Assembly (NCBI GenBank): GCA_001600635.1
Contig: BCKL01000013.1
Span: 661,537 to 725,536, forward strand
Direction: 5' to 3'
Length of the DNA stretch: 64,000 nt
DNA from: Leucosporidium creatinivorum
Lineage: Eukaryota > Basidiomycota > Microbotryomycetes > Leucosporidiales > Leucosporidiaceae
The position numbers and the translations under genes are program-made. This document shows, piece by piece, positions 1-64,000 of this stretch; the first letter of the stretch is position 1, and the number at the start of each line of letters is the position of its first letter. The notes under the pieces were generated by a model. It was not told the origin of the DNA and ran no database searches. It saw only the letters and a program-made list of their open reading frames with translations.

Positions 1-243
1 AGAGAATCAGAGTTCAGCTACTGTGGTGCAGAACAGTACCTGGCAATTCGAGCTGCGACTCGCGCTCGTCCGCCCCGCTCCCCATCCATGTCCGTCGAAG
101 CACCGCAGACCACATCTGCGGTCTCTCGTACAGTCCCCCTCCCTCCAACCAAGCGAACACCGGACTCACCAGAGTCGAAGATGGCTCCAACCGCGCAAAT
201 TTCCAAAGCAAGCGTCCGTGTAGTCCAGCGAGAGCAGCGCTGA
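1..243 (+). CDS. possible 3'-terminal exon of a gene entering from the left
   Basis: The frame beginning at base 1 is open with no stop until TGA at 241-243, giving about 80 codons. The translation is polar and rich in Ser, Pro, Thr and Arg, and ends VRVVQREQR. An internal ATG at 88 would alternatively give a 51-residue ORF. No domain is recognisable. The open run across the window edge suggests a terminal exon, but chance openness in GC-rich DNA cannot be excluded. Confidence 0.3.
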   Translation, partial: RESEFSYCGAEQYLAIRAATRARPPRSPSMSVEAPQTTSAVSRTVPLPPTKRTPDSPESKMAPTAQISKASVRVVQREQR

Positions 244-477
244 GGATGGGGCTAGGCTGAGCGGTTCTGTAGTGCTGTCGCTGCTTCTAGTAGCGATGTC
301 GGAGCTGTAGGACAATGAATCGAGAACGAGTAGCGAGAGGCAGGAAGGAGAGCCGCAACTTGCTCGTTCGGCGTTGGCTTTCTCGCTCACTGCGCTTGAC
401 TCTGCTACAGCTCGGTGCTAGCTGACACAGGAAAGGACTATTACTCACATCTCGCTTCACTTCAACATCAGCTCACT

Positions 478-1538
478 ATGAGCATACACGCAACGCCCGT
501 TCCCCTTGCTCGCTCGGGCCTCCTCCTTTGTCGGTCGCTCGCTTCCAAGTTCGAATCGTCCCCTTCAGCTCTTTCGCTCCCCCCACTCGATTCACTTCAG
601 CTTCAACCTCTCATGTCGACCTACAGCACCACCAACATCGCCTCGCGCTTCTTCAAGGCTCTGCCTGCTGTCCCTCTGCACCGCTCTACAGCAGGCTCGA
701 GCTCGGGCTCTGGCAAGTCCGTGCTCCCCGTTTCGACTGTGGATTCGCTGGAGGAGGAAGACGACTTTACCGGTAAGTAAAGCGATGTCAAGATGGAGTA
801 CACCAGCTAACAGCTTCCCTTCTTGCTCCACCGGACAGACGCCGATCTGCTACTCGAGTGCTCCTTGTGCGTCTCTTGTAGGAGACGTCGCTCGGAACAG
901 CAGCTAACTCGTTTGTCCACCTCTAGCGCCGCCCTCTGGAACACCGCCTGCCTGCTCTACCTCCTCCAACCCAGCACCTCCTCGCGCGAGCTCGAATGGG
1001 GCTCGCTAAACCGATTCGTCGCCGCGCTCGTCGTCCTTATCGCCTTGCCTTTGCTTATTGGGCTTTCGGCTGGAGCTTCTGCACTCTCGGAGGGAAGGGA
1101 CGAGAGGAGGTGGATGATGCCTGCTGCTAAGGTCGCTTGGGCAGGTGAGTTCGGCGATGCTGAGCCGAAGGTGAGCGAGGTAAGCGAGAACTAACTCGGT
1201 CTGAACTGCACAGGGTGCTTCCTCGGTAGTTGGGCGCTCTGGTACTTTGTCTTTAACGGTCAAAACATTTGGCTTGTGATCGATACCGCTCTCGTGCTCC
1301 GTGAGTACGATTCGGCTTCCATGGGTCTGATCGCCGAAGCTGACCTTCGCTCTACGCGCAGTCGTCGGCCAAGGCATCCTCATCTACAGGTGCGGAGACA
1401 GGATGCTGTCCACATGGACGCTCAAGCAGGAGCCAGACTGATCTCTTTTTGTTTCGCAGGTCCTGCCACCCTCGAGGCCAGATTTGTCTCGCCGCCGAGG
1501 TCGACGATGTGCTGGAAGAGAAGGCTGTAGCTTACTAG
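478..1538 (+). CDS. small multi-pass membrane protein, function unknown
   Basis: Six exons join cleanly (478-772, 839-866, 927-1144, 1214-1300, 1362-1389, 1460-1538) and give 244 residues. The first about 100 residues are Ser/Pro-rich and hydrophilic. Hydrophobic segments follow: one around ALWNTACLLYLL, a strong one at FVAALVVLIALPLLIGL, and a pair around WALWYFVFNGQNIWLVI and the short exon ending GILIY. The C-terminus is acidic (EVDDVLEEKAVAY). The start is the first ATG in the open frame; upstream in-frame codons lack ATG. The introns all carry a branch-like CTGAC or CTAAC. I do not recognise the family. A resident of an endomembrane or of mitochondria is possible, but no targeting signal is clear. 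Confidence 0.7.
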
Positions 1539-1924
1539 GGCTTTGGAAGAGCGATGGTCAAAATCGGAAGTCGGAAATGTACGCTGAAGTGGCGGGAGGG
1601 GAGCAGGAGCAGCGACAGGTCGCTGCGCCGACCGGGTAGACAACGCCGAAGCCTGTAAAGCATCAGATGTGCCTCGATATCGCGTGTAAGTAGCTAGCCT
1701 GAGAGAGTGAGCTGCGCTAGACAGCCGGAAGAGATGCAAGTGGGCAGCGCAACCGGTCCGAAACGAGCGAGCTGGCAAGCGACTCGGCCTGCCTCCAGCG
1801 AGAGAGAGACTGCAACCACCTCTTGATAGCAAGCACCGCTAGTCGACTACGCAGACCCTTCTTCATCATCGCTTTCACTATCTCTCACCCGTCGGTAAGA
1901 CTCTGCAGCGAGTTAAGGGCGAGG
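1539..1924. other. intergenic, convergent 3' ends
   Basis: This stretch lies between the stop of the small membrane protein (plus) and the stop of the first type I membrane protein (minus). Both 3' UTRs must lie here. I see no gene, repeat or RNA in it. Confidence 0.5.
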
Positions 1925-3714
1925 TCAGCCAGACGTCTCGAGAAACTTATCGCCGAGCTGTATCGCGGAGCCCTTACTTCGTTTCGGTTTGGCTGTGAGA
2001 GTCGAAGAGGTTAGCGTCAAGATCTTGAGGAGTAGTCTGCTGCAGGGACATGACTCACGAAGGCTCCGCGCGGACCGCCGACCGAGATCCTCGTCCAAAT
2101 CGTCGTCTTCACCGTAGTCCAGCACCGGCGCTCTGCTCTTCTTTGCCGGGGAAAGCAGGTACCAGCCTCCAAACATCATGAGAAGGAGGATGAGGACTCC
2201 ACAGGTCACAGCAATGATCAGCGGCTTGGACAAGCCTGTTTCGGCGTTGGACTCGGCGGAGATGGAGGGAGACCCTGTGGAATCGGCGAGGGGTGTGGGA
2301 GTGTCGCTGGTCGACTCCGACGTAGAGGCCCTCTTCGTCGTAGAATTCGAGCCTTTTGTAGTAGTGTCGTCGTCAGAGGGAGTTGTTGGTGAGGGCGCCG
2401 AGGTTGGGGCCTGGGTCGTCGGCGAGCCAGTGTCGGTCGTCTTCGTAGCTGCTGGGGTAATCGTCGTCTTATCTACGGTGTTAGTAAGAGCTGTCGTGGT
2501 GTCTGTAGCGGCGGCGGTCGAGGTATCGGTGGGAGTCGCATCGGGGTCGACCGTCCACGCCGCTGGATGGTCGCTATGAGCCTCGAAACGGTCAGCGAGG
2601 GCAGTCAGATCTGCTAGAGATGTAGTAAGACTTGCCTAGGCGCGTTCAGCATGTTTTCGTGGTAGAGCTGGACGTCGAGAATGGCGAGCGCCTTGGGATC
2701 CTTGTTGATAATTCCGATGGTGTGTCTGGTGATGATGCAGGTCAGAATCAGCGTCTACAAAGTAAGAGTAAGAGGATCTGCCTCGAGGGTCAACTCACTT
2801 TCCGCTCGACAGGGAGCGCCAGTTGCATCTGCTCGGCGATGGCGGAAGCGCGATAAGAGAGGAACAGGATGTGTCTCAACGTCAGCGAGAGCGAGAAGGA
2901 TCTTCTCAATCACTTTGGAGCTCTCGGTGGTGCCAGAAGCTTACAGCTGCATCTGCTCGGATGAAAGACGAGGTCAGCTCGGCGCTCTTTTCGGAACCGC
3001 CTTCCTGCACCAACATACCTGCCATTTGTTCTCTTTGCTCCACGCGGAATGCCAGGTAGTTTTTCCGTCGAGAGTACAGCCATAGCTTCCGTAGTTGCGA
3101 CTCGTCCTCCCGATGAACACCCTGCTCGGCGAAGAGTCAGGTCGGCTCGGCGCTCCTTCCCTCCCTCTTCTCTGCCTTCCTCCCTGCTCTCGCGCCGTCC
3201 ACAGCATCTCAACTCACGCTTGACTGCCCTCGAAGGTGTAAGATGAGACGCACCCGCCTCCATCGGCGACATAGTACTGGAGCGGCATTGCGTAACCTTC
3301 CGCCTCCTGCTTTTCAAGCTTCCAGCCGCCTGCACCAGGGCAGGTGCTCGTCAGATTCCAGTTCTCTGCGAAGATGGTCAAGCCGAGGTCGGCGCGTCAT
3401 TGAACCTGACGATAGGGCGAGGGGAGGAGCATCGCGCTCGAGAGTGGGAGGCCTAGGAGGGCAAGGGGGAGCAGGCTCGGACAAGGGCGATGGGTCGAGT
3501 CGAGTGAGAGTCGAGTTGCTTGCCGGTGCTTGATATCCTGTAGTATGTCGAGTTGACCGTCAAAGTAAGACTGTGACAAGAGAAAGTCGCAGAGCAGTGA
3601 TTTCGGCACTCGAGAAGCGACGCCGAGGAGGCGCCGGGGGTGAGAGGGGTCGGCGGACTTGGCAGAGAAAGAGCCGCCGAGGCGAGCTGCTGTTCTACTC
3701 TTCCTTGAAATCAT
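1925..3714 (-). CDS. type I membrane glycoprotein with jelly-roll-like ectodomain, paralogue 1
   Basis: On the minus strand exons encode, in order, a hydrophobic leader (LLPLALLGLPLSSA), an ectodomain with STCPGAGGWKL, YYVADGGGC, FEGSQA, GSYGCTLDGKTTWHSAW and a cysteine-bearing block (LTCIITRHTIGIINKD), then a long Ser/Thr/Pro-rich stalk, one membrane span (LIIAVTCGVLILLLMMFGGW) and a short acidic/basic cytoplasmic tail ending FLETSG. The pattern F-x-G followed by GxYGxxLDG resembles the lectin-like beta-sandwich common in basidiomycete surface proteins; this is inference. The protein is probably a cell-surface or wall sensor-like protein, similar in layout to Wsc/Mid2 proteins but not recognisably one of them. 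The 3' end is firm (TGA at 1925-1927). The true start is not: the leader may be joined from an upstream exon. The next gene is its paralogue. Confidence 0.6.
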
Positions 3715-3954
3715 TAGATTGAAGATAGGTAGTTGCCGCTGCTAGCTGTGTATCTGGCACAGGCCACTCAAGTGACGAGGGAGCGTCAAGTGGCCAAATC
3801 GACATGCTCGGCGATCGCTCTCTTTGCTCGCTCAAACGACGGAGGTTTTGACTCTTCCAACCTCAAATGCTTATAAGCTATCCATCCGATACCTCTCCCT
3901 CGCTATCACTGTGCCGCACTCGCCGGTATGATTCTGCACAAGGTCAGGCGGAGG

Positions 3955-5328
3955 TCAGCGAGCGATTCCCATGTCGACCGAGCGCCGAGATGAAGAAAAG
4001 ACGGGAGACCTACTTCGCTTCAGTTTCCCTACGAATTAAAACCGTGATCAGTACTATTCCCCTTCTCGTCACGAACCAACAGCACTCACGAACGCTCCCC
4101 TCCTTGACATGGACGATCTTCTCCTCGCCGACCACCCCCGCCGGCACTCTCCGCTTCTCCCTCGTCAACAGCAGGCAGCTTCCCACGATGAGGAAGATAA
4201 CGAGGAGGGTAACACCTCCAAAGAGAAAAAAGTCTCCACCCGTAAAGTCGGATGAAGAGGAGGAGGAGGGAGATGCGGATGGAGACGCGCTCGCCGAGGA
4301 AGTAGACGAGTCCGAGATTGCTGTGGAGGAGGTGGTAGAGTCCGCAGAGGCTGATGTTGAGGTAGAGGCTGTTGACGTTGCTGTTGTTGTGCTTTTACCC
4401 GTCGAAGTTGATGTTCCGGTCGAAGCGCTTGTCGACGGGTCGACGGTGTGGGCGGCTGGGGCGTAGCTGCACGGCGCAAAACGTCAGCCTCGGTTGGGTC
4501 AAAGGCAAATGCGAAGAAACTGACGTAGGGAAGCTCAGAGTGTCCTTTGGATAAAGCTGCAGATTCATCACCCACAAGGGCTTTGGTTCGTCCTTGGCGT
4601 CAATAATAGCGGCGTTATGACTGACAGTGCACCTGTGTCAGCAGGCTGCACAATTCAGCAAAGCGCAGAGATCAACTCTGAGCGAGTTCGAGAGACAGCT
4701 CACCCTCCGCTTGGAAGAGACCGCCAGTTGCAGCTGTTCGGCGAAGCCGGGAAAGAGGGAAGATGACGTGCCGACCGGTCAGCAGGAAACATCACGGCTC
4801 AAGGCGCCGGCCGAGTCGGTGTAGAGGCGAAGGAGGGACCAACAGCTGCGTCTGATGACCGGAGCAAACGGTCAGCGCTCGGCGCTCGGCGCTCAGTTTG
4901 AAGCTTTTAGCGATGCTCGGCTCACCTGGTAGTAATTGAGCTCGCTCCAAGCCGAGTGCCAGGTCGTTTCTCCGTCTAGCATGCACCCGTATATCCCAGA
5001 GGCGTTATTTGTCCTCCCCATAATGACCCTGCTCCGCGAAGGGTCAGCTCGGAGCTCTTCACCTTTTCTTCTCTGCCTTTGCCTCGGCGGCTCAGAGCAT
5101 CTCAGCTCACGCCTGACTGCCCTCAAATCCGTAGCTAGCTTTGCACCCGGGCCCATCGGCGACGTAGTAGCTCATCGGCTGCAGAGAGTAGGTCAAGTTC
5201 ACTTCGGTGTTCAGTTTCCAATCGCCCGCCCCGGGGCACGAGTTGGTGAACTTCCATGGTACGTCCGCCGAGATAGTTTGGCCGATATCGCGCTGATTGA
5301 GTGAAAGAGGTAGCCCGCGAGACTGCAT
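3955..5328 (-). CDS. type I membrane glycoprotein with jelly-roll-like ectodomain, paralogue 2
   Basis: It has the same exon order and sequence blocks as its downstream neighbour: NSCPGAGDWKL, YYVADGPGC, FEGSQA, GIYGCMLDGETTWHSAW, a CTVSHNAAIIDAKDE block, a Ser/Thr-rich stalk, one membrane span (LFGGVTLLVIFLIVGSCLLL) and a basic tail ending in TGA at 3955-3957. The last intron of each gene interrupts the tail at the equivalent place in the same phase, so they arose by tandem duplication. The ATG at 5328 begins the visible first exon but no signal peptide follows it. An in-frame stop just upstream is also a possible TAG splice acceptor, so a leader exon probably lies further upstream. Binding partner and role are unknown. 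Confidence 0.6.
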
Positions 5329-6146
5329 GGCGGGCGTCTACAGAGTGGTCGAAGGGAAGCGGTAGTTGGGCGTCGGCGGAGGCCTCGGAGGCAACGCGTT
5401 ACTGTCTTAACGAGGTACCAGCTCGTGTTGTAGCCTAGTAGCGTGGAAGCTGAGAAGGCCAGGCGAGACGACGAGGGGGCAGGAGGGAGAAAGACAAAGC
5501 CGCTCGAACTTCGAAGGCCGAGGCGCCGGGAGAGGGGACGGCGGACGTCTGGTAAATCGCCTTCTGTATTTCTTAGTTTTTAGGTACGAAGCTTTGCATG
5601 CTGCTCGAAAGACTATTCAAGCTCAGTTCAAAGCTGCAGCATCTCCCGGCAGCGCCGAGCTCACGATTCGAAGCTCGGCGTTGACTTTTCATCTTGCACT
5701 GCGGCCGGTTGAGGCGTTTCTGAAACCTGAACCAAGCACTGAATGTGGCAAGAAATATGTACAACATTCTCGCAGATGTAACGGAGCTCCTCGACAGCTT
5801 GTAGGGCTAGATGCTCGGGGGAGCTTGTCGTTGGTCGAAAGTGAGCGCCGAGGCGATTGGAGCCTGCAGCTGCATTCTGAATCTGAACTGATCAGTTTTC
5901 TGCTTACAGCGATACCAACGCGAAGCTGTAGCCTGCAAAAGGCGGCCCCTTAAACCGATGATGCACGGTTCGCTCGCGGCGATCGCTTCTTGACTTTCTT
6001 CCGTCACCTCGGCTCTCAGCGACTCAGCTACAGCTCGCATACATACGACTCGACTGCCGTAGAAGCTACAGGACCACCTCACCTTTCACTCGACTACCGC
6101 AGACCGGAGCGCGTTCCCCATCGACCCACATCTTCAGCTTCATCGA
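5329..6146. other. divergent intergenic region
   Basis: This 0.8 kb separates the minus-strand membrane protein from the Cue2-like gene and should carry both promoters. It may also hold a missing leader exon of the former. CTACAGCT-type octamers occur near 5925 and 6026. I see no other gene in it. Confidence 0.45.
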
Positions 6147-8350
6147 ATGGCTACTAGCACCGTAGCAGAGCGCCTCAGGGTGTGTGATATATCAGACTCA
6201 GTTCTCTCCTGCTCGGAGCTGACCGATGAGCTCCCTACAGGCCGAGTTCTGCCCGCCTTTGGATTCGTCGCTCCTACAAGCTCTCCTTCTCGACTTTCCC
6301 GACCCACCTTCGACCGAGGACGAATGGCTGCTTCGAGCTACGCTGCAATCGCTCTCCGCCGACGTTGGTGCTGAGGAGCGCGTCGAGTTCGAGGATTCAG
6401 CAGCTGAGGGCAGGGGGAGCGATGTCGTCAGTGGGAGCCACGAAGGCAGCAGAAAAGCCAGGAGCAAGGGTACAGAGGAGACGGGAGGGACTGCAGATCG
6501 CTCTGCTAGCGAGCTGGGCAGCGCGCTCGAGGTGTGGAGCTTAGGCGGCGGAGACGACGAGGAGCGGCAGGGCGCCGGAGGAGAAGCACATCGGTTCTGG
6601 CCAGGGAGCACCACGAGCGCCGAATCGACATCTGCTACACCTCCCATCGGCTACGAACCTCAAGAGGTCTCCGACGATCCCCTCGCCTTCCTCGCCAACG
6701 TCTTCCCCGACCTATCGCTCGAGACGCTCGAAGCTCGCCTCTCCGTCGAAGGCGCCAGCGAGGACTTGGAGGGCATCGTCGATGATCTCCTCAGTCAAGC
6801 GTTCATCACCTCCATCACCTCGGAGGCTTCCGACGTCCCCTCATCCACCGCCTCCGCACCGCCGAAGACCAAGGAGGAGAAGCTCGCTCGTCGGCGCGCG
6901 AAAGCTGCCCTCAAAGCTTCGAACACTCTCTCCCTCACTTCTACTCCCCACCTTCTCTCGCCATCGCAATCCTCGGCCACCCTTCCGCCAGCAAACGATC
7001 TCCTCACCCCCGCTATCGCTCTCGCCGCCCCATCTACCAATCGCTGGGCTTCCCTCTCCTCCCACTCCACCAACCTCGCAACCCTTCTCCACATCACGCC
7101 CGCTCGGATAACCTCAACGTACCACTCGTGCTCCTCTTCTCTCCCTCTCACCGTCTCGACCCTCCTCAGCTCGCTCTCCCACTCCCGACCTTTCGCCCAC
7201 ATTCCCAACGCCGACCTGTTGAAGGCTCAGCTGGCCGAGCTCCTACCGAAGGTCAAGGACGACCGGCTCGAAATCCTACTGAGCGCCACGGAGGGAGACC
7301 TGGCCGACGCAATGGATTTGCAGAGGACGATTGAGGAGATCGAGAGGACCGAGGGCAAGCTCACCTGGTCCGAGCTGTTTGAGGCGGATCCTCAAGCTCT
7401 TCCCTCTTCCGCTTCTTCCACCACCCCCTCAAAGTCTATCCCATCCCTCCCTTCCACCGCCAGCTCGACCGCCCCTTCCCTCACCGCCATCGAAGGCCCC
7501 GACCAACACTACACCTCCCTCGACTGCTACCACTACGCCCACGAATTCGAGACTAGGCGGAATAACGCTATTCGGTCGGCGGCGAGGCATTTCCAGAGGG
7601 GTGGACGAGGGGAGAGGGGGGCGGCGGCTTATTGGGCGCAGGAGGGACGGGATTTGGATGGCAAGAGACGAGTGTGGATGGAGAGGGCGGCGAGGGCGGT
7701 TGTTCGGGAACGGAGGTGAGTTTCTGCGTCTATCTATGTTCTCTTCGAGGCGATGGCGGCGAACCCTTGTCTCGGGAGAAGGACTGCCGAGAGTCAGCGC
7801 CGAAGTAGAAGCTGACTCGTCCTCTCCCGACCTTCGCAGAATCAACCAGAAGAACACGATAGACCTGCACGGCTTGACGTTGCACCATGCACAGACGGTC
7901 GTTCGGGAGAATTGCAACTCGTGGTGGGCCGCCTGTGAGTTTGGACTCTCGGCTCGGCTCTCACTCGACGACGGGGCTGACCTTTCCCTTCTCATTCTTT
8001 TCAACCGTCCCGTTCGTCTCACCATTCTCACCATTCCCACCTTTGACCGTTACTTTCCGCCTCACCCTCCTCGCCTCGCGCCATCCACTCACGCTCTCCA
8101 TCTCCTCCGTCTCCCTCTCCTCTCGGCTTCGACGCTCTCAGCCTCCTCCCCGACCCCACCACCCCTCCGCATCATCACCGGCCTTGGACGGCACTCCACC
8201 AACAACAATCCCGTCCTCCTCCCCGCCATCACTAAGCTGTTGGATCGCGAAGGCTGGCGGTGGAAGTGGGATAATGGGACGGCTGGAGGCGATGGAGGGC
8301 CGGGGACGCAGAGAGGTGCGGTTTGGGTGACGGGAGTTACGAGGCAGTAG
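6147..8350 (+). CDS. CUE2: Cue2/N4BP2-like protein with CUE, DUF1771 and Smr domains
   Basis: The four exons are 6147-6179, 6241-7715, 7840-7934 and 8142-8350. The first encodes MATSTVAERLR. A CUE-like helix bundle lies near residues 150-190 (PLAFLANVFPDLSLETLEAR, then LEGIVDDLLSQAF). A second ubiquitin-binding-like helical segment lies near residue 340. DUF1771 starts at LDCYHYAHEFETRRNNAIRS, and the Smr domain carries NTIDLHGLTLHHAQTVV and RIITGLGRHS. In yeast, Cue2 is the Smr-family endonuclease that cuts mRNA at collided ribosomes in no-go decay. The conserved D-x-H (DLHGL) and the glycine/arginine/histidine loop are both present, so activity is plausible. The last intron is about 207 nt and its removal restores the Smr fold exactly. 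The protein is longer than yeast Cue2, mainly in low-complexity linkers. Confidence 0.88.
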
Positions 8351-8857
8351 TAGAGATGATTAGCTGATGGAAGATATTGGCGCGTATGGGGCGAGACGAA
8401 CGAGTGGAGCTGCTCGGCGAAGCTTTGGCATAGGCGAACGGGTAAAGCGAGGTGACTAAGGTCGTAACTGGTACACAGACAGGACCGTGAGCTACCACCC
8501 GCTCCGCTCAAGCCAAATGTGCATCTGCTCGCCAGAGATCCGCTCTACAGCCGCCTTGAGTTGGTCGACCGAGCCGAGCAGGAGAGGGGCAGCCACCGCC
8601 GAAGGACGCTGGCGGGGCAGAACAGCAATTGTCGACAGCCAGCGAACACTATAGTCATATGTAGCAATCTCCTCCTCTGCTCAGCTGCAGGAAAGGCTGG
8701 CTGCTTGGGACGCATTTGTCGCTCGACCTTCGTCAAGGCTTCTCTACCGCACATTACCTCGTCTTCTCGTCTCGAATCGCCGACATCACCACAGAACCCT
8801 ACAACCAGCGCTGCACGATACATTGGAGCTCTTCGTACTCTCGCACGGCGATTGGCG
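8351..8857. other. intergenic, 3' end and promoter
   Basis: This stretch lies between the Cue2-like stop and the first ATG of the FUSC/DUF2421 gene. It is pyrimidine-rich with CTACAG-type stretches, consistent with a promoter and 5' UTR. No gene is supported. Confidence 0.45.
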
Positions 8858-11800
8858 ATGTCATCGACTCGAGGCCGCCATCCGCGGTTCACCCTCGACG
8901 ACGACGAGACCGCTTCCGAATCTGAGGGTCCACCATCCATCGTTATAAATGATGCAGGAGAAGCTGTAGCTCGAAAGCAGGCGGGGAACGGCGAGAAGGA
9001 GCTGCGAGAAGAGCGATCAGACGCGGCGGAGGGGAGAGATGGAGCGCCGCCGGGCTTGGGAAGGGCTAAGGGAGCAGCTGCAGCGGTCGAGGAGAAGGCT
9101 ACGGCAAACGGCGACTCGTCCCAGTCCAGCAGCCTCCCCGCTACGACCGAGAAGAAGCACGACAGCTACCCGCCCGAAGCGTCTCCGCAACCCTCCCCTT
9201 CGCACTCGCGCTTCAACGACGGGTCAGCAGCACCGCCAGCTAAACAGGCCTCACCTACGCTCTCCTTCCTACACAAGATTCTCCCGCCCCTCCTCTCCTC
9301 GAAGCTCAACTGGAAAGGGATTCGCCCGGCTCTTCGCGCCTCGGTCGCTGCTTGGTGTGGCCTCATCCTCATCCTCCATCCCAAGTCACAGGCGACGCTG
9401 GGTCAAGCGAGCTTCCTGTGCTTGATCGGTAAGCACACCCCTTGACGACAGGGAGCCTCGACCGAAGCTGACTTCGGCGCTGCAGTGAGCATCATCTCGC
9501 CCGCTGCGCTGCCTATCGCCAGCGCGCTCGAGACGAGCTTCTTCCAGATCATCCTCGTAGCCGTACGTCGGCCGCATGACTTCCTTCGCTACCCACTACA
9601 GCCGAGCTGACCCCGTTCGCTCTTCAGGGAGCATGGGCCTGGTCCTGCCTAGCACTCGCGATCGCGCACGCTGCTCGCAAACAGTACAAGTTCACCCAGA
9701 GCGAGTTTACGGCCTTTGCTGCTGCCAGGTTGGCCGATTCGGGACTGACGGGCTCGGCGTTGAGCACCGAGATCCAGAAGGGTGAGTTCTTGCTTTGAAC
9801 CTCTGCCTCGCGGGCCGAGATTAATGAGGATGATTTGACAGACATCTTCCACGGCGCCTACCTCGAGCCAGCGAGCTCAGCCGTATGCGGCATCTTCCTC
9901 GGCGTCGGTGTCGGATTCCTCCTCTGGCTTCGCGGCTGGACGGGACCGGGTCCAATGACCTTCGGCGTGATCTTCGCCATTTTGATCATCAACATCTCGT
10001 TGACTACCGCCGTCCTCTTCCCATACGCGTTCTATTCGGTCGGCTGGATTTTCTTCCTCCCATTCATCTGCCAGCAAGGTCTCAACATCGCCTGCACCTT
10101 CCTCGTCTTCCCCGAGACTCTCGCACATCAGTTCGCGTAAGTAGCTCTTCCCTACTTCTCGGCGAGTGAGGCCGACGTAGCTGACCTGCCCCCTTCGCAG
10201 CGACCGTCTCATCGCCACGCTCGAGCCGCTGCAGACCGTCATTCAGCTTCAGCAGGGCATGCTCAATGCCAATCCTCGGACGGACGAGTGGCTCGAGTAC
10301 AAGAACATCAAGGTGCAGACGACGGCCGCGATGGGAGGTGTTGCGCTGCTCGGCGCTTCGGAAGCCAACCTAACGCGCGAGGTTACCTACGCTCGCGTTA
10401 GCGGCAAGGACCTCACCAAGATCCTGAACACGATGCGAGTGCTGGTAACGAGGACAAGTGCGTCCCTGCTCTTCGCCTGTTCGGAGACGAAAGCTGACTC
10501 TCGTGAGCTGCACAGCCGGCTTCGTGCGCTTCTACGAGATCGTCGAGCAGCATCTGCATCGAGACCACTCCGACGGAAAGGGTGGTCCCGTCGCCGACCA
10601 ACTCGTCGTCCATCTTGGCCGCTCGCGCCCCACCTCTCCCGAGCATACTCCGACTTCGACTCGCCCTCCTTCGCCGACTCGAGAACACCGCGACTCGCCT
10701 CGTCACCACGACTCGCCTCGAAAAAATCGACAGGACTCTGGCGACTCTCAACATGCCGACCCAGACGCCCTCTCCGACGCTCTCCTCCGCGCCTCCGTCA
10801 ATGCCCATCGTCACGCTGAGGCCAGCCATTCGCCTCTTGCGCCTACACCGACTCGAGGCGAGCTCTCCCGCGGCTACTCGGCGTCTGGACTCGGCAGTCG
10901 CAACTCGTCCTCTGCCTCGCTCGCCGATCTCGCCGAAGAAGGCCCTCCCCGAGCTAGCACCGAGCTCGACCTTCGTCATTCGCACACGGGACATGGAGAT
11001 CACCACCACGAGCGACGTTCGCATTCGAAGAAGCGATCTCGCTCCCATCACCGACATCACCATGGCAAGAGCTCGAGTCACATCAGCTTGCCGTCGCTAC
11101 TCCACGACGTCCTCCACGCCAATATCGACGTACCGAAGCCCGTCGGCTTGATGGAGAGCCAGCGTTACATGGACCTCGAAGATTACCTTCAGAACCCGTC
11201 AGTCGCGTTCTTGCCTGGAGCGGTCGACGTCAAGCTGACCCGACTTTTCTCTGCAGTCGAGACGAGGAGCACATCGAGGAGATCATCTCCTTACTCTCCT
11301 CGGCTTCTCGCGACCTCATTTCCGTTCTCGACAGATCCGTTGGCCATCTCATCACCGTCATCCATCGCCTCAAGTCGACCGAGCGTACCGTCCGCATCAG
11401 CATCCACAACGAGGATCTCGCAGCGTATGAGCGCGCTGTCGCTCGGTCCCAAGCTCAGCTGGAGGAGCTCGAGAAGGCCTTCGAGGCCTACCGGAACGTT
11501 AAGCGGCTGGAGGTCGTCACCCCCTTCGCCAGTCTCTTCGATCCCTTCGCCGCGCGTGGGGAGAACGGTGTCGCAGGACAGGATCTCAACGCTCCGAGTC
11601 ATCGCGGTCTCTACTGGGCGTTCTCGTACCAAGCGAGTCTGCTGGCATGGAGCGAGGGATTGATCGAGGTCTTCCGCGAGACGATGAAGATTGAGAAGAA
11701 GCGCCGAAAGCCGAGGTGAGCTGCTTTCTTCGCCGACCTCGAGCCGAGGCTGATCTTCACTTCTCATCAACAGGATTTGGACTCCCGACTGGGCCAAATT

Positions 11801-14035
11801 TCAGTGGGGCAACCCTCATGGCGGCGAAGAGGCTGCTTTCGAGGACGAGGTGGGCTTTAGGTTCTCTCGGCCCTGCTCGTAGAGTACTCGTCGGCGGTCA
11901 ACTGACCCCATCTCATCTATGCACCGCTGTAGAACCCCGATGATCTGGAAAAGCTCAACCCTCGCTCGTACAGCGCCGCTCGCAACCCCGACTTTCGGCC
12001 GCCCAACTCGACTCGCCAAGTTATCGGTATTGCAATTTACGACGCTCTCCAGGTCTTTAGTCGCAAAGATGTCCTCTTTGGTGTTAAACTCGCTATCGTC
12101 ATGGGACTCGTCTCGATGCCAGCCTACTTCGCTTCGACGTCTTAGTGAGTCGAGTTTCGGCGCACTCGGTCGAGCTTCCGCTGACGCCTCACCCTCCTCT
12201 AGCTTCTTCTACCGAGAGCGGGGCCTGTGGGTCATCATCATGGCTTCGTTAACATCGACACAATACGTAGGAGATACTACGTTCGGACTTGTACGTTTCA
12301 GCCGGTTTCGTCTCGCTGCGAGTTTCGCTGACCTCTTCTACGTGAATACAGGTCGTTCGAGTCATCGGGACCTTCGCCGGCGCGACTGTGGGCCTTCTCA
12401 TCTGGTCCATTGCCGCGCAGGATGGTCCTGGCAATCCCTTCGCAGTGGCGGCGGTCATGGCCGTCGTGCTCCCCTTCCTCCTCTTCTACCGAGTTCATTG
12501 GCAACCCGTCATGTCGGCCATCCTACCCTCGGTCACTATCATGCTCGTCATCGGCTACAGCTGGTGAGTCGACCGTGCTCTCCAGACGGCTTTCTCTCGC
12601 TGATCTTCCTCTCGGCGCTCGCTCCTCAAGGCAAAATGCTCATCAACCAGCTCTCAGCTCGGTCGGATGGGGATGGGATATTGCTTGGCGCCGTTTCGTG
12701 TGTGTGACCATCGGCATCAGTGGTGAGTTTGCATTGCTCGTCCGCCATTGCTCGTCCGCCATTGCTCGTCCACCATGGCTCGTCCGCCTTCGCCGAGTCT
12801 TCGCCGAGCCTGCGCCGAGCCTTCACCGGGCTCCCGCCGAACCGCCGTTCTCAGCTGCACCTTCGCCTTCTACTACCTACCTACACCAAACTCACCTGCC
12901 CTCTTCCGTCACAGTCGCATTCATCGCCGCCTATTTGCCTCCGAAAGTCACGCAGAAGGGTACTGTGCGCCGGACATATTCTAAGGTCATCGGTCAGCTG
13001 GGCTCCGTCACTTGCCAGGTCCTCAGCTTCGCCAATCTCAAGGAAGATGGAGCCAAGGCGCCTCGACAGATCATCGCCAACCTCACCACTTTGCGCGCCA
13101 AGGTTCGCACTGCTCCCTGAGCTCCGTCTAGGGGATTCAAGCTGACCTCCACTCGCCTGCAGGTCGCCAAGACGAATGCTCGAAAGGTCATGATCAAGTG
13201 GGAAGTCTCGCTACGAGGACCTTGGCCCGAGGAGCACTACAACTCGCTACAAAGCTTGCAGATGGAGCTGCTCGACCTCCTCGGCCAGCTACTCGGCGTC
13301 CTTGCCGCCCTCGACTCGAAATGGACCAAGGCTCTCCTCCATCGCTCGCAGTTTTCCAGCCCCTACTTCCTCGGCGACATGTTGAACGCGTTTCAGATTA
13401 TCTCGACGGCGTTGGAGAACGGCACGAGCGTCCCCATGCTCTACAACCCCCTTCTCGGTGCGCTGTCCTTTCTCGCTTGCTCGAAGGGAATGGGTCGCAG
13501 TGACAGGGAGCGGGGTCGCTGACCACCTGCACTCTCGCAGAACGATTCCTCAAGAACCCCGAGACTGAGCAAGCGCACCGACCTTACGCCTTCGACGTCG
13601 TGCTCGGCGACACCGCCGAGATCGATGGACTGCCAACGCACGTCAACCTCGAGACAATCTGCTCCATTGAATACCTACGCTTCTCATGCGGCATCTCGCA
13701 GTGTTACGCCATCGTTAATGTACGTCTTGCTCTTTCGTCTCGCCTCCTCGCTCGCCGACGTTGACCTTCGACGTTCGCCGACTCTCGCAGCGGATTGACC
13801 GAATGATGGTGAGGTCTTAGAGCTTTGCCTTGCCAGTAGCTCGTCAAACTGACCCTTTTCTCGTCCACAGTTCGTCACCAAGTCTCTCGTTGGCGAGAGC
13901 TACCTCCTCTACGGCCTCGATCAGCCTCGCCATCGCCGAGAAGCAGACGACGAGGAGCGGCAGTGGCTTGCAGCCGATTCGCATAGGGATAGCATGGACT
14001 CGGCCGTCGAGGAGTATGAGCGTCGTCGGTCGTAG
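8858..14035 (+). CDS. large FUSC/DUF2421 family membrane protein (Bre4-like)
   Basis: The start is ATG 8858 (MSSTRGRHPRFTLDDDE). About a dozen short introns interrupt the frame, and the product is over 1,200 residues. After an acidic, disordered N-terminus of about 150 residues comes a first membrane block (RPALRASVAAWCGLILIL through FLPFICQQGLNIACTFLVFP), matching the ER transporter 6TM N-terminal family. A long cytosolic region follows with a His/Ser-rich insert near 10970-11085. A second membrane block (LFGVKLAIVMGLVSMPAYF, GTFAGATVGLLIWSI, LPSVTIMLVIGYSW) has the FUSC layout, and a DUF2421-like tail ends YERRRS. Fungal relatives include brefeldin-A-sensitivity proteins and putative aromatic-acid exporters; the substrate here is unknown. 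Assignment to the family is firm, function is inference. Confidence 0.85.
12732..12787 (+). repeat. four-copy 14-bp minisatellite inside an intron
   Basis: The unit CATTGCTCGTCCGC occurs four times in tandem (12732-12745, 12746-12759, 12760-12773, 12774-12787), with single-base changes in the last two. It lies inside the intron at about 12721-12913 of the FUSC/DUF2421 gene, well upstream of the branch site and acceptor. Fourteen bases is not a multiple of three, which fits an intronic location. Confidence 0.8.
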
Positions 14036-14521
14036 GGTCGACGTTATACGGTAGAACATACTTGTTGTCACTTTAGCTCTCTCGCTTTCGACCGTCCTTT
14101 CTCGAGGGCCGGGAATCTCAGCAACAGCGAGCGGAAGCTCTCGGGCAGCATGCATAGACTACAGAGCATTTAAAACTTCTCCTGCTGCTCTCCCAGGTCG
14201 TCAAAGCCACTCTTCGCCATTCTCTCGGCGCCTCCTCGGCGCTCGCCTCTCTACCGCCTCCTTCATCTCCCTCACGCCTCTCGAAGAGCTGTCTCATACT
14301 GCAAGTTACTCTGAACCAACTTTAAGAGATTTCCGATATCACCCAAAGTACCCTCCCCGGCCTTGCAGCCTTGTCCCCGCCCCCGACCCGCCTCGCCAGC
14401 CTCCTCAGCTCGGCGGGCGATTTAGAGGCTGCCCCGCCTCTCCAGGCCTCTCCAGAGAGCTCTTCGCCGCTGGTGTAGGCCTCTTTGCGTCTTACCATCA
14501 CCCGAGCCATACACAGCACCG
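14036..14521. other. intergenic
   Basis: This stretch lies between the FUSC/DUF2421 stop and the next plus-strand ATG. It is pyrimidine-rich towards its right side, as expected for a 5' leader. No gene or repeat is recognised. Confidence 0.4.
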
Positions 14522-15592
14522 ATGCCCTCGCCCTCACCCGCTTACACCCCCCTGCTCTCCTCCACCCGGGGTTTCGACGAAGCCCTCTTTCGCTCCTCCC
14601 TCGGCTCGCCTCCCGCTTGCTCGAGAATCGCTCCAGCCTTACCGCCCAAACACGAGGCTTTACCTCCCGTTGCACCTGCTGAGCAGATCTACCTGACGCT
14701 GGACACGGTGATGGAGGATGAGGGGGGAGAGATTGCCTCGGCGCCGGAGATGGAAAGGGAGCCGAAGTTGATGCTTAGGGAGCTGGAGAGAGGACTGTAT
14801 GGCTACTCTTGGTTCGTCTTGCTCAGTCTACCTTGATCTGGATCCTCCTGACTTCCCACCCACCCTACAGCGCCTCCCTCCTCCTCACCGCCCTCTACTT
14901 CTCGCTCCCCTCTTTCTCCTCCCCCATCTCGTCTATACTCCCTCCGGCCCCGATCCTAGCTCTAGCAGCATACATCTTTCTTCTCATCACCTTCAGAGCT
15001 GGTGTGAGGAGGATCGCCCTGGCTGTTGATCAGCCCCGAGTTGGCGGGAGGATTCAGCTGGAAGGGGAGAGGCTGCCATCTATTGAAGAGGAGGAGAGCG
15101 CTGGAGAGGGGAGGCTGGAAGGTGGAAAGGGGGTTTGTGTGCAAGGGCTGACATTGCGTAAGCCTAGCTGTCCTCGCGCGAAGTTTCTTAGGCTGAAGCG
15201 AGGCAGGGACTTCGACCGAGCTGAGCCGATATCATTGCCAAACAGTCGCTGCCGCCGCTCTCATGCATCTGCCTGTGCATGCGCTCAAGGGTCTCCCTCT
15301 TGGTATTGGCTTCGCTGCATGGTGCTGCTCCAGTATGGCTTGTCTCTTTCTCCCTTTCGGCGCCGAGCTAATCCGCTTCCCTTTCCTTCCTGACCGGAAT
15401 AGCCTGCCTTGTCGGGTTGATGATGTACGAGTGAGCTACATTTCTCTGTTCACCTCTTGCATCGAGTCGAGAGGACACTCGCTGACCGCCTTCGACGTTC
15501 ACAGCGCAGTCAACCGTGCTGCCACCTCCGCCGAGCTCGAGAAAGAGAGCGCTGGATTGACTTGGGTGGGAGGGTACATCACGAAGGCGTAG
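14522..15592 (+). CDS. small multi-pass membrane protein, function unknown
   Basis: Exon 1 (14522-14811) encodes MPSPSPAYTP and a polar head ending in an acidic segment before LYGYS. The second exon carries hydrophobic segments (ASLLLTALYFSLPS, PAPILALAAYIFLLITF), then a basic turn and a charged loop (SIEEEESAGEGRLEGGKG). Later exons give another hydrophobic stretch (AAALMHLPVHALKGLP joined to ACLVGLMMY) and a tail ending GGYITKA. The protein is about 240 residues. Splice sites in the 3' half are my best reading: one junction uses a GTATTG donor at about 15302, and alternatives exist. No known family is recognised. Confidence 0.6.
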
Positions 15593-15976
15593 TGGCTGGT
15601 CCGCTCTTGCCTTGTTCCTGTCTCTTGTGGTACTCTGTGTACTATATTGTTAAGCTCGCTGTTCGTTGCCGCTCCTTCGGAAGGCTCGGCGACCGCGAGG
15701 AGAAGAGAAGGTCAAGCGAAGCCGAGAGTCGAGACTCGCGAGACAGCGCGTCGAGACACATTAGACCTGCGTACGAAAGGGGTTACAATATAAACGAACG
15801 AGTCCATCCTCCTCTTCTGCCTCTGTACACGGCCTCGGCGCTGCTCCCCTCGGCGCCGCTCCCCTGCCTCATCTCCGTCGACCATCATCTTTGTCCCGCA
15901 TGACCAGTCTCCCAACAGCGTCCTCCACTACCCTTAAGCACCGTCCACCCTCCTACAGCTTCCTCAGTCCACCCCG
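15593..15976. other. intergenic, convergent 3' ends
   Basis: This stretch lies between the stops of the small membrane protein (plus) and the AP-2 sigma gene (minus). Nothing other than 3' UTR is apparent. Confidence 0.45.
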
Positions 15977-16958
15977 TCACTCTAGCTTCTCCAAGAACTC
16001 GAGCCGCTCAAGAATGACCTGCTTGCTCGTTTCCTCCACCTCTCCTGCAAGGAAGACCTGTACGACCGCCTCAGTTGTCAGTTTCTGATCATTGAGGGTG
16101 TCGTGCAAGACCAAATCAAGCTCGTACCTCATCGAGAATGGCGTAGACCTTGTAGAAGTTGAAAACTAAATCTAGCTCACATACGTTACCGAAGAACGCA
16201 TCTTTGGGGGTGTCGGAAGGTGTTTGTGAGAAGATTGGGCGTTTTTCGAGGAGGTTTGGGCGGAGAGAGAGGGAAGGACGAGGAGGAGGGTCAGCTCGGC
16301 GTTCCCAGCTTCGCCGAGATCGATACTACAAGCTGCAGTCCGGCGCGAGGACCCACCTAGTACCTCCACAAACAGATGGATCGCCTCCAGCCAGATGAGC
16401 TCGTTGTCGTTGGCGTCGACGCAGAAGGAGAAGAAGAGCCCGGCGTAACGGCGGTAGACGAGCTTGTGGTTGCGGAACTGTAGGGGATTCGGTGTCAGCT
16501 CGACGGTTCTATGCGAAGATGTAGCTTCACAATCCGCTACTGCTCGAGAGCCAAGCACGAGCTGAAGAGTACAACGAGGTGTTGAAGCACCACCGCCGAC
16601 GCGACGCACGGCTCCCTCGGTCTGCGGAGCTCCGAGCGGCGAAGAGCTTCTCGAGAGCAAGGGAACGTACCTCGACAAAGTTACTTTGGTACTTTTGATC
16701 CCTCGGCGCAATCAACCTATGCACCTCGCCTCGTACGCGCACCTTCTCGTCGTCGTCGAAGGGCACGTCTAGATATAGCGCAGAGGTATTAGCTGGGAGA
16801 GCAGAGCAGTAGAGATGGTAAGAGCGTACACCACTTGGATAGCCGGGTCTTGCCTTGTCGGTTCTGTAGCGCATTGGAAGGGAGAGCTTCACGTCAGCGG
16901 CGGGCAGCAGCTGAGCGAGGAAGGGAAGGCTCACCTGTACGAGGATGAAGCGGATCAT
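15977..16958 (-). CDS. APS2: AP-2 adaptor complex small (sigma) subunit
   Basis: Joined minus-strand exons give a protein of about 142 residues, the usual sigma length, starting MIRFILVQ. Visible blocks are [88 protein letters not shown] and a C-terminus of [32 protein letters not shown] with HLFVEVLD and [10 protein letters not shown] is characteristic of the AP-2 sigma branch. The subunit stabilises the AP-2 core and binds acidic dileucine sorting signals at the plasma membrane during clathrin endocytosis. Introns are short and numerous. Only about 130 bp separate its ATG from that of the oppositely oriented peptidase gene, so the two probably share a promoter. Confidence 0.93.
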
Positions 16959-17091
16959 GATCCCGGAGCTGTGGGCTGAAGAGCTACAGCTTCCTGTCCC
17001 TAGTGCTAAGCGAGTCGAGATGAGCAGCGAGTGATTGAACGGAGGTCAAGGAGCGGTTCGTTGGATTCCCTCGTTAGCTTCCAATTCGTAG

Positions 17092-20000
17092 ATGCTTCGA
17101 CTAGCACCTCGTCTGCAGCACAATACTCGTACTACTGCTCGCTCTCTCGCCACCCTATCGCCCTACAGCTCTCGCCTCTCAGCAGCCAACCTCTCAGCAT
17201 CGACCCCGCCCTCGTCGTCGTCTCCTCGCTCCCTTCGCCTCCGCCAATTGAGCAGCTCTGTACCCTGTCAACTCGCCACTCCCATCCAACTGACCGACAA
17301 GATGCCCTCCCCTGCTTCCTACCCGACCCCCCCTACACAGCCTCCCAAATGGCTCTACTCGCCGGACGAGATCGCCTCTCTCGCCGACCAGGCCATCAAG
17401 GGCACCGAGGAGCTGTTGGCTAGTATAGTAGGACAGAAGGAGAAGACCTTCGAAACCGTCGCGCGCGTGTTGGCGATCCACAACGGGGAGACCGACAAGG
17501 GCGTTGAGCCCGCCGTGTTCCAACAGTACGTCTCTACAGACAAGGCTGTAAGGGATGCGGCTGTTGAAGCGGATAAGAAGCTTCAGGTGGGTACTTTGCT
17601 CGACCCTCGCAGAGCTTGGCGGAAGCTAAATCCCCCTTCTTTCGGCTTCGGCGTTCGACAGGACTACTCCCTCACCGCCCTCACCCGCGTCGACGTGTAC
17701 CAAGCCCTCTTGGACGCTCGTCAGCACACCCAGGACAATGGCGTCAAGCTCAACCCCGAGGAGCAGAGATTGTTGGATCGCCTGATTTTGGATCGGGAGA
17801 GGAATGGATTGGGGTTGGAGGAGAGTAAGAGGGCGGAACTGTTGGAGATCAAGAAGAGGATCATGACCCTCGAAGTTGACTTCCAGAAGAACTGTAACGA
17901 GGTGAGTTTGGGCGCTGTTCGGCGCGAGGGAGGGGTTCGGTGCTGACCTTTCCTTCCTTCTACCCCTGCTCCCCGCTCCACCCTCTTTCCATCCTTCTCT
18001 CCTATTCTTCACTCTTATATACTCATACTCTACACCTCTCATGGTCGACCTCTCTCCTCACAACAGGAGAACGGCTCCCTCCTCTTCACCGCCGAAGAGC
18101 TCGACGGCGTGCCCGACGTTGAAGGCTACAAGAAGGAAGGCGACAAGTACCGCGTGACTTTTAAGACGCCCGATATCGTTCCTCTCTTGTTTGTTCTTCT
18201 CGCTATCTCTACCTTCCCTCCTCCCTCGCTGACCCGATCTCTCGCTCCCGCTCCCGCTCCCGCTCCTCCTCCTTCCTTCCTTCCTCCCCTATCCCCCCAT
18301 CTCGCACCTCTCAAACCCACCCCACAACCCTCACTCTCACTCGCTACCCAACACCGCACAGCAAATTCGCCAACCTCCCCTCCACTCGCAAAGCCGCCGT
18401 CCTCGGCTACGAAGGCAAGACCCTCCAGAACGCGCCGCTGCTCGCCGAGATGGTACAGCTCAAGGAGAAGGCTGCCAAGATGCTCGGGTATGAGAGTCAT
18501 GCCGAGTGGGTTTTGGAGGTGCGTTTCCCTTCCCCCGTCTCTCCCACTCCGAGCCGAGCCGAGAACTGATGAGATGCCGCCGAAAAACAGGTCAAGATGG
18601 CTAAAACCCCCAAGGAGGTCTTCTCCTTCCTCGCGGATTTGGAGGAGAAACTGAGGCCTCTTGGGTTAGCGGAGAGGGAGAAGTTGCTGCAGTTGAAGAA
18701 GGAGGAGCATGAGAAGAGGGGGTTGCAGTTTGATGGAGAGTTTAAGGTGTGGGATTATAGGTGCGTCTTGGGCCGAAGGAGGGAGAAGATGGGGGGGATG
18801 AGTGCTGATGATCGAGGTGCGGTGCAGGTACTACGACCGTCTGTGGACCGAGAGGGAGTTGGCTCTGGGTGAGTTCGATTCTCGGCGCTGTTCCGGCTCG
18901 CTGCTCACTGACTATCCTCCCACCTCTTCAACAAACAGACGAGACCAAGCTCGCCGAATATTTCGAGGTCTCCCTCCTGATCCCCAAGATCCTCTCCATC
19001 TACTCGCAACTTCTCGGCATCTCGTTCCACCCCGTTCCCCGAGACGCCGAGCATGGAGGAGAGATGTGGCATGAGGAGGCCGAGATGTATGCTGTGAGGG
19101 ATGTCGAGAGGGATGAGCATTTGGGCTTTATGGCGTTGGATCTGTTCCCGAGGGAGAATAAGTGAGTNGGGAGNGNGGGNGCCGAGCTGNNGGGGGGGGG
19201 GGGGGGGCGAGAGCTGACCGAGCGTCTTGTAAACACAGATACGGGTGCGCTCACTCGCTACGATCTTCTTTCGCACCCATCACTACTTTCCCACCGCCTA
19301 ATACCCCTCGCTCCCCTTCCTCGGCGCCGAGACTGACCCCCTCCTTCTCTCCCCTCCCATCGCCCTCAACAGCCACGCCGCTGTCTGGGGTCTCATTCCA
19401 GGCTTCCAAAACGCTCAGAACGAACGCTCCTACCCCGTCGTCGCCATGGTCGCCAACCTGAGCAAGCCGAGCCCGACCAAACCGGCGTTGATGAAGCATC
19501 AGGATGTCGTTACCGTCAGTTCTGCTTCCTTTTTTAATGTGATACAAAGAGCTGACGAGCGTTCTCTAGTTCTTCCATGAAGCTGGACATGCCTTTCACG
19601 GCCTGTGCTCCGAAACACAGTTTCCCAAGTTTCACGGTACTGTGAGCTGTCTCCCAAAAGTCTCAGGCTTGTCGAAGGACTCCATTGCGCGCCCCCGAGC
19701 TCCCGCTGGTGCTCTTCTGCGCTTTCTTTCGGCGCTGACCCTCCCCGAACCCCTCTCCGAACAGGCCGTCGCTCGCGATTTCGTCGAGGCGCCTTCTCAG
19801 ATGTTGGAGAACTGGATGTGGGAACCCAAGATCCTCAAGTCGCTCGGCAAGCACTACCTTACGGGCGAGGAGCTGCCCGACGAGATGATCGAGGCCGTCG
19901 TCAAGAGCAAGTCGGTCAACCAGGGTCTATTCTCACTTCGCCAGTGCTTCTTCGGAAAGTTCGACAGTGAGTTACAGCACAGCGAGCGCATCGCGAGACC

Positions 20001-20760
20001 CCGATTTCTTGCAGCTCCTGCTGCCGTAGAGACTGAGTCGCTCGAGCGCCGAGCGGAGCTGACCTTTCCGCCCTGCTCCCTCGCCCTCCTTCTCCCACCG
20101 AACTCTTTGCTCTCTATTTCTCCTTACTGATCGCACAGTGCTCGTACACACCACCGAGGTCAACGCCGATCTGACGACTCTGTGGAACGAGACGAGGGAG
20201 AAGACGAGCTTAGTTTCGAATGAGGGTACCAACGTCGGAGGACAGAGCGGGTTTGGTGGGTCTCTTCTCGACGACGACTAGTGTGTGCTGATGGACGCTA
20301 ATGTGCTCGTTGATGACCAAACAGCTCACATCGCCGGCGGTTACGATGCGGTTCGTTCTTTTTCCCTCCGCTCTCCTCTTCCCCTTCCCCTTCCCCTGCC
20401 TCCTCTCTCCTGTCCCACGACTGACGCATCGCACAACAACAGGGATACTACGGCTACCTATACTCGCAAGCTTTCTCGGCGGACATGTACGAGACAGTGT
20501 TCAAAGCCGACCCTCTGAGCGCCGAGGCGGGCAAGAGGTATAGGGAGAAGATTCTCAAGGTGGGGGGGTCGAGGTGAGCTTCTCTTCTCTTTATCTCCCC
20601 CTTCTCTTCTTTTCATTCTCTGCACTACACGAGACCACGGGCAGAAAAGCTGACCGCCCTTAACCGCAGGGACGAGATGGACTCGCTCAAGGATTTCCTC
20701 GGCCGTGAGCCTACTAATGAGGCCTTCTTGAAGAGTTTGTTGGGCGGGGAGCAAAAGTAG
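17092..20760 (+). CDS. PRD1: M3 family metallopeptidase, saccharolysin/thimet oligopeptidase type
   Basis: The start is ATG 17092 (MLRLAPRLQHNTRTTARSLA). The first 65 residues are rich in Arg, Ser and Leu and lack acidic residues, as in a mitochondrial presequence. A second in-frame ATG at 17302 (MPSPASYPTPPTQPPKW) would give a cytosolic form. The N-terminal helical domain includes AVFQQYVSTDKAVRDAAVEA and KLNPEEQRLLDRLILDRERN. The active site is FFHEAGHAFHGLCSET, the HExGH zinc motif of M3 peptidases. The end is LKSLLGGEQK, TAG at 20758-20760. The family degrades short peptides in cytosol and mitochondrial intermembrane space. A run of ambiguous bases and G lies in one intron (about 19168-19207), not in coding sequence. 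Some introns exceed 150 nt. Confidence 0.92.
19168..19207 (+). other. ambiguous bases and G run within an intron
   Basis: Eight or so N calls are mixed with G, followed by an uninterrupted run of G, inside the intron after ...LFPRENK of the M3 peptidase gene. This is most likely a sequencing or assembly weakness at a G-homopolymer. The flanking exons stay in frame once the intron is removed. Confidence 0.8.
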
Positions 20761-21275
20761 GGTTTGCTGGAAGCACGGAGCTGTAGATGAGGTGCAATCA
20801 GTCACTACTCTACACTTGAAGTGAGCGAGAGGGAGCGCCGAGAAGAGCGCCGAGCAGGGAACGGCTGGCGAGCGAGGCGGTAGCCGAGAACAGCGTAGGG
20901 TGCAGCTCGGTCGAGAAGGTACTGTACGCGAGTAGGCGAAGCCTGCTGAGCTGTAGCCCTGCTAATCGAAACTTCTTCGGTCGAGCCGGACGCGCTTTCG
21001 CAGCCGAGTCGCGTCGACTGCTCCCTATAGACAGCTGTACCTGTAGGCAGACGAAGCTGCAGCGGTGTTCTATCGCTGTCAACTCTGTAGCTCAGCAGCT
21101 CAAGCTTGCCGGAGTCCCCTCCTCGGACCTCGTCTCCCGCGCTTCTCTTGAAGAGTTGGATGATGCTCGAGGTCGCGGGCTGGCTCCCACCACATCGCTC
21201 ACCTCGTCTCGTCGTCAACTACCGACCTGCAGCAGTACCAATCGCTAGCCACTCTACGCTACCAACCTACAATAC
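20761..21275. other. intergenic, tandem genes
   Basis: This stretch lies between the peptidase stop and the F-BAR gene start. It contains several CTACAGCT/AGCTGTAG octamers or close variants (near 20781, 20948 and 21087) and pyrimidine-rich DNA before the ATG. No gene is supported. Confidence 0.45.
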
Positions 21276-24200
21276 ATGACGACACCACCCTCGGGTCGAC
21301 GCTCCTCCTCCTCCTCACGACACCGCTCCTCCTCCGCCAACGGGGGCGTAGGAGGCTGGGAGCCAGAATTAGCGCAAACAGAGGCAGATTTCGATTTCTG
21401 TAATGCCTTCTGGGTGACGCCGCCTAATGCACGGCAGAGGGGCCAGGGAGGGAGGGAAGGCGAGGAGGAGGATTGGGGAAGAGGAGGAGTTGAGACCGTG
21501 TTGGGCAGGATGAAGATGGGCACGAAAGGGTTGGAGGATTTGAGAGGGTTCTATAGGGAGAGGTGAGTCGAGGGGATACGATCGGATGTGCTACAGAGCT
21601 GGCGAGAGGAGCGCGTGCGTCAACATTGGCTCGCTGTACGGCGGCAGGTCGTTGTGGGTGCTGAGCGATCTCGTCAGACTTCTTTGTAGACTGCACTGCT
21701 GCGCTACAGCTCGTCAGCTTGGCTTCGAACGAGCTGCAGCTTGTTCGGGCGGGACGAGGCGCACGCGCCGCGTCGCTGTCAAGCGAGGGGCCAGCTTGGC
21801 GCGCTCTGCTGCAGTAACTCGTTCCGCTATCGGCGGAATGTGTACTGCAGATGGTTACTGCGAGAAGTGGCCCCTCATCGTTTGCATAGCGCGCTTTCGG
21901 CAACTCGCTCACTCGCCTTCCACTTTCCCTTCGCAGAGCTACTATGGAAGACGACTACGCCAAGAAGCTTAACAAGCTCAGTCGGCATGGCTTTGGTGCA
22001 GGAGAGACCGGGTAGGTAGCGCTCTTACGTCTGCTCGGCGAAGGCTGATCCATCCTCCGCCGACAGACACCTCGACCGAGCCATCCTTCAGACAAAGGGC
22101 GAGTGCGACGCCATGGCCAAGGCTCATACCGATCTGGCCAACTTGATGCGGACGCAGGAGACTCAGGTCAATGATTTCTTGAACAAGAGGGAAGGGGCGA
22201 GGAAGTCGGTGAGTCCGCACCGAGGTCTGCAAAGCCGAGCGAGAGCTCATCTCAACTTTCCGGCGACATTAGCAACAGATTAACATCGAGAAGAAATGGA
22301 AGGACCTCAACACCTGCCGTCATCATGTTCTGAAGGTGAGTTTGAATCGCAGGCCTTCCCGCCTGCGCCGAGTAGACNTCTCCTTATCGCGCAGGCCAAG
22401 GACAAGTACGAGCAAGACGCCATCTCCATCAACTCGCTACACGCCAGCGCTTCCCTGCTGCAAGGTCGCGATCTCGACAAGGTGAGCTCGGCAGGTCGCT
22501 TGGTCGGGACAGAACAGGAGCTGACCCGGACGTTGAAAAGGCCACGATGAAGCTCGACAAGGCTCAGCAAACGGTCGTCGTCAACGAGAAGGACTATAAG
22601 CAGTACACTCAAGTGTTGAAGGAGAACACGGGGTGAGTTCTGTGCCCTCGCTCGGCTATCTCAGCTCGCTGACCTCGAGTTCGATGCGCCTCGCAGAACT
22701 TGGAACATGGCATGGAAGGCGTTCTGCGACGTAGGTCTTTGCTTTGGATCCGACGGGGCGATTGAAGCTGACTCATCTCAACCTACAGCTTTGCCAAGAT
22801 CAAGAAGAGGAGCGCCTCGAGTTTGTCAAAGGCCGGCTTTGGGACTGGGCCAACGCCCTCTCCACCGTCGCTATGAGCGAGGATGAGGTGAGTTTTCTCT
22901 CGCGCTGCTTGACGAGCCCTTCGCTGACTCTCGGCGCTCCTGCAGTCGGCCGAGCGAACAAGGACGGCGCTCGAGCAATGCGAGCCTCAAACCGACATCA
23001 AGCTCTTCGTCAGCGCTACTGGTACCGGCAACTCAATCCCAGGTGCGTTCATAGCTCCTCCGTTCTCTCGACGACCCCGGCTGACCTCGCCGCCCCTCGC
23101 AGATCCTCTCCCCTTCGTCGACTTCTCCAAAGGCGGCGCCCCTCCCAAGCAAGGCTACAAGCTCGCTCGGTACTCTCGCTCGTCGACACGGATGCCGGGT
23201 GTCAAGCACTCTCCCTCGGCGGTGGATGATATCGCTCGCGCTTTCCATCAGCCACCTCAGGCTCAACCTCGGCCGACGAGTCAGCAAGCTGCTCCTCCTC
23301 CTCCTCAGCAACAGCAGCAGGACCCTCGAGCACGCCACAACAGTCAAGGAGCGCAACGGCAGAGCCAGCAAGATCTCCCTCCCTCCGCTTCGACCCAATC
23401 CATTCCCTCCTCCGCCCCTCGCCCTCAATCACGAGGCGCCAACCGCCCTCCCTCGCGCGGCGAGACGCTCGCTGCTCCGACCCTCTCTTCCGCTCCTTCC
23501 GCCGACCTCTCTCCCAGTCAAGAGACGACGCCTACTCGCCCCAAGATGGCTGAGAGCGCCAGTGCGGGGAGATTCGCCGTCTCGCCTTCGGCCAACTTGA
23601 GGGGGTCGTCGGAGAGGATCCCTTCGAGCTCGTCGGCGGCTTCGGGGATTGGGTTGGGCAAGCCGGGTCATATTTCGGCGGGAGCGTTTCAGAGAGGGTC
23701 GATGAGCCCGAGTCCTTCGTTCGGGATGGCCGAGGGAGGCGGGACTTCCCCGAAACCGGCGCCGTATGAGGCTCCTATTCCCCAGCCGGAGAGTCAGACG
23801 GTCAAGCAGATGGAGGCGACCGCGCCGGTGGATGAGGAGAATGATCCGCTCGCTCAGGCGTTGAGGACGTTGCAGGCTAGCTCGTCGTCGCCGAGGACTG
23901 GAGGGTTCCCCGGGGCGGTTGGGCTGCCGGGGATGACGGGTCAGGATGGGGGAGCGAGGGCGACGCATCGGCAGTCGCAGCAGAGCTTGGGAAGGGCAGC
24001 GGGAGCGGCGTTCGGCGCTCAAGGATCAACCTCGAGGCCCACTTCGCCGGCGCCTCAAGCAGCGATGATGCAGCCCCCTCCTTCGCACCCTTTTTCCTCC
24101 AACTCTCGCCCTTCTTCTCGTCAAGGATCGGTCCCTCCTCCCCAGCACCAACAACAGCAGCAGCAGCAGCGCATTTCCCACCACTCTCAACCTTCCTACT

Positions 24201-25819
24201 CGGCCTCCAACTCACAAGTCGGCATCGGCGCGCGCGGCCGATCCCCCTCGCCTCAGCCTTTCAACCATCCCGAGGCGCTGAGGCCTCATTCGCCGAACCC
24301 AGGAGGAGCGAATCCGCCGAGGTCGAGCAGCCCTCAGCCGGGAGGAGGGGCGAGTGGGTTTGTCGGTGGACATCAGAAAATGCCATCGCTCGGTGCGCCG
24401 GTCGGTGGGTATGGAGCAGGAGCGGGAGGAAGGCCGCAGAGTCAGCAGATGGGGAGAGCGCCGAGCCCCGGACCGCAAGGGCAATTCGCGAGGGCGCCGT
24501 CGCCTGGACCTCAGCAGGGCTATGGTCGGGCGCCTTCGCCTTCTCCTCAAGCTCAGCAGCAGGGCTATGGTCGTGCACCCTCTCCGTCGCCCCAAGCTCA
24601 GCAGCCGTACGGCCGAGCCCCTTCTCCTTCGCCTCACCAGCAGTACCGCTCCCCTTCGCCCGCTCCTCAGCACCCCAACCATCAACAGCACTCTTCCATC
24701 ACCTCCCCCTACGGCCAAGCTCCTTCCCAGCACTTCCAGTCACCCCCTCCTCCTCAGCAACAGCTCCACCACACCGCCTCACAGCACTTCCAACAGCACC
24801 CCGCCGGCATGGCTTCCCCCGCCTCCTCCGTCTCGGCGTATGCTCCCTCGCCTTCCCTCGTCGGCATGCAATCGCCCTACCAGCAGTCCGCTCCTTCCTC
24901 CATCATCGGCTCGCCCGCCCCCTACCAACAGCAACAACCTCAACCGCACCAGCCTTTCCGCCATCCCTCGGCGGCCGCTCCACCTCCCTCACTCGCTGCG
25001 CCAGGACCCAACGGCGCGCCCTACAATGCAGCGCAGATCCCTACTCAACAGCAGATGGGAGTGCATCGCTCGGGGTCGATGCATTCGGGTGCTTCGAGCG
25101 CGGTTTCGGCGAGTCAGGCGTATGGAGGAGTACAGATGCAGGCGCCTTATCAGCAGCAGCAGGGACAGCAAGGGCAGTTCCAACAGCCTCCTCAGCAGCA
25201 GCAGTATGCTCAGCCACCGCCTCAGCAGCAAGCTCAGCAGCAGCCAGCGCCGGCACCTGCTCAGCGCCCGGCTGGACCGCCGACGGGGCAGTACACCGAC
25301 GAGGGGAAGCCCATCATGTTCTATGGCAAGTTCAGTGCTCGGTAGGAGAGCTTGAATGCTGCAGAGGGCGATCGCTGACCTCTTTCCTCCCTCCCTTCCT
25401 CCCATCTCGGCTCCCTTCCCCTCGATCGCTCGTCCCCTCGCAGTCAACGCCATCTACGACTACGCCGCCTCTTCGGTCGAGGAGTTCTCCTTTGCTCAAG
25501 GAGATGTAATTGCCGTCACCGATACGGATGTGTGTGGCTCTGGCATTCCCTCCCATGCTAAGAGCGGGCGAGCTGATTCTCCCTCGCCGAACAGCCCGAC
25601 GGATGGTGGAAGGGCAACAAGGTCGGCGTCTCGGGTGGAGACAAGCTGTTCCCCTCCAAGTAAGCTGCTGCTCTACTGCTCTCGGTCGATCGCTCGCTGA
25701 CCTTTCTTCTCCCTCGCCGTGCAGCTTCACCGAGGTTCGCGTCTCCTGCTCCGCTATCTCCCACTACGCCTCCAGAACGCTCGCTGATCTTTTCTTCGCT
25801 TCCACAGCTACTCTCGTAG
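21276..25819 (+). CDS. F-BAR and SH3 protein of the Cdc15/Imp2/Hof1 type
   Basis: ATG 21276 opens a Ser-rich leader, then an F-BAR domain spread over several exons: FDFCNAFWV, EDDYAKKLNKLSRHGFGAGE, CDAMAKAHTDLANLMRTQE, QINIEKKWKDLNTCRHHVLK and EERLEFVKGRLWDWANALST. A very long disordered region rich in Pro, Gln and Ser follows (about 23190-25345), including tandem GRAPSPSP repeats. The C-terminal SH3 domain starts VNAIYDYAASSVEEFSFAQG and continues with PDGWWKGNK and KLFPSN. These proteins bind membrane at the division site and scaffold the contractile ring and septum. The last exon boundary is my choice: a GTTCGC donor leads to a TAG at 25817-25819. Reading on in frame would stop near 25875 instead. 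The first intron (about 375 nt) is longer than average. Confidence 0.9.
24450..24670 (+). repeat. degenerate tandem repeat encoding RAPSP(S/G)PQ units
   Basis: Within the disordered part of the F-BAR protein the peptide motif RAPSPGP or RAPSPSP, usually followed by Q-rich spacers and Y-G, recurs five times in about 70 residues. It then degrades into RSPSPAPQ. The DNA copies are near-identical in places, for example the two consecutive copies around 24524-24600, indicating slippage or unequal exchange. SP sites of this kind are typical targets of proline-directed kinases. Confidence 0.75.
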
Positions 25820-26078
25820 ACTCTCGCTCACACCGCTCGGCTCTTACACTCGATACCCCCCGCCTCGCCACATAGCCCCTGCGCCCGACTGTTCCCTGTT
25901 ATCTCCTTCGCAAGCTCTTATTCAGCGAGTGTATTATTGCGAGCCTGTGGCTGGAATCGTCGAGACCCTTCTCTTAGTATCAGAACTCGGTCGAGAGAGC
26001 AGCGAGAGAGAAGCTCGCCAAGGTCAACCTCGAAGGCGGCAGGGTTAAGCCACTTCCATTCACGCTTCGACGCTGTAT

Positions 26079-27992
26079 CTACCTACCCAGCACTGCCCTA
26101 CCCCACTTCCTCCAACCAAACACACCAGCGACTCCCAACCCCAGCACGCTCCCCCCAACACACCACTCCAAAACCCTCTGCTGCCACCTCCTCCTCTCCA
26201 GCACCTCCTCATACGCCAATCCCCACCGAAACGTAGTCATCCTATACAGACTCTCCCAAGTGCCTCCCATCCCCTCCACCGGATTCCGAGGAGCAGGGAG
26301 AAAGCGGAAGAGGGAAGAGAGTGCGCCGTCGAGAGTGAGTCGGAGGAGGTAGAATGGGTTGAGGACGGAGGAGGCCATTTCGGAGTAGTTGTGCGCTGCG
26401 AGGCGTTGGATTGCCGCGAGGGACGGGGCGCGTAAGGTGGTGTAGGTTTGGAGGGCGGATTCGAGGGGTGTGCTGCTGGGGAGGGGGGTGGGAGACGGAA
26501 GAGGGGGAGTGAGGGAGGAGTAGGGCAGGGGGGAGGAGATGAGAGGGGAGGGAGAGGCGGAGAAGTGGTCCAGGAGGGTGGAGAGGAATCGGACGTCCTC
26601 AAACCCGCAGTTCATGCCTTGTCCTGTGTGCGAGATGGGAACGCCGAGGCAGAGGGTCAGCGGTGGTGAGGCAAGGAAGGGGAAGGGAGACGCACCGTAG
26701 AAGGGGACCATGGCATGTGCTGCATCGCCGATGAGGAGCGCCTTGTCCTTGTAGTGATAGGGCGAGCACTGTGAATGACGGAGCGATAGAAGGTCAGCCA
26801 AGGTTCAGTTTGGGCCAGGATAGCTTCTGCGCTCAATCGAGCGTAGCTGACAGCTTAGTGAGAAGCAGAGAACATCATGAAGAGCAAGGAAAGCGCACCT
26901 CAACCGTGATGAGCCCGTCCTTGGGGTTCTCCCTCCAGCTCTTCAGCAGCTCCTCCTCGCCCATCAACGCCAGCGCATCGGGGAACTCCTTGCGAAAGAG
27001 GTCGACAACGGGGTTGGCCGCGCCTGAGGAAAGAGTCTTGAGCTTCTCGTCGAGGTCGTCGAAGGTCGATTGGTGGGCGAAGAGGGTGAGGGTGAAGGAT
27101 TTGTCCTGCAGAGTAGGCCGGGGTCAGCATATCGAATACTGTGGAAAGCTCAGAAAGCAAAGCACACCTGATTAGGCAGGGCGATGAGCATGAACTCGCC
27201 GCGAGGCCAGATGTGGAGGTGGTTCGGCGAGATCGAGAAGGTCGAGTTGGGGCCGGCGGGGATGGCGAGCTCGAGGTAGGCGTGAGGGGCGTAAGATTGC
27301 TTGAAGTTGAATCTGAAGGTGCGAAGTAGTCAAGGTCAACGCTCGAGCCGCCGAAGGAGCAACGCCGAACTTGGGACTCACCGAGCCTTGCTTCCCCTCA
27401 TCATCTCCCTTCGCACTTTGCTGTAGGCTCCGTCCCCTCCAACGACGAAATCAAACTTCTCCTCGCTCACTACACCGTCCTTGCTCCCCAAGCTGACCAT
27501 CGCTCCCTGCGCGCCCCTCAGATCCATCTCGACGAGCTTGGTCTCAAACCTGGTCTTGACGCTGCCCCTCCCCTCCTTCGGCAGTCCATCCACATGGTCC
27601 AACAAGTAAATCCCTAGCAACCCTCGTGAGATGGAGCGAATAACTTCCCCTTCGGCAGGGAAGCCGTAATCCTGCGCTTGCAGTCCTACTACGCCGTCTC
27701 CCTTCTTCCCGCTCTTGGTATGCAGCATCCTCCCCCTCATCTCGATCCCTTCCTTCAGTACCCTCTCCGCCAATTCCTCCGACACGGAACGAAGCGCCTC
27801 GATCCCCCGGGGCGAGAGAGCCAAGTTGATGCTCCTTGCGCGGGAGCTGCCTGCTACTTCGAGCCGGGGGTCCGAGCGGGATTCGATGAGGGTGACGGTC
27901 CAGCCGCGCGAGGCGAGCATGGCGGCGCAGAGGGTTCCGACGAGGCCGGCGCCGACGACGAGGGCGTGTTGATCCTTTGAGGTTGCCGTCAT
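26079..27992 (-). CDS. BNA4: kynurenine 3-monooxygenase
   Basis: The minus-strand start [20 protein letters not shown] carries the FAD-binding GxGxxG. Further hallmarks are [55 protein letters not shown] and [20 protein letters not shown], the second FAD motif. The C-terminus carries a hydrophobic segment ([11 protein letters not shown]) followed by basic residues, matching the mitochondrial outer membrane anchor of this enzyme. It hydroxylates L-kynurenine to 3-hydroxykynurenine with NADPH and O2 in NAD+ synthesis from tryptophan. Four introns are visible. The stop lies 260 bp from the convergent F-BAR gene. No other kynurenine pathway gene is nearby. Confidence 0.93.
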
Positions 27993-28455
27993 TTCTTGGA
28001 GGCGTCGGTGTAGGAGATTGTAGTGAGAGCTGTAGGTCGATAGCTGGATGTAGGAGAGTCCGCCCGAGTCGAGAAGTGAGAAGCGAGGTGATTGGAAGGA
28101 GCGAGAGAGCTGCAGCGCCGCGAAGGAGAGTCAGCCCAGGTAAAGGGGTACAGCACGATTTGGGGAGCAGCTGCAGGGCTACAGAAGTGTCTCCATATCT
28201 CTCAGCTCTCCGCCTGTAAGTCGAACTGGACTACAACTCCTCACTTTGAGACCAACTCCGCTCGGACGCTCGTTCCGCTCTCTGTCTCTCGCTGTTCACC
28301 TCGTACTTCGTCCCATCGCTCGGAGGGCTCAAGCCGTAGCGCATCAGCTCTTAGGGACCCTCAAGTACCTGCTCCCACGTCCCTCGCCCTCTTCCCCCGC
28401 TCGAAGCGCTCGCTCTCAGACCGCCAGCTCTCAGAGCTCCCCTCCCTGTTCAGCC
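27993..28455. other. divergent intergenic region
   Basis: This is the shared upstream region of the kynurenine monooxygenase gene (minus) and the first SANT-like gene (plus). It contains GAGCTGTAGGTCGATAG near 28029; almost the same 15-mer recurs upstream of Nup85 near 61449. It also has pyrimidine-rich DNA towards the plus-strand ATG. Confidence 0.5.
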
Positions 28456-29374
28456 ATGCCACCACGCAAGACCATCTCAGGCGAGCTCATCGGCGAGCTA
28501 CACAAGCTCAAAGCGAAGTACCAATGGGACTGGAAGAAGATTGCTAGCAAGATGGGGCATACCGAAGAGGCGTGCAAGCGGAGCTGTCGGTCTTTCAACG
28601 CTGAGGTATGTTCGCTGGGAAGCTAGCTGACATTCTCTACGATGCAGGGAGCAACTGGTACCTCTCGGCGAATGGACCCATCGACCTCACGAACGATTCG
28701 GACGAGGGGGATTCGGACGACGAGGTCGAGCGGCAGTTGGCTGGCGCTGGCAGGAACGTTAAGGTCGAGCATCGTGCACTTGAGATGCAGATAGAAGGTA
28801 TATTTGTACTCTGAGCGACCTCCCAAGCTTGCAGCGCTGACGAATCTCTCGTTCGGCGGCTCGGCGATAGAGATCAAGGCCGCCGCTCCTGCTCAGCGAG
28901 CGAAGGGGAAGGACAAGGTCAGCTCTTCGAGTCTCGAAGCTTTATCTGATTTTACTGACGCCCTCGGCCCGTACCCAGATCATCTCCGACCTCGAAGCCC
29001 GAGTCCTCGCCCTTGAGGAAGAGCTCCGAGTAAGAGCTCTCGTTCAGCTCTTACCGCTTCCACGCCCCCCGCCGCTCCACTTTAATCGCGAACTCGAAGC
29101 TGACTCTTCAATTGTCCTCTCCGTCTCGCAGACTGAACGAACCTGGGCTCTTGGCGACCGTGACCGAGCAGCCACGACACTCGAAGCGGCGCACAACGCA
29201 CATCATGCCCGAGAGAAGGAGTGGACGGATAACATGGCAGGACTTTTGGGCGAGGCAGTGGGGAAGGTCGTGGTGGGCGAGCAGGGAGGGCGGGCGAGGG
29301 AGAAGAGGAGGAGAGACGGGAGCGCCGAACTTGGGGGAGGGGCGGCGAGAGGGGCAGCAAGGGCTCGAGGCTGA
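28456..29374 (+). CDS. SANT/Myb-like coiled-coil protein, family copy 1
   Basis: Exon 1 encodes MPPRKTISGELIGELHKLKA, YQWDWKKIASKMGHTEEACK and RSCRSFNAEV, a SANT-like three-helix pattern with spaced aromatic residues. A phase-1 intron (GTTCGC donor at about 28610, AG|GG acceptor at 28647/28648) rebuilds a Trp codon and continues SNWYLSANGPIDLTNDSDEG, an acidic stretch resembling a SUMO-interacting motif. Using the GTATGT donor instead would lead quickly to a stop. Later exons give IISDLEARVLALEEELR and a helix with LEAAHNAHHAREKEWTD, then a basic tail (AREKRRRDGS). The first of four head-to-tail relatives. Expected to be nuclear; its partner and target are unknown. Confidence 0.65.
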
Positions 29375-29401
29375 GCGAAGCAAGGGCTCGAGGCTGAGCG
29401 A
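29356..29401 (+). repeat. two-copy 23-bp tandem duplication across the stop codon
   Basis: A 23-bp unit beginning AGCAAGGGCTCGAGGCTGAG occupies 29356-29378 and is repeated exactly at 29379-29401. The TGA stop of the upstream SANT-like gene (29372-29374) lies within the first unit, so the second unit is 3' UTR. The exact identity implies a recent duplication or a polymorphic site. Confidence 0.85.
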
Positions 29402-29834
29402 GGGTCTTCTGCGAGAGATACGAGTGTGCTCGAGCGTTGTCTTGAAGCTGTATCCGACGAGTTGATCGCCTACAGCGCTCGAAGAGAGTCGAGAGCCGAA
29501 AAGCTCGGCGAATGGGCGCGGTGAAGCAGTAGAGGGCTGCTCTGAGCAGCAAGCTCTGCTGAGCTATGCTATAGGTTGGAAGTTCTGCTCGAGAGCTGTA
29601 GCTACTCACGATCCGTGTCGACCCCTGACTAGCTTCGACCTCCCGCTTCGACCCTCGTCCGCCTCTCTTCCTCCTACCACTCACCTCGTCTCGACTCACA
29701 TCGCTCGGAGGCCCGCTCTCTCGTACACTCCACCTGTGCGGTCGACCACCACCTGCTCCCACCATCTTCGTACTCTCCTGCACCTCCTCTCGCTCCCTCG
29801 CACGACCCAACTCGACCTCATCTCTCCCGCCCCA
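29375..29834. other. intergenic within the SANT-like array
   Basis: Apart from the 23-bp duplication at its left edge, this stretch holds a GAGCTGTAGCT element near 29600 and a pyrimidine-rich leader before the next ATG. No gene is supported. Confidence 0.45.
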
Positions 29835-30692
29835 ATGCCTCGCAAGAGAGATACAACTCGCAAGACGGTTTCGGGCCATCTTGGTCTCTTCAAGCTTCAC
29901 GACGTGTACGAGAGCGACTGGGGCAAAATCTCGCAGGAGTTGCAGATGCCCCAAGAGACGCCTAAAGCGGCTTGTGAGCAGTCTTGCCTACCCTCGAAGG
30001 TAGCAGATGCTGAATCGTTGGGAGACATCGCTGACTCCAGGGGACCGCTACAACCCTTTTTCGGACGAGGGCTTCATCGACGTCGTCAAGGCGAACGATG
30101 CCGAGAAGGCTAAGGAGAAGGAGGTGGAGGGCGAAGTTGCCGAGAAGGACGAGAGTCAAGGTCAGTCACCTCGCTGACCAGTCCACCTCGATTACCAGCT
30201 GAAAAGATCGACTTCTCGGCGATCTGTAGCTGGAAAGGAGGAGCCCGCCCGCAAGAAGATCAAGCTGGAGGATGTGGTGAGGGCTTCGCTCGCGTCGTTC
30301 AAGTTGTAGCACATCGCTGACCCTCTTTTCATTATGAAACAGACCATCGCTACCCTCGAGACTCGCCTCAAGGAGGTGCAAGGCGAGCTCGAAGTGAGTG
30401 TCAACTTCCGCCGAGCTTTGGCGTGCTACTTCCTCTCGCTTCTCCTTCCCAATTTTCGCCTCGCTTGTTCGCCGCTGACACTCCTCTTCGCTCCTGGCCT
30501 CTTCCCCACCAGAACGAGCGCGCTTCCTCCAAGGCCGACCGCGAGCGCTTCGCGAAAACGCTCGAGGCGACTCACGCCGCCCACCATCAGCGTGAGAAAG
30601 AGATTAGTGACAACGTCATCGCTCAGCTGGGACAAGCTGCTTCGAGGGGAGTGATGGGACGTGCGCAGGGAGAGAAGGAGATGATGGGCTGA
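29835..30692 (+). CDS. SANT/Myb-like coiled-coil protein, family copy 2
   Basis: ATG 29835 gives MPRKRDTTRKTVSGHLGLFK, VYESDWGKISQELQMPQETP and KAA. The phase-1 intron 29974-30040 (GTGAGC donor) then splits a Trp codon, followed by DRYNPFSDEGFIDVVKANDA. A charged Glu/Lys stretch follows, and then ARKKIKLEDV, a good nuclear localisation signal. C-terminal helices are TIATLETRLKEVQGELE and LEATHAAHHQREKEISDN, closely matching copy 1 (A-x-x-AHH-x-REKE). The end is EKEMMG. Exon phases parallel copy 1. Small size (about 190 residues), basic/acidic linker and coiled coil suggest a nuclear protein that dimerises; DNA binding is inferred only from the SANT-like fold. Confidence 0.7.
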
Positions 30693-31046
30693 GGCGAGCG
30701 CCGAGTCGTGGGTTGAGGGTGCGCTTAGTGGATAGGAAAGAAAGATCGAAAAAGCTTGGAGATTCGTTCTGCACATAGGATTTGCAGTCTTACATCTCGA
30801 TTCTGTGCCAGAACCGGCGGCCGAAGCTAGGAGGCTGAGCTCGGACCCTGCTCTTGACGGACAGCGCAGCGAGCGATGCAGGGAGTCAGATTTTCTCGAG
30901 CTTCAGAGGCTTTTCTCTCCTTCTTCTCATTCGTACTCTCTCCTTCTTTTCATTCGTACGAATCTCGAGTCGCTCGTTCGCTACCTGAGGGACAGATGAC
31001 GAATCGTTCGAACTCTCGACATCGCCGAGCTCCCCCTTTTCCAACG
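30693..31046. other. intergenic within the SANT-like array
   Basis: This is the spacer between copies 2 and 3. The right half is pyrimidine-rich (TTCTCCTTCTTC-type runs), as in other promoters or leaders of this window. An in-frame open stretch extends upstream of the copy 3 ATG without another ATG in good context. Confidence 0.4.
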
Positions 31047-31965
31047 ATGCTCCTCCTCCTTCGCTCGCCTCTCTCCCTTCAAAAGCCACTTTTCCGTCCC
31101 CCTCTCGGACTCCGTGCTTTCTTCTCCACCGATGTCGCCCGCCTCTCGCCGAACCGCCGCACCGCTTGCGGTCGGCCCTATCGCCGAGAACCTTGGAACT
31201 CTTTCGAAGAGGGCAAGCTCATGGAGCTGGCAGAGAAGCACGGAGGGCACTTTGAGCGAGCAGCTGCGGAGATGAAAACGAGATCCGTGAGGTCTTGTAT
31301 GCAGAGGTGTACGTTCTCGTCGTCGACTGAAAGAAAGCTCGGGGCCGAGCAGGGCTGACGCTTTGGCCGCCGACGCAGGGGAGCTGCTAGACAAGGCGGC
31401 GAGAAAGAAGAACTCGAATTAGTGAGCTCCCCTTCTTTCGGCGAACGATACAGCCACACGCTGACCCTGTCGCTTCCTTTTTTAGTTTTTTAGTCCGGTG
31501 CCGAGTTGGATTGTTCGCGAGAGGCCGCTCCCGGTCCTCCCTCCTCAGATTACTGGCACGGCGTGGAAGCCCGGTTCGTACAGCTGCATCTGTCCGTTAC
31601 TTACCTCACTGACCTTGAACGAGCGTGCAGAGCGCTCTGTTCCAAAAAAACTGCCCGCTTAGTTTTCGGCGCTGCTCAAATTCGAGCAACGTGAGATGGC
31701 GGAGGAGGGGTGAGTGCTGCTTTGCTGGCCGAGTCTCCAATCTGACAAGCTCTATTACTCTCCGTTCACCAGCTCCAAGTTGCCACGATGAGCAGGCATG
31801 AGCTGGTCGACGATTTGGCGAGGGCCGAGGTGAGTTATTCGCTTCAGACGTTCTCTCGCCACAGCTTCTGAATGGGAGGAGTCGTGCACGCAGGGGGAGG
31901 CAAGGGTATGGAAGAAACTGTACTTCAAGGAGAAGCACTTCAACGAGAAGGATGGCAAGTCGTAG
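31047..31965 (+). CDS. SANT/Myb-like coiled-coil protein, family copy 3
   Basis: The SANT-like exon encodes REPWNSFEEGKLMELAEKHG, GHFERAAAEM and RSVRSCMQR. A phase-1 intron (T|GTACGT, AG|GG) then restores a Trp and continues ELLDKAARKKNSN. A later exon reads YPVPSWIVRERPLPVLPPQI. Further exons give EQREMAEEG, LQVATMSRHELVDDLARAE and GEARVWKKLYFKEKHFNEKD, ending KS with TAG at 31963-31965. The start at 31047 gives an unusually hydrophobic, basic N-terminus (MLLLLRSPLSLQKPLFRPPL), so the true start may differ. The junction before the EQREMAEEG exon is not resolved by hand. Its C-terminal helix matches copy 4. Confidence 0.55.
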
Positions 31966-32328
31966 ATTCGGCGATGATTCGCCGAAGGAGGGAAGGGGCA
32001 GGCAGCTGTAGATAGAACATCCCCACTCAGTAGTACTTGTGCAGTAGCAACACCACTCAACACTCTCATTCGTTCAAGAGAAGGACATGTACGAGAGCAG
32101 GAGAGCGAGTGGCTTGGCCTCGGTCGAGCAGGCCGAATGGAAACGGACGGCGCAGCTGCATCGCTCGAAAGTCAGAAGCGTTTTCCCTCCTCAGGGTCGC
32201 TCCTTCCTCCGCTCTGCAAAGCTCATCTGTACCGGAGCACAGGGACCAGGCGGATTCAAATCCCCGTCTACGTCGACGCTTCACCGAACCGCTCTCTCGT
32301 CGTCGACACGACTTAAGAGGACGCCAGC
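31966..32328. other. intergenic; flank related to that of copy 4
   Basis: The segment at about 32005-32115 is recognisably similar to about 33395-33520 downstream of copy 4. Shared pieces include CAGCTG-AGATAG, CCACTCAG-AGTACTTGT, CAACACCA-TCA-CA and ACGAGAGCAG followed by GAGCGAG. This points to duplication of a gene-plus-flank unit. Confidence 0.6.
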
Positions 32329-33307
32329 ATGCTCGTCACGCGTCTTAGCCCCAGGCTCGCCGCTTGGGCTCCCTACCTTCCTCGCTCACCTTTCCAAGCT
32401 CCCTCTGCATCCATCTCCTCCCTCCGCCGCCGTCGGCGCCGAACGATCATTGGAGCAGCTGGTTGCCCTTGGCACAGCTGGGAGGATTCGCGTCTCTGGC
32501 ATTTCCAAGGAATCTACCGCAACAACTGGGAGGCGATCGCCAAGCATGTAGAGACTGGTCGAAGTCCGGGAGGCTGTCTTCAACGATGCGAGTTCATCGC
32601 CGAGCTCGCGAGCGCCGGGGCGTCGTGCTGAATAGCCAGGGCTTCTCGCAGGGATCAAGCTCAAGAAGCATCTCAAGGATCCCAGGTAGGTGCTCCAAGC
32701 ATCGACATCAGCTAGACCCCACTGATACCGTCGACCGAACCACAGCTCCGAACTCACCGTGTACGAGCCTTCTGCTCCACCACCGCCGGCAGCTTTGGCG
32801 AAGCGCATCTCTCCTCGAGTTGCAGGTAAGCGCGGTCTTGCTTCCGGAACCTGTAGTGAAAACGACGCTGACCTCACTGCCATTCAGAGCAAATGGCGGC
32901 GTACCTCGGGCGAGTTGAGCCTCTGGCAGTGGCGGGAGAGGGAGAGAACGAAGGCGAGCGAGCCACCTCTCGTACTGTGGGTCGTATCTCCCTGCTCTTA
33001 CATCACTTTATCGTTCACAGCTAACTTGTCTCGCCCCTCCCAGCATGAGCTCGCCGCGATGAGCAAGCTCCAACTCATCGACGAGGCCATTCGACTCGAG
33101 GTCAGCAGAGCTTTCAGAATTGCGCTCCCTCAGCTAATGTTCTGTGTTAGACAGCTCCTCGCCAACCAGTACCGCCAGCTCTGGATCGCACCCGTACAAG
33201 CGAAACTCAATGCTGCTCGGCGCCGAGAGGAGGAGTTTGAGGAACACTTGAGGGCTGGCTATAAGGCGAGCGTTGCGCGTGCGCGTAGTGCGAGGTCCAA
33301 GACGTAG
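32329..33307 (+). CDS. SANT/Myb-like coiled-coil protein, family copy 4
   Basis: ATG 32329 gives a basic N-terminus, then the SANT-like segment CPWHSWEDSRLWHFQGIYRN, NWEAIAKHVETGRSPGGCLQ. The usual phase-1 intron here has a GC donor (CGAT|GCGAGT) and the AG|GG acceptor, rebuilding Trp before IKLKKHLKDP. A Pro-rich exon (SAPPPPAALAKRISPRV) precedes a helical part: HELAAMSKLQLIDEAIRLE, then LLANQYRQLWIAPVQAKLNA and ARRREEEFEEHLRAGYKASV, ending ARSARSKT with TAG at 33305-33307. The MSK-QLIDEAIRLE helix parallels MSRHELVDDLARAE in copy 3. Probably nuclear; specific role unknown. Confidence 0.68.
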
Positions 33308-33663
33308 AGATAGGTGGGGGAGCTCGTCGGCGATCAGGGCGGCGAGGAGGAAGAAAGTTCGGCGCAAGTTTCGGCGGCGGAGAGAAGCCGGAGGGCAGCT
33401 GAAGATAGCCCATCACCACTCAGCAGTACTTGTAGAAGCAAATCAACACCATTCAGCAACATCTCTAGCCGAGAGCGAGATTGCAGGAGACGAGAGCAGC
33501 GAGCGAGTTGGCTTCAAGGCGTTTCTCGGGCTCGGCCGAGCGTCCCCTTTTAAGCCTGGCTCTTGTAAACTGCTTGCATATCGAAAACTGCCCGTTGTAC
33601 ATCGAGTCTTGAACACTGCCCACAAAACACCCGCTAAGCCCCTGCACCTCAAGCCCCGCCGTC
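33308..33663. other. intergenic; duplicated flank then transporter 3' region
   Basis: The left part is related to the flank downstream of copy 3 (see 32005-32115). The similarity fades near 33525, where the 3' region of the minus-strand sugar transporter begins. It may mark the edge of the tandem array or a lost further copy. Confidence 0.55.
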
Positions 33664-35971
33664 CTAGACATGACTCGTCTCGCCCTTGGTCTCCGAGTCG
33701 GAGCGGCTGCCAGCGAATTCCAGGTGCTGCACACGCTCCCTCTTGGCCTCGCCGACAGTGGTAGCATGCGAGTGACTGAAGAGGAGGTCGATCTCCTCGA
33801 GTGACTTGCCCTGTAGAGTGAGGAAAAGGATCAGCTCGGCGCTCCCTGCTCGGCGAAGGTGACAGGCAGTCATTGTCGTGCTGGAACGTACCTTTGTTTC
33901 GACCAGCAAAAAGTAAAACATCGGGACAAAGCAAAGATTGAACAGTCCGAAGACGATGTAGGTCTTCCATCCGATGCGCTCAATCTACAACAGGAAACGA
34001 AAGGTCAGCGGGGGACTCGAGCGAGAGGTGCAGACCGTGGCGGACCATGACGGGGAAAACCTCGACTACGGCGAAGTTGATGATCTTTTGAAGAGCGAAG
34101 TAGAAAGTCAGCATCAAAGCGAAGGCCGAGAGCGACGTCGCGCCAAGAACGTCGACCCCATCGCCGAGAAGGGCGACTCACCCAGTTGCAGCATGTGGCG
34201 AGCGCTGTGCCCTTGCCACGGATCTTGAGAGGAAGTAGCTCGGGGACAGTGCACCAAACTGTCGCTTGGAAGCCTGGAAGACGAACATGAAGCATCAGCG
34301 GGGATTGTTCGGCGATCAAACTGCGCGACGACTTACCGATGGTAAAGGCGCTGAGGTAGAGGAAAGCGATCGCAACAGCAAGACGTCCCATGACGGGTGC
34401 GAGCTCCGTCTTGTACTGGATCTCGTGCGTAGCACCCGCGAGGACGGCAAAGCATGCTGCCATGAAGGCGACTGCACCGACCAGGAGAGGCTTGCGGCCG
34501 AGCGAGTCGATGAGAAGCCAGGGGACGAAAGACATGACGAAGAAGCAGGTGAAGAGACCGCCTGTGAGAGATGGGAAGGGTCAGCACAGAGCAGAAGAGA
34601 GCTCGGCGCGAGTGGCGGCTCACCGGAAAGGACTGAAGCGTCTGTGGGGGAGAATCCGAGACTGCCGGAGATGACCAGAGTTCCGTAGTAGATCACTGCA
34701 TTGATTCCTCCCAGCCTGGGTGATGCTGGGTGGTCAGCGCAGCTCTCGCGTTCGTTTGGGCGCCGCCCTAAGCCCTTCAGCTCGGCGCCGACAAGCTTCA
34801 TCAAGAACTCACTGCTGACAGAATTGGATCATGCAGGCGAGACCGAGACGACGACGCGACTGAAGTTCATCTTTCGCGAACAGCTGTTTCCATCCCTTGA
34901 CCATCACGGCCTGCTCGTAGGCGACAGCGTCGGCGATCTCCTGGTATGCTGCGCGAGCTTCCGGGTCGGTTACCTCCAGGTTTTTGTACGCGGCGATGGA
35001 AAGGAGGGCCTCCTCGTGACGACCGTGGTTCTCGAGCCAGCTGTGAGGGTGGGAGGGGAAAAGCGAGAGCGAGAATTAGCTTGAGGCTGAGCTCGGCGAT
35101 CGGTGTGAGCCTAGCAAGCGACAGAAGTGGAGGGGTGGGCGTTAAGGAGGAGACGAAAAGCTCACCGAGGCGACTCTTTCACAAAAAAGGAGAGGATGAG
35201 GATGGGGATGATGATGACGATCTGGAAGGCGATGGGGAAGCGCCAGGCGAAGGACGAGGATTCCGAGCGAGTGGTGCCGAAGTCTAGCCAGTAGGCGAGC
35301 ATGATGCCAAAGTTGAGGAGGGAGAGCTGGGCGCAGACGTCTGAGAGGTAGGCGAAGGGTCAACATGGTGGTAGAAGCCCCGGCAAGAGGAGCACGCTGA
35401 TCAACGCCGAGCTTACAGCGGCCGCGGCTGGCTTTGGGAGAGACCTCAGCTTGGAGGACCGGCGCCTGGAGGATGTAGAGACAGATCAGCCTGACTCTAG
35501 AGCACGAATGAGAAGCCTGAAACTCACCGTCGAGTTCAACAAGCCCATTCCCAAGCCCGAGACGATCCGACCCGCAATCAAATGTCCCCTAGTATACGCA
35601 CTGGCCTGGAGAGCAGCCCCGATGGCCATAAGAATAGAGCCAATACTGATCGTCTTCTTCCTTCCCAATCGTTCGCCGAAAGCGAAAGCTCCGACCGCGC
35701 CGAAGAAGCAGCCGACTTCGTAGATTGCTACGATGGTGGAGAGAGCGGAGCCGGTGGGGTTGTGGAAGGTCGTGTTGAAGGTTTTGGCTTCTGTGAGGCC
35801 GCCGATTACGCCGTTGTCGTCTGTTTGAGTGCGAGTGCGAAGGGGAGGATCAGCTCGGCCTTCGGAGGGGAAGAGGCCGGCATGTGACTGGACTTGGGAC
35901 TTACAGCCGATCAACATGAAGGTGAGGGCTGTTAGGATGGCAGTGAGCAGGAGAGGCGAGATGAACGCCAT
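33664..35971 (-). CDS. MFS sugar porter (hexose transporter-like)
   Basis: The minus-strand start at 35971 reads MAFISPLLLTAILTALTFML, followed after an intron by DNGVIGGLTEAKTF. Sugar-porter signatures appear in order: GERLGRKKTISIG in the first half, the VKESPRWLENHG loop, MIQFCQQLGGINAVIYYG in TM7, LIDSLGRKPLLVG, VPELLPLKIRGKG and VETKGKSLEEIDLLF near the end. Twelve membrane spans are expected, spread over about nine exons. The tail ends GETSHV. The family imports hexoses or related polyols at the plasma membrane; substrate cannot be told from sequence alone. The gene lies in the same orientation as the SDR gene upstream of it, but no functional link is evident. Confidence 0.9.
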
Positions 35972-36694
35972 GGTGAGGCGCGAGTGCTGAGGGGCGAGAA
36001 GTTTGGGAGAGGGCGACGGTGGGTCAAGAGCTCGAGTGTGGTGTACAGAACCAAGAGAGCAAGAGAGATGAGCAGGGAGATTCGTAGGGGCTCCGCCCGT
36101 TCCCCCCCCCCACGACTTTTCTATCTGCGACATAACTTCTCCACTATTTGTGTCTCGACGTCGAGATCAAGCGAGCTTGAGGATCGCCCGAGCTTTTTCG
36201 CCGACGAAGCTCAGAAGTGCCAGCGTGCCCCGCGGTCGGTCGACAGAAAGAAAGGAGCACTTGAGAGAGGAAGGCGAGCCGCCACCGCTAAGCGCCGACA
36301 CCCCGCGGGCTCGGCGCACGAGAGCAAGCCTGCAGTGATCTGGTCGCTCTCGCCGAAGGTCAGCTGTAGCTCGAGGTGGGTGGGGGCGCTCTGCATGGGA
36401 AGCGAGCTGGCGATGAGCAGCAGTCCTTTTAAGCATCTACGGCCCGCTTTGATGAGCTGGTTGTGGAGGGTTCGTGGGTGTAGAGAGAGGGAGCGGCTTC
36501 AGCGAAGGCTTGGGATTGGAAGGGGCTATCGAACGACGTCTGGAGGATCACATAGGTATGTTACTTAGGTAGCAAGTTCCTTTCCCGCTGGACTATATCC
36601 GCTACGCCATCCTCGCCCTTCAGCTCCCTCCCTCGCCGATCATCCGGCCTGAGCCCTTGCGTGCGCCGACTCGCTCCCCCTGCTCTGCAGAAGT
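35972..36694. other. intergenic, transporter promoter and SDR 3' end
   Basis: This 0.7 kb carries the upstream region of the sugar transporter and the 3' UTR of the SDR gene. A run of ten C lies at 36102-36111, and a CAGCTGTAGCTCGAG element near 36361. I see no coding sequence. Confidence 0.45.
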
Positions 36695-37587
36695 CTACCA
36701 CGGCATCACCGTTCCATCATAGACCATGAACGTGCCGCTGTCTTTCAGCGAAGCTTTGAGGATGACGTTCTGAAGGCTGTTGGGCGTGGTGTGAGGTCGG
36801 GCAGGGTAGAAGGTCAGCTCGGCGGTCTCACGAGGCCGAGGAGGAAGGGAGAGACGCAGCGCACGAGAGGGAAATGGACTCCTCTACTGTTAGTGCTGCC
36901 GGTCCGGAGGGACCGCCGTTCATGTCGGTTTTGACCTGTTTGACCGGCGAGGAGGTTTCAGCGCCGAGGTGTCGTGAGGTAGGGAGAGGAAGGAGAGATC
37001 TGGACGTACGTAGCCTGGGTGGAAAGGAATGACAGTGAAACCCTCTTCTGCTAGCTCACGAGCGAGCTTGAGGGAGAACATGTTGAGCGCGGATTTGGAG
37101 ATGGAGTCTGGTCGGACGGTTCCCTCAGCTCGGTCAGCTTGCTCCTCGCCTGTTTTTCCTGCATGCCCAACGACCGACCGAGCAAACTCACACGAGATAC
37201 CAAACGGCGTTTCCCCCATCGGTCCACCCAACGAGCCCATACTGCTACTGAGCAAGAAGATCTTGCGACCCCTTCCTCGGTGCAGGAGGGGGAGGAAGGC
37301 GTTGGTGACGGAGATGGGGCCGTAGAGGTTTGTCGAGAGGTTGGTGGTGAGCTCGGAGAGGGTCCTATTCGGTGCAAAGGGAGTCGAAAGGGTTAGTAGG
37401 CTGCAGAAGTAGAGTAGAGAGGAGGATGTCGAAGACGGACGAATCGGAGAAAGAAGCGTGGCCGCCGGCAAAGACTCCGGCTGAGTGGATGAGAACGTCC
37501 AGGCCGTATTGTGCTATCGGGTTCATCTTCTCTACCAAGCCGACCGCGCTCTGCAGACCATCGTAGATTGGTCAGCTTTCCTCGCCG

Positions 37588-37618
<31 letters not shown>

Positions 37619-37859
37619 CGCCGAAACTTACCGCAATGGACCCCTCGCTCGTCACGTCCATGGCTACAGTCTGTAATCGATCCATGCCGTACTCCTGTGC
37701 CAATGCCAGGAGACCAGGAGAGGAAGCAGGATCGCGAGCGGCGGCGATGACGGTGTGTAGTGGGGAGGCGGCGAGCAGTTGACGGGTGAGTTCGAGTCCG
37801 AGGCCCCGGGAAGCGCCTGTTATCAAGTAGGAGGTTGGTGCTGCTGCGAGAGAGGACAT
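36695..37859 (-). CDS. short-chain dehydrogenase/reductase (SDR)
   Basis: The minus-strand start MSSLAAAPTSYLITGASRGL holds the TGxxxGxG cofactor motif. It continues HTVIAAARDPASSPG, DRLQTVAMDVTSEGSIA, LDVLIHSAGVFAGG (the NAG-like position) and LYGPISVTNAFLPLL, then IFLLSSSMGSLGG. After the intron a T|AC split codon yields YSISKSALNMFSLKLARELA, so the catalytic Tyr and Lys are present. The protein ends VKTDMNGG..., then DSGTFMVYDGTVMPW with TAG at 36695-36697. Layout resembles the sniffer/C-factor-like SDR branch, which reduces carbonyls with NADPH; the substrate is unknown. One intron contains a CTG triplet run. Confidence 0.88.
37588..37616 (+). repeat. AGC/CTG trinucleotide run in an SDR intron
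   Basis: About nine and a half uninterrupted AGC triplets (CTG on the transcribed minus strand) lie in the intron following ...TSEGSIA of the SDR gene. Translated through, it would read as a poly-Leu run. The downstream exon restores the SDR fold only when the tract is removed, so it is intronic. Confidence 0.88.
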
Positions 37860-38132
37860 GTTGAGGTGCAGAAATGAGAGCGTAGAGGCGGGAAGGAGAG
37901 GACCAGCAGCTTGGATCTGACCAAATCCGTTCGTTTCTCAGAGTTCGACAGCTTCGACTAAAGAGGAACACTCTATCAACCTACAGCTCAGCAGCTACCC
38001 GTCTACTGCACGCCCTATCACCCCCTACAGCTTCAACACAGCTCTCAGAGCGCTCCGTCCTCTCCTCACTCACTTCGCACTCGCCTCTCATCTCTTAAGC
38101 AGTTGTAGGGCATTAGCTCTCGCACATCAGCC

Positions 38133-41100
38133 ATGTTTGGCAAAGTGAACAACCCCTACGAAGAGGTCGTCGGTCAGTCTCTTCTCTTCTCTTCTCTTGC
38201 CCTTGCCCTCCCGCGCCACACGCACCCTCTAGCCCGAACTGACGCCGCTCTCTCGATTCCAATACAGCCAAGGCGACGGACGAGAAACAGACCGAGGTTA
38301 ATTGGGATATTCTTTTGACCGTGTGGGATAAGGTCACTGAGGATGGGGAGGCTGGGTGAGTACACGAGCAGTGCTGCTGACGCGTGACGAGCTCGAGCTG
38401 GGCGGGGAGGGCCTTGGAAGGAGCTGAGGTGGGCTGCAGAGAGGCAAGGAGGGAAGTGATCTGACGTGCTGCTGGTGCTCTCGGGGAGAGTGCTGGTCGG
38501 CGTCTGACCTTCCTCTCCAACTTGCTCGCTGGGCTGTTCGCACGCTGCGGCGCAAGGCTGCCGCTGTACTCCAGTGATTCGCGAGGGTCGTCGGTACTGG
38601 GCGAGTACTGGTGGCCCTGGTATGAACCCCGCTTGGAGCAGCAGCTCCACCGAGCATCGCCGAAGCCGAGCAGCGGCGTGGAGGACATTGGAACGGGAGC
38701 AGAAAACTGCAGGGCTGAAGGCAGGTGTGCACATCAGGAGGTCCATTGAGCGAACTGATGAATGGCTGGCGCACTCGTGGAGCGCGTCGGTCGTCGTCTG
38801 ATTGTCGATGAGCTGGTCCGTCTGGTCCGCCGAATCGCCCCCGACGGACGAGCTGCCGTACTCTACAGCTTGCGGGGCTTTTTGGGTCTCTCCAGTAGAG
38901 GTCTGAGTAGCTCGCTGATGTAGAAGAAGCGAACCAGCTCTTGACCGTTGATGACTGCTGAGAGCGGAGGAGCGCGATACCTCGGCGTTCGCCCTGCCGT
39001 CGCTTACGTGCAGTACGAGGTCAGCATGGTCGATAGATCCGGGCTGCCCTTCTCTCTCGCTACTAGTTTTCGTCGGCGTGCGTCTTTTCGAGGCCTACGA
39101 GGGCTCGCTCCCACTCTCGCCGAGGATGGGGACGGCCTTCTTCTTGGGTAGCTCTGTTGAGACGCAGCCGCGGGCTTCGAGCCTGATGATGTCGCTCCTG
39201 CTGCTACACTGGGACCATCGCAGACGTCGTGCATAGCTCAGAGCCAACTCAGCTGGCCTCGACGCCCAACTTTCTCGGCTCGGCGGAGCGGAGGGAGTCG
39301 ACGTCTGAGGTTCACGAAGTGGGCTCACCCCGAGTCCTGCCCCTCTAGCTGATGAGCCCCAGGTGTGGGCGTACATCTTCGCTGTCGACTGGTTGCTCTT
39401 GCGTTCTGTCGGCGCAGGGGAGGTCGGTCTTCATTTGGCGGTGAGGCGCGCTCTCGCGACAGTTGAGACGCTCCGACTTGAGCTATCGGCCGAGGCGAGG
39501 CCGATGCGCTGCTTACTGATCGTGCGGACCTGCGCCTGAGTGAGGTGTCGGCTCGGCGATCTGTTGAAGTAGGCTGCAGCCTTCTGGGGCTTGAGCTGCA
39601 GCTGCGTGGCTTCGTGGGACGGGAGCTGTCGGAGCAGACACTCGGATTGGTGTAGCTTCAGCAAGGGTCGCGCAGCGTCTCATGAGGGCTCGCTTCTCGC
39701 TCTCACGGGGAGGACGCCGCCTCCATGATTGATGAAGCGTGGAGGGCCCCTGGTGGGAGACTGCGGTGCTCTCAGAGCTCAGTTTCGTCGACTCGCGGTT
39801 GCACTGGCGAGCTTCGGCGAGCTGGACTGTGCAGGAGCGGCGTTCCCAACTGACTTCGAGGGCGTATCTCGCGGCTTGGCGGAGTCGAGGGCTCGTCTTC
39901 TGCTCGCGGAGGGATATCTACTGCGAGGTTGCGCGTCTCGGCTGCATCTCATTAACGACATGCGCCGACGCGAGTTGGGCTGGCGGGCTCCTTCCCGCAC
40001 GAGCAGTGCGGGAAGGAGCTCGCCCAATGCCCGACTCGTTGCTGCTATCGATAAAACACGAAGCTGGTCAAATCGCTTTGGACGAGGAGCGAAGAAGGAC
40101 GATCGCCACTTCGCTCGTGCATCTCAATGAGGTGCAGGAGCGAGTGTCTCTGCCCGATTTCCTCCTTCGCGCCTCCGAGCCGAGTGTGGCGACGCTCCTA
40201 CTTAATGCTGTGGGAGAGCTGCATCACACCACTCGGGAATCCGTTCGTTGCTCAGCGGAGCTGCGAATTGGCTCCGTGAGGTGCTTGCTGAGGACCTTCA
40301 CGTCGGGCATGAATGTCCGTTCGGCAAGCTCAAAGGTCATCTCGGTCGATGAAGCTTGTCTCGAAGTTCGAGGGGGGCTTCTCGACTGCATCCAACTATC
40401 CGGGTCTGCTCTTCTCTCAGATCGCAGCAGCAGACCTCCACTCGCACGCGCGAGCGCATTGCCATTCCTTTCGGCGGCGAGCTCTGAGAGCAGCTTGCGC
40501 GACGGGTACTCGAGCGGTAGTGACCTCGCATGCATGAGCCGGAGTACACGTGATCGTGCCAGGTGATCTGGAGGATGGCGTCTTCGCCGTGACGGGCAGC
40601 TCTCGGCTCGTACAGCGCTGAGCACTCGCTCGTCTCTCGGTATCACCATCGCCCCAGAACCTCCGCGGAGTCGTTATTGCCGGCCTCCCTCGCACCCAAC
40701 GAACGCGTGGACATCTCTCTGACCACCCTCTCACTTCTGCCAGAGCCCGCAACTGCGTCGCCGCCCTTCAGAAGCGACTGCAGCACCGAAGCGCCAATGT
40801 TCAGCTGTTCTCGTTGACGGTGAGCTTCGGCGTCCCTTCGAACACGCCCACCCGCTGACCATCCCCCCATCTACCTCTCCCACCGCTTCATCGTCGCCCT
40901 TTCGCTCCTCGCCCTTCCTCATGTCCGCTAACGCTCGCTACAGCTCGCCGGCGCCCTCGTGAACAACTGCGGCCCCTCGCTGCACCGCGAGATCTCGGGC
41001 AAAGCCTTTACGCAAACCCTCATGCGCCTCATCAACGACCGCACGACCCATGAGAGCGTCAAGAAGGAGGCGCTCGCCAAGATTGAGGAGTGGGTCAAGG

Positions 41101-43801
41101 AGTTTGGGAAGCGGGATGAGTTTGGGATGTGAGTTGCTGAGAGAGAGAGTGAAGAACCAGGGTGGAGCTGATTTTTGGTACCGATGAACAGCATGGTCGA
41201 GACGTATGAGGCGCTCAAGAAGCAGAGTGAGTCGAGCGTTCGAGGCCGAGCCGAGGACTAGAGCTGACCGTTCGCTGCTCTGTTCCAGACCACAAGTTCT
41301 CCTCCGACCGACCTGTCACTCCGGTCGACCATCGCGTGAGTAGCGCATCTCTTCCTTCTCTTCGCTGTCTGCTGCCTCCTCCGTCCTTCTCATCCCCTCT
41401 TCGCTGGCTTGTGGCTGACCTCATCTACCTCTTCCCCTCGTCGCTCCTTCCCTTCTCCTCGGATTCTTATCCCTCAACAACAGTCCGAGGACGCCATGCG
41501 CCGCGAAGAAGAAGAGCTGCAACGCGCCCTCGCCGAATCGGCGCAAATGGCCGACCCTCGTCGCGGCTTCGTTCCCTCCCAGCCACCCTCCGCCTCAGCC
41601 TCAGGCTCCAAAGCTCTCCCGCAACACCCCCCATCAAACGGCTACGAACCGGCCTTCCATCCCCCTTCTCGCTCCTCCAACATTCCTGATCCTCGAGCGG
41701 CGCAAGGGAGGGAGAGGCGAGTACGAGCGATCTATGATTTTGAGGGAGGGCAGGGACCGGATGAGCTGCCGTTCATCAAGGGAGATGTGATTAGGGTGGT
41801 GGAGACGGTTTATGCTGATTGGTGGAGGGGAGAACTGAGGGGGAGGGAGGGCATCTTCCCGGCGAATCGGGTGGTGAGTGGCTCGTTCAGCTGACATCGA
41901 AGGGCGAAAGCTGATCTTTCTCTCGCATGCCTGAACAGGAGGAGATCCCCGACGCTCCTACGCCTGCTCCCGCACCCGCACCAGCGGCAGCACCTTCCTC
42001 CGACGCCGACATGGAAGCCGAGCTCTTCGCAAAGTCGGCTAGCATCGATCAGCTCTTGACCATGATGCGGAATGTTAGCGCTCGGGGCGAGAGCTTGACG
42101 GACAATGATGAACTGGCGGTGAGTCGTCTTTTCGCACGGCCTCGTGGGGGGCGGAACGGCGAGCGAGGAGCTCACGCGCAACCTCTTTTCTCACAGGATC
42201 GGTACAACGAGGCCATGGCGCTGGCGCCAAAGGTCGTCAGCCTCATTCGCAAGTATGATCAGAAGCAGGGTGCGTTCGAGTCACCGCAGTAGGCTATCGA
42301 CCTCGCTTCTCGGCGCTGACCTTGCCTTCGCTTTCGATCCACAGCCGAGCTACGAGAGATGAACGACAAGTTTGTCAAGGCCAAGGCTACCTACGAGCAG
42401 ATGGCCGGATACGGTGAGCCGTTCACCTCGCCTTCGCTCCGTTGCGCTGTCGCTCATCACTTCCTCCCTCCCTCGCAGGACATGGCGGCTACCCACAAGC
42501 AGCACCTCCTCCTCACCAACAGCAGCAACAGCAGTCCCCCTACGGACAACAAGCACCTCAGCAGCAACAGTCGCCCTACTACCCTCAGCAGCAGGCGCCT
42601 GCACCTCAACCTCAGCACGATCCCGAGCAGGAGCGACGCGAACAGGACGAGAGGGAGCGGCGCGAGTACGAGGAGAAGTATGCGCAGTACGAGAGGGAAC
42701 TCGCTGCGTACAACCAGCAGCTTCAGGCGCAGGTGAGTCCTTGCCGAGATCGAAGGAGCGAAGCCGAGTCGTCGCCGACATCGAACGAGGTCTACGCGGA
42801 TTAGAGCGCCGACTTTTTTTTCTGTCGCTCTACAGCAACAGCAGCAGGCTTACACTCAGCCTCAGTCTGGCCCTGCGCCTCAGCCCGACCCTGCTACTCA
42901 ACAGGTGAGCTTCTCGAGCCAACGAGCGCCGAGCATCGCTAACCCATCCATTCGCTCGCAGTGGCAAGCGGACCCTCGCCACGCCTCCAACGACCAGCAC
43001 TACCACCAAGACCAAGCTCTACCGCCGCCCAATGGCGCTCCCGTCGCTGCTTCCTCGGACACTCGGCAAGGCCAGTCTCCTCCGCCCGGCGCGACTCAGC
43101 AGTGGGCTTCGGTGCAGGCGGCACAGGCCCCTCCTCCCCAAGCCGAGCCGATCTGGGACGGTCAGCAGTGGATCTACCCTCAGCAGCACGCTCATCCTCC
43201 GACTTCGCACCACGAGCAGCAGCCGGCGTCCATCTCTTCCCCGCCCCCTGCAGCACTCCAGCACGCCGCTTCGCCTCCTCCCCCAGTGGCCGGCTACACC
43301 GCTCCTGGATCCCAAGCCTACCCCGCTCAGCCGTACCCCGACGTAGCGGCGCCTCAGCAGCAAGCTCCCTACGCGATGGCGCCTTCCCCCGTTGGAAGTC
43401 TCGGCTCGCCAGCAGCTCCCTACGGTCTCGCAGAGCAAATGCAGCATCTCTCCGTGGACCCCTCTGCGCACCCTCAGCAGCACCAGCAGAATCCCCCCCA
43501 CGTCGCTCGCTACCAACTCGACGATCGACCTCTTAACGCTGCCTCGCCTCCTCCCGCTCAGCAGTCGCCCAACGCCGCCTACTCGTCCCTACCTCAGCAG
43601 AGCTCAGCTCAGCTCTACCAGCCGGCCGTCGCCGGTGCGGTTGTCGGCTCTCCTGCCCCCGCCGAGCAGCAACAGGCCGAGGACGACCCTCAAGCTGCGG
43701 CCGAGGCGTGGGCAAAGTACCATCGGGAGAAGGCCGAGTACGATGCATATGTACAGCAGCAGGCGGCGATGCAGGGTGGGATTCCGGCGCCGGTCGCTTG
43801 A
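38133..43801 (+). CDS. HSE1: ESCRT-0 subunit Hse1 (STAM-like: VHS, UIM, SH3, coiled coil)
   Basis: Exon 1 encodes [13 protein letters not shown]. The VHS domain continues with [20 protein letters not shown], jumps a 2,388-nt intron, then [40 protein letters not shown] and [21 protein letters not shown] ubiquitin-interacting motif follows ([18 protein letters not shown]), then SH3 ([20 protein letters not shown] with [19 protein letters not shown]), a GAT/coiled-coil part ([36 protein letters not shown]) and a long Pro/Gln-rich tail ending GGIPAPVA. With Vps27 it sorts ubiquitinated cargo at endosomes. The order matches fungal Hse1, though the tail is longer than in yeast. Confidence 0.93.
38356..40743 (+). 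other. 2,388-nt intron in the Hse1 gene
   Basis: The donor GG|GTGAGT at 38356 and the acceptor CTGCCAG at 40743 join ...DGEAG directly to ARNCVAA within the VHS helix bundle, so the entire span is removed. It is 10 to 40 times longer than other introns here. Inside I find no recognisable gene. The longest reading frame (39739-40566, plus, 275 codons) has no family resemblance. A strong hairpin lies near 39975-40027. Confidence 0.75.
39975..40027. repeat. inverted repeat / hairpin inside the long Hse1 intron
   Basis: CTCCTTCCCGCAC (39988-40000) is followed by a 5-nt loop and its exact complement GTGCGGGAAGGAG (40006-40018). Outside a small internal bulge, TTGGGC (39975-39980) pairs with GCCCAA (40022-40027). 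RNA from either strand could fold into a GC-rich stem of about 19 pairs. Confidence 0.85.
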
Positions 43802-44332
43802 GGTGCAGGCAGCTCTGAGAGAGCGTCGAGGTTGGAGCACGGTTGGTAGCTGGATAGTAGTGGAGAGTGGGATGACCGTAGACCTGATGTGACTAGTTCT
43901 CGAGTTCGTCCTTACACTCGGGCTACCGGATCCTACGAGAGCAGTAGCAAGCGAGACGGGAGGGCTCAGCAATGAGGCTCGGCGCTGATCAGTCTGCTCG
44001 GTAGCTACACGAGAGACGATTCAAGCTGTGCAGAAGTTTCAGAGGTGACATGAGCTGCACTTTGAGTGGTTGAGCTGCTTCTCACACTGCTCAGCTGCAC
44101 CTCGAGCGCTTTCGCCGGCGAAGGGAAGTCGCTCGGCCGAGTTTTCTCACCCTGTAGGGGCTCAACGGTGTTGCTGGGGCTGCAGGTCGACTCGTTACAG
44201 TCTTTTGTGCAGCGCGAGATCACCCTTGGAGCTCTGCACGATGTTCGGTACACGAGAGCCAGCTTCAAGAGGCCGGGCAAGGTAAAATCGCCTCTTGCCT
44301 TCCTACCTCTCACTCGTCTCAAACTCGCAAGC
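43802..44332. other. intergenic
   Basis: This stretch lies between the Hse1 stop and the fifth SANT-like gene. Reading frames here (for example 44066 onward) are open but have no domain and are not supported as coding. Pyrimidine-rich DNA precedes the ATG at 44333. Confidence 0.4.
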
Positions 44333-45299
44333 ATGGCGCCTCGCGACGACCTCTGGCCGCCGAGCGAGGACCACCAGCTGCTCGCCCTTGTTGAAAAGTA
44401 CGGCGACAACTGGCAAGCCGTGTCCGACAACCTCGTCACGGAGAAGGTCGACAAGAGAACTTCTAACGCTTGCAAGCTGAGGTGTAGGTGTCACTATGGG
44501 GCTGGTCGCGGGGACGAGGGACTAACTCTATGCGCTACAGGGAAGAGGCTCGGTGGCAGTCAGACGGCGCAAGCTTCGGCTCGCTGCCAGTCGAAGAAGT
44601 CGGAGAAAGCTTCGCCGGTCTCGACTAAAGTTGGCGCGGGTGGCAGCCAAGGTCAGCTTTCTTGGCACATGCTATACCCTCTCAATCCTCCCAGCTGACG
44701 CCGACCGACCCTGCAGCCTCCAAGAAGCGCAAGGCGCTTGTTCTCGAGGACTCGGACGACGAGGCCGAGACCGAATTCTCGGCTAGCAAGAGCAAGCGCA
44801 AGAGCAAGGCGGCGGATTCGCAGGTTCACTTCGATCATCTTGCCACTGGAAGCTGTACACCTGGCAACTGGAAGCGCCAGCTGACCTCGCTCCTCACAGG
44901 TGCTGCTGAAGAAGGAGGTCGAGGACCTCAAAGAGGAAAAGCTCGTTCGTCGTCCCAGCAGACTCGCCCTGTGGCTCAAGCTCATGCATACTTCCTCTTT
45001 CACAGAAAATCGCCGAGCAAGCTCGTATCCGCTCCGAGATGAGGGAGGACAACCTGCAGAAAACACTCAGCGACGTCGTTGGCATCTTCGGCCGCTTCAC
45101 TGAGAATACCGGCGTTTGTCCAGGTACGGGAGCGGGCGGTGGAGGCGATGGAAAGAAGAAGGTGGCATTTTCTGCTGAGAAGGATGGCAAGGATGGTGCG
45201 AACGGCGACGATGTGGATGGTCGTGAGTCTCTCGGCGTTGACAGCTCGGCGAGAGCTCCGCTGACCGCTCCCATCGCTCGCAGGACAATCAGGCAGTAG
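44333..45299 (+). CDS. SANT/Myb-like coiled-coil protein, family copy 5
   Basis: ATG 44333 gives MAPRDDLWPPSEDHQLLALV, EKYGDNWQAVSDNLVTEK and SNACKLR, the best Myb/SANT match of the set (W...W spacing and ACKLRW). The phase-1 intron 44484-44540 splits the final Trp codon exactly as in copies 1-4. Next come KKSEKASPVSTKV, then SKKRKALVLEDSDDEAETEF, joining a basic nuclear signal to a SUMO-interacting-like LVLEDSDDE, then KSKRKSKAADSQ. Coiled coil follows (VLLKKEVEDLKEEK; KIAEQARIRSEMREDNLQKT). The C-terminus is Gly/Lys-rich; the final splice is uncertain, so the stop may be slightly beyond 45299. Function unknown, nuclear location likely. Confidence 0.68.
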
Positions 45300-45639
45300 C
45301 TTAGCGACGATAGTGCTTGTAGGATATCCTTGCCTTCTTTTTGTAGCTTTGTCGGGGAGGTAACGCGCCTGCTTGTTCCGATCTCGAAGCGGCGACGAGA
45401 AAGCGAGCGAGGTCGACCAGCTCGACATGAGTTCGCTGCAGGACGAGGACTGAGCTCTCGATCGAAAGGATCTGACGGCTCCATGGCGCTTCGATTCGCG
45501 ATGAAAGTCAAGTCAAATCGAGTTTTAATCCTCGCCGAGCCATTCAGATCGTTTCCTATCCGCTCGCATCGCAGCTATTGCTCACCTGTTCCAAGATCAA
45601 GAGCGTCAGCAAAGCACAATTTTCGAAGGGCTACATGAC
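45300..45639. other. intergenic, convergent 3' ends
   Basis: This stretch lies between the stop region of the fifth SANT-like gene and the stop of the F-box-like gene on the minus strand. Nothing but 3' UTR is evident. Confidence 0.4.
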
Positions 45640-46817
45640 TCACGCATCGTCGAGGTAGCTCTCCCATTCAGCGAACTCGCCCTCCCCTCCTCCCTCGCCG
45701 AGTTCGTATGCGATGTTGATCCCAAGCTGAGCACACCTCTCCTGAACCGCCGTGAACTTCCTGCGTTCTCCAATCTCCTTGCACGTGCTACAGAGGTAGA
45801 TATCGTCCGGCAGTACTAGGCGCTGGAGGCTTTGGAGGGAAGCTGGCGCCGGCGAGATCGTTAAGAAGGACTGGAGCTCAACGAGTTGCGTTCCGAGTCG
45901 ATCGAGCTCGCATTCGTTGTTCAACGGCGGAGGGATGAGACGAAGCTGTTGTAGCGACGTAGGGAGGTGCTTTAATGCCGACCGGAGAGGGAGGTCAAGC
46001 CCGTCGTCCATGATGCCTCGAGCGAGGGAGAGGTTCTGAAGTCGATGTATCTGGGGCCACATCTTATCAGAATAGGGTTGGAAAAGCTGGCAGGAGTCGT
46101 CGAGCCTAACCGTTGTGAGCTGAGTCAGAGAGGAGAGAGCTTGAGCGAGGGCCGAAATAGAGGGGGAATAGCGGTTCACGTATCCGAGACTGAGAGCGAC
46201 GGAGATAGCGGAGAGGGTAGTCAACGAGCTTGGCTTGAGGAGGTGGGTCCAGGCGTCGCGAGGTTTGACGACGACGTCGACGATAGACAGCCAAGCCAAC
46301 CGGGGCAGCATGAACGGCGCAACACGCTTTGTACAGTCGACTTGGACGTTGCGAAGGTGCAGCTGGGTGTGGACTAAGAGAATGAGTAAGCGACTGAGGA
46401 TGCAGGCGAGATTTGAGAGGAGCGAGACGTACAGGGAGCCGAGCCGAGCGTCGCGAGCGAAACGCCGAGATCCTTCAGGCGCAGGTCCACAGAGCTGGTG
46501 CACTGCTTCAGCACTTCGTCCAAGCCTTCAATATCGGTAATAGCTCCACCACCTGAGACGCGCATCGACGCGACCTGCCCAGCGAGTCGACTACCCGTCC
46601 CCTCGGTGGAAGCGATGAACCTCGCCACGGTCTCGTCTCCCGCCAGCAAGACATGTCGGTAGAGCTCGAGCTGCGCCGACGGTGCCCAAGCCTTGCAGAC
46701 GAGCGCGTAGGAGAGCAGGATGGCGTAGCGGTCTGGGAGAGCCTCGAAGGAGATGGTCGAGGGGAGCGAGAGGAGGATGATGCGGTGGATCAGCTCGGCC
46801 GGGAGGGAAGGGGCCAT
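45640..46817 (-). CDS. F-box-like / leucine-rich protein
   Basis: The minus-strand start at 46817 gives MAPSLPAELIHRIILLSLPS and YAILLSYALVCKAWAPSAQL, an F-box-like pattern (LP-E-I--I and a C-K-W turn). One short intron (GTACGT donor) joins LGSAP to FHTQLHLRNVQVDCTKRVAP. The rest has Leu-rich segments (LTTLSAISVALSLGYV, LQNLSLARGIMDDGLDLPLR, LQQLRLIPPPL), then CSTCKEIGE and an acidic tail ending YLDDA. About 370 residues. Such proteins usually serve as substrate receptors of SCF ubiquitin ligases or as uncharacterised F-box-like proteins, which are abundant in basidiomycetes. The substrate cannot be inferred. Confidence 0.72.
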
Positions 46818-47033
46818 GTCGGTAGAGCTTTGGGGTTGGCTTATGGGCTGTAGCAAATTAGCCCCGAGGTCAGCGGGACGACTCAGCGAGCTCTCGAGCT
46901 GAGCGCGCAGAGAGAGAGAGCGAGCTCACCGAGCTGTAATAGAGTGAGCGCCTAGAGCAGCGAGCTGTAGCAGAGCAGTAAGAATCCTGTCCAAACGAGT
47001 CGAAGCTGCCGTACCCGAGCACAGAACGAGGTG

Positions 47034-48988
47034 ATGGCAGGAGCACAAGAGTTCGATTTCGAGCTGCACTTGCAGGTCTCTCTCCCGCCGCTCACTGCTC
47101 GCTCTCGTTTGCTATTGTCCTACAGCTCCGGCCTCGCGCTCAAAGGAAAGCTGCTGGGCTACGTCACACTTCCCACTACCGCCCTCCTCGCTCGCTGCTC
47201 TTGCTGGGACACAAGGGACGCGTCGCTTCAGAGATCGTACGCAGGGACCTGCTCGTCGTCGAAAGTGAGTGGTTGTTCTCGCTACAGGGAGCTTCAGGGG
47301 ATAGGTGCAGTCATCTGATGTGCTCTGCACTGCTCCGTCAGCGCCCGGGTACGCTGAAGCGCACTCGGAGAGCAAGAACAAGGTGTTGAAGGAGCAGCTC
47401 GCGCCGTTGTGCAGCTCAGTAGCTGACCTCTACCTTTTTTCACTGATCCACAGTCGAGGTTATCTCCTCCTGCCATCCCTCCCTTCGCCAGCTCTCGCTC
47501 CTCCCCTCTGAGCTCGCCCGCTCGGCATCGCCGAAGCTCCTTCGCCCCTTCCCCTCCGCTCGACCGCATCGCCACGAACAAGTCATCAAGCATTCTCGAG
47601 AAGCACTCTTTCGATCTCAGCTGGGACTTCGACGTCGACACAAACGACACCGCGACCGACCTGAGGCAACCGCTCAAGACCCGCTTCGGCGAGGTGGTGC
47701 TTCAAATTACCATCAAGGAGCCGCAGCACATGGTGCAGACCGTCTGGTTTGATGGCGTGGAGCATGGCTCGATCGGTCGCAACTTCAAGCCCTCCTCCAC
47801 GCTGTTCTGGGTCGATGCAGAAGGGAAGTCGACCTACATTCGAAACGGCATCTGGGGCAACTACGCCCAATTCCCGCCCCATCGATCGCAACACACTCGA
47901 CTTGATCTCTCCATCTGCGATCCTCAAGTCTTCAGAGATGCAGAGGCTGCCGATGCCACGTTCAAACGCCTTACCCATCGGCACTATCGCTACGTCTTCA
48001 CACTCGGCGACGTGTTGCCCCCGCTGAGCGAGCTGTAACCTTTGCCGAAAAACGCAATCAATTGCAACGACTCCTGTACGTCAGGATTATACGGCAGCGC
48101 CCGGCACTGACGCTCGCTGACCTGCCTCTTGACCTAGCAGCTTCCTTACTCGCGAAGCACCCAAACAATGTCCGACTCGTCTTCGAGAGCATCGGCGCCG
48201 ACCTTTGGAGCGGTGTTTCTTTCCTCTCCAGCTCGTCTCCCTACTTCAAGACTCTTCTCGCCTCGGACGACTTCGCCGAGAGCATACGCCGTGGTCGGAA
48301 ACGACCGAAAATTGAGGAAGGAGAGACGATTGTGCTGGATGAAGATTCGACAGCGGGGTCAAGAGCGAGATCAGCCACCGAGGCGCAGTCGACGTATGGC
48401 CATGGCCATGGCGACGACTCGGACGAGGAGACAGACGCCTTCATCAGGCGGCGCAGCCCTTCTTCGGTCGAGGATAACAGCGATGACGGCGACTTCACCT
48501 ACCGCGAGGTGAAAGTCGTGGAGTCGCCCTACACCACCTACCGCGCCGTCCTCCTCTACCTCCATTCTGGCTACATTGCCTTCGCTCCTCTCTCCTCCAC
48601 CCTCCTCCCCTTCGATCCCGCCGCCAAGCAGACCCGCGAGCAACTCCTCGACCAACACCTCACCAAGACACCATCTCACCCCTTCCCCGTCTCCCCTAAA
48701 TCAGTCTATCGCCTTGCCCACCTCCTCGAAATCCCCTCGCTTTGCGACCTCTCCCTCGCCGAATTCGGACCTCAACTCAAGATCAATAACGCCGCCCGAG
48801 AGCTCTTCTCCAAGACGAGCTCCCTCTACGACGACCTGCGCGCTATCGTACTCGCCTTCGTCGTTGAAAACTGGGCCGAGGTCAAGGGCAGCGAGGGGAT
48901 GAAGGAGATGGAGACGCAGGCGAGGACGGGCCAGCTGCCGCATGGGACAGCCATCTTCTTCGAGCTTCTTCCTCTTGTCTCCAAGTGA
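47034..48988 (+). CDS. MATH-like/BTB domain protein, exon structure partly unresolved
   Basis: The best supported parts are a MATH-like segment (47580-48010: EKHSFDLSWDFDVDTNDT, VWFDGVEHGSIGRNF, HRHYRYVFTLGD) and a BTB segment (48140-48988: VRLVFESIGADLWSGVSFLS, SSSPYFKTLLASDDFAES, YRAVLLYLHSGYIAFAPLSS) with a C-terminal helical part ending FFELLPLVSK. The two lie in different frames and the junction near 47936-48140 is not settled: a simple intron does not reconcile the phases. The 5' exons (from ATG 47034, including SESKNK near 47360) are tentative. BTB proteins of this kind often pair with Cul3 ligases or act as scaffolds. Two separate genes is an alternative reading. Confidence 0.5.
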
Positions 48989-49594
48989 GGAGGCAGAGCT
49001 GGTGGGCGGATCTCGGCGCAGGGTTGAGGGAGGTTCGGGGCTCGGCGGAGAGGGGCAGTCGAGACCGAGGTTGATCAGTAGGGCCGAAGAAGGTTGTGCT
49101 ACATCAACGCAAAGCAGATTTACAATCACATGTGACTCGGAGTGAAGCGAAGGCGGATTCCAGGTCACGAGGAGAGAAGGGCGGCGGGCCAAGGCTCGCG
49201 GGCTTGGGCTCGAGAGGAGAGCGAAAGACCGAGTTGTGAACGTCTGCTTCCCACCGTTACCTCGTCCTAACAACCTACAACTGATCGTCAGATGGCGATG
49301 GAATGCTGAACCAGCTCTGTAGGTCGTTGTGCTCTCCATTGAACCCCGAGCTGATATGCTGATCCGCGCTTCCCTCGTTCTTTCTTAGTCGCCGTCTTCT
49401 CCTCTGCTCGATATCGTTATTCTACACCTCGTTATCACCTAGACCCACCTACCGACTTGGACGTCGAACTCCTCCCCGTACATCGACCTACAACTCCTCC
49501 AGCGCCCTCCCCAGCTCTCGCTCCCTCGTCATCCGAGCAGCTCCTCAACTTTCACCTCGAATCGCTCCTCAAGCGAGCAGAGCAAGGTTTAGCG
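48989..49594. other. intergenic
   Basis: This is the 3' region of the BTB gene and the promoter and leader of the phosphate transporter. The frame upstream of ATG 49595 is open for 46 codons but lacks an earlier ATG; SPX proteins conserve the MKF start chosen below. Nothing else is recognised. Confidence 0.45.
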
Positions 49595-52500
49595 ATGAAG
49601 TTTGAGACTTCTCTGCTGTTCAACGCGGTCCCAGAATGGACTTCGTACTACATCAAGTGAGTTTGGCAGCTGAGGGCTCTTCGCTGAGCGTGGGCCGTTA
49701 ATTGGGAGACGACGGACGGGACGGCGATGGCTGGGGAATGGCTGGGGTGTACCATAGCAAAAGAGACTCGCTGTGCTGCAGCCTTTCGCTGCTCCGCTGC
49801 CCTACAGCTCCCGGCGCGCCGCTCATCAACAAAGCTGATCTTCGCTCTCCGCTTCACAGCTATGGCCAGCTCAAGACGGCCATCTACCGCTTTGAGAAGC
49901 AAGCGCTAGCACCTCCACCTACATCCTACACCGACGAAGAGCCGACCCCTTCCAACCTCGAATCCGCTCAGCTTCTCGCTTCCGCCTCCGCCATCCAAAC
50001 TCCCAACACGAATGAGAAGATCTTTACCCGTCTCCTCGACCAGGAGCTGCACAAGATTACCGAGTTTTACGTTGAGAAGGAGCGGGAGCTGCTCGGAGAC
50101 CTCGCGATGCTGCAGGCCGACGTCGAGCGCATCGAGGACGAGGCATCAGGCTTCAGCGGCCAAGGAGCTACCTCGGGCGGATCCGACACGGAGGACGAAG
50201 ACGCTGGTGGGGATAGCGAGGACGACGAGCAAGGAGTCGCTGCTCGCACCAGCCGGCTGTTCAAGGGCGCCATCGAGACGGTCTTCTCCAACCCGAGCAA
50301 CTACGATGCCGCCAAGCGCGCCGGTCGCAAGGCCAGGATGCGCCGGAATCCTTCATCGTCGAGGAGCGTGGACGCCAAGGGCAAGCGCCCCCGCGCGTGG
50401 AGCAACGCCAGCGCAACGAGCGATTTGCTTGACCTCGAGGAGGAGCCGAGCGAGGAGAACGGAGAGGCCGTGCCCGAGGGCGTCGAGTTCCCCGTCACGC
50501 CAACGCTCAAGCGGAGTCAGTCAAATCACCTCAAGGCTAGCCAGAGCGCTCGGAAACGCGAGAACAGCAAGATGGGACAGAGCGTCGCTAGCTTCGGCGA
50601 TGAGGACGATGGGCTCGCCGAGGGCTTCTGGGCGGGCAAGAGCGATTGGGCCATCGACAACCGGATCATGTACAAGAGGAGGATTGCCGCTCTGTATACG
50701 GTAAGTTGTCGGAGACACTCCGTTACAGCTCGAGCTCGAGCTAATTCGCTCGGCCTTCGCAGTCCCTCTCCGAGCTCAAGCAATACGTCGACCTCAACTA
50801 CACGGGACTGAGCAAGGTCATCAAGAAGTAAGCCTTTCATCACTTGCTTCTCGAGGTGCTCCCTTACCGACCTCTCTCCCGCAGGTATGACAAGATCACC
50901 AACTCGGCTCTCCGTCCTCGGTACATGAAGGAGGTCGTCGACACCACCTTCCCCTTCGAGCCCGTCACCCAAGAGCGCCTCAGCAACGCCATCCACTCTC
51001 TCGTACCCCTCTACGCCGACATGGCCACCGGCGGCAACGAGGAAGGCGCCCTCAAGCAGCTCAACGCCCACCTTCGCGAGCACGTCGTCTGGGAGCGCAA
51101 CACCGTCTGGCGCGAGATGATTGGACTGGAGCGTCGCGGATGGGGAGGAGCGACGGGCTCAGGATCAGGCAAGAGGGGCACCGACGTGCCGATTGTGCAG
51201 GGCGTTTCGGTCGAGAGTAAGACGGAGCTCAACACTCCCGTCGGCCGCTTTTACCTCCCATCATGGCTCACGAGCCAAGTCGTCGCGGGTGTACTCGCTC
51301 TGCTGCTGTTTGGAGGCCTCCTCAACGCGCAGTGGTTCGACCGAGTCGAGGAGCAGAACTGCCTCGCGCTTCTCGCCTTCGTCACGATCTTCTGGGCTCT
51401 CGAGGTGAGTTGACTGCTCCCGGCGGTACTCAAGACTCGCTGACCTTCCTCGCACGCCACAGATCGTCCCCCTCTTCGTCACCGCGCTCATGGTCCCCTT
51501 CCTCGTCGTCGTCCTTCGTGTACTGCGCTCGGCCGATGGAGAAGACCGACGCCTGACTGCTGGCGAGTCGACCAAGTGAGTTCGCTCAGGCTCTATCTTA
51601 GCGAGCATATCACTAATCCCCTACACCCGCAGGTACATCTTCGGGCAGATGTTCAGCCCCACTATCATGCTTCTGCTCGGTGGCTTCACCCTCGCCGCCG
51701 CGCTCAGCAAGCAGAACATTGACAAGGTCCTCGCCACCAAGGTGCTGAGCCTCGCCGGCACCAAACCCCGATCGGTCCTCCTCGCCTACATGTGCGTCGC
51801 ATGCTTCGCCAGCATGTGGATCTCCAACGTCGCCGCGCCCGTGCTCTGCTACTCTCTCATTCAGGTAAGTTCGGATTCTCTCATCGCTGCAAGCGCTGCA
51901 GAGACATTCTTTCTGACACTTTCGACCCCACAGCCCATCCTCCGTACCCTCCCTCCTCAAGCGCCCTTCTCCAAGTCGCTCATCCTCGGGATCGCCCTCG
52001 CCTCCAACATCGGCGGCATGGCCTCCCCCATCTCCTCGCCCCAGAACCTCATCGCCCTCGAGTACATGTCTCCCGCCATCTCGTGGCTCGGCTGGTTTGC
52101 CGTCTCGATCCCCGTCGCCTCCACCTCCATCTTCATCATCTGGTTGATCCTCCTTTGGAGCTACCGCTCGGGCAAGGGCATCGTCATCAACCCCGTTCGC
52201 GTCAACAGGGAGCCATGGACCAAGACGCAGTGGTTCGTCTCGGTCGTCACCCTCGGTACGATTGTGCTGTGGTGCGTCGAGTCGCGCCTCGCCTGGCTTC
52301 TCGGCGACATGGGCATCATCGCCATCATCCCGATCGTCCTCTTCTACGGCACAGGTATTCTTCGCAAGGTGGGCACTTTCCTTGAGCTGAGTCATCGCTT
52401 GCCCGCTAACAGCGTGTTATCCCGTACAGGCCGACTTTGACCACTCGCCTTGGTCCATCGTCTTCCTCGCGATGGGAGGTATCGCGCTCGGAAAGGCTGT

Positions 52501-53167
52501 CCTCTCGTCTGGTCTACTCGATGACATGTAAGTTGGTGCTGTGGATCTACTTGAAGTTCCTCGCTGACATCTCGCTCGGTGCGCAGGGACTCGGTCATCC
52601 AAGAACTGGTGCTCGGCCTCGACATTTGGCCCATTCTCGCCATCTTCTCGGTCGTCGTCCTCGTAATCGCCACTCTCATTTCGCACACGTATGTCTCTCG
52701 TGCCTCCGCTTCCCTCGAGCTTCGCTGACCTCTCCTCCGACTCGCAGAATCGCCTCGGTACTTGTCGTGCCCATCGCTGCTCAGATTGGAGCAGCCATGG
52801 AGGTTCCTCACCCTCGCCTGCTCATCTTCGCTACCGCGCTGATTTGCAGTGCCGGAATGGGATTGCCTATTAGTGGATTGTGAGTCGTCGTCTCGAATGG
52901 CCGTTGATCTCGGCGCTGACCATTCGCCTTCTTCTCGCAGCCCGAATCTTCAAGCGTTCGTCTCTCTCGCTGCATCCGATCTCAAGCGTCGAGCTCAAGT
53001 ATCTGACTGTCCCTTTGCTCTCCCACAGCATCAACGTCGAGGACGACATGGGCCAGCGCTACCTCGAGCCGAGCGACTTCTTCAAGAACGGTATCCCCGC
53101 TAGTATAATCGCCGTCATCGTCGTCATTACTGTCGGCTACGGTATCATGCGCGCGTTGGGAATGTAG
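49595..53167 (+). CDS. SPX-domain low-affinity phosphate transporter (Pho87/Pho90/Pho91 type)
   Basis: The start MKFETSLLFNAVPEWTSYYI is the canonical SPX beginning. It continues YGQLKTAIYRFEKQA after a 200-nt intron. Further SPX parts are LLDQELHKITEFYVEKEREL and YVDLNYTGLSKVIKKYDKI, the lysine-bearing helix that reads inositol pyrophosphates. A Ser-rich insert lies between. The DASS/sodium-symporter half has about twelve spans: SWLTSQVVAGVLALLLFGG, IMLLLGGFTLAAALSKQNI, FASMWISNVAAPVLCYSLIQ, ASNIGGMASPISSPQNLIAL and the C-terminal VIVVITVGYGIMRALGM. The two SNVA/SPxxPN-type motifs fit anion transporters. About 1,000 residues over some ten exons. Plasma membrane (Pho87/90) or vacuole (Pho91) cannot be decided. 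Confidence 0.92.
52941..52955 (+). other. 15-nt microexon of the phosphate transporter
   Basis: The exon CCCGAATCTTCAAGC lies between a CTCGCAG acceptor and a GTTCGT donor. It links the split Phe codon of ...MGLPISGF to the split Ala codon before INVEDDMGQRY, giving GFPNLQAINVEDDM. This restores the second DASS signature (G-P-N), so the microexon is needed for a functional transporter. Confidence 0.75.
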
Positions 53168-53417
53168 GGGAGCGAGGAGCAGCTGCGTAGAGCACGGAGG
53201 AGTTGAGGTGACCCGAACGATAGATGCTATCCTTTTGCAGATCGGGGAGATGGAAACCGCTCAGAGAAGTTGAGAAGTCAAGCTGTCGAACAGTCGCAAG
53301 CTCCGAGCGCTGAGAAAGTGCTCAGACGACGAGCTCGACTAGATCAAAATCGAGCCGCTCATCTTTTGCTCTCCTCCCACTCGCTCGCTTCGTCGGTTGC
53401 TCGCTCGCCTCGCTACG

Positions 53418-54422
53418 ATGTCTCCTTTCACTTGGACTCCCTGGCTACTGAACCAGCTCTCGATGCTCGCCAAGGACCCTCGAACTCAGAACGACTGGAC
53501 TGCCATCAAGCAGCGGCTCGCGGAGCTGGCGCCTGAGGCTGGGGCGTTCTCGGACTCGCAAGTCTCGCAGAAAGTTCAGGAGCTCGAGGGTGAGACTCTT
53601 CGTCAAAACGAAGCTTCCGCAAGCTGACCTGTACTCGACTACAGCCGCCGACGCTGACCGCCAGGGTGAGCGCTTCATCTTCGCGGGTTGGACGAGCTTA
53701 CAGCTGACCCCCCTTCACTACTCGAAATCAGACGCCCCTCAAGTCAAACATCCTCGCCCCCCGAAGCGCAACTACAGTACGCGGTCGGGTGAAGGCGACT
53801 CGGATTCGCAGGAGAGGCCGGCTCGCGGCGGGCCTTCCTCTCTCTCGGTCGTGGACGAGGAGGACGAGGAGGATCAGGTCGATACCCTGCAAGGTGAGTC
53901 CCAAAAGCATCCCCAAAAGCATTTACACAGAGCTCACGAGACTCTCAGCCCTCGCAAATACGCCTCGAACCCCGGCTCAACCTTCGGCCCACGACGGCGA
54001 GGCGCACTCTAGCGACGAGGAGCTCTCCAAGGTCTCCATCAAGACGGTAAGCTACTCTGCAGATAGTATGTAGTTCCTCGCTGACCTCTCGACTGCTCAC
54101 CCTCCCCAGCTAAAGGAGCAAATTGACCGCCGAGAAAAAAAGAAGAGGAGGAAGGAGGTTCGCTCGCCTCTCCCGTCACGTATCGTACAGCGCTAATCAT
54201 CCAAACTCTCCCGTCACATCCGAACAGGGCAAGCAGAAGACCCAGCTCCTTCAGCTCGAGTTGCACAACGTCGAGAAGGAGAAAACGGCGGCGGAGATGC
54301 ACCACCGAGATGTGAGGTACGCTGTGCGCGAGGGTGTGCGAAGTGAGTTGTCATACCTCCCTCTATCCTCGAGTACTGGCGGGCTTACCCCTTCATCACC
54401 TCGAGCAGACATCCCCGAGTGA
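53418..54422 (+). CDS. SANT/Myb-like coiled-coil protein, family copy 6
   Basis: ATG 53418 gives MSPFTWTPWLLNQLSMLAKD and TQNDWTAIKQRLAELAPEAG, then DSQVSQKVQELE: a divergent Myb/SANT pattern lacking the last Trp. A phase-1 intron follows here too, but without the split Trp. Subsequent exons encode DAPQVKHPRPPKRNYSTRSG, an acidic block (SVVDEEDEEDQVDTL) and SSDEELSKVSIKT. A basic coiled coil comes next (LKEQIDRREKKKRRKE, a nuclear signal; QLLQLELHNVEKEKTAAEMH then HRDVRYAVREGVR), and a last mini-exon NIPE with TGA at 54420-54422. About 210 residues. Layout matches the other SANT-like copies; function unknown. Confidence 0.62.
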
Positions 54423-54799
54423 GCGCCGAGGTGAGCTTGGAGGAGAGGGCTACGAAGCGGATAGGCGTAGTGGAGCTTGAAAAGTGCTTAGGAGTAGTGA
54501 ACAGCTTCTTGACCTCCTTTAAATGTCTCAATATGATGTAGCAAAGCGAGCGGATCCGTCCTCGACTTCTCGGCGCCATTCAGAAGCTCGGCGATGCGCT
54601 AGACAGCTCACGATTGGCGCGAGAGGTGCCAGCGAGAGCAAGAAGCAAGAAGTTCAATTCTATATGCTCCAAGAACTCCTCGACGACGCTCAAGCAACGT
54701 GCTCCAGCGACTCTCTAGGTCGGAAAGTCGAGCCTCTCGCGGCTTGACTTCCGACCACTCGCCTCGTCTCAAGACCGTCTCGCCCGCCGCTTCATCAGG
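54423..54799. other. intergenic between SANT-like copies 6 and 7
   Basis: This is a spacer of 377 bp with the 3' region of copy 6 and the leader of copy 7. Open frames across it (for example 54523-54747) lack domain support. No repeat seen. Confidence 0.4.
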
Positions 54800-55661
54800 A
54801 TGGGCAAGCGCTGGACCTCATCTGAAGATCAAGAGATCCGAAACTTCGTTGCTAGCGCTCCAACCAACGACGTCGGGATCATTTGGGCGGGGATCACCAA
54901 ACGGCTGCCTCGTCGCAAGCAAAAAGCTTGCCGCCAGCGCTGGGCTACTCTCAAGAAGGCTACCCTAGGAGCGCGTAAGTTTTTGCGCTCTAAGGAGGTA
55001 CAGCAGCTACTTACTCGTCCAATCAGCGGTCAAGACAGCTTCCGCCGCCGCTCAGCCTCGCGCGAGCTCCTCGTCGTCTCCTCGCAAGTCGCAGGGTGGG
55101 GCGCTCTGGTTTCGGACAGCTACAGACGCAATCACTAACCTCCGTCTTCGCCTAAAGCCCGTCACCCGTCTGTTTCTCGCCCTACTTCCGCTCGCGCCGC
55201 CAACACCGATGAGGAGGAGAGGGAAAGCGAGGTGCAGGAGGAGAGAATGGTGAAGAGGCAGGTGCGTTGCTACTCTCGATTCAAATCTGAGCTCTTTGCT
55301 GACGCTTCGCTCATCGAACAGCTCATCAGCAGGAAGCACGACCTCGACGAGGCCATCGCCGAGCTCGATGTGGGTGGTCCTCCTCCGAGCTTTCTTCCCT
55401 TCTCTCACCTCTTCCTCCCCTTCTAGGTCTTTCACGGTCATCGCATGCTGGAGGAGGACATTCGTCATGTCAAGGCCGTCACTGCCATCAAGCAGGACCA
55501 CACCAAGGATCTCGTCAAGCTCACCGACCGCGAGGTCGAGCGCCTTAGGCTCGCCGCGATCTTTAACGATCCCGATCTCGTGAGTCGGTGCGATATATTA
55601 CTGGTGAGTACTCGTCCGAGTAGCTCTGACCTTCCTTCCTTCGCAGATGACTCAGGACTGA
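54800..55661 (+). CDS. SANT/Myb-like coiled-coil protein, family copy 7
   Basis: ATG 54800 gives MGKRWTSSEDQEIRNFVASA, VGIIWAGITKRLPRRKQKAC and RQRWATLKKATLG, a clear Myb-type repeat (three spaced Trp; KACRQRW). Here the last Trp is not split by an intron; the first intron comes later. A Ser/Ala linker (KTASAAAQPRASSSSSPRKS) is followed by acidic EEERESEVQEERMVKRQ and helices LISRKHDLDEAIAELD and VFHGHRMLEEDIRHVKAVTA, then IKQDHTKDLVKLTDREVERL. The last exon is MTQD with TGA at 55659-55661. About 210 residues. It is the closest to canonical Myb/SANT of the seven. Likely nuclear and dimeric by inference; no target known. Confidence 0.72.
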
Positions 55662-56129
55662 ACGGCTCGCAGCGAGAAGCCGAGGCGGATAGGTTAGCTT
55701 AGGGCGGGGCGGCGTTGTAGTCTTGGGGCGTCTTAGCACAGAGAGTCGTTCATGAGCTGCCGTCGACCGTCTCGGCCGAGCGAGCAACACCGGCTCGTCC
55801 ATTGGCGCATAGTCAGGGAGGCGAGGCGAGCGAGCGTCGAGAGTGAGACCGACTGAGGAACGCCGAGCCCTCCTAGTTGACTACTCACTCGATGGCCCGC
55901 TCTCGCTCTCGCTAACGCTCTCGGCCACTCTAGACCGCTGTCCGACTCGAGTGAACGACGATACAGATCCTTGCAGCGGCTCTGCCGAGCCTACGAAAAG
56001 GGGAGAGGGGAATCTAACGACGATGAGAGGGTACTGCAGCAGGGATGAGAGGGGTCGAGCGCACTACGGCGCGACTAGGACAACAAGAGGAGGTAGGATT
56101 GAGAGCTGTACAGTGCGAAGAGAGGATAA
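55662..56129. other. intergenic, convergent 3' ends
   Basis: This stretch lies between copy 7 of the SANT-like family (plus) and the TBC protein (minus). Only 3' UTR is expected; no gene or repeat recognised. Confidence 0.4.
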
Positions 56130-59100
56130 TCAAGGGGGAGGAATCGAGGTGGAGGAGGACGAGTCGGCCGTTGAGCCGTCGTCTGCATCGTCGGGCGAGA
56201 TGCCGAGCTCGACTTGGAGATCGGCGACGTGCTTGTTCCGGAGGACGGAGATGTCGCGGTCCTTGATGAGAGCGCGAAGGTCCTCGCAGGCGATCTGCTC
56301 GGCGAAGGGGGAAGGTCAGCTTGCCGCTTTATCGCGAGAGATGATGCTCGACACACCTTGAGTAGCTTGTCGACCTGGTAGAGATGAGTTGTCATAGCCC
56401 TCATGAGAGCGTAAAGGTTCGCTGCCGAGTCGCAAGCGAGGATCTCGTCGTGGTTCATCTGGATGATTGCGACAGCGACGCGGAAGAGCATGACGGTGCC
56501 GAGGACGAAGATGAGGTCCCAGACGCGGCTGTGGAGGGGTGGCGGAGGTCAGTACGAAGTTCGAAAGCCGGCGAAGGGCAGAATCGACGAACAGCAGCGT
56601 CTGCGAAGATGAAGCGGGTCAGCGAGCTGTTCGGGAGGATCGTCGAGACCATTTGGGACTCACCTGGATAGGTAGAGCATCTGTGAAGAGGCTGAGGAAC
56701 CAGCCGAAGGTCACCGCTGGCAGTTCGACGCCCAGGTCCTCGAGGTGAGTTGCAACGTCGGGGTGCAGTCGCTCGATGAGGTCGCGGAGGACTCGTTGAT
56801 CCGCCTGCGAGACGAGTAGGTGCGAGGTGTAGTAGTCGGAAGGGAGGATTTTCTGTCGAGGGAACAATCGAGGTCAGCGGCTGGCTTCGGCGAGTGAGGA
56901 GACGGGCGAAAGACAAACCTCGATGATGCACACGAGCACCCAGAAGGCGTCCTCTTCTGCAGGATGAGTGAGAAGAAGCGTAGCTGTGAGGTTGTTCATG
57001 CCTTGGCAGTCTGCGAGACGTTCAAGGGGAAAGTCAGCTTCGCCGAGGAGAGCGAGCGCCGAGCTAGTAACTCACAGCCGATCTTGGGGTTGCGCCACGA
57101 GTAGGCGATGAGGACGTTCCGTAGCTTGGCGACTCCTGGGCCGTTGCCGGCGAAGAAGACGTTGGTAGGGAAGGTGCGATGGCCTGTTGATAAGGAGAGG
57201 TCAGTCGAGCTAGGCGGCGAGCGCTGAGATGAGGGGAGCTCACAGTCCATGTCGATCTGATTCAAGCATAGATTCTCCTCGCTCTTGTGCTGGGCGAGGA
57301 GCTCTTGGTACAGCCCTGGCTCTCGCGCCTCGTTGGCGCCCGAGCATTCGGCCCAGATCCTGCTCGGCGGAGAAGGTCAGCGTTCATGCTCGCCCTCGCC
57401 GGAGGGAATAAGGGCCACGAGAATTCACTTTGGACGATAAGCGATGGGCACCCCCTTCCGCACCAACTCTTTAAACTCTGCCCAATCCTCCTTGCCACTC
57501 TTGCCGGCCAAGCCCATCTGACTCACGCCCACCAGATCCTCACTCCAAGCCTTCTCACTCAAATCCTCGCTACTCGCCTCCCTCGCCGCAAACGCCTCGC
57601 CGACCAATTCTGCTCCATCTGCCGTAGCCATGATCGTCCTCGGACGATCCTGCGCTCGCTGTCGCCGCCGAGCTCTCGAGGAGGAGGAAGCGGATTTGTC
57701 GTCGGCGGTGTTGGGGTGCTTGGAGTGGGAGGAGCCTTTGGTGAGCACGGATTGACGCCGCTGGATGAAGGAGTCCCAGGCGATCTTTTGGGCGTGCTCG
57801 AGGGCGTCGGACATGTCCTTGAGGGTCGTGAGAAGGAGCTTCATGCTCTGAGGACCGGGAGGGCGAGTAGGTGGTGGATTGGAGGAGGAGGATGGGGAGC
57901 GAACGAGGCGAGTCGGTCGGTGAGGTTGTGGGGAGAGGGGGGAGGTGCCGTTCGAGTTCGAAGAATAAGGAGGAGCGAGGGAAGGCGTGCCGGTCGGAGT
58001 GGTGGGAACGGGAGGCGAGCTGTCTGAGCTGTTGCTCGTAGTCGCTCCTCCGAGACTCGGGATCGGACTCTTTGGCGCCGGACTCCTACTCGTCGCAGGA
58101 CTACTCCCTCCTCCCGACCCCGACCCAGGAGCAACAGAAGGCAACCCCATCGCCACTCGCATCGCCTCCAACTCTCTCTCCAACTCTTCCTTCCCTCCCG
58201 CTTCGGCCTGCGCCTCTGCCTCCTCAATCAACGCGGCTGCCGCTCTCAACGCCTCCGTCTCTTCCTCGCTCGTCTCCCCTCCTCGCGCTAGGCGATCCTT
58301 CCTCCGCCGAGCCTCTCGAAGGAGCTTCATCCCGCTCCTCACATCATAGACGAACCCATATCGATCGACCAGCGGGCCCTCTCCATACTTGCCACCACCC
58401 CCCTTCTCGCTCGAAGAAGCCCGAGCAAACGAGTTCTGGCTCTGCAGCGCAAAAGTGGGAGGGGCCGCCTCGCCCGACATGGTCGAGAGCTCCATGGTCG
58501 TTGGTGCTGAGGAGAGGGGAGAGGAGAGGTTGGAAGCTGTTGGCTCTAGGGCGAGGAGGGAGGTCGAGTGCGAGGAGAGGGAGACGGAGGTGGAGGGCGT
58601 GGAGAGGGCGGGTTGGGCGAAGGGCGAGTAGCGCGAGAGCTTGGGGAAGAGGGTGAGGTTTGGTGGATCTGAGGTCGTGGGCGTTGAGCGCCGGATGCCG
58701 TCCGATTGGGAACGCTTCATGCCGGTGCTGCTTGCGCTGATGCTCAAGGTGGCGGCGGAAGAGGAGGAAGAGACGGAAGCGCCGAGGCCTAATGCTCGAC
58801 CAAAAGCGCCCTTGGCGGTCGAGACGTAACTGAGGTCCTTGTGGCTCTTGCTTTGGGGGATGCCGCTGTCCTGCGAGGCCGAATACAGAGGCGTAGCGAC
58901 GCTGAGGAAGGGAGGGACGTTCCGGCTGCCAGAGGAGCGACGACGAGCTTTGATCGTGTTGTCGCGGCTGGGGTGGTCCTCTTCCTCTTCTTCTCCCTTC
59001 CCCTCGGTCGACGAATCGTCGCCTTGTTGCAGCGAAGAGGCCGCGAGCGACTCGCCGTCCTGATCGGCGCTGGGTTGCGAGAGGGTCGAAGTGGGCACCG

Positions 59101-60948
59101 GGGTCGTGAGAGCGTGAGAAGGGCTAGCCATCGCGTTCTGTGAGTTGAGCGCCGGTGCAGCCCTTCCCTTCGGCCTCGAGAGCGTCGGCGAGCTGGGTGT
59201 TGAAGCCCTCCTCCCATTGCGCGCGACGAGGGGTAGAGAGGACTCCTCATCGGAGGTAGTGATTGAGGTGGCGAGGGTGTTGGGAATCGATTTGACGGAG
59301 AGGAGCGAATCGGGAGGAGGAGAGCCATCGTGGCGTTGTGGGGAAGTGGTGGAGGAGGCGTCGGATTGACCGCGCCGGCGAGTAGGGGAGGAGGGTGAAG
59401 AGGCGGAGGAGAGCCCAAAGAAGCCGAGCGACGAATTGGGCATCGGGGTGGTGAGATCTCCCTCGCCTGGCGTTTCTGGCTCGGCGTCCCCTTCTTCCTC
59501 CTCTCGCTCGGGAGTGGTATCCCGCTCGCCTCGCTCCGAGACATCTCCACCTTCCGGCTCCTCGACGATCGATCCCGTTTCCCCTTCATCACCCTTGACC
59601 GAGCTCGCCTGGCCCAAGGCACTCCGCCTTCCATCCTGCTCCTTCCCTCCCCGACCCCATCCTTTCCACCCAATCCACTCGCCATACCCTCCTTTTCCTT
59701 CTGCTCCCTCGCCGATCGAAGATGATCCACTAGCTGTACTAGCCACGCTCTTGATGCTGTCCGAGCGATGGTGCCGGCGCTTGGACTTGCCAGCGGGGGA
59801 GGTCGAGGCGGCGGGGACGTTGAGACCCGAAGAGGAGGAGGAGGGAGAGTTGGGAATGGGCGGTGAGAGGAGAGCGGGTGGTGGTGACTGGGATGAGGTG
59901 AAGCTGCCGAAGAGGCGGGAGGAGAGGGAAGCATGCCGTTGTCGGCCTTGTTTCGGCATGGGCGCCGAGGTGGCGTGCGCCTCGAGGTCAGGGGTGGAGC
60001 GGGAGGAGGTGATGGAATGACGAGAGATGGAGGCGCTGTCGTCTGCTGTGCCGTCTTCGGAGGGGGTGGCGGCCGAGGGGAAGGAGTGGAGGGAATGGGT
60101 GGGAGGTGAGGTGCCGAAATCGAAAGCGTTTTCCGAGATGGCTTCGGTGAGGTCGTCCAGGTTGAGTAGAATCTGTTTGATGAGTATGTCAGCGAGGTGA
60201 GCTGTCAGAGTTCCAGCCAACGCACCTCTGCTACTCCCCCTCGGGTTCCAGCTGCTTCCTCCTCCTCCTGCCCCGCCCTCCTATCCTCCTGCCTCAACTC
60301 GATCCTCCAATCCTTTTTCCTCTCTCCCGTCTTCTTGTCTCCATCATCTCCCACGCCCACTCTAGCCCTGACCCGCGCCCTCTCAATCTCGCCCTCTCCC
60401 ACTTTAGCCTCCCTCGCCAATCCAGCCAGCACGTCGCACTCCTTGCCCTTCCTAGCGAGCTCGAGTTGCTGCTCCTCACTCTCTCGTGACAGAGCCGAGA
60501 CGAGTGCGAGAAGATGGGAAGGAGGGAGAGCGGCGAGCGTCTCGGAAGGGAGGAGATGCGGTGGGGAGGGCAAGGAGAGGTATTTCGGTAGTGGTAGAGG
60601 GTGGGTCGCCGTTTCGTCGCCTTCATGTGAGAGGGTGGACATGGTGGTGCCTACGCTGATGGATCGAGCGAGCGAAGCGGACGAGATGGACGAAGGGAGG
60701 TTCGGTTCTCTTCTGCCGCCCGCGATGGTAGCCGCACTAGCCCGCCTGGTCGCTAGTAGGATACTCTCATCGAGATGACTGTCCTCCTCTGCCGGTGAAG
60801 CGGGGAAGAGGGGACTTGCATTGGCGGTAGTGGAGGAGCCGGCGGAAGGGGGAGGGATGGGCGAAGGTTCGGGGAAGAGAGGCGGATTGGGGTGTTTGGA
60901 AGGGTCGGGAGAGAGGGGATGGTCGTGTAGGAGAGAAGGGGAGGGCAT
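56130..60948 (-). CDS. TBC-domain Rab GTPase-activating protein with long disordered N-terminus
   Basis: The minus-strand start at 60948 (MPSPSLLHDHPLSPDPSKHP) opens a very long Ser/Pro-rich, acidic region of nearly 900 residues, with a conserved-looking block VDRYGFVYDVRSGMKLLREA. The TBC domain begins FKELVRKGVPIAYRPKIWAE. The arginine finger is in QIDMDCHRTFPTN and the glutamine finger in IGYCQGMNN; both depend on clean intron removal and both are intact. It continues EEDAFWVLVCIIEKILPSDY, GVELPAVTFGWFLSLFTDAL and LYALMRAMTTHLYQVDKLLK, then a helix and acidic tail, TGA at 56130-56132. It should speed GTP hydrolysis on a Rab in vesicle traffic; the target Rab is unknown. A 5' UTR intron (CTACAG|AACAATG) carries a long C tract. 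Confidence 0.9.
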
Positions 60949-61023
60949 TGTTCTGTAGGAGAGTAGCAGAGTCAGCGGTTGAGAGAGAGACGGACGGGCG
61001 AGAATGGGCGTTTGAGCGTGAGT

Positions 61024-61085
<62 letters not shown>

Positions 61086-61578
61086 AGTGAGAGAGCTACA
61101 GCTGCGAGTAGCCCGTGCGCCCGATGAAGAATAGGACGATATACTCACCTCTAGTCCGCTGATGAGCTACAAGGCGGTTCAAAGCTGCCTCCTCCTTTGA
61201 GCTCCCCAGTGACGCGAGCTTGACCGGATGCTCAGTCCCGAGTATGCTGGTGTGGTACAGGCGATGTAGCAGGAAACCGTCGGTGTAGGCTGTGGAACGA
61301 TAGAAGCGCTGGAGAGAAGCGAAAGCGGCTCAAAGGCGCTCGAGGTGGAACGAAACGAGACGAGACGAGACGCGGGTCGAGTTGAGTTGCTGCTGAAGTG
61401 GTGAGAGAGAGGAGCGTGCGCTAAGTAGCAGAGCAGCCTGGGTCGGAAGCTGTAGGTCGATAGGTCGAGTCGAGTCCAAGCAGCGAGTGGTTCGGTTTCA
61501 AGAGTCGAATCCAACCTCGCGTCTCTCTCTCTCTCGCTCTCTCGCTCTCTAGCTCTCCCTCCGCCCAAATCGTTCGTT
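60949..61578. promoter_or_regulatory. divergent promoter region of the TBC and Nup85 genes
   Basis: 630 bp separate the two ATGs. On the minus strand a branch-like GCTGAC and CTACAG acceptor just before the TBC ATG indicate a 5' UTR intron. The G run at 61024-61084 lies inside it. CT repeats precede the Nup85 ATG (61525-61560), and AGCTGTAGGTCGATAG lies near 61448, similar to an element near 28029. Confidence 0.5.
61024..61084 (+). repeat. 61-nt poly-G run
   Basis: Sixty-one consecutive G (C on the minus strand) lie 76-136 nt upstream of the TBC gene ATG, within its probable 5' UTR intron. Such length is rarely stable, so the exact number may be an assembly artefact. A shorter real G tract there is likely. 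Confidence 0.85.
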
Positions 61579-64000
61579 ATGGATTCTGCACCTCGACAGG
61601 TCACGCTACAGCCACCATTGGCTCGTACTACTAAGGATCAACAACAGGTCACATTGGCTACAGCTTTTGCTCCCAACTCCAACTTGATCGCTTTGGCTTT
61701 GGCTCCTTCCCCTCTCGACTCTGAGTCTCAGCAGCTCGTTCAATCTACTACTCCTCAACGTCAATTGGTCTACTCGGCTCAATACAACTTGGATACATCT
61801 CATACGAGCGAATTCATCATCCATTCCTACACCTTGTTCGCTTCCTTACAGGTCAGTCTAACCTTAACACCTCAGCCTAACCCTCTTCTTTCTGGCTCAG
61901 CCCGAGCAGCCCAAGCTCAAGCTCACTCGCTTCTTACACATTAAACACAACAGAAAATCGCACAGGATACCACTACCACTACAGACATCTATGGTCAACC
62001 TTCGCAACCTACGCAGGATCAGCTGTCCTACTACAACCGCATCATCCGCCTCTACCAACACGCCCTCGTTCAACAGTTGCCCATCATCCAGGTAAGGTCT
62101 CGCGCTCTGTCCCAGCTCTGCTCTACTCTACTACAGCTCACTGTACTGCTACAGGCCGATGCCACCCTCACTGCCTCCTCCCGCTCCCACCAACTCACCC
62201 ACCACGCCGACCTGCATGCCATTCTCTCCCTCACCCAACTCCTCTACCTCCCCAACGATAACCGCGGAGATGGGCTCGTTGGTGAAGAGCTCTTGGATTG
62301 GGTGAATACGGTGGATAGAGCCCCGCGTACCGAAGAAGGAGAGGAATTGGCCGACTTGAGTTGCCCGTGGGAACATTCCAACTTTTGGCCTTACCTCTAT
62401 CGGTGTGTCTTTTTGGATTCTCTCTTCCCATCTCCTCAAAGCTGTAGCTAACCCCTCTGCCCTAGGTGCATCCTCCGCGCCCACCTCCTCTCCTGCTCCA
62501 CCCTCCTCTCCCTCCTCGCCTCCTCCCATCCCTCCGAGACCCTGCGCTCTCTCGCCGCCCTCGCCGTCAACCTCCTCACCACCTTCCCTCGATCCACCGC
62601 GTTCCGCACCGAGCACGAATTCTTGGGCAAATTGAGGAGTTGGAAGGCCGAGGCAAAGATGGCGGCGAGGGCGGCCGAGGAGCTCTTTGCTGAGGGGGAG
62701 GAGGATGAGGTGTTGGGTTAGGCTTTCTTACTACTCTCGTTTTAACCTCTCGCTTGAGCTACAGCTGACCCCGAGCTCTTGACAGCACAAGACGAAGACC
62801 TCCGCCTCGACTTTGAAACCTCCTTCCGCACCCTCTTTGACCTGCTCCAAGGCTCGGAACCGCGTGTACTCGAGGTATCAGAGGATTGGAGGGAAGCTTT
62901 GGGTGCGTGGGGAGTGTGGGTCAATCCAGGGGGAAGGAGGGAGGGTATCCCGTGAGTCTCGGCTTTGGTTCTCTGGCCTCGCCGAGTCCTCCTTTGTGCG
63001 CTGTTCGCTCGAGCGAAGGGCCTACAGGAGTAAGATGGGAGATGAAAGACTAGAAATCAGATGCTGACTCTGATGTCGCTGGTCTCACACAAACAGAGCC
63101 ACCCTCCAGCTCATCACCAAATCGCACCCCATCGATTCGACCCTCCCGAGCGAGGCTGTCCAATCGAGCTTAATCTTGGGTGATGTACCGAGGGTGCGTG
63201 AAGAGTCATGCCCTACCTAGCGACCTCGCGCTGACCTCGGCTCTGCTTGCATCTTTCCCTCTCTCCCGCCCCGCCTTGCACGCTTCGTTCTCGCCATCGC
63301 TCCTCCGCTCTGCTCATCCTTAAACCCTCCATCACTACCCCGACAATTGCCCCCCACCACAGGCCCTGCAACAAACCAACCTCCTCTCTCTCTGGCTCGT
63401 AGCACACCTCTCGGACCTCCTACACCACCTCGGCGTGCTGGAAACCCCCTCCCCCTCCTCCTCCGCTTCCTACCACACCGACCTCCGCACGCACTTCCTC
63501 CTCTCCTACGCTGATACCCTGCAAGCTGATCCCAGCTTGTGGAGGGTCACTGTGGAGTATCTGGCGGCGTGTGGAGAGGAGGGGAGGGCAAGGATCAGGG
63601 GGGTGCTCAAGGGAGTGGAGTTGAGCTCGGAGGAGGCGGAGAGGGTTGGTGGTGGTGGGGAGGGTGAGAGGGAGGGTATGGAGGTTGAGGGTGCCGAGGA
63701 GAAGGAGAATGATGATCCTGAGCGAAGGGGGGAGAAGAGGCAGCCGAGTGTCGTGGAGGAGGTGTTGAGGGTGTGCAGTGAGCAAGGATTGGAGGAGGAA
63801 ATGATGAGCGTTTGCAAGGTGTGCCTTCGTGCTCTCTACTACATCGTCGACGACGAGCCTGACCCCAATGACTCTAAAAAACAGGTCTGGTCCGAGCAAC
63901 TCATCGCCGAGAAGCGCTATGGCGAGGCCGTGTCGTTCTGCGTTCGCGCGGGCGACTCGAAGCGGATAGCTAGGATTGCGGATCGCGTGTTGGAGGAGTA
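61579..64000 (+). CDS. NUP85: nucleoporin Nup85, 5' portion (runs off the window)
   Basis: ATG 61579 gives MDSAPRQVTLQPPLARTTKD and a Thr/Gln/Ser-rich beginning, then helical repeats. Recognisable Nup85 parts are YNRIIRLYQHALVQQLPIIQ, EHSNFWPYLYRCILRAHLLS, QTNLLSLWLVAHLSDLLHHL, TDLRTHFLLSYADTLQADPS then LWRVTVEYLAACGEEGRARI, VCSEQGLEEEMMSVCKVWSE and IAEKRYGEAVSFCVRAGDSK. The order and the LWRVTVEYL-type block are typical of Nup85, a scaffold of the Y-shaped Nup84/Nup107-160 complex at the nuclear envelope. A charged insert (about 63640-63710) is extra. The frame is open at the right edge, so the C-terminus is missing. Several short introns have the usual CTGAC branch site. Confidence 0.88.

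Follow-up and report, generated by a model that had tools for sequence, protein, structure and literature searches.

A subtelomeric cluster of small SANT/Myb-type genes in Leucosporidium creatinivorum, probably a single fast-diverging family with a recurrent intron plan

Seven small genes between positions 28456 and 55661 of a 64,000-nucleotide stretch of Leucosporidium creatinivorum DNA (the window) probably belong, on balance, to one fast-diverging, duplication-driven subtelomeric family of small SANT/Myb proteins with a presumed regulatory function. Tool results stand behind the gene models and their domain, the intron plan that recurs among them, the duplications, the location close to contig ends bearing telomere repeats, and the lack of database homologues for the copy-7 subfamily. 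If this reading is true, the genes represent a basidiomycete family whose conserved intron plan reveals paralogues that have diverged beyond the reach of BLAST, and they offer a way to study the turnover of small DNA- or chromatin-binding proteins near telomeres, as well as pair retention and perhaps change of compartment in such proteins.

The original prediction placed seven small genes on the plus strand, four of them head to tail within 5 kb. An ATG was present at each of the seven starts (7/7), and plausible starts and exon chains, as predicted models, were obtained for all seven with multi-exon frames of 173-223 aa; copies 1-4 lie within 28456-33307, and copy 7 stops at 55661 as had been given. 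Both helix motifs that had been pointed out were recovered, AHHxREKE as AHHAREKE in copy 1 and AHHQREKE in copy 2, and MS(R/K)xxLxDxxxRxE as MSRHELVDDLARAE in copy 3 and MSKLQLIDEAIRLE in copy 4. Gene models were built with a splice finder made for this analysis and several were picked against its ranking. This applies to the models of copies 3 and 4 (copy 4 by hand) and of copy 6' (top model 1-1-2-0-0), to the ends chosen for copies 5 and 6 and the small exon in copy 8, and also to the first exon of copy 1 if an intron at the third Myb tryptophan must fit. The models of the seven copies are as follows.

28456..29374, plus strand: copy 1, 214 (or 206) aa, phases 1-1-0-0 either way; exons 28456-28609 (or 28456-28585), 28648-28797, 28871-28917, 28979-29029, 29132-29374
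29835..30692, plus strand: copy 2, 178 aa, phases 1-1-0-0; exons 29835-29973, 30041-30160, 30230-30276, 30343-30393, 30513-30692
31047..31965, plus strand: copy 3, 173 aa, phases 1-2-1-0-0, intron 1 in the third-Trp codon; exons 31047-31308, 31379-31421, 31494-31573, 31631-31638 (uncertain), 31773-31829, 31894-31965
32329..33307, plus strand: copy 4, 223 aa, phases 1-2-1-0-0; exons 32329-32587, 32652-32685, 32746-32825, 32888-32976, 33044-33100, 33155-33307
44333..45304, plus strand: copy 5, 211 aa, phases 1-1-0-0-1, intron 1 in the third-Trp codon; exons 44333-44483, 44541-44651, 44717-44823, 44900-44944, 45006-45222, 45300-45304
53418..54422, plus strand: copy 6, 209 aa, phases 1-1-1-0-0-1, SANT-type domain; exons 53418-53589, 53645-53665, 53732-53893, 53949-54046, 54110-54157, 54228-54342, 54409-54422
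54800..55661, plus strand: copy 7, 187 aa, phases 1-1-0-0-0, strongly basic Myb domain; exons 54800-54974, 55027-55095, 55158-55261, 55322-55369, 55427-55579, 55647-55661

In copy 1 the codon of the third Myb Trp is split only if the first exon is the shorter one (from the third-ranked model, with a 62-nt intron); in copy 2, intron 1 falls within a Trp codon three residues upstream of that column, and exons 3 and 4 have the same lengths in both copies (47 and 51 nt). The model used for copy 3 scores 22.4 vs 25.5 for the finder's top model, and the first intron of copy 4, a GC-AG intron set by hand on the copy 3 plan, is absent from the top model of that gene. The C-terminal end of copy 5 is uncertain, the top-scoring model reaching 45453 (229 aa), and that of copy 6 comes from a manual reading (54602 in the top model of the finder).

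Beyond the window the cluster on the same contig (C13) continues with an eighth gene and an inverted, diverged duplicate of the copy 6-7 pair (7'/6'), so that ten genes occupy 40 kb at a distance of 13-53 kb from a contig end that resembles a telomere. Contig C26 also carries related genes, 36-54 kb from a clear telomere. The left end of C26 is telomere repeat and the right end of C13 carries degenerate TTAGGG-like letters, and at these two ends, which were the ends surveyed, the genes are subtelomeric. Matches to PF00249 (E <= 10) number 66 in the 27.7-Mb genome, and 4 of them fall inside one 24-kb stretch where 0.06 would be expected (about 5e-4 once all windows have been roughly corrected for). 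The idea of a lineage-specific expansion is upheld by the full-length paralogue pairs, the common intron plan and the absence of a copy-7-subfamily homologue in two protein searches; that the expansion is local needs revision, as at least three further genes sit immediately outside the window and relatives lie near another telomere. Linkage to mating-type genes was considered and rejected, since STE3 is on C25 and the strongest homeobox match on C24, contigs other than those of the clusters, and two weak homeobox matches at C13:384-407 kb are about 280 kb away.

An N-terminal SANT-like domain had been proposed for all seven proteins, and Pfam agreed for four of them (copies 3, 4, 5 and 7). PF00249 matched copies 5 and 7 over the cut-off at 42.6 and 34.7 bits, and with corrected splice models copy 3 reached 29.7 bits with PF00249 and copy 4 reached 25.4 bits with PF13921 and 24.9 bits with PF00249; the first splice models of copies 3 and 4 were below the Pfam cut-off and the plan-following models above it. 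In these two copies the domain is not at the N-terminus, as a leader of approximately 45 aa precedes it. Pfam did not confirm the domain in the remaining three, the Myb score of copy 1 being sub-threshold (16.7 vs a cut-off of 22.9 bits) and copies 2 and 6 having no Myb Pfam match. The structure prediction suggested earlier for the SANT part was run on exon 1 of copies 1 and 6, and the resulting AlphaFold2 models match Myb/SANT chains, with a predicted three-helix Myb fold for both exons. When copy 6 was searched alone with Foldseek no match was found under E 4; on re-inspection of its list c-Myb R1 ranked first. In a leave-one-out profile test, from which the closest paralogue was also removed, the shuffles reaching the real score for copies 1-7 were 2, 3, 0, 0, 0, 3 and 0 of 2000; the corresponding E-values of copies 1, 2 and 6 (2.9-8.7) are not significant alone. 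The third helix is basic in copies 3, 4, 5 and 7 and non-basic in copies 1, 2 and 6, although the domain of copy 1 is basic as a whole (+4). The small protein of the duplicated gene is predicted to bind DNA or chromatin, and probably does so.

The introns of these genes follow a recurrent plan of phases 1-1-0-0, or this plan with one more intron, around an exon of 45-57 nt. Fifteen genes were modelled (10 on C13 and 5 on C26), of which nine read 1-1-0-0 and four have one additional intron ahead of the 0-0 pair; exceptions to the plan are C26_50.7k (2-1-1-0-0) and, in its own top model, C26_52.2k (1-1-0-2). In six genes (copies 3, 4 and 5 and three on C26) intron 1 interrupts one and the same helix-3 column, the third Trp, at an identical base; it lies further downstream in copies 6, 7, 6' and 7', in copy 7 outside the third-Trp codon. 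As a control, the introns of neighbouring genes had phases 0, 1 and 2 in the ratio 73:53:53, the string 1100 occurred in 3 of the 20 genes with four or more introns, and a phase-0-flanked exon of 33-57 nt in 2 of 24. Among the Myb readings listed for contig C21, 14 pass unbroken through the third Trp, indicating that Myb genes of this genome do not generally have the split; three others (189318, 190908, 192941) may be broken nearby. The C21 genes were rejected as members of the family: those modelled mostly have two or three Myb domains and other intron plans, and they were therefore treated as a separate expansion.

Duplication could be followed at several levels. Copies 1 and 2 are full-length paralogues (blastp, 34% over 185 columns, E 6e-17), as are copies 7 and 7' (E 6e-14 to 6e-16) and copies 6 and 6' (E 2e-11 to 1e-8); copies 5 and 7 match at E 2e-5 to 2e-3, and copies 3 and 4 match weakly (E 0.04-0.11). 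For the last pair the following flank was compared.

32001..32040, plus strand: 3' flank of copy 3, 88% identical to the 3' flank of copy 4 (33394..33433, plus strand)

From its sequence, this likeness is taken as the trace of a tandem duplication. A recent inverted pair on C26 is 92.7% identical. Its exons differ at 16 of 523 sites, with one silent change in the 145 sites of the SANT exon, and introns and 5' flank together differ at 49 of 495 (p 8e-6). By this pattern of changes the exons are judged to be constrained. On the other side stand a dN/dS of 0.57 on 16 changes and, in the sister copy, an insertion of 3 bases in exon 4 and an indel of 1 base that alters the last residues.

It could be argued that these are separate single-Myb genes, adjacent by chance, whose likeness is that of the very large Myb superfamily. 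Between subfamilies blastp was at chance for most pairs and the C-termini cannot be aligned, and among the seven copies only 3, 4 and 5 have the intron exactly at the third Trp, with the models of 3 and 4 chosen off the ranking. This explanation would however leave unaccounted for a recurrent 1-1-0-0 plan, the shared helix-3 position of intron 1 in six genes on two contigs, a split absent from 14 Myb readings listed for C21, an inverted duplicate of the 6-7 pair and clustering above expectation, and we regard it as improbable. The genes might instead serve genetic conflict, as allorecognition, killer-type or silencing-specificity factors kept near telomeres, where turnover would be an advantage. 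A location close to chromosome ends, fast divergence, the retention of pairs and the missing database match for the copy-7 subfamily would all fit, and lineage-specific genes near telomeres in Neurospora are described as clustering with HET-domain genes (PMC10684091), but ordinary subtelomeric families show the same features and the Pfam scans found no toxin-, membrane- or death-type domain, which makes this origin quite improbable.

A transposon origin, with the genes as Harbinger-type Myb/SANT partner proteins or element remnants having no host role, is suggested by the inverted copies and by the Nuwa families of the Harbinger group, described as encoding a transposase and a separate Myb/SANT protein (PMC12730594). 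The proteins of the cluster resemble such a partner in being small and separate. Against this, DDE_Tnp_4 (PF13359), the transposase of that system, gave 0 matches at E <= 0.01 in the whole genome searched exon by exon, Pfam matches of 20 scanned ORF pieces of the window included no transposase domain, the seven genes retain 4-6 introns and the exons of the recent C26 pair appear constrained; we consider this origin very unlikely.

If the genes form one subtelomeric family, as we favour, it would have started from an intron-rich ancestor encoding a small protein built of a single SANT/Myb domain, a linker of low complexity and a short helical region at the C-terminus, and tandem and inverted segmental duplication would have given the pairs 1/2, 3/4 and 6/7 and the inverted 7'/6'. 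The SANT/Myb domain may dock on DNA in copies 3, 4, 5 and 7, which have a basic third helix, and on chromatin proteins in copies 1, 2 and 6, where this helix is non-basic. C-terminal coiled-coil helices had been described as common to the seven proteins, and this was not borne out. C-termini are shared within pairs only, with no common sequence detectable across subfamilies; a motif common across subfamilies was rejected after 12 of 12 leave-one-out tests were at or near chance (the best, copy 5, reached by 118 of 2000 shuffles), and in a crude heptad test of the C-termini the fraction of shuffles was 0.08 for copy 1 and 0.05 for copy 2, while none of the remaining five copies was outstanding and all ten other proteins tested, these five among them, ranged over 0.11-1.0. 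Pair-specific C-terminal helices might decide which copies associate, and the proteins could serve as small, partly redundant and quickly replaced regulators or architectural factors.

A nuclear location, also proposed earlier, fits the nuclear-signal-like runs in seven of the ten C13 genes, among them copies 1, 2, 5 and 6, which may act in the nucleus, but not copies 3, 4 and 7, which have no such run, nor the leaders of copies 3 and 4.

31047..31181, plus strand: leader of copy 3, about 45 aa, first acidic residue at 29, net charge +6 over residues 1-40
32329..32460, plus strand: leader of copy 4, about 44 aa, first acidic residue at 52, net charge +9 over residues 1-40

The helical moment is 0.44 for the copy 3 leader and 0.51 for that of copy 4, and copy 7 also reaches 0.44. 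In composition the leaders look like mitochondrial presequences, and these two copies may have been rerouted to act in mitochondria. A bolder proposal combines two claims: that the family is split between two genomes, most copies serving nuclear chromatin and the tandem pair of copies 3 and 4 having acquired presequences and become mitochondrial DNA-binding factors, and that copies 6 and 7 are a co-duplicated heterodimer of a chromatin-reading (non-basic) and a DNA-reading (basic) member. We consider this combination unlikely.

Database searches with the copy 7 protein and with a 7+7' profile, both for the copy-7 subfamily, found no homologue, in a database that includes Microbotryum; as a control, a neighbouring transporter found Microbotryum at 63% in the protein search. 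None of the matches listed from the open-licence literature described a family of this kind in Microbotryomycetes, and the main text of the Microbotryum lychnidis-dioicae genome paper lacks the words Myb and SANT (PMC4469406). Exon 1 of copies 1 and 6 is modelled with the fold of the single Myb/SANT domains of c-Myb R1, CDC5-like, DMTF1, Reb1, CoREST and DMAP1, and copy 7 is closest in sequence to c-Myb among solved structures (E 5.9e-6). These domains are parts of larger, well-conserved proteins, whereas the seven copies have 173-223 aa, one domain and no recognisable partner domain. The telomere-associated, Mediator-related TLO genes of Candida albicans are described as a family that expanded in one lineage at chromosome ends and falls into distinct architectural groups (PMC9713401). 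The present genes share with TLO a lineage-specific expansion at chromosome ends, shown here for two contig ends only, and differ from it in the protein, which is unrelated to the MED2-domain protein of TLO. Within Pucciniomycotina, Myb/SANT-type proteins have likewise expanded in the rusts (PF13873 and PF12776, with the NAM-associated PF14303), enrichment ratios in wheat rusts being given as 6.35 for PF13873 and 4.06 for PF12776 (PMC5295586). The seven window proteins, unlike those of the rusts, had no match to PF12776 or PF13873 at E <= 5, their matches being to PF00249 and PF13921. One C26 protein had a sub-threshold PF13873 match (15.7 bits vs a cut-off of 21.7) and three had sub-threshold matches to PF13837.

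The seven SANT/Myb copies (copies 1–7, plus strand, from 28456, 29835, 31047, 32329, 44333, 53418 and 54800 of the window) were modelled with a small splice-aware finder which scored branch points and codons, accepted introns from GT to AG (in later runs from GC to AG as well) and had been trained on seven long ORFs from the window; each run began at a start taken from the original prediction. All seven starts were ATG, and the frames reached stops via 5–7 exons to give proteins of 173–223 aa, in agreement with the predicted size of about 170–240 residues; copies 1–4 run head to tail, as had been claimed for four of the genes. The top-ranked models were not kept in every case. For copies 3 and 4 we adopted models with intron 1 inside the codon of the third (helix-3) Myb tryptophan, with a finder score of 22.4 vs 25.5 for the best model in copy 3 and a GC-AG intron set by hand in copy 4, and the points at which copies 5 and 6 end were author-selected. 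The adopted models are supported because both proteins rise over the Pfam cut-off (PF00249; from 17.2 up to 29.7 bits for copy 3 and from 19.4 up to 24.9 bits for copy 4), a gain qualified by the models having been picked partly for restoring the tryptophan which the profile rewards.

Further modelled genes lie beyond the window on the same contig (C13, BCKL01000013.1; 743,395 bases of a 27.7 Mb genome in 63 contigs, the window being its bases 661537–725536) and on a second contig, C26.

Family genes beyond the window, and the adjoining gene
C13 726550, plus strand: copy 8, Myb-like by position and intron plan
C13, 728681 downwards, minus strand: copy 7', which together with 6' duplicates the 6-7 pair in inverted orientation and diverged form
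C13, 730119 downwards, minus strand: copy 6', the other half of that duplicate
C26, 36.1, 37.1, 52.2 and 53.6 kb, perhaps 50.7 kb: modelled members
Window right end, adjoining copy 8: Nup85-like gene (PF07575 exon)

Copy 8 had no Pfam match, and 15 of 2000 shuffles scored as well in the leave-one-out profile test. The expansion was predicted to be local, which holds for the ten genes within 40 kb on C13 but not for the members on C26. At 13 kb past the cluster C13 ends in degenerate TTAGGG-like letters, and C26 starts with a clear CCCTAACCCAA array.

By blastp, full-length paralogy was clear in pairs 1/2, 6/6' and 7/7', with copy 5 near 7. Copies 3 and 4 gave a weak match (E 0.04–0.11) and have a 40-nt 3' flank in common at 88% identity. 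Outside the SANT domain, sequence between pairs was mostly at chance (blastp and leave-one-out profile test), and the link among pairs rests on the intron plan. Among 15 modelled genes of the two clusters, phases 1-1-0-0 were found in nine and the same plan with one extra intron in four, counting copy 6' in its second model (the first being 1-1-2-0-0), and a 33–57 nt exon flanked by two phase-0 introns was present in 12 of the 15 (copy 8 via a lower-scoring variant). The gene at 50.7 kb on C26 departs from the plan (2-1-1-0-0), as does the 52.2 kb gene in its own top model; the latter conforms once exons are mapped onto it from its sister, which is 92.7% identical. Six genes, namely copies 3, 4 and 5 and those at 36.1, 37.1 and 53.6 kb on C26, have a phase-1 intron 1 within the codon of the third-Trp column. 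In copy 1 this position appears only in the third-ranked model, whose intron has the more usual length of 62 nt vs 38 nt; in copy 2 intron 1 splits a Trp codon three residues before the column, and in copies 6, 6', 7 and 7' it is downstream. When the same finder was run on 24 neighbouring genes, 1100 occurred in 3 of the 20 that have at least four introns, and 2 of all 24 contained the small exon, a rough control because the automatic scan merges adjacent genes, some of the family included. Phase frequencies from this control give a chance of 1-1-0-0 of 0.015 per gene.

The 36.1/52.2 kb genes on C26 form a recent inverted pair, with 16 differences in 523 exon sites vs 49 in 495 sites of introns plus 5' flank (p 8e-6; exons vs introns alone, p 0.016). 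Whole-gene dN/dS was 0.57, from 16 changes. The SANT exon has a single silent difference in 145, whereas exon 4 of the sister copy has 3 bases inserted and a 1-base indel changes the last residues of that copy; these sequence differences suggest a constrained SANT domain and a tail under looser constraint.

Because third-helix charge differs between groups of copies, different docking may be proposed. The third helix is basic in copies 3, 4, 5 and 7 (net charge between +4 and +6 for the final 18 residues of the domain), which would favour docking on DNA, and not basic in copies 1, 2 and 6 (0 to -2 over the same residues), which would favour protein or chromatin, the whole domain of copy 1 being net +4 despite its non-basic third helix. 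K(K/R)x(K/R) runs are present in copies 1, 2, 5 and 6 and absent from 3, 4 and 7. In the leaders of copies 3 and 4 no acidic residue occurs among the first 28 and the first 51 positions, respectively, and net charge over 40 residues is +6 and +9, a pattern like that of mitochondrial presequences. The C-terminal regions are pair-specific and might set pairing partners.

A protein search with copy 7 (197 candidates) and a profile search with 7 plus 7' (2671 candidates) returned nothing at E <= 10 from a database which includes Microbotryum and other Pucciniomycotina, the queries covering the copy-7 subfamily alone; distant copy-7 relatives could be missed because shared 5-residue words were required against 5.8 billion sequences. 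A sugar transporter modelled in the window (33664–35971, minus strand) had its best match in Microbotryum silenes-dioicae (63% identity), followed by M. intermedium, two Microbotryomycetes and Meredithblackwellia, an order of matches that points to a microbotryomycete with its own proteins probably absent from this database. In fold the copies are ordinary Myb/SANT proteins. Separate Myb/SANT-like expansions, under other Pfam models, are found in rust fungi (PMC5295586); copies 1–7 gave no match to those models at E <= 5. The Candida TLO family is likewise a lineage-specific expansion at chromosome ends, in that case of a Mediator-related gene (PMC9713401). We rate the genes as a lineage-restricted subtelomeric SANT/Myb family which is recognisable by its intron plan, the fold itself being already known.

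Other features were observed in the window and on C13. A 951-aa open frame (57425–60280, minus strand) was without Pfam match. Window 45647–48969 belongs to a second local repeat family; its long plus-strand ORF (47906–48985), the one ORF scanned, had no Pfam match. Two weak homeobox_KN matches lie 22 kb apart in inverted 461-aa frames.

An apparently separate and larger Myb expansion is on contig C21 (500,099 bases), with 27 of the 66 genome PF00249 matches at E <= 10 where 1.2 were expected.

Repeats and Myb group on C13 and C21
C13:627–630, 641–643 and 656–661 kb (L025–L028), both orientations: relatives of the window 45647–48969 repeat, 66–83% identity
C13:384792 (plus) and C13:406751 (minus): homeobox_KN matches
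C21, about 188–500 kb (L029–L039): PF00249 matches
C21:479412–482106 and C21:498635–495941 (L034–L036), inverted: repeat arms, 99.7% identity

Myb readings come repeatedly in groups of about three on C21, at 188–193, 236–242, 254 and 420 kb, and the end of the contig truncates a dense mixed group at 482–500 kb. The 2,695-base inverted repeat on both sides of this dense group reflects either recent duplication in inverted orientation or an artefact of assembly, and one of its frames resembles, by motif, galactose-1-phosphate uridylyltransferase.
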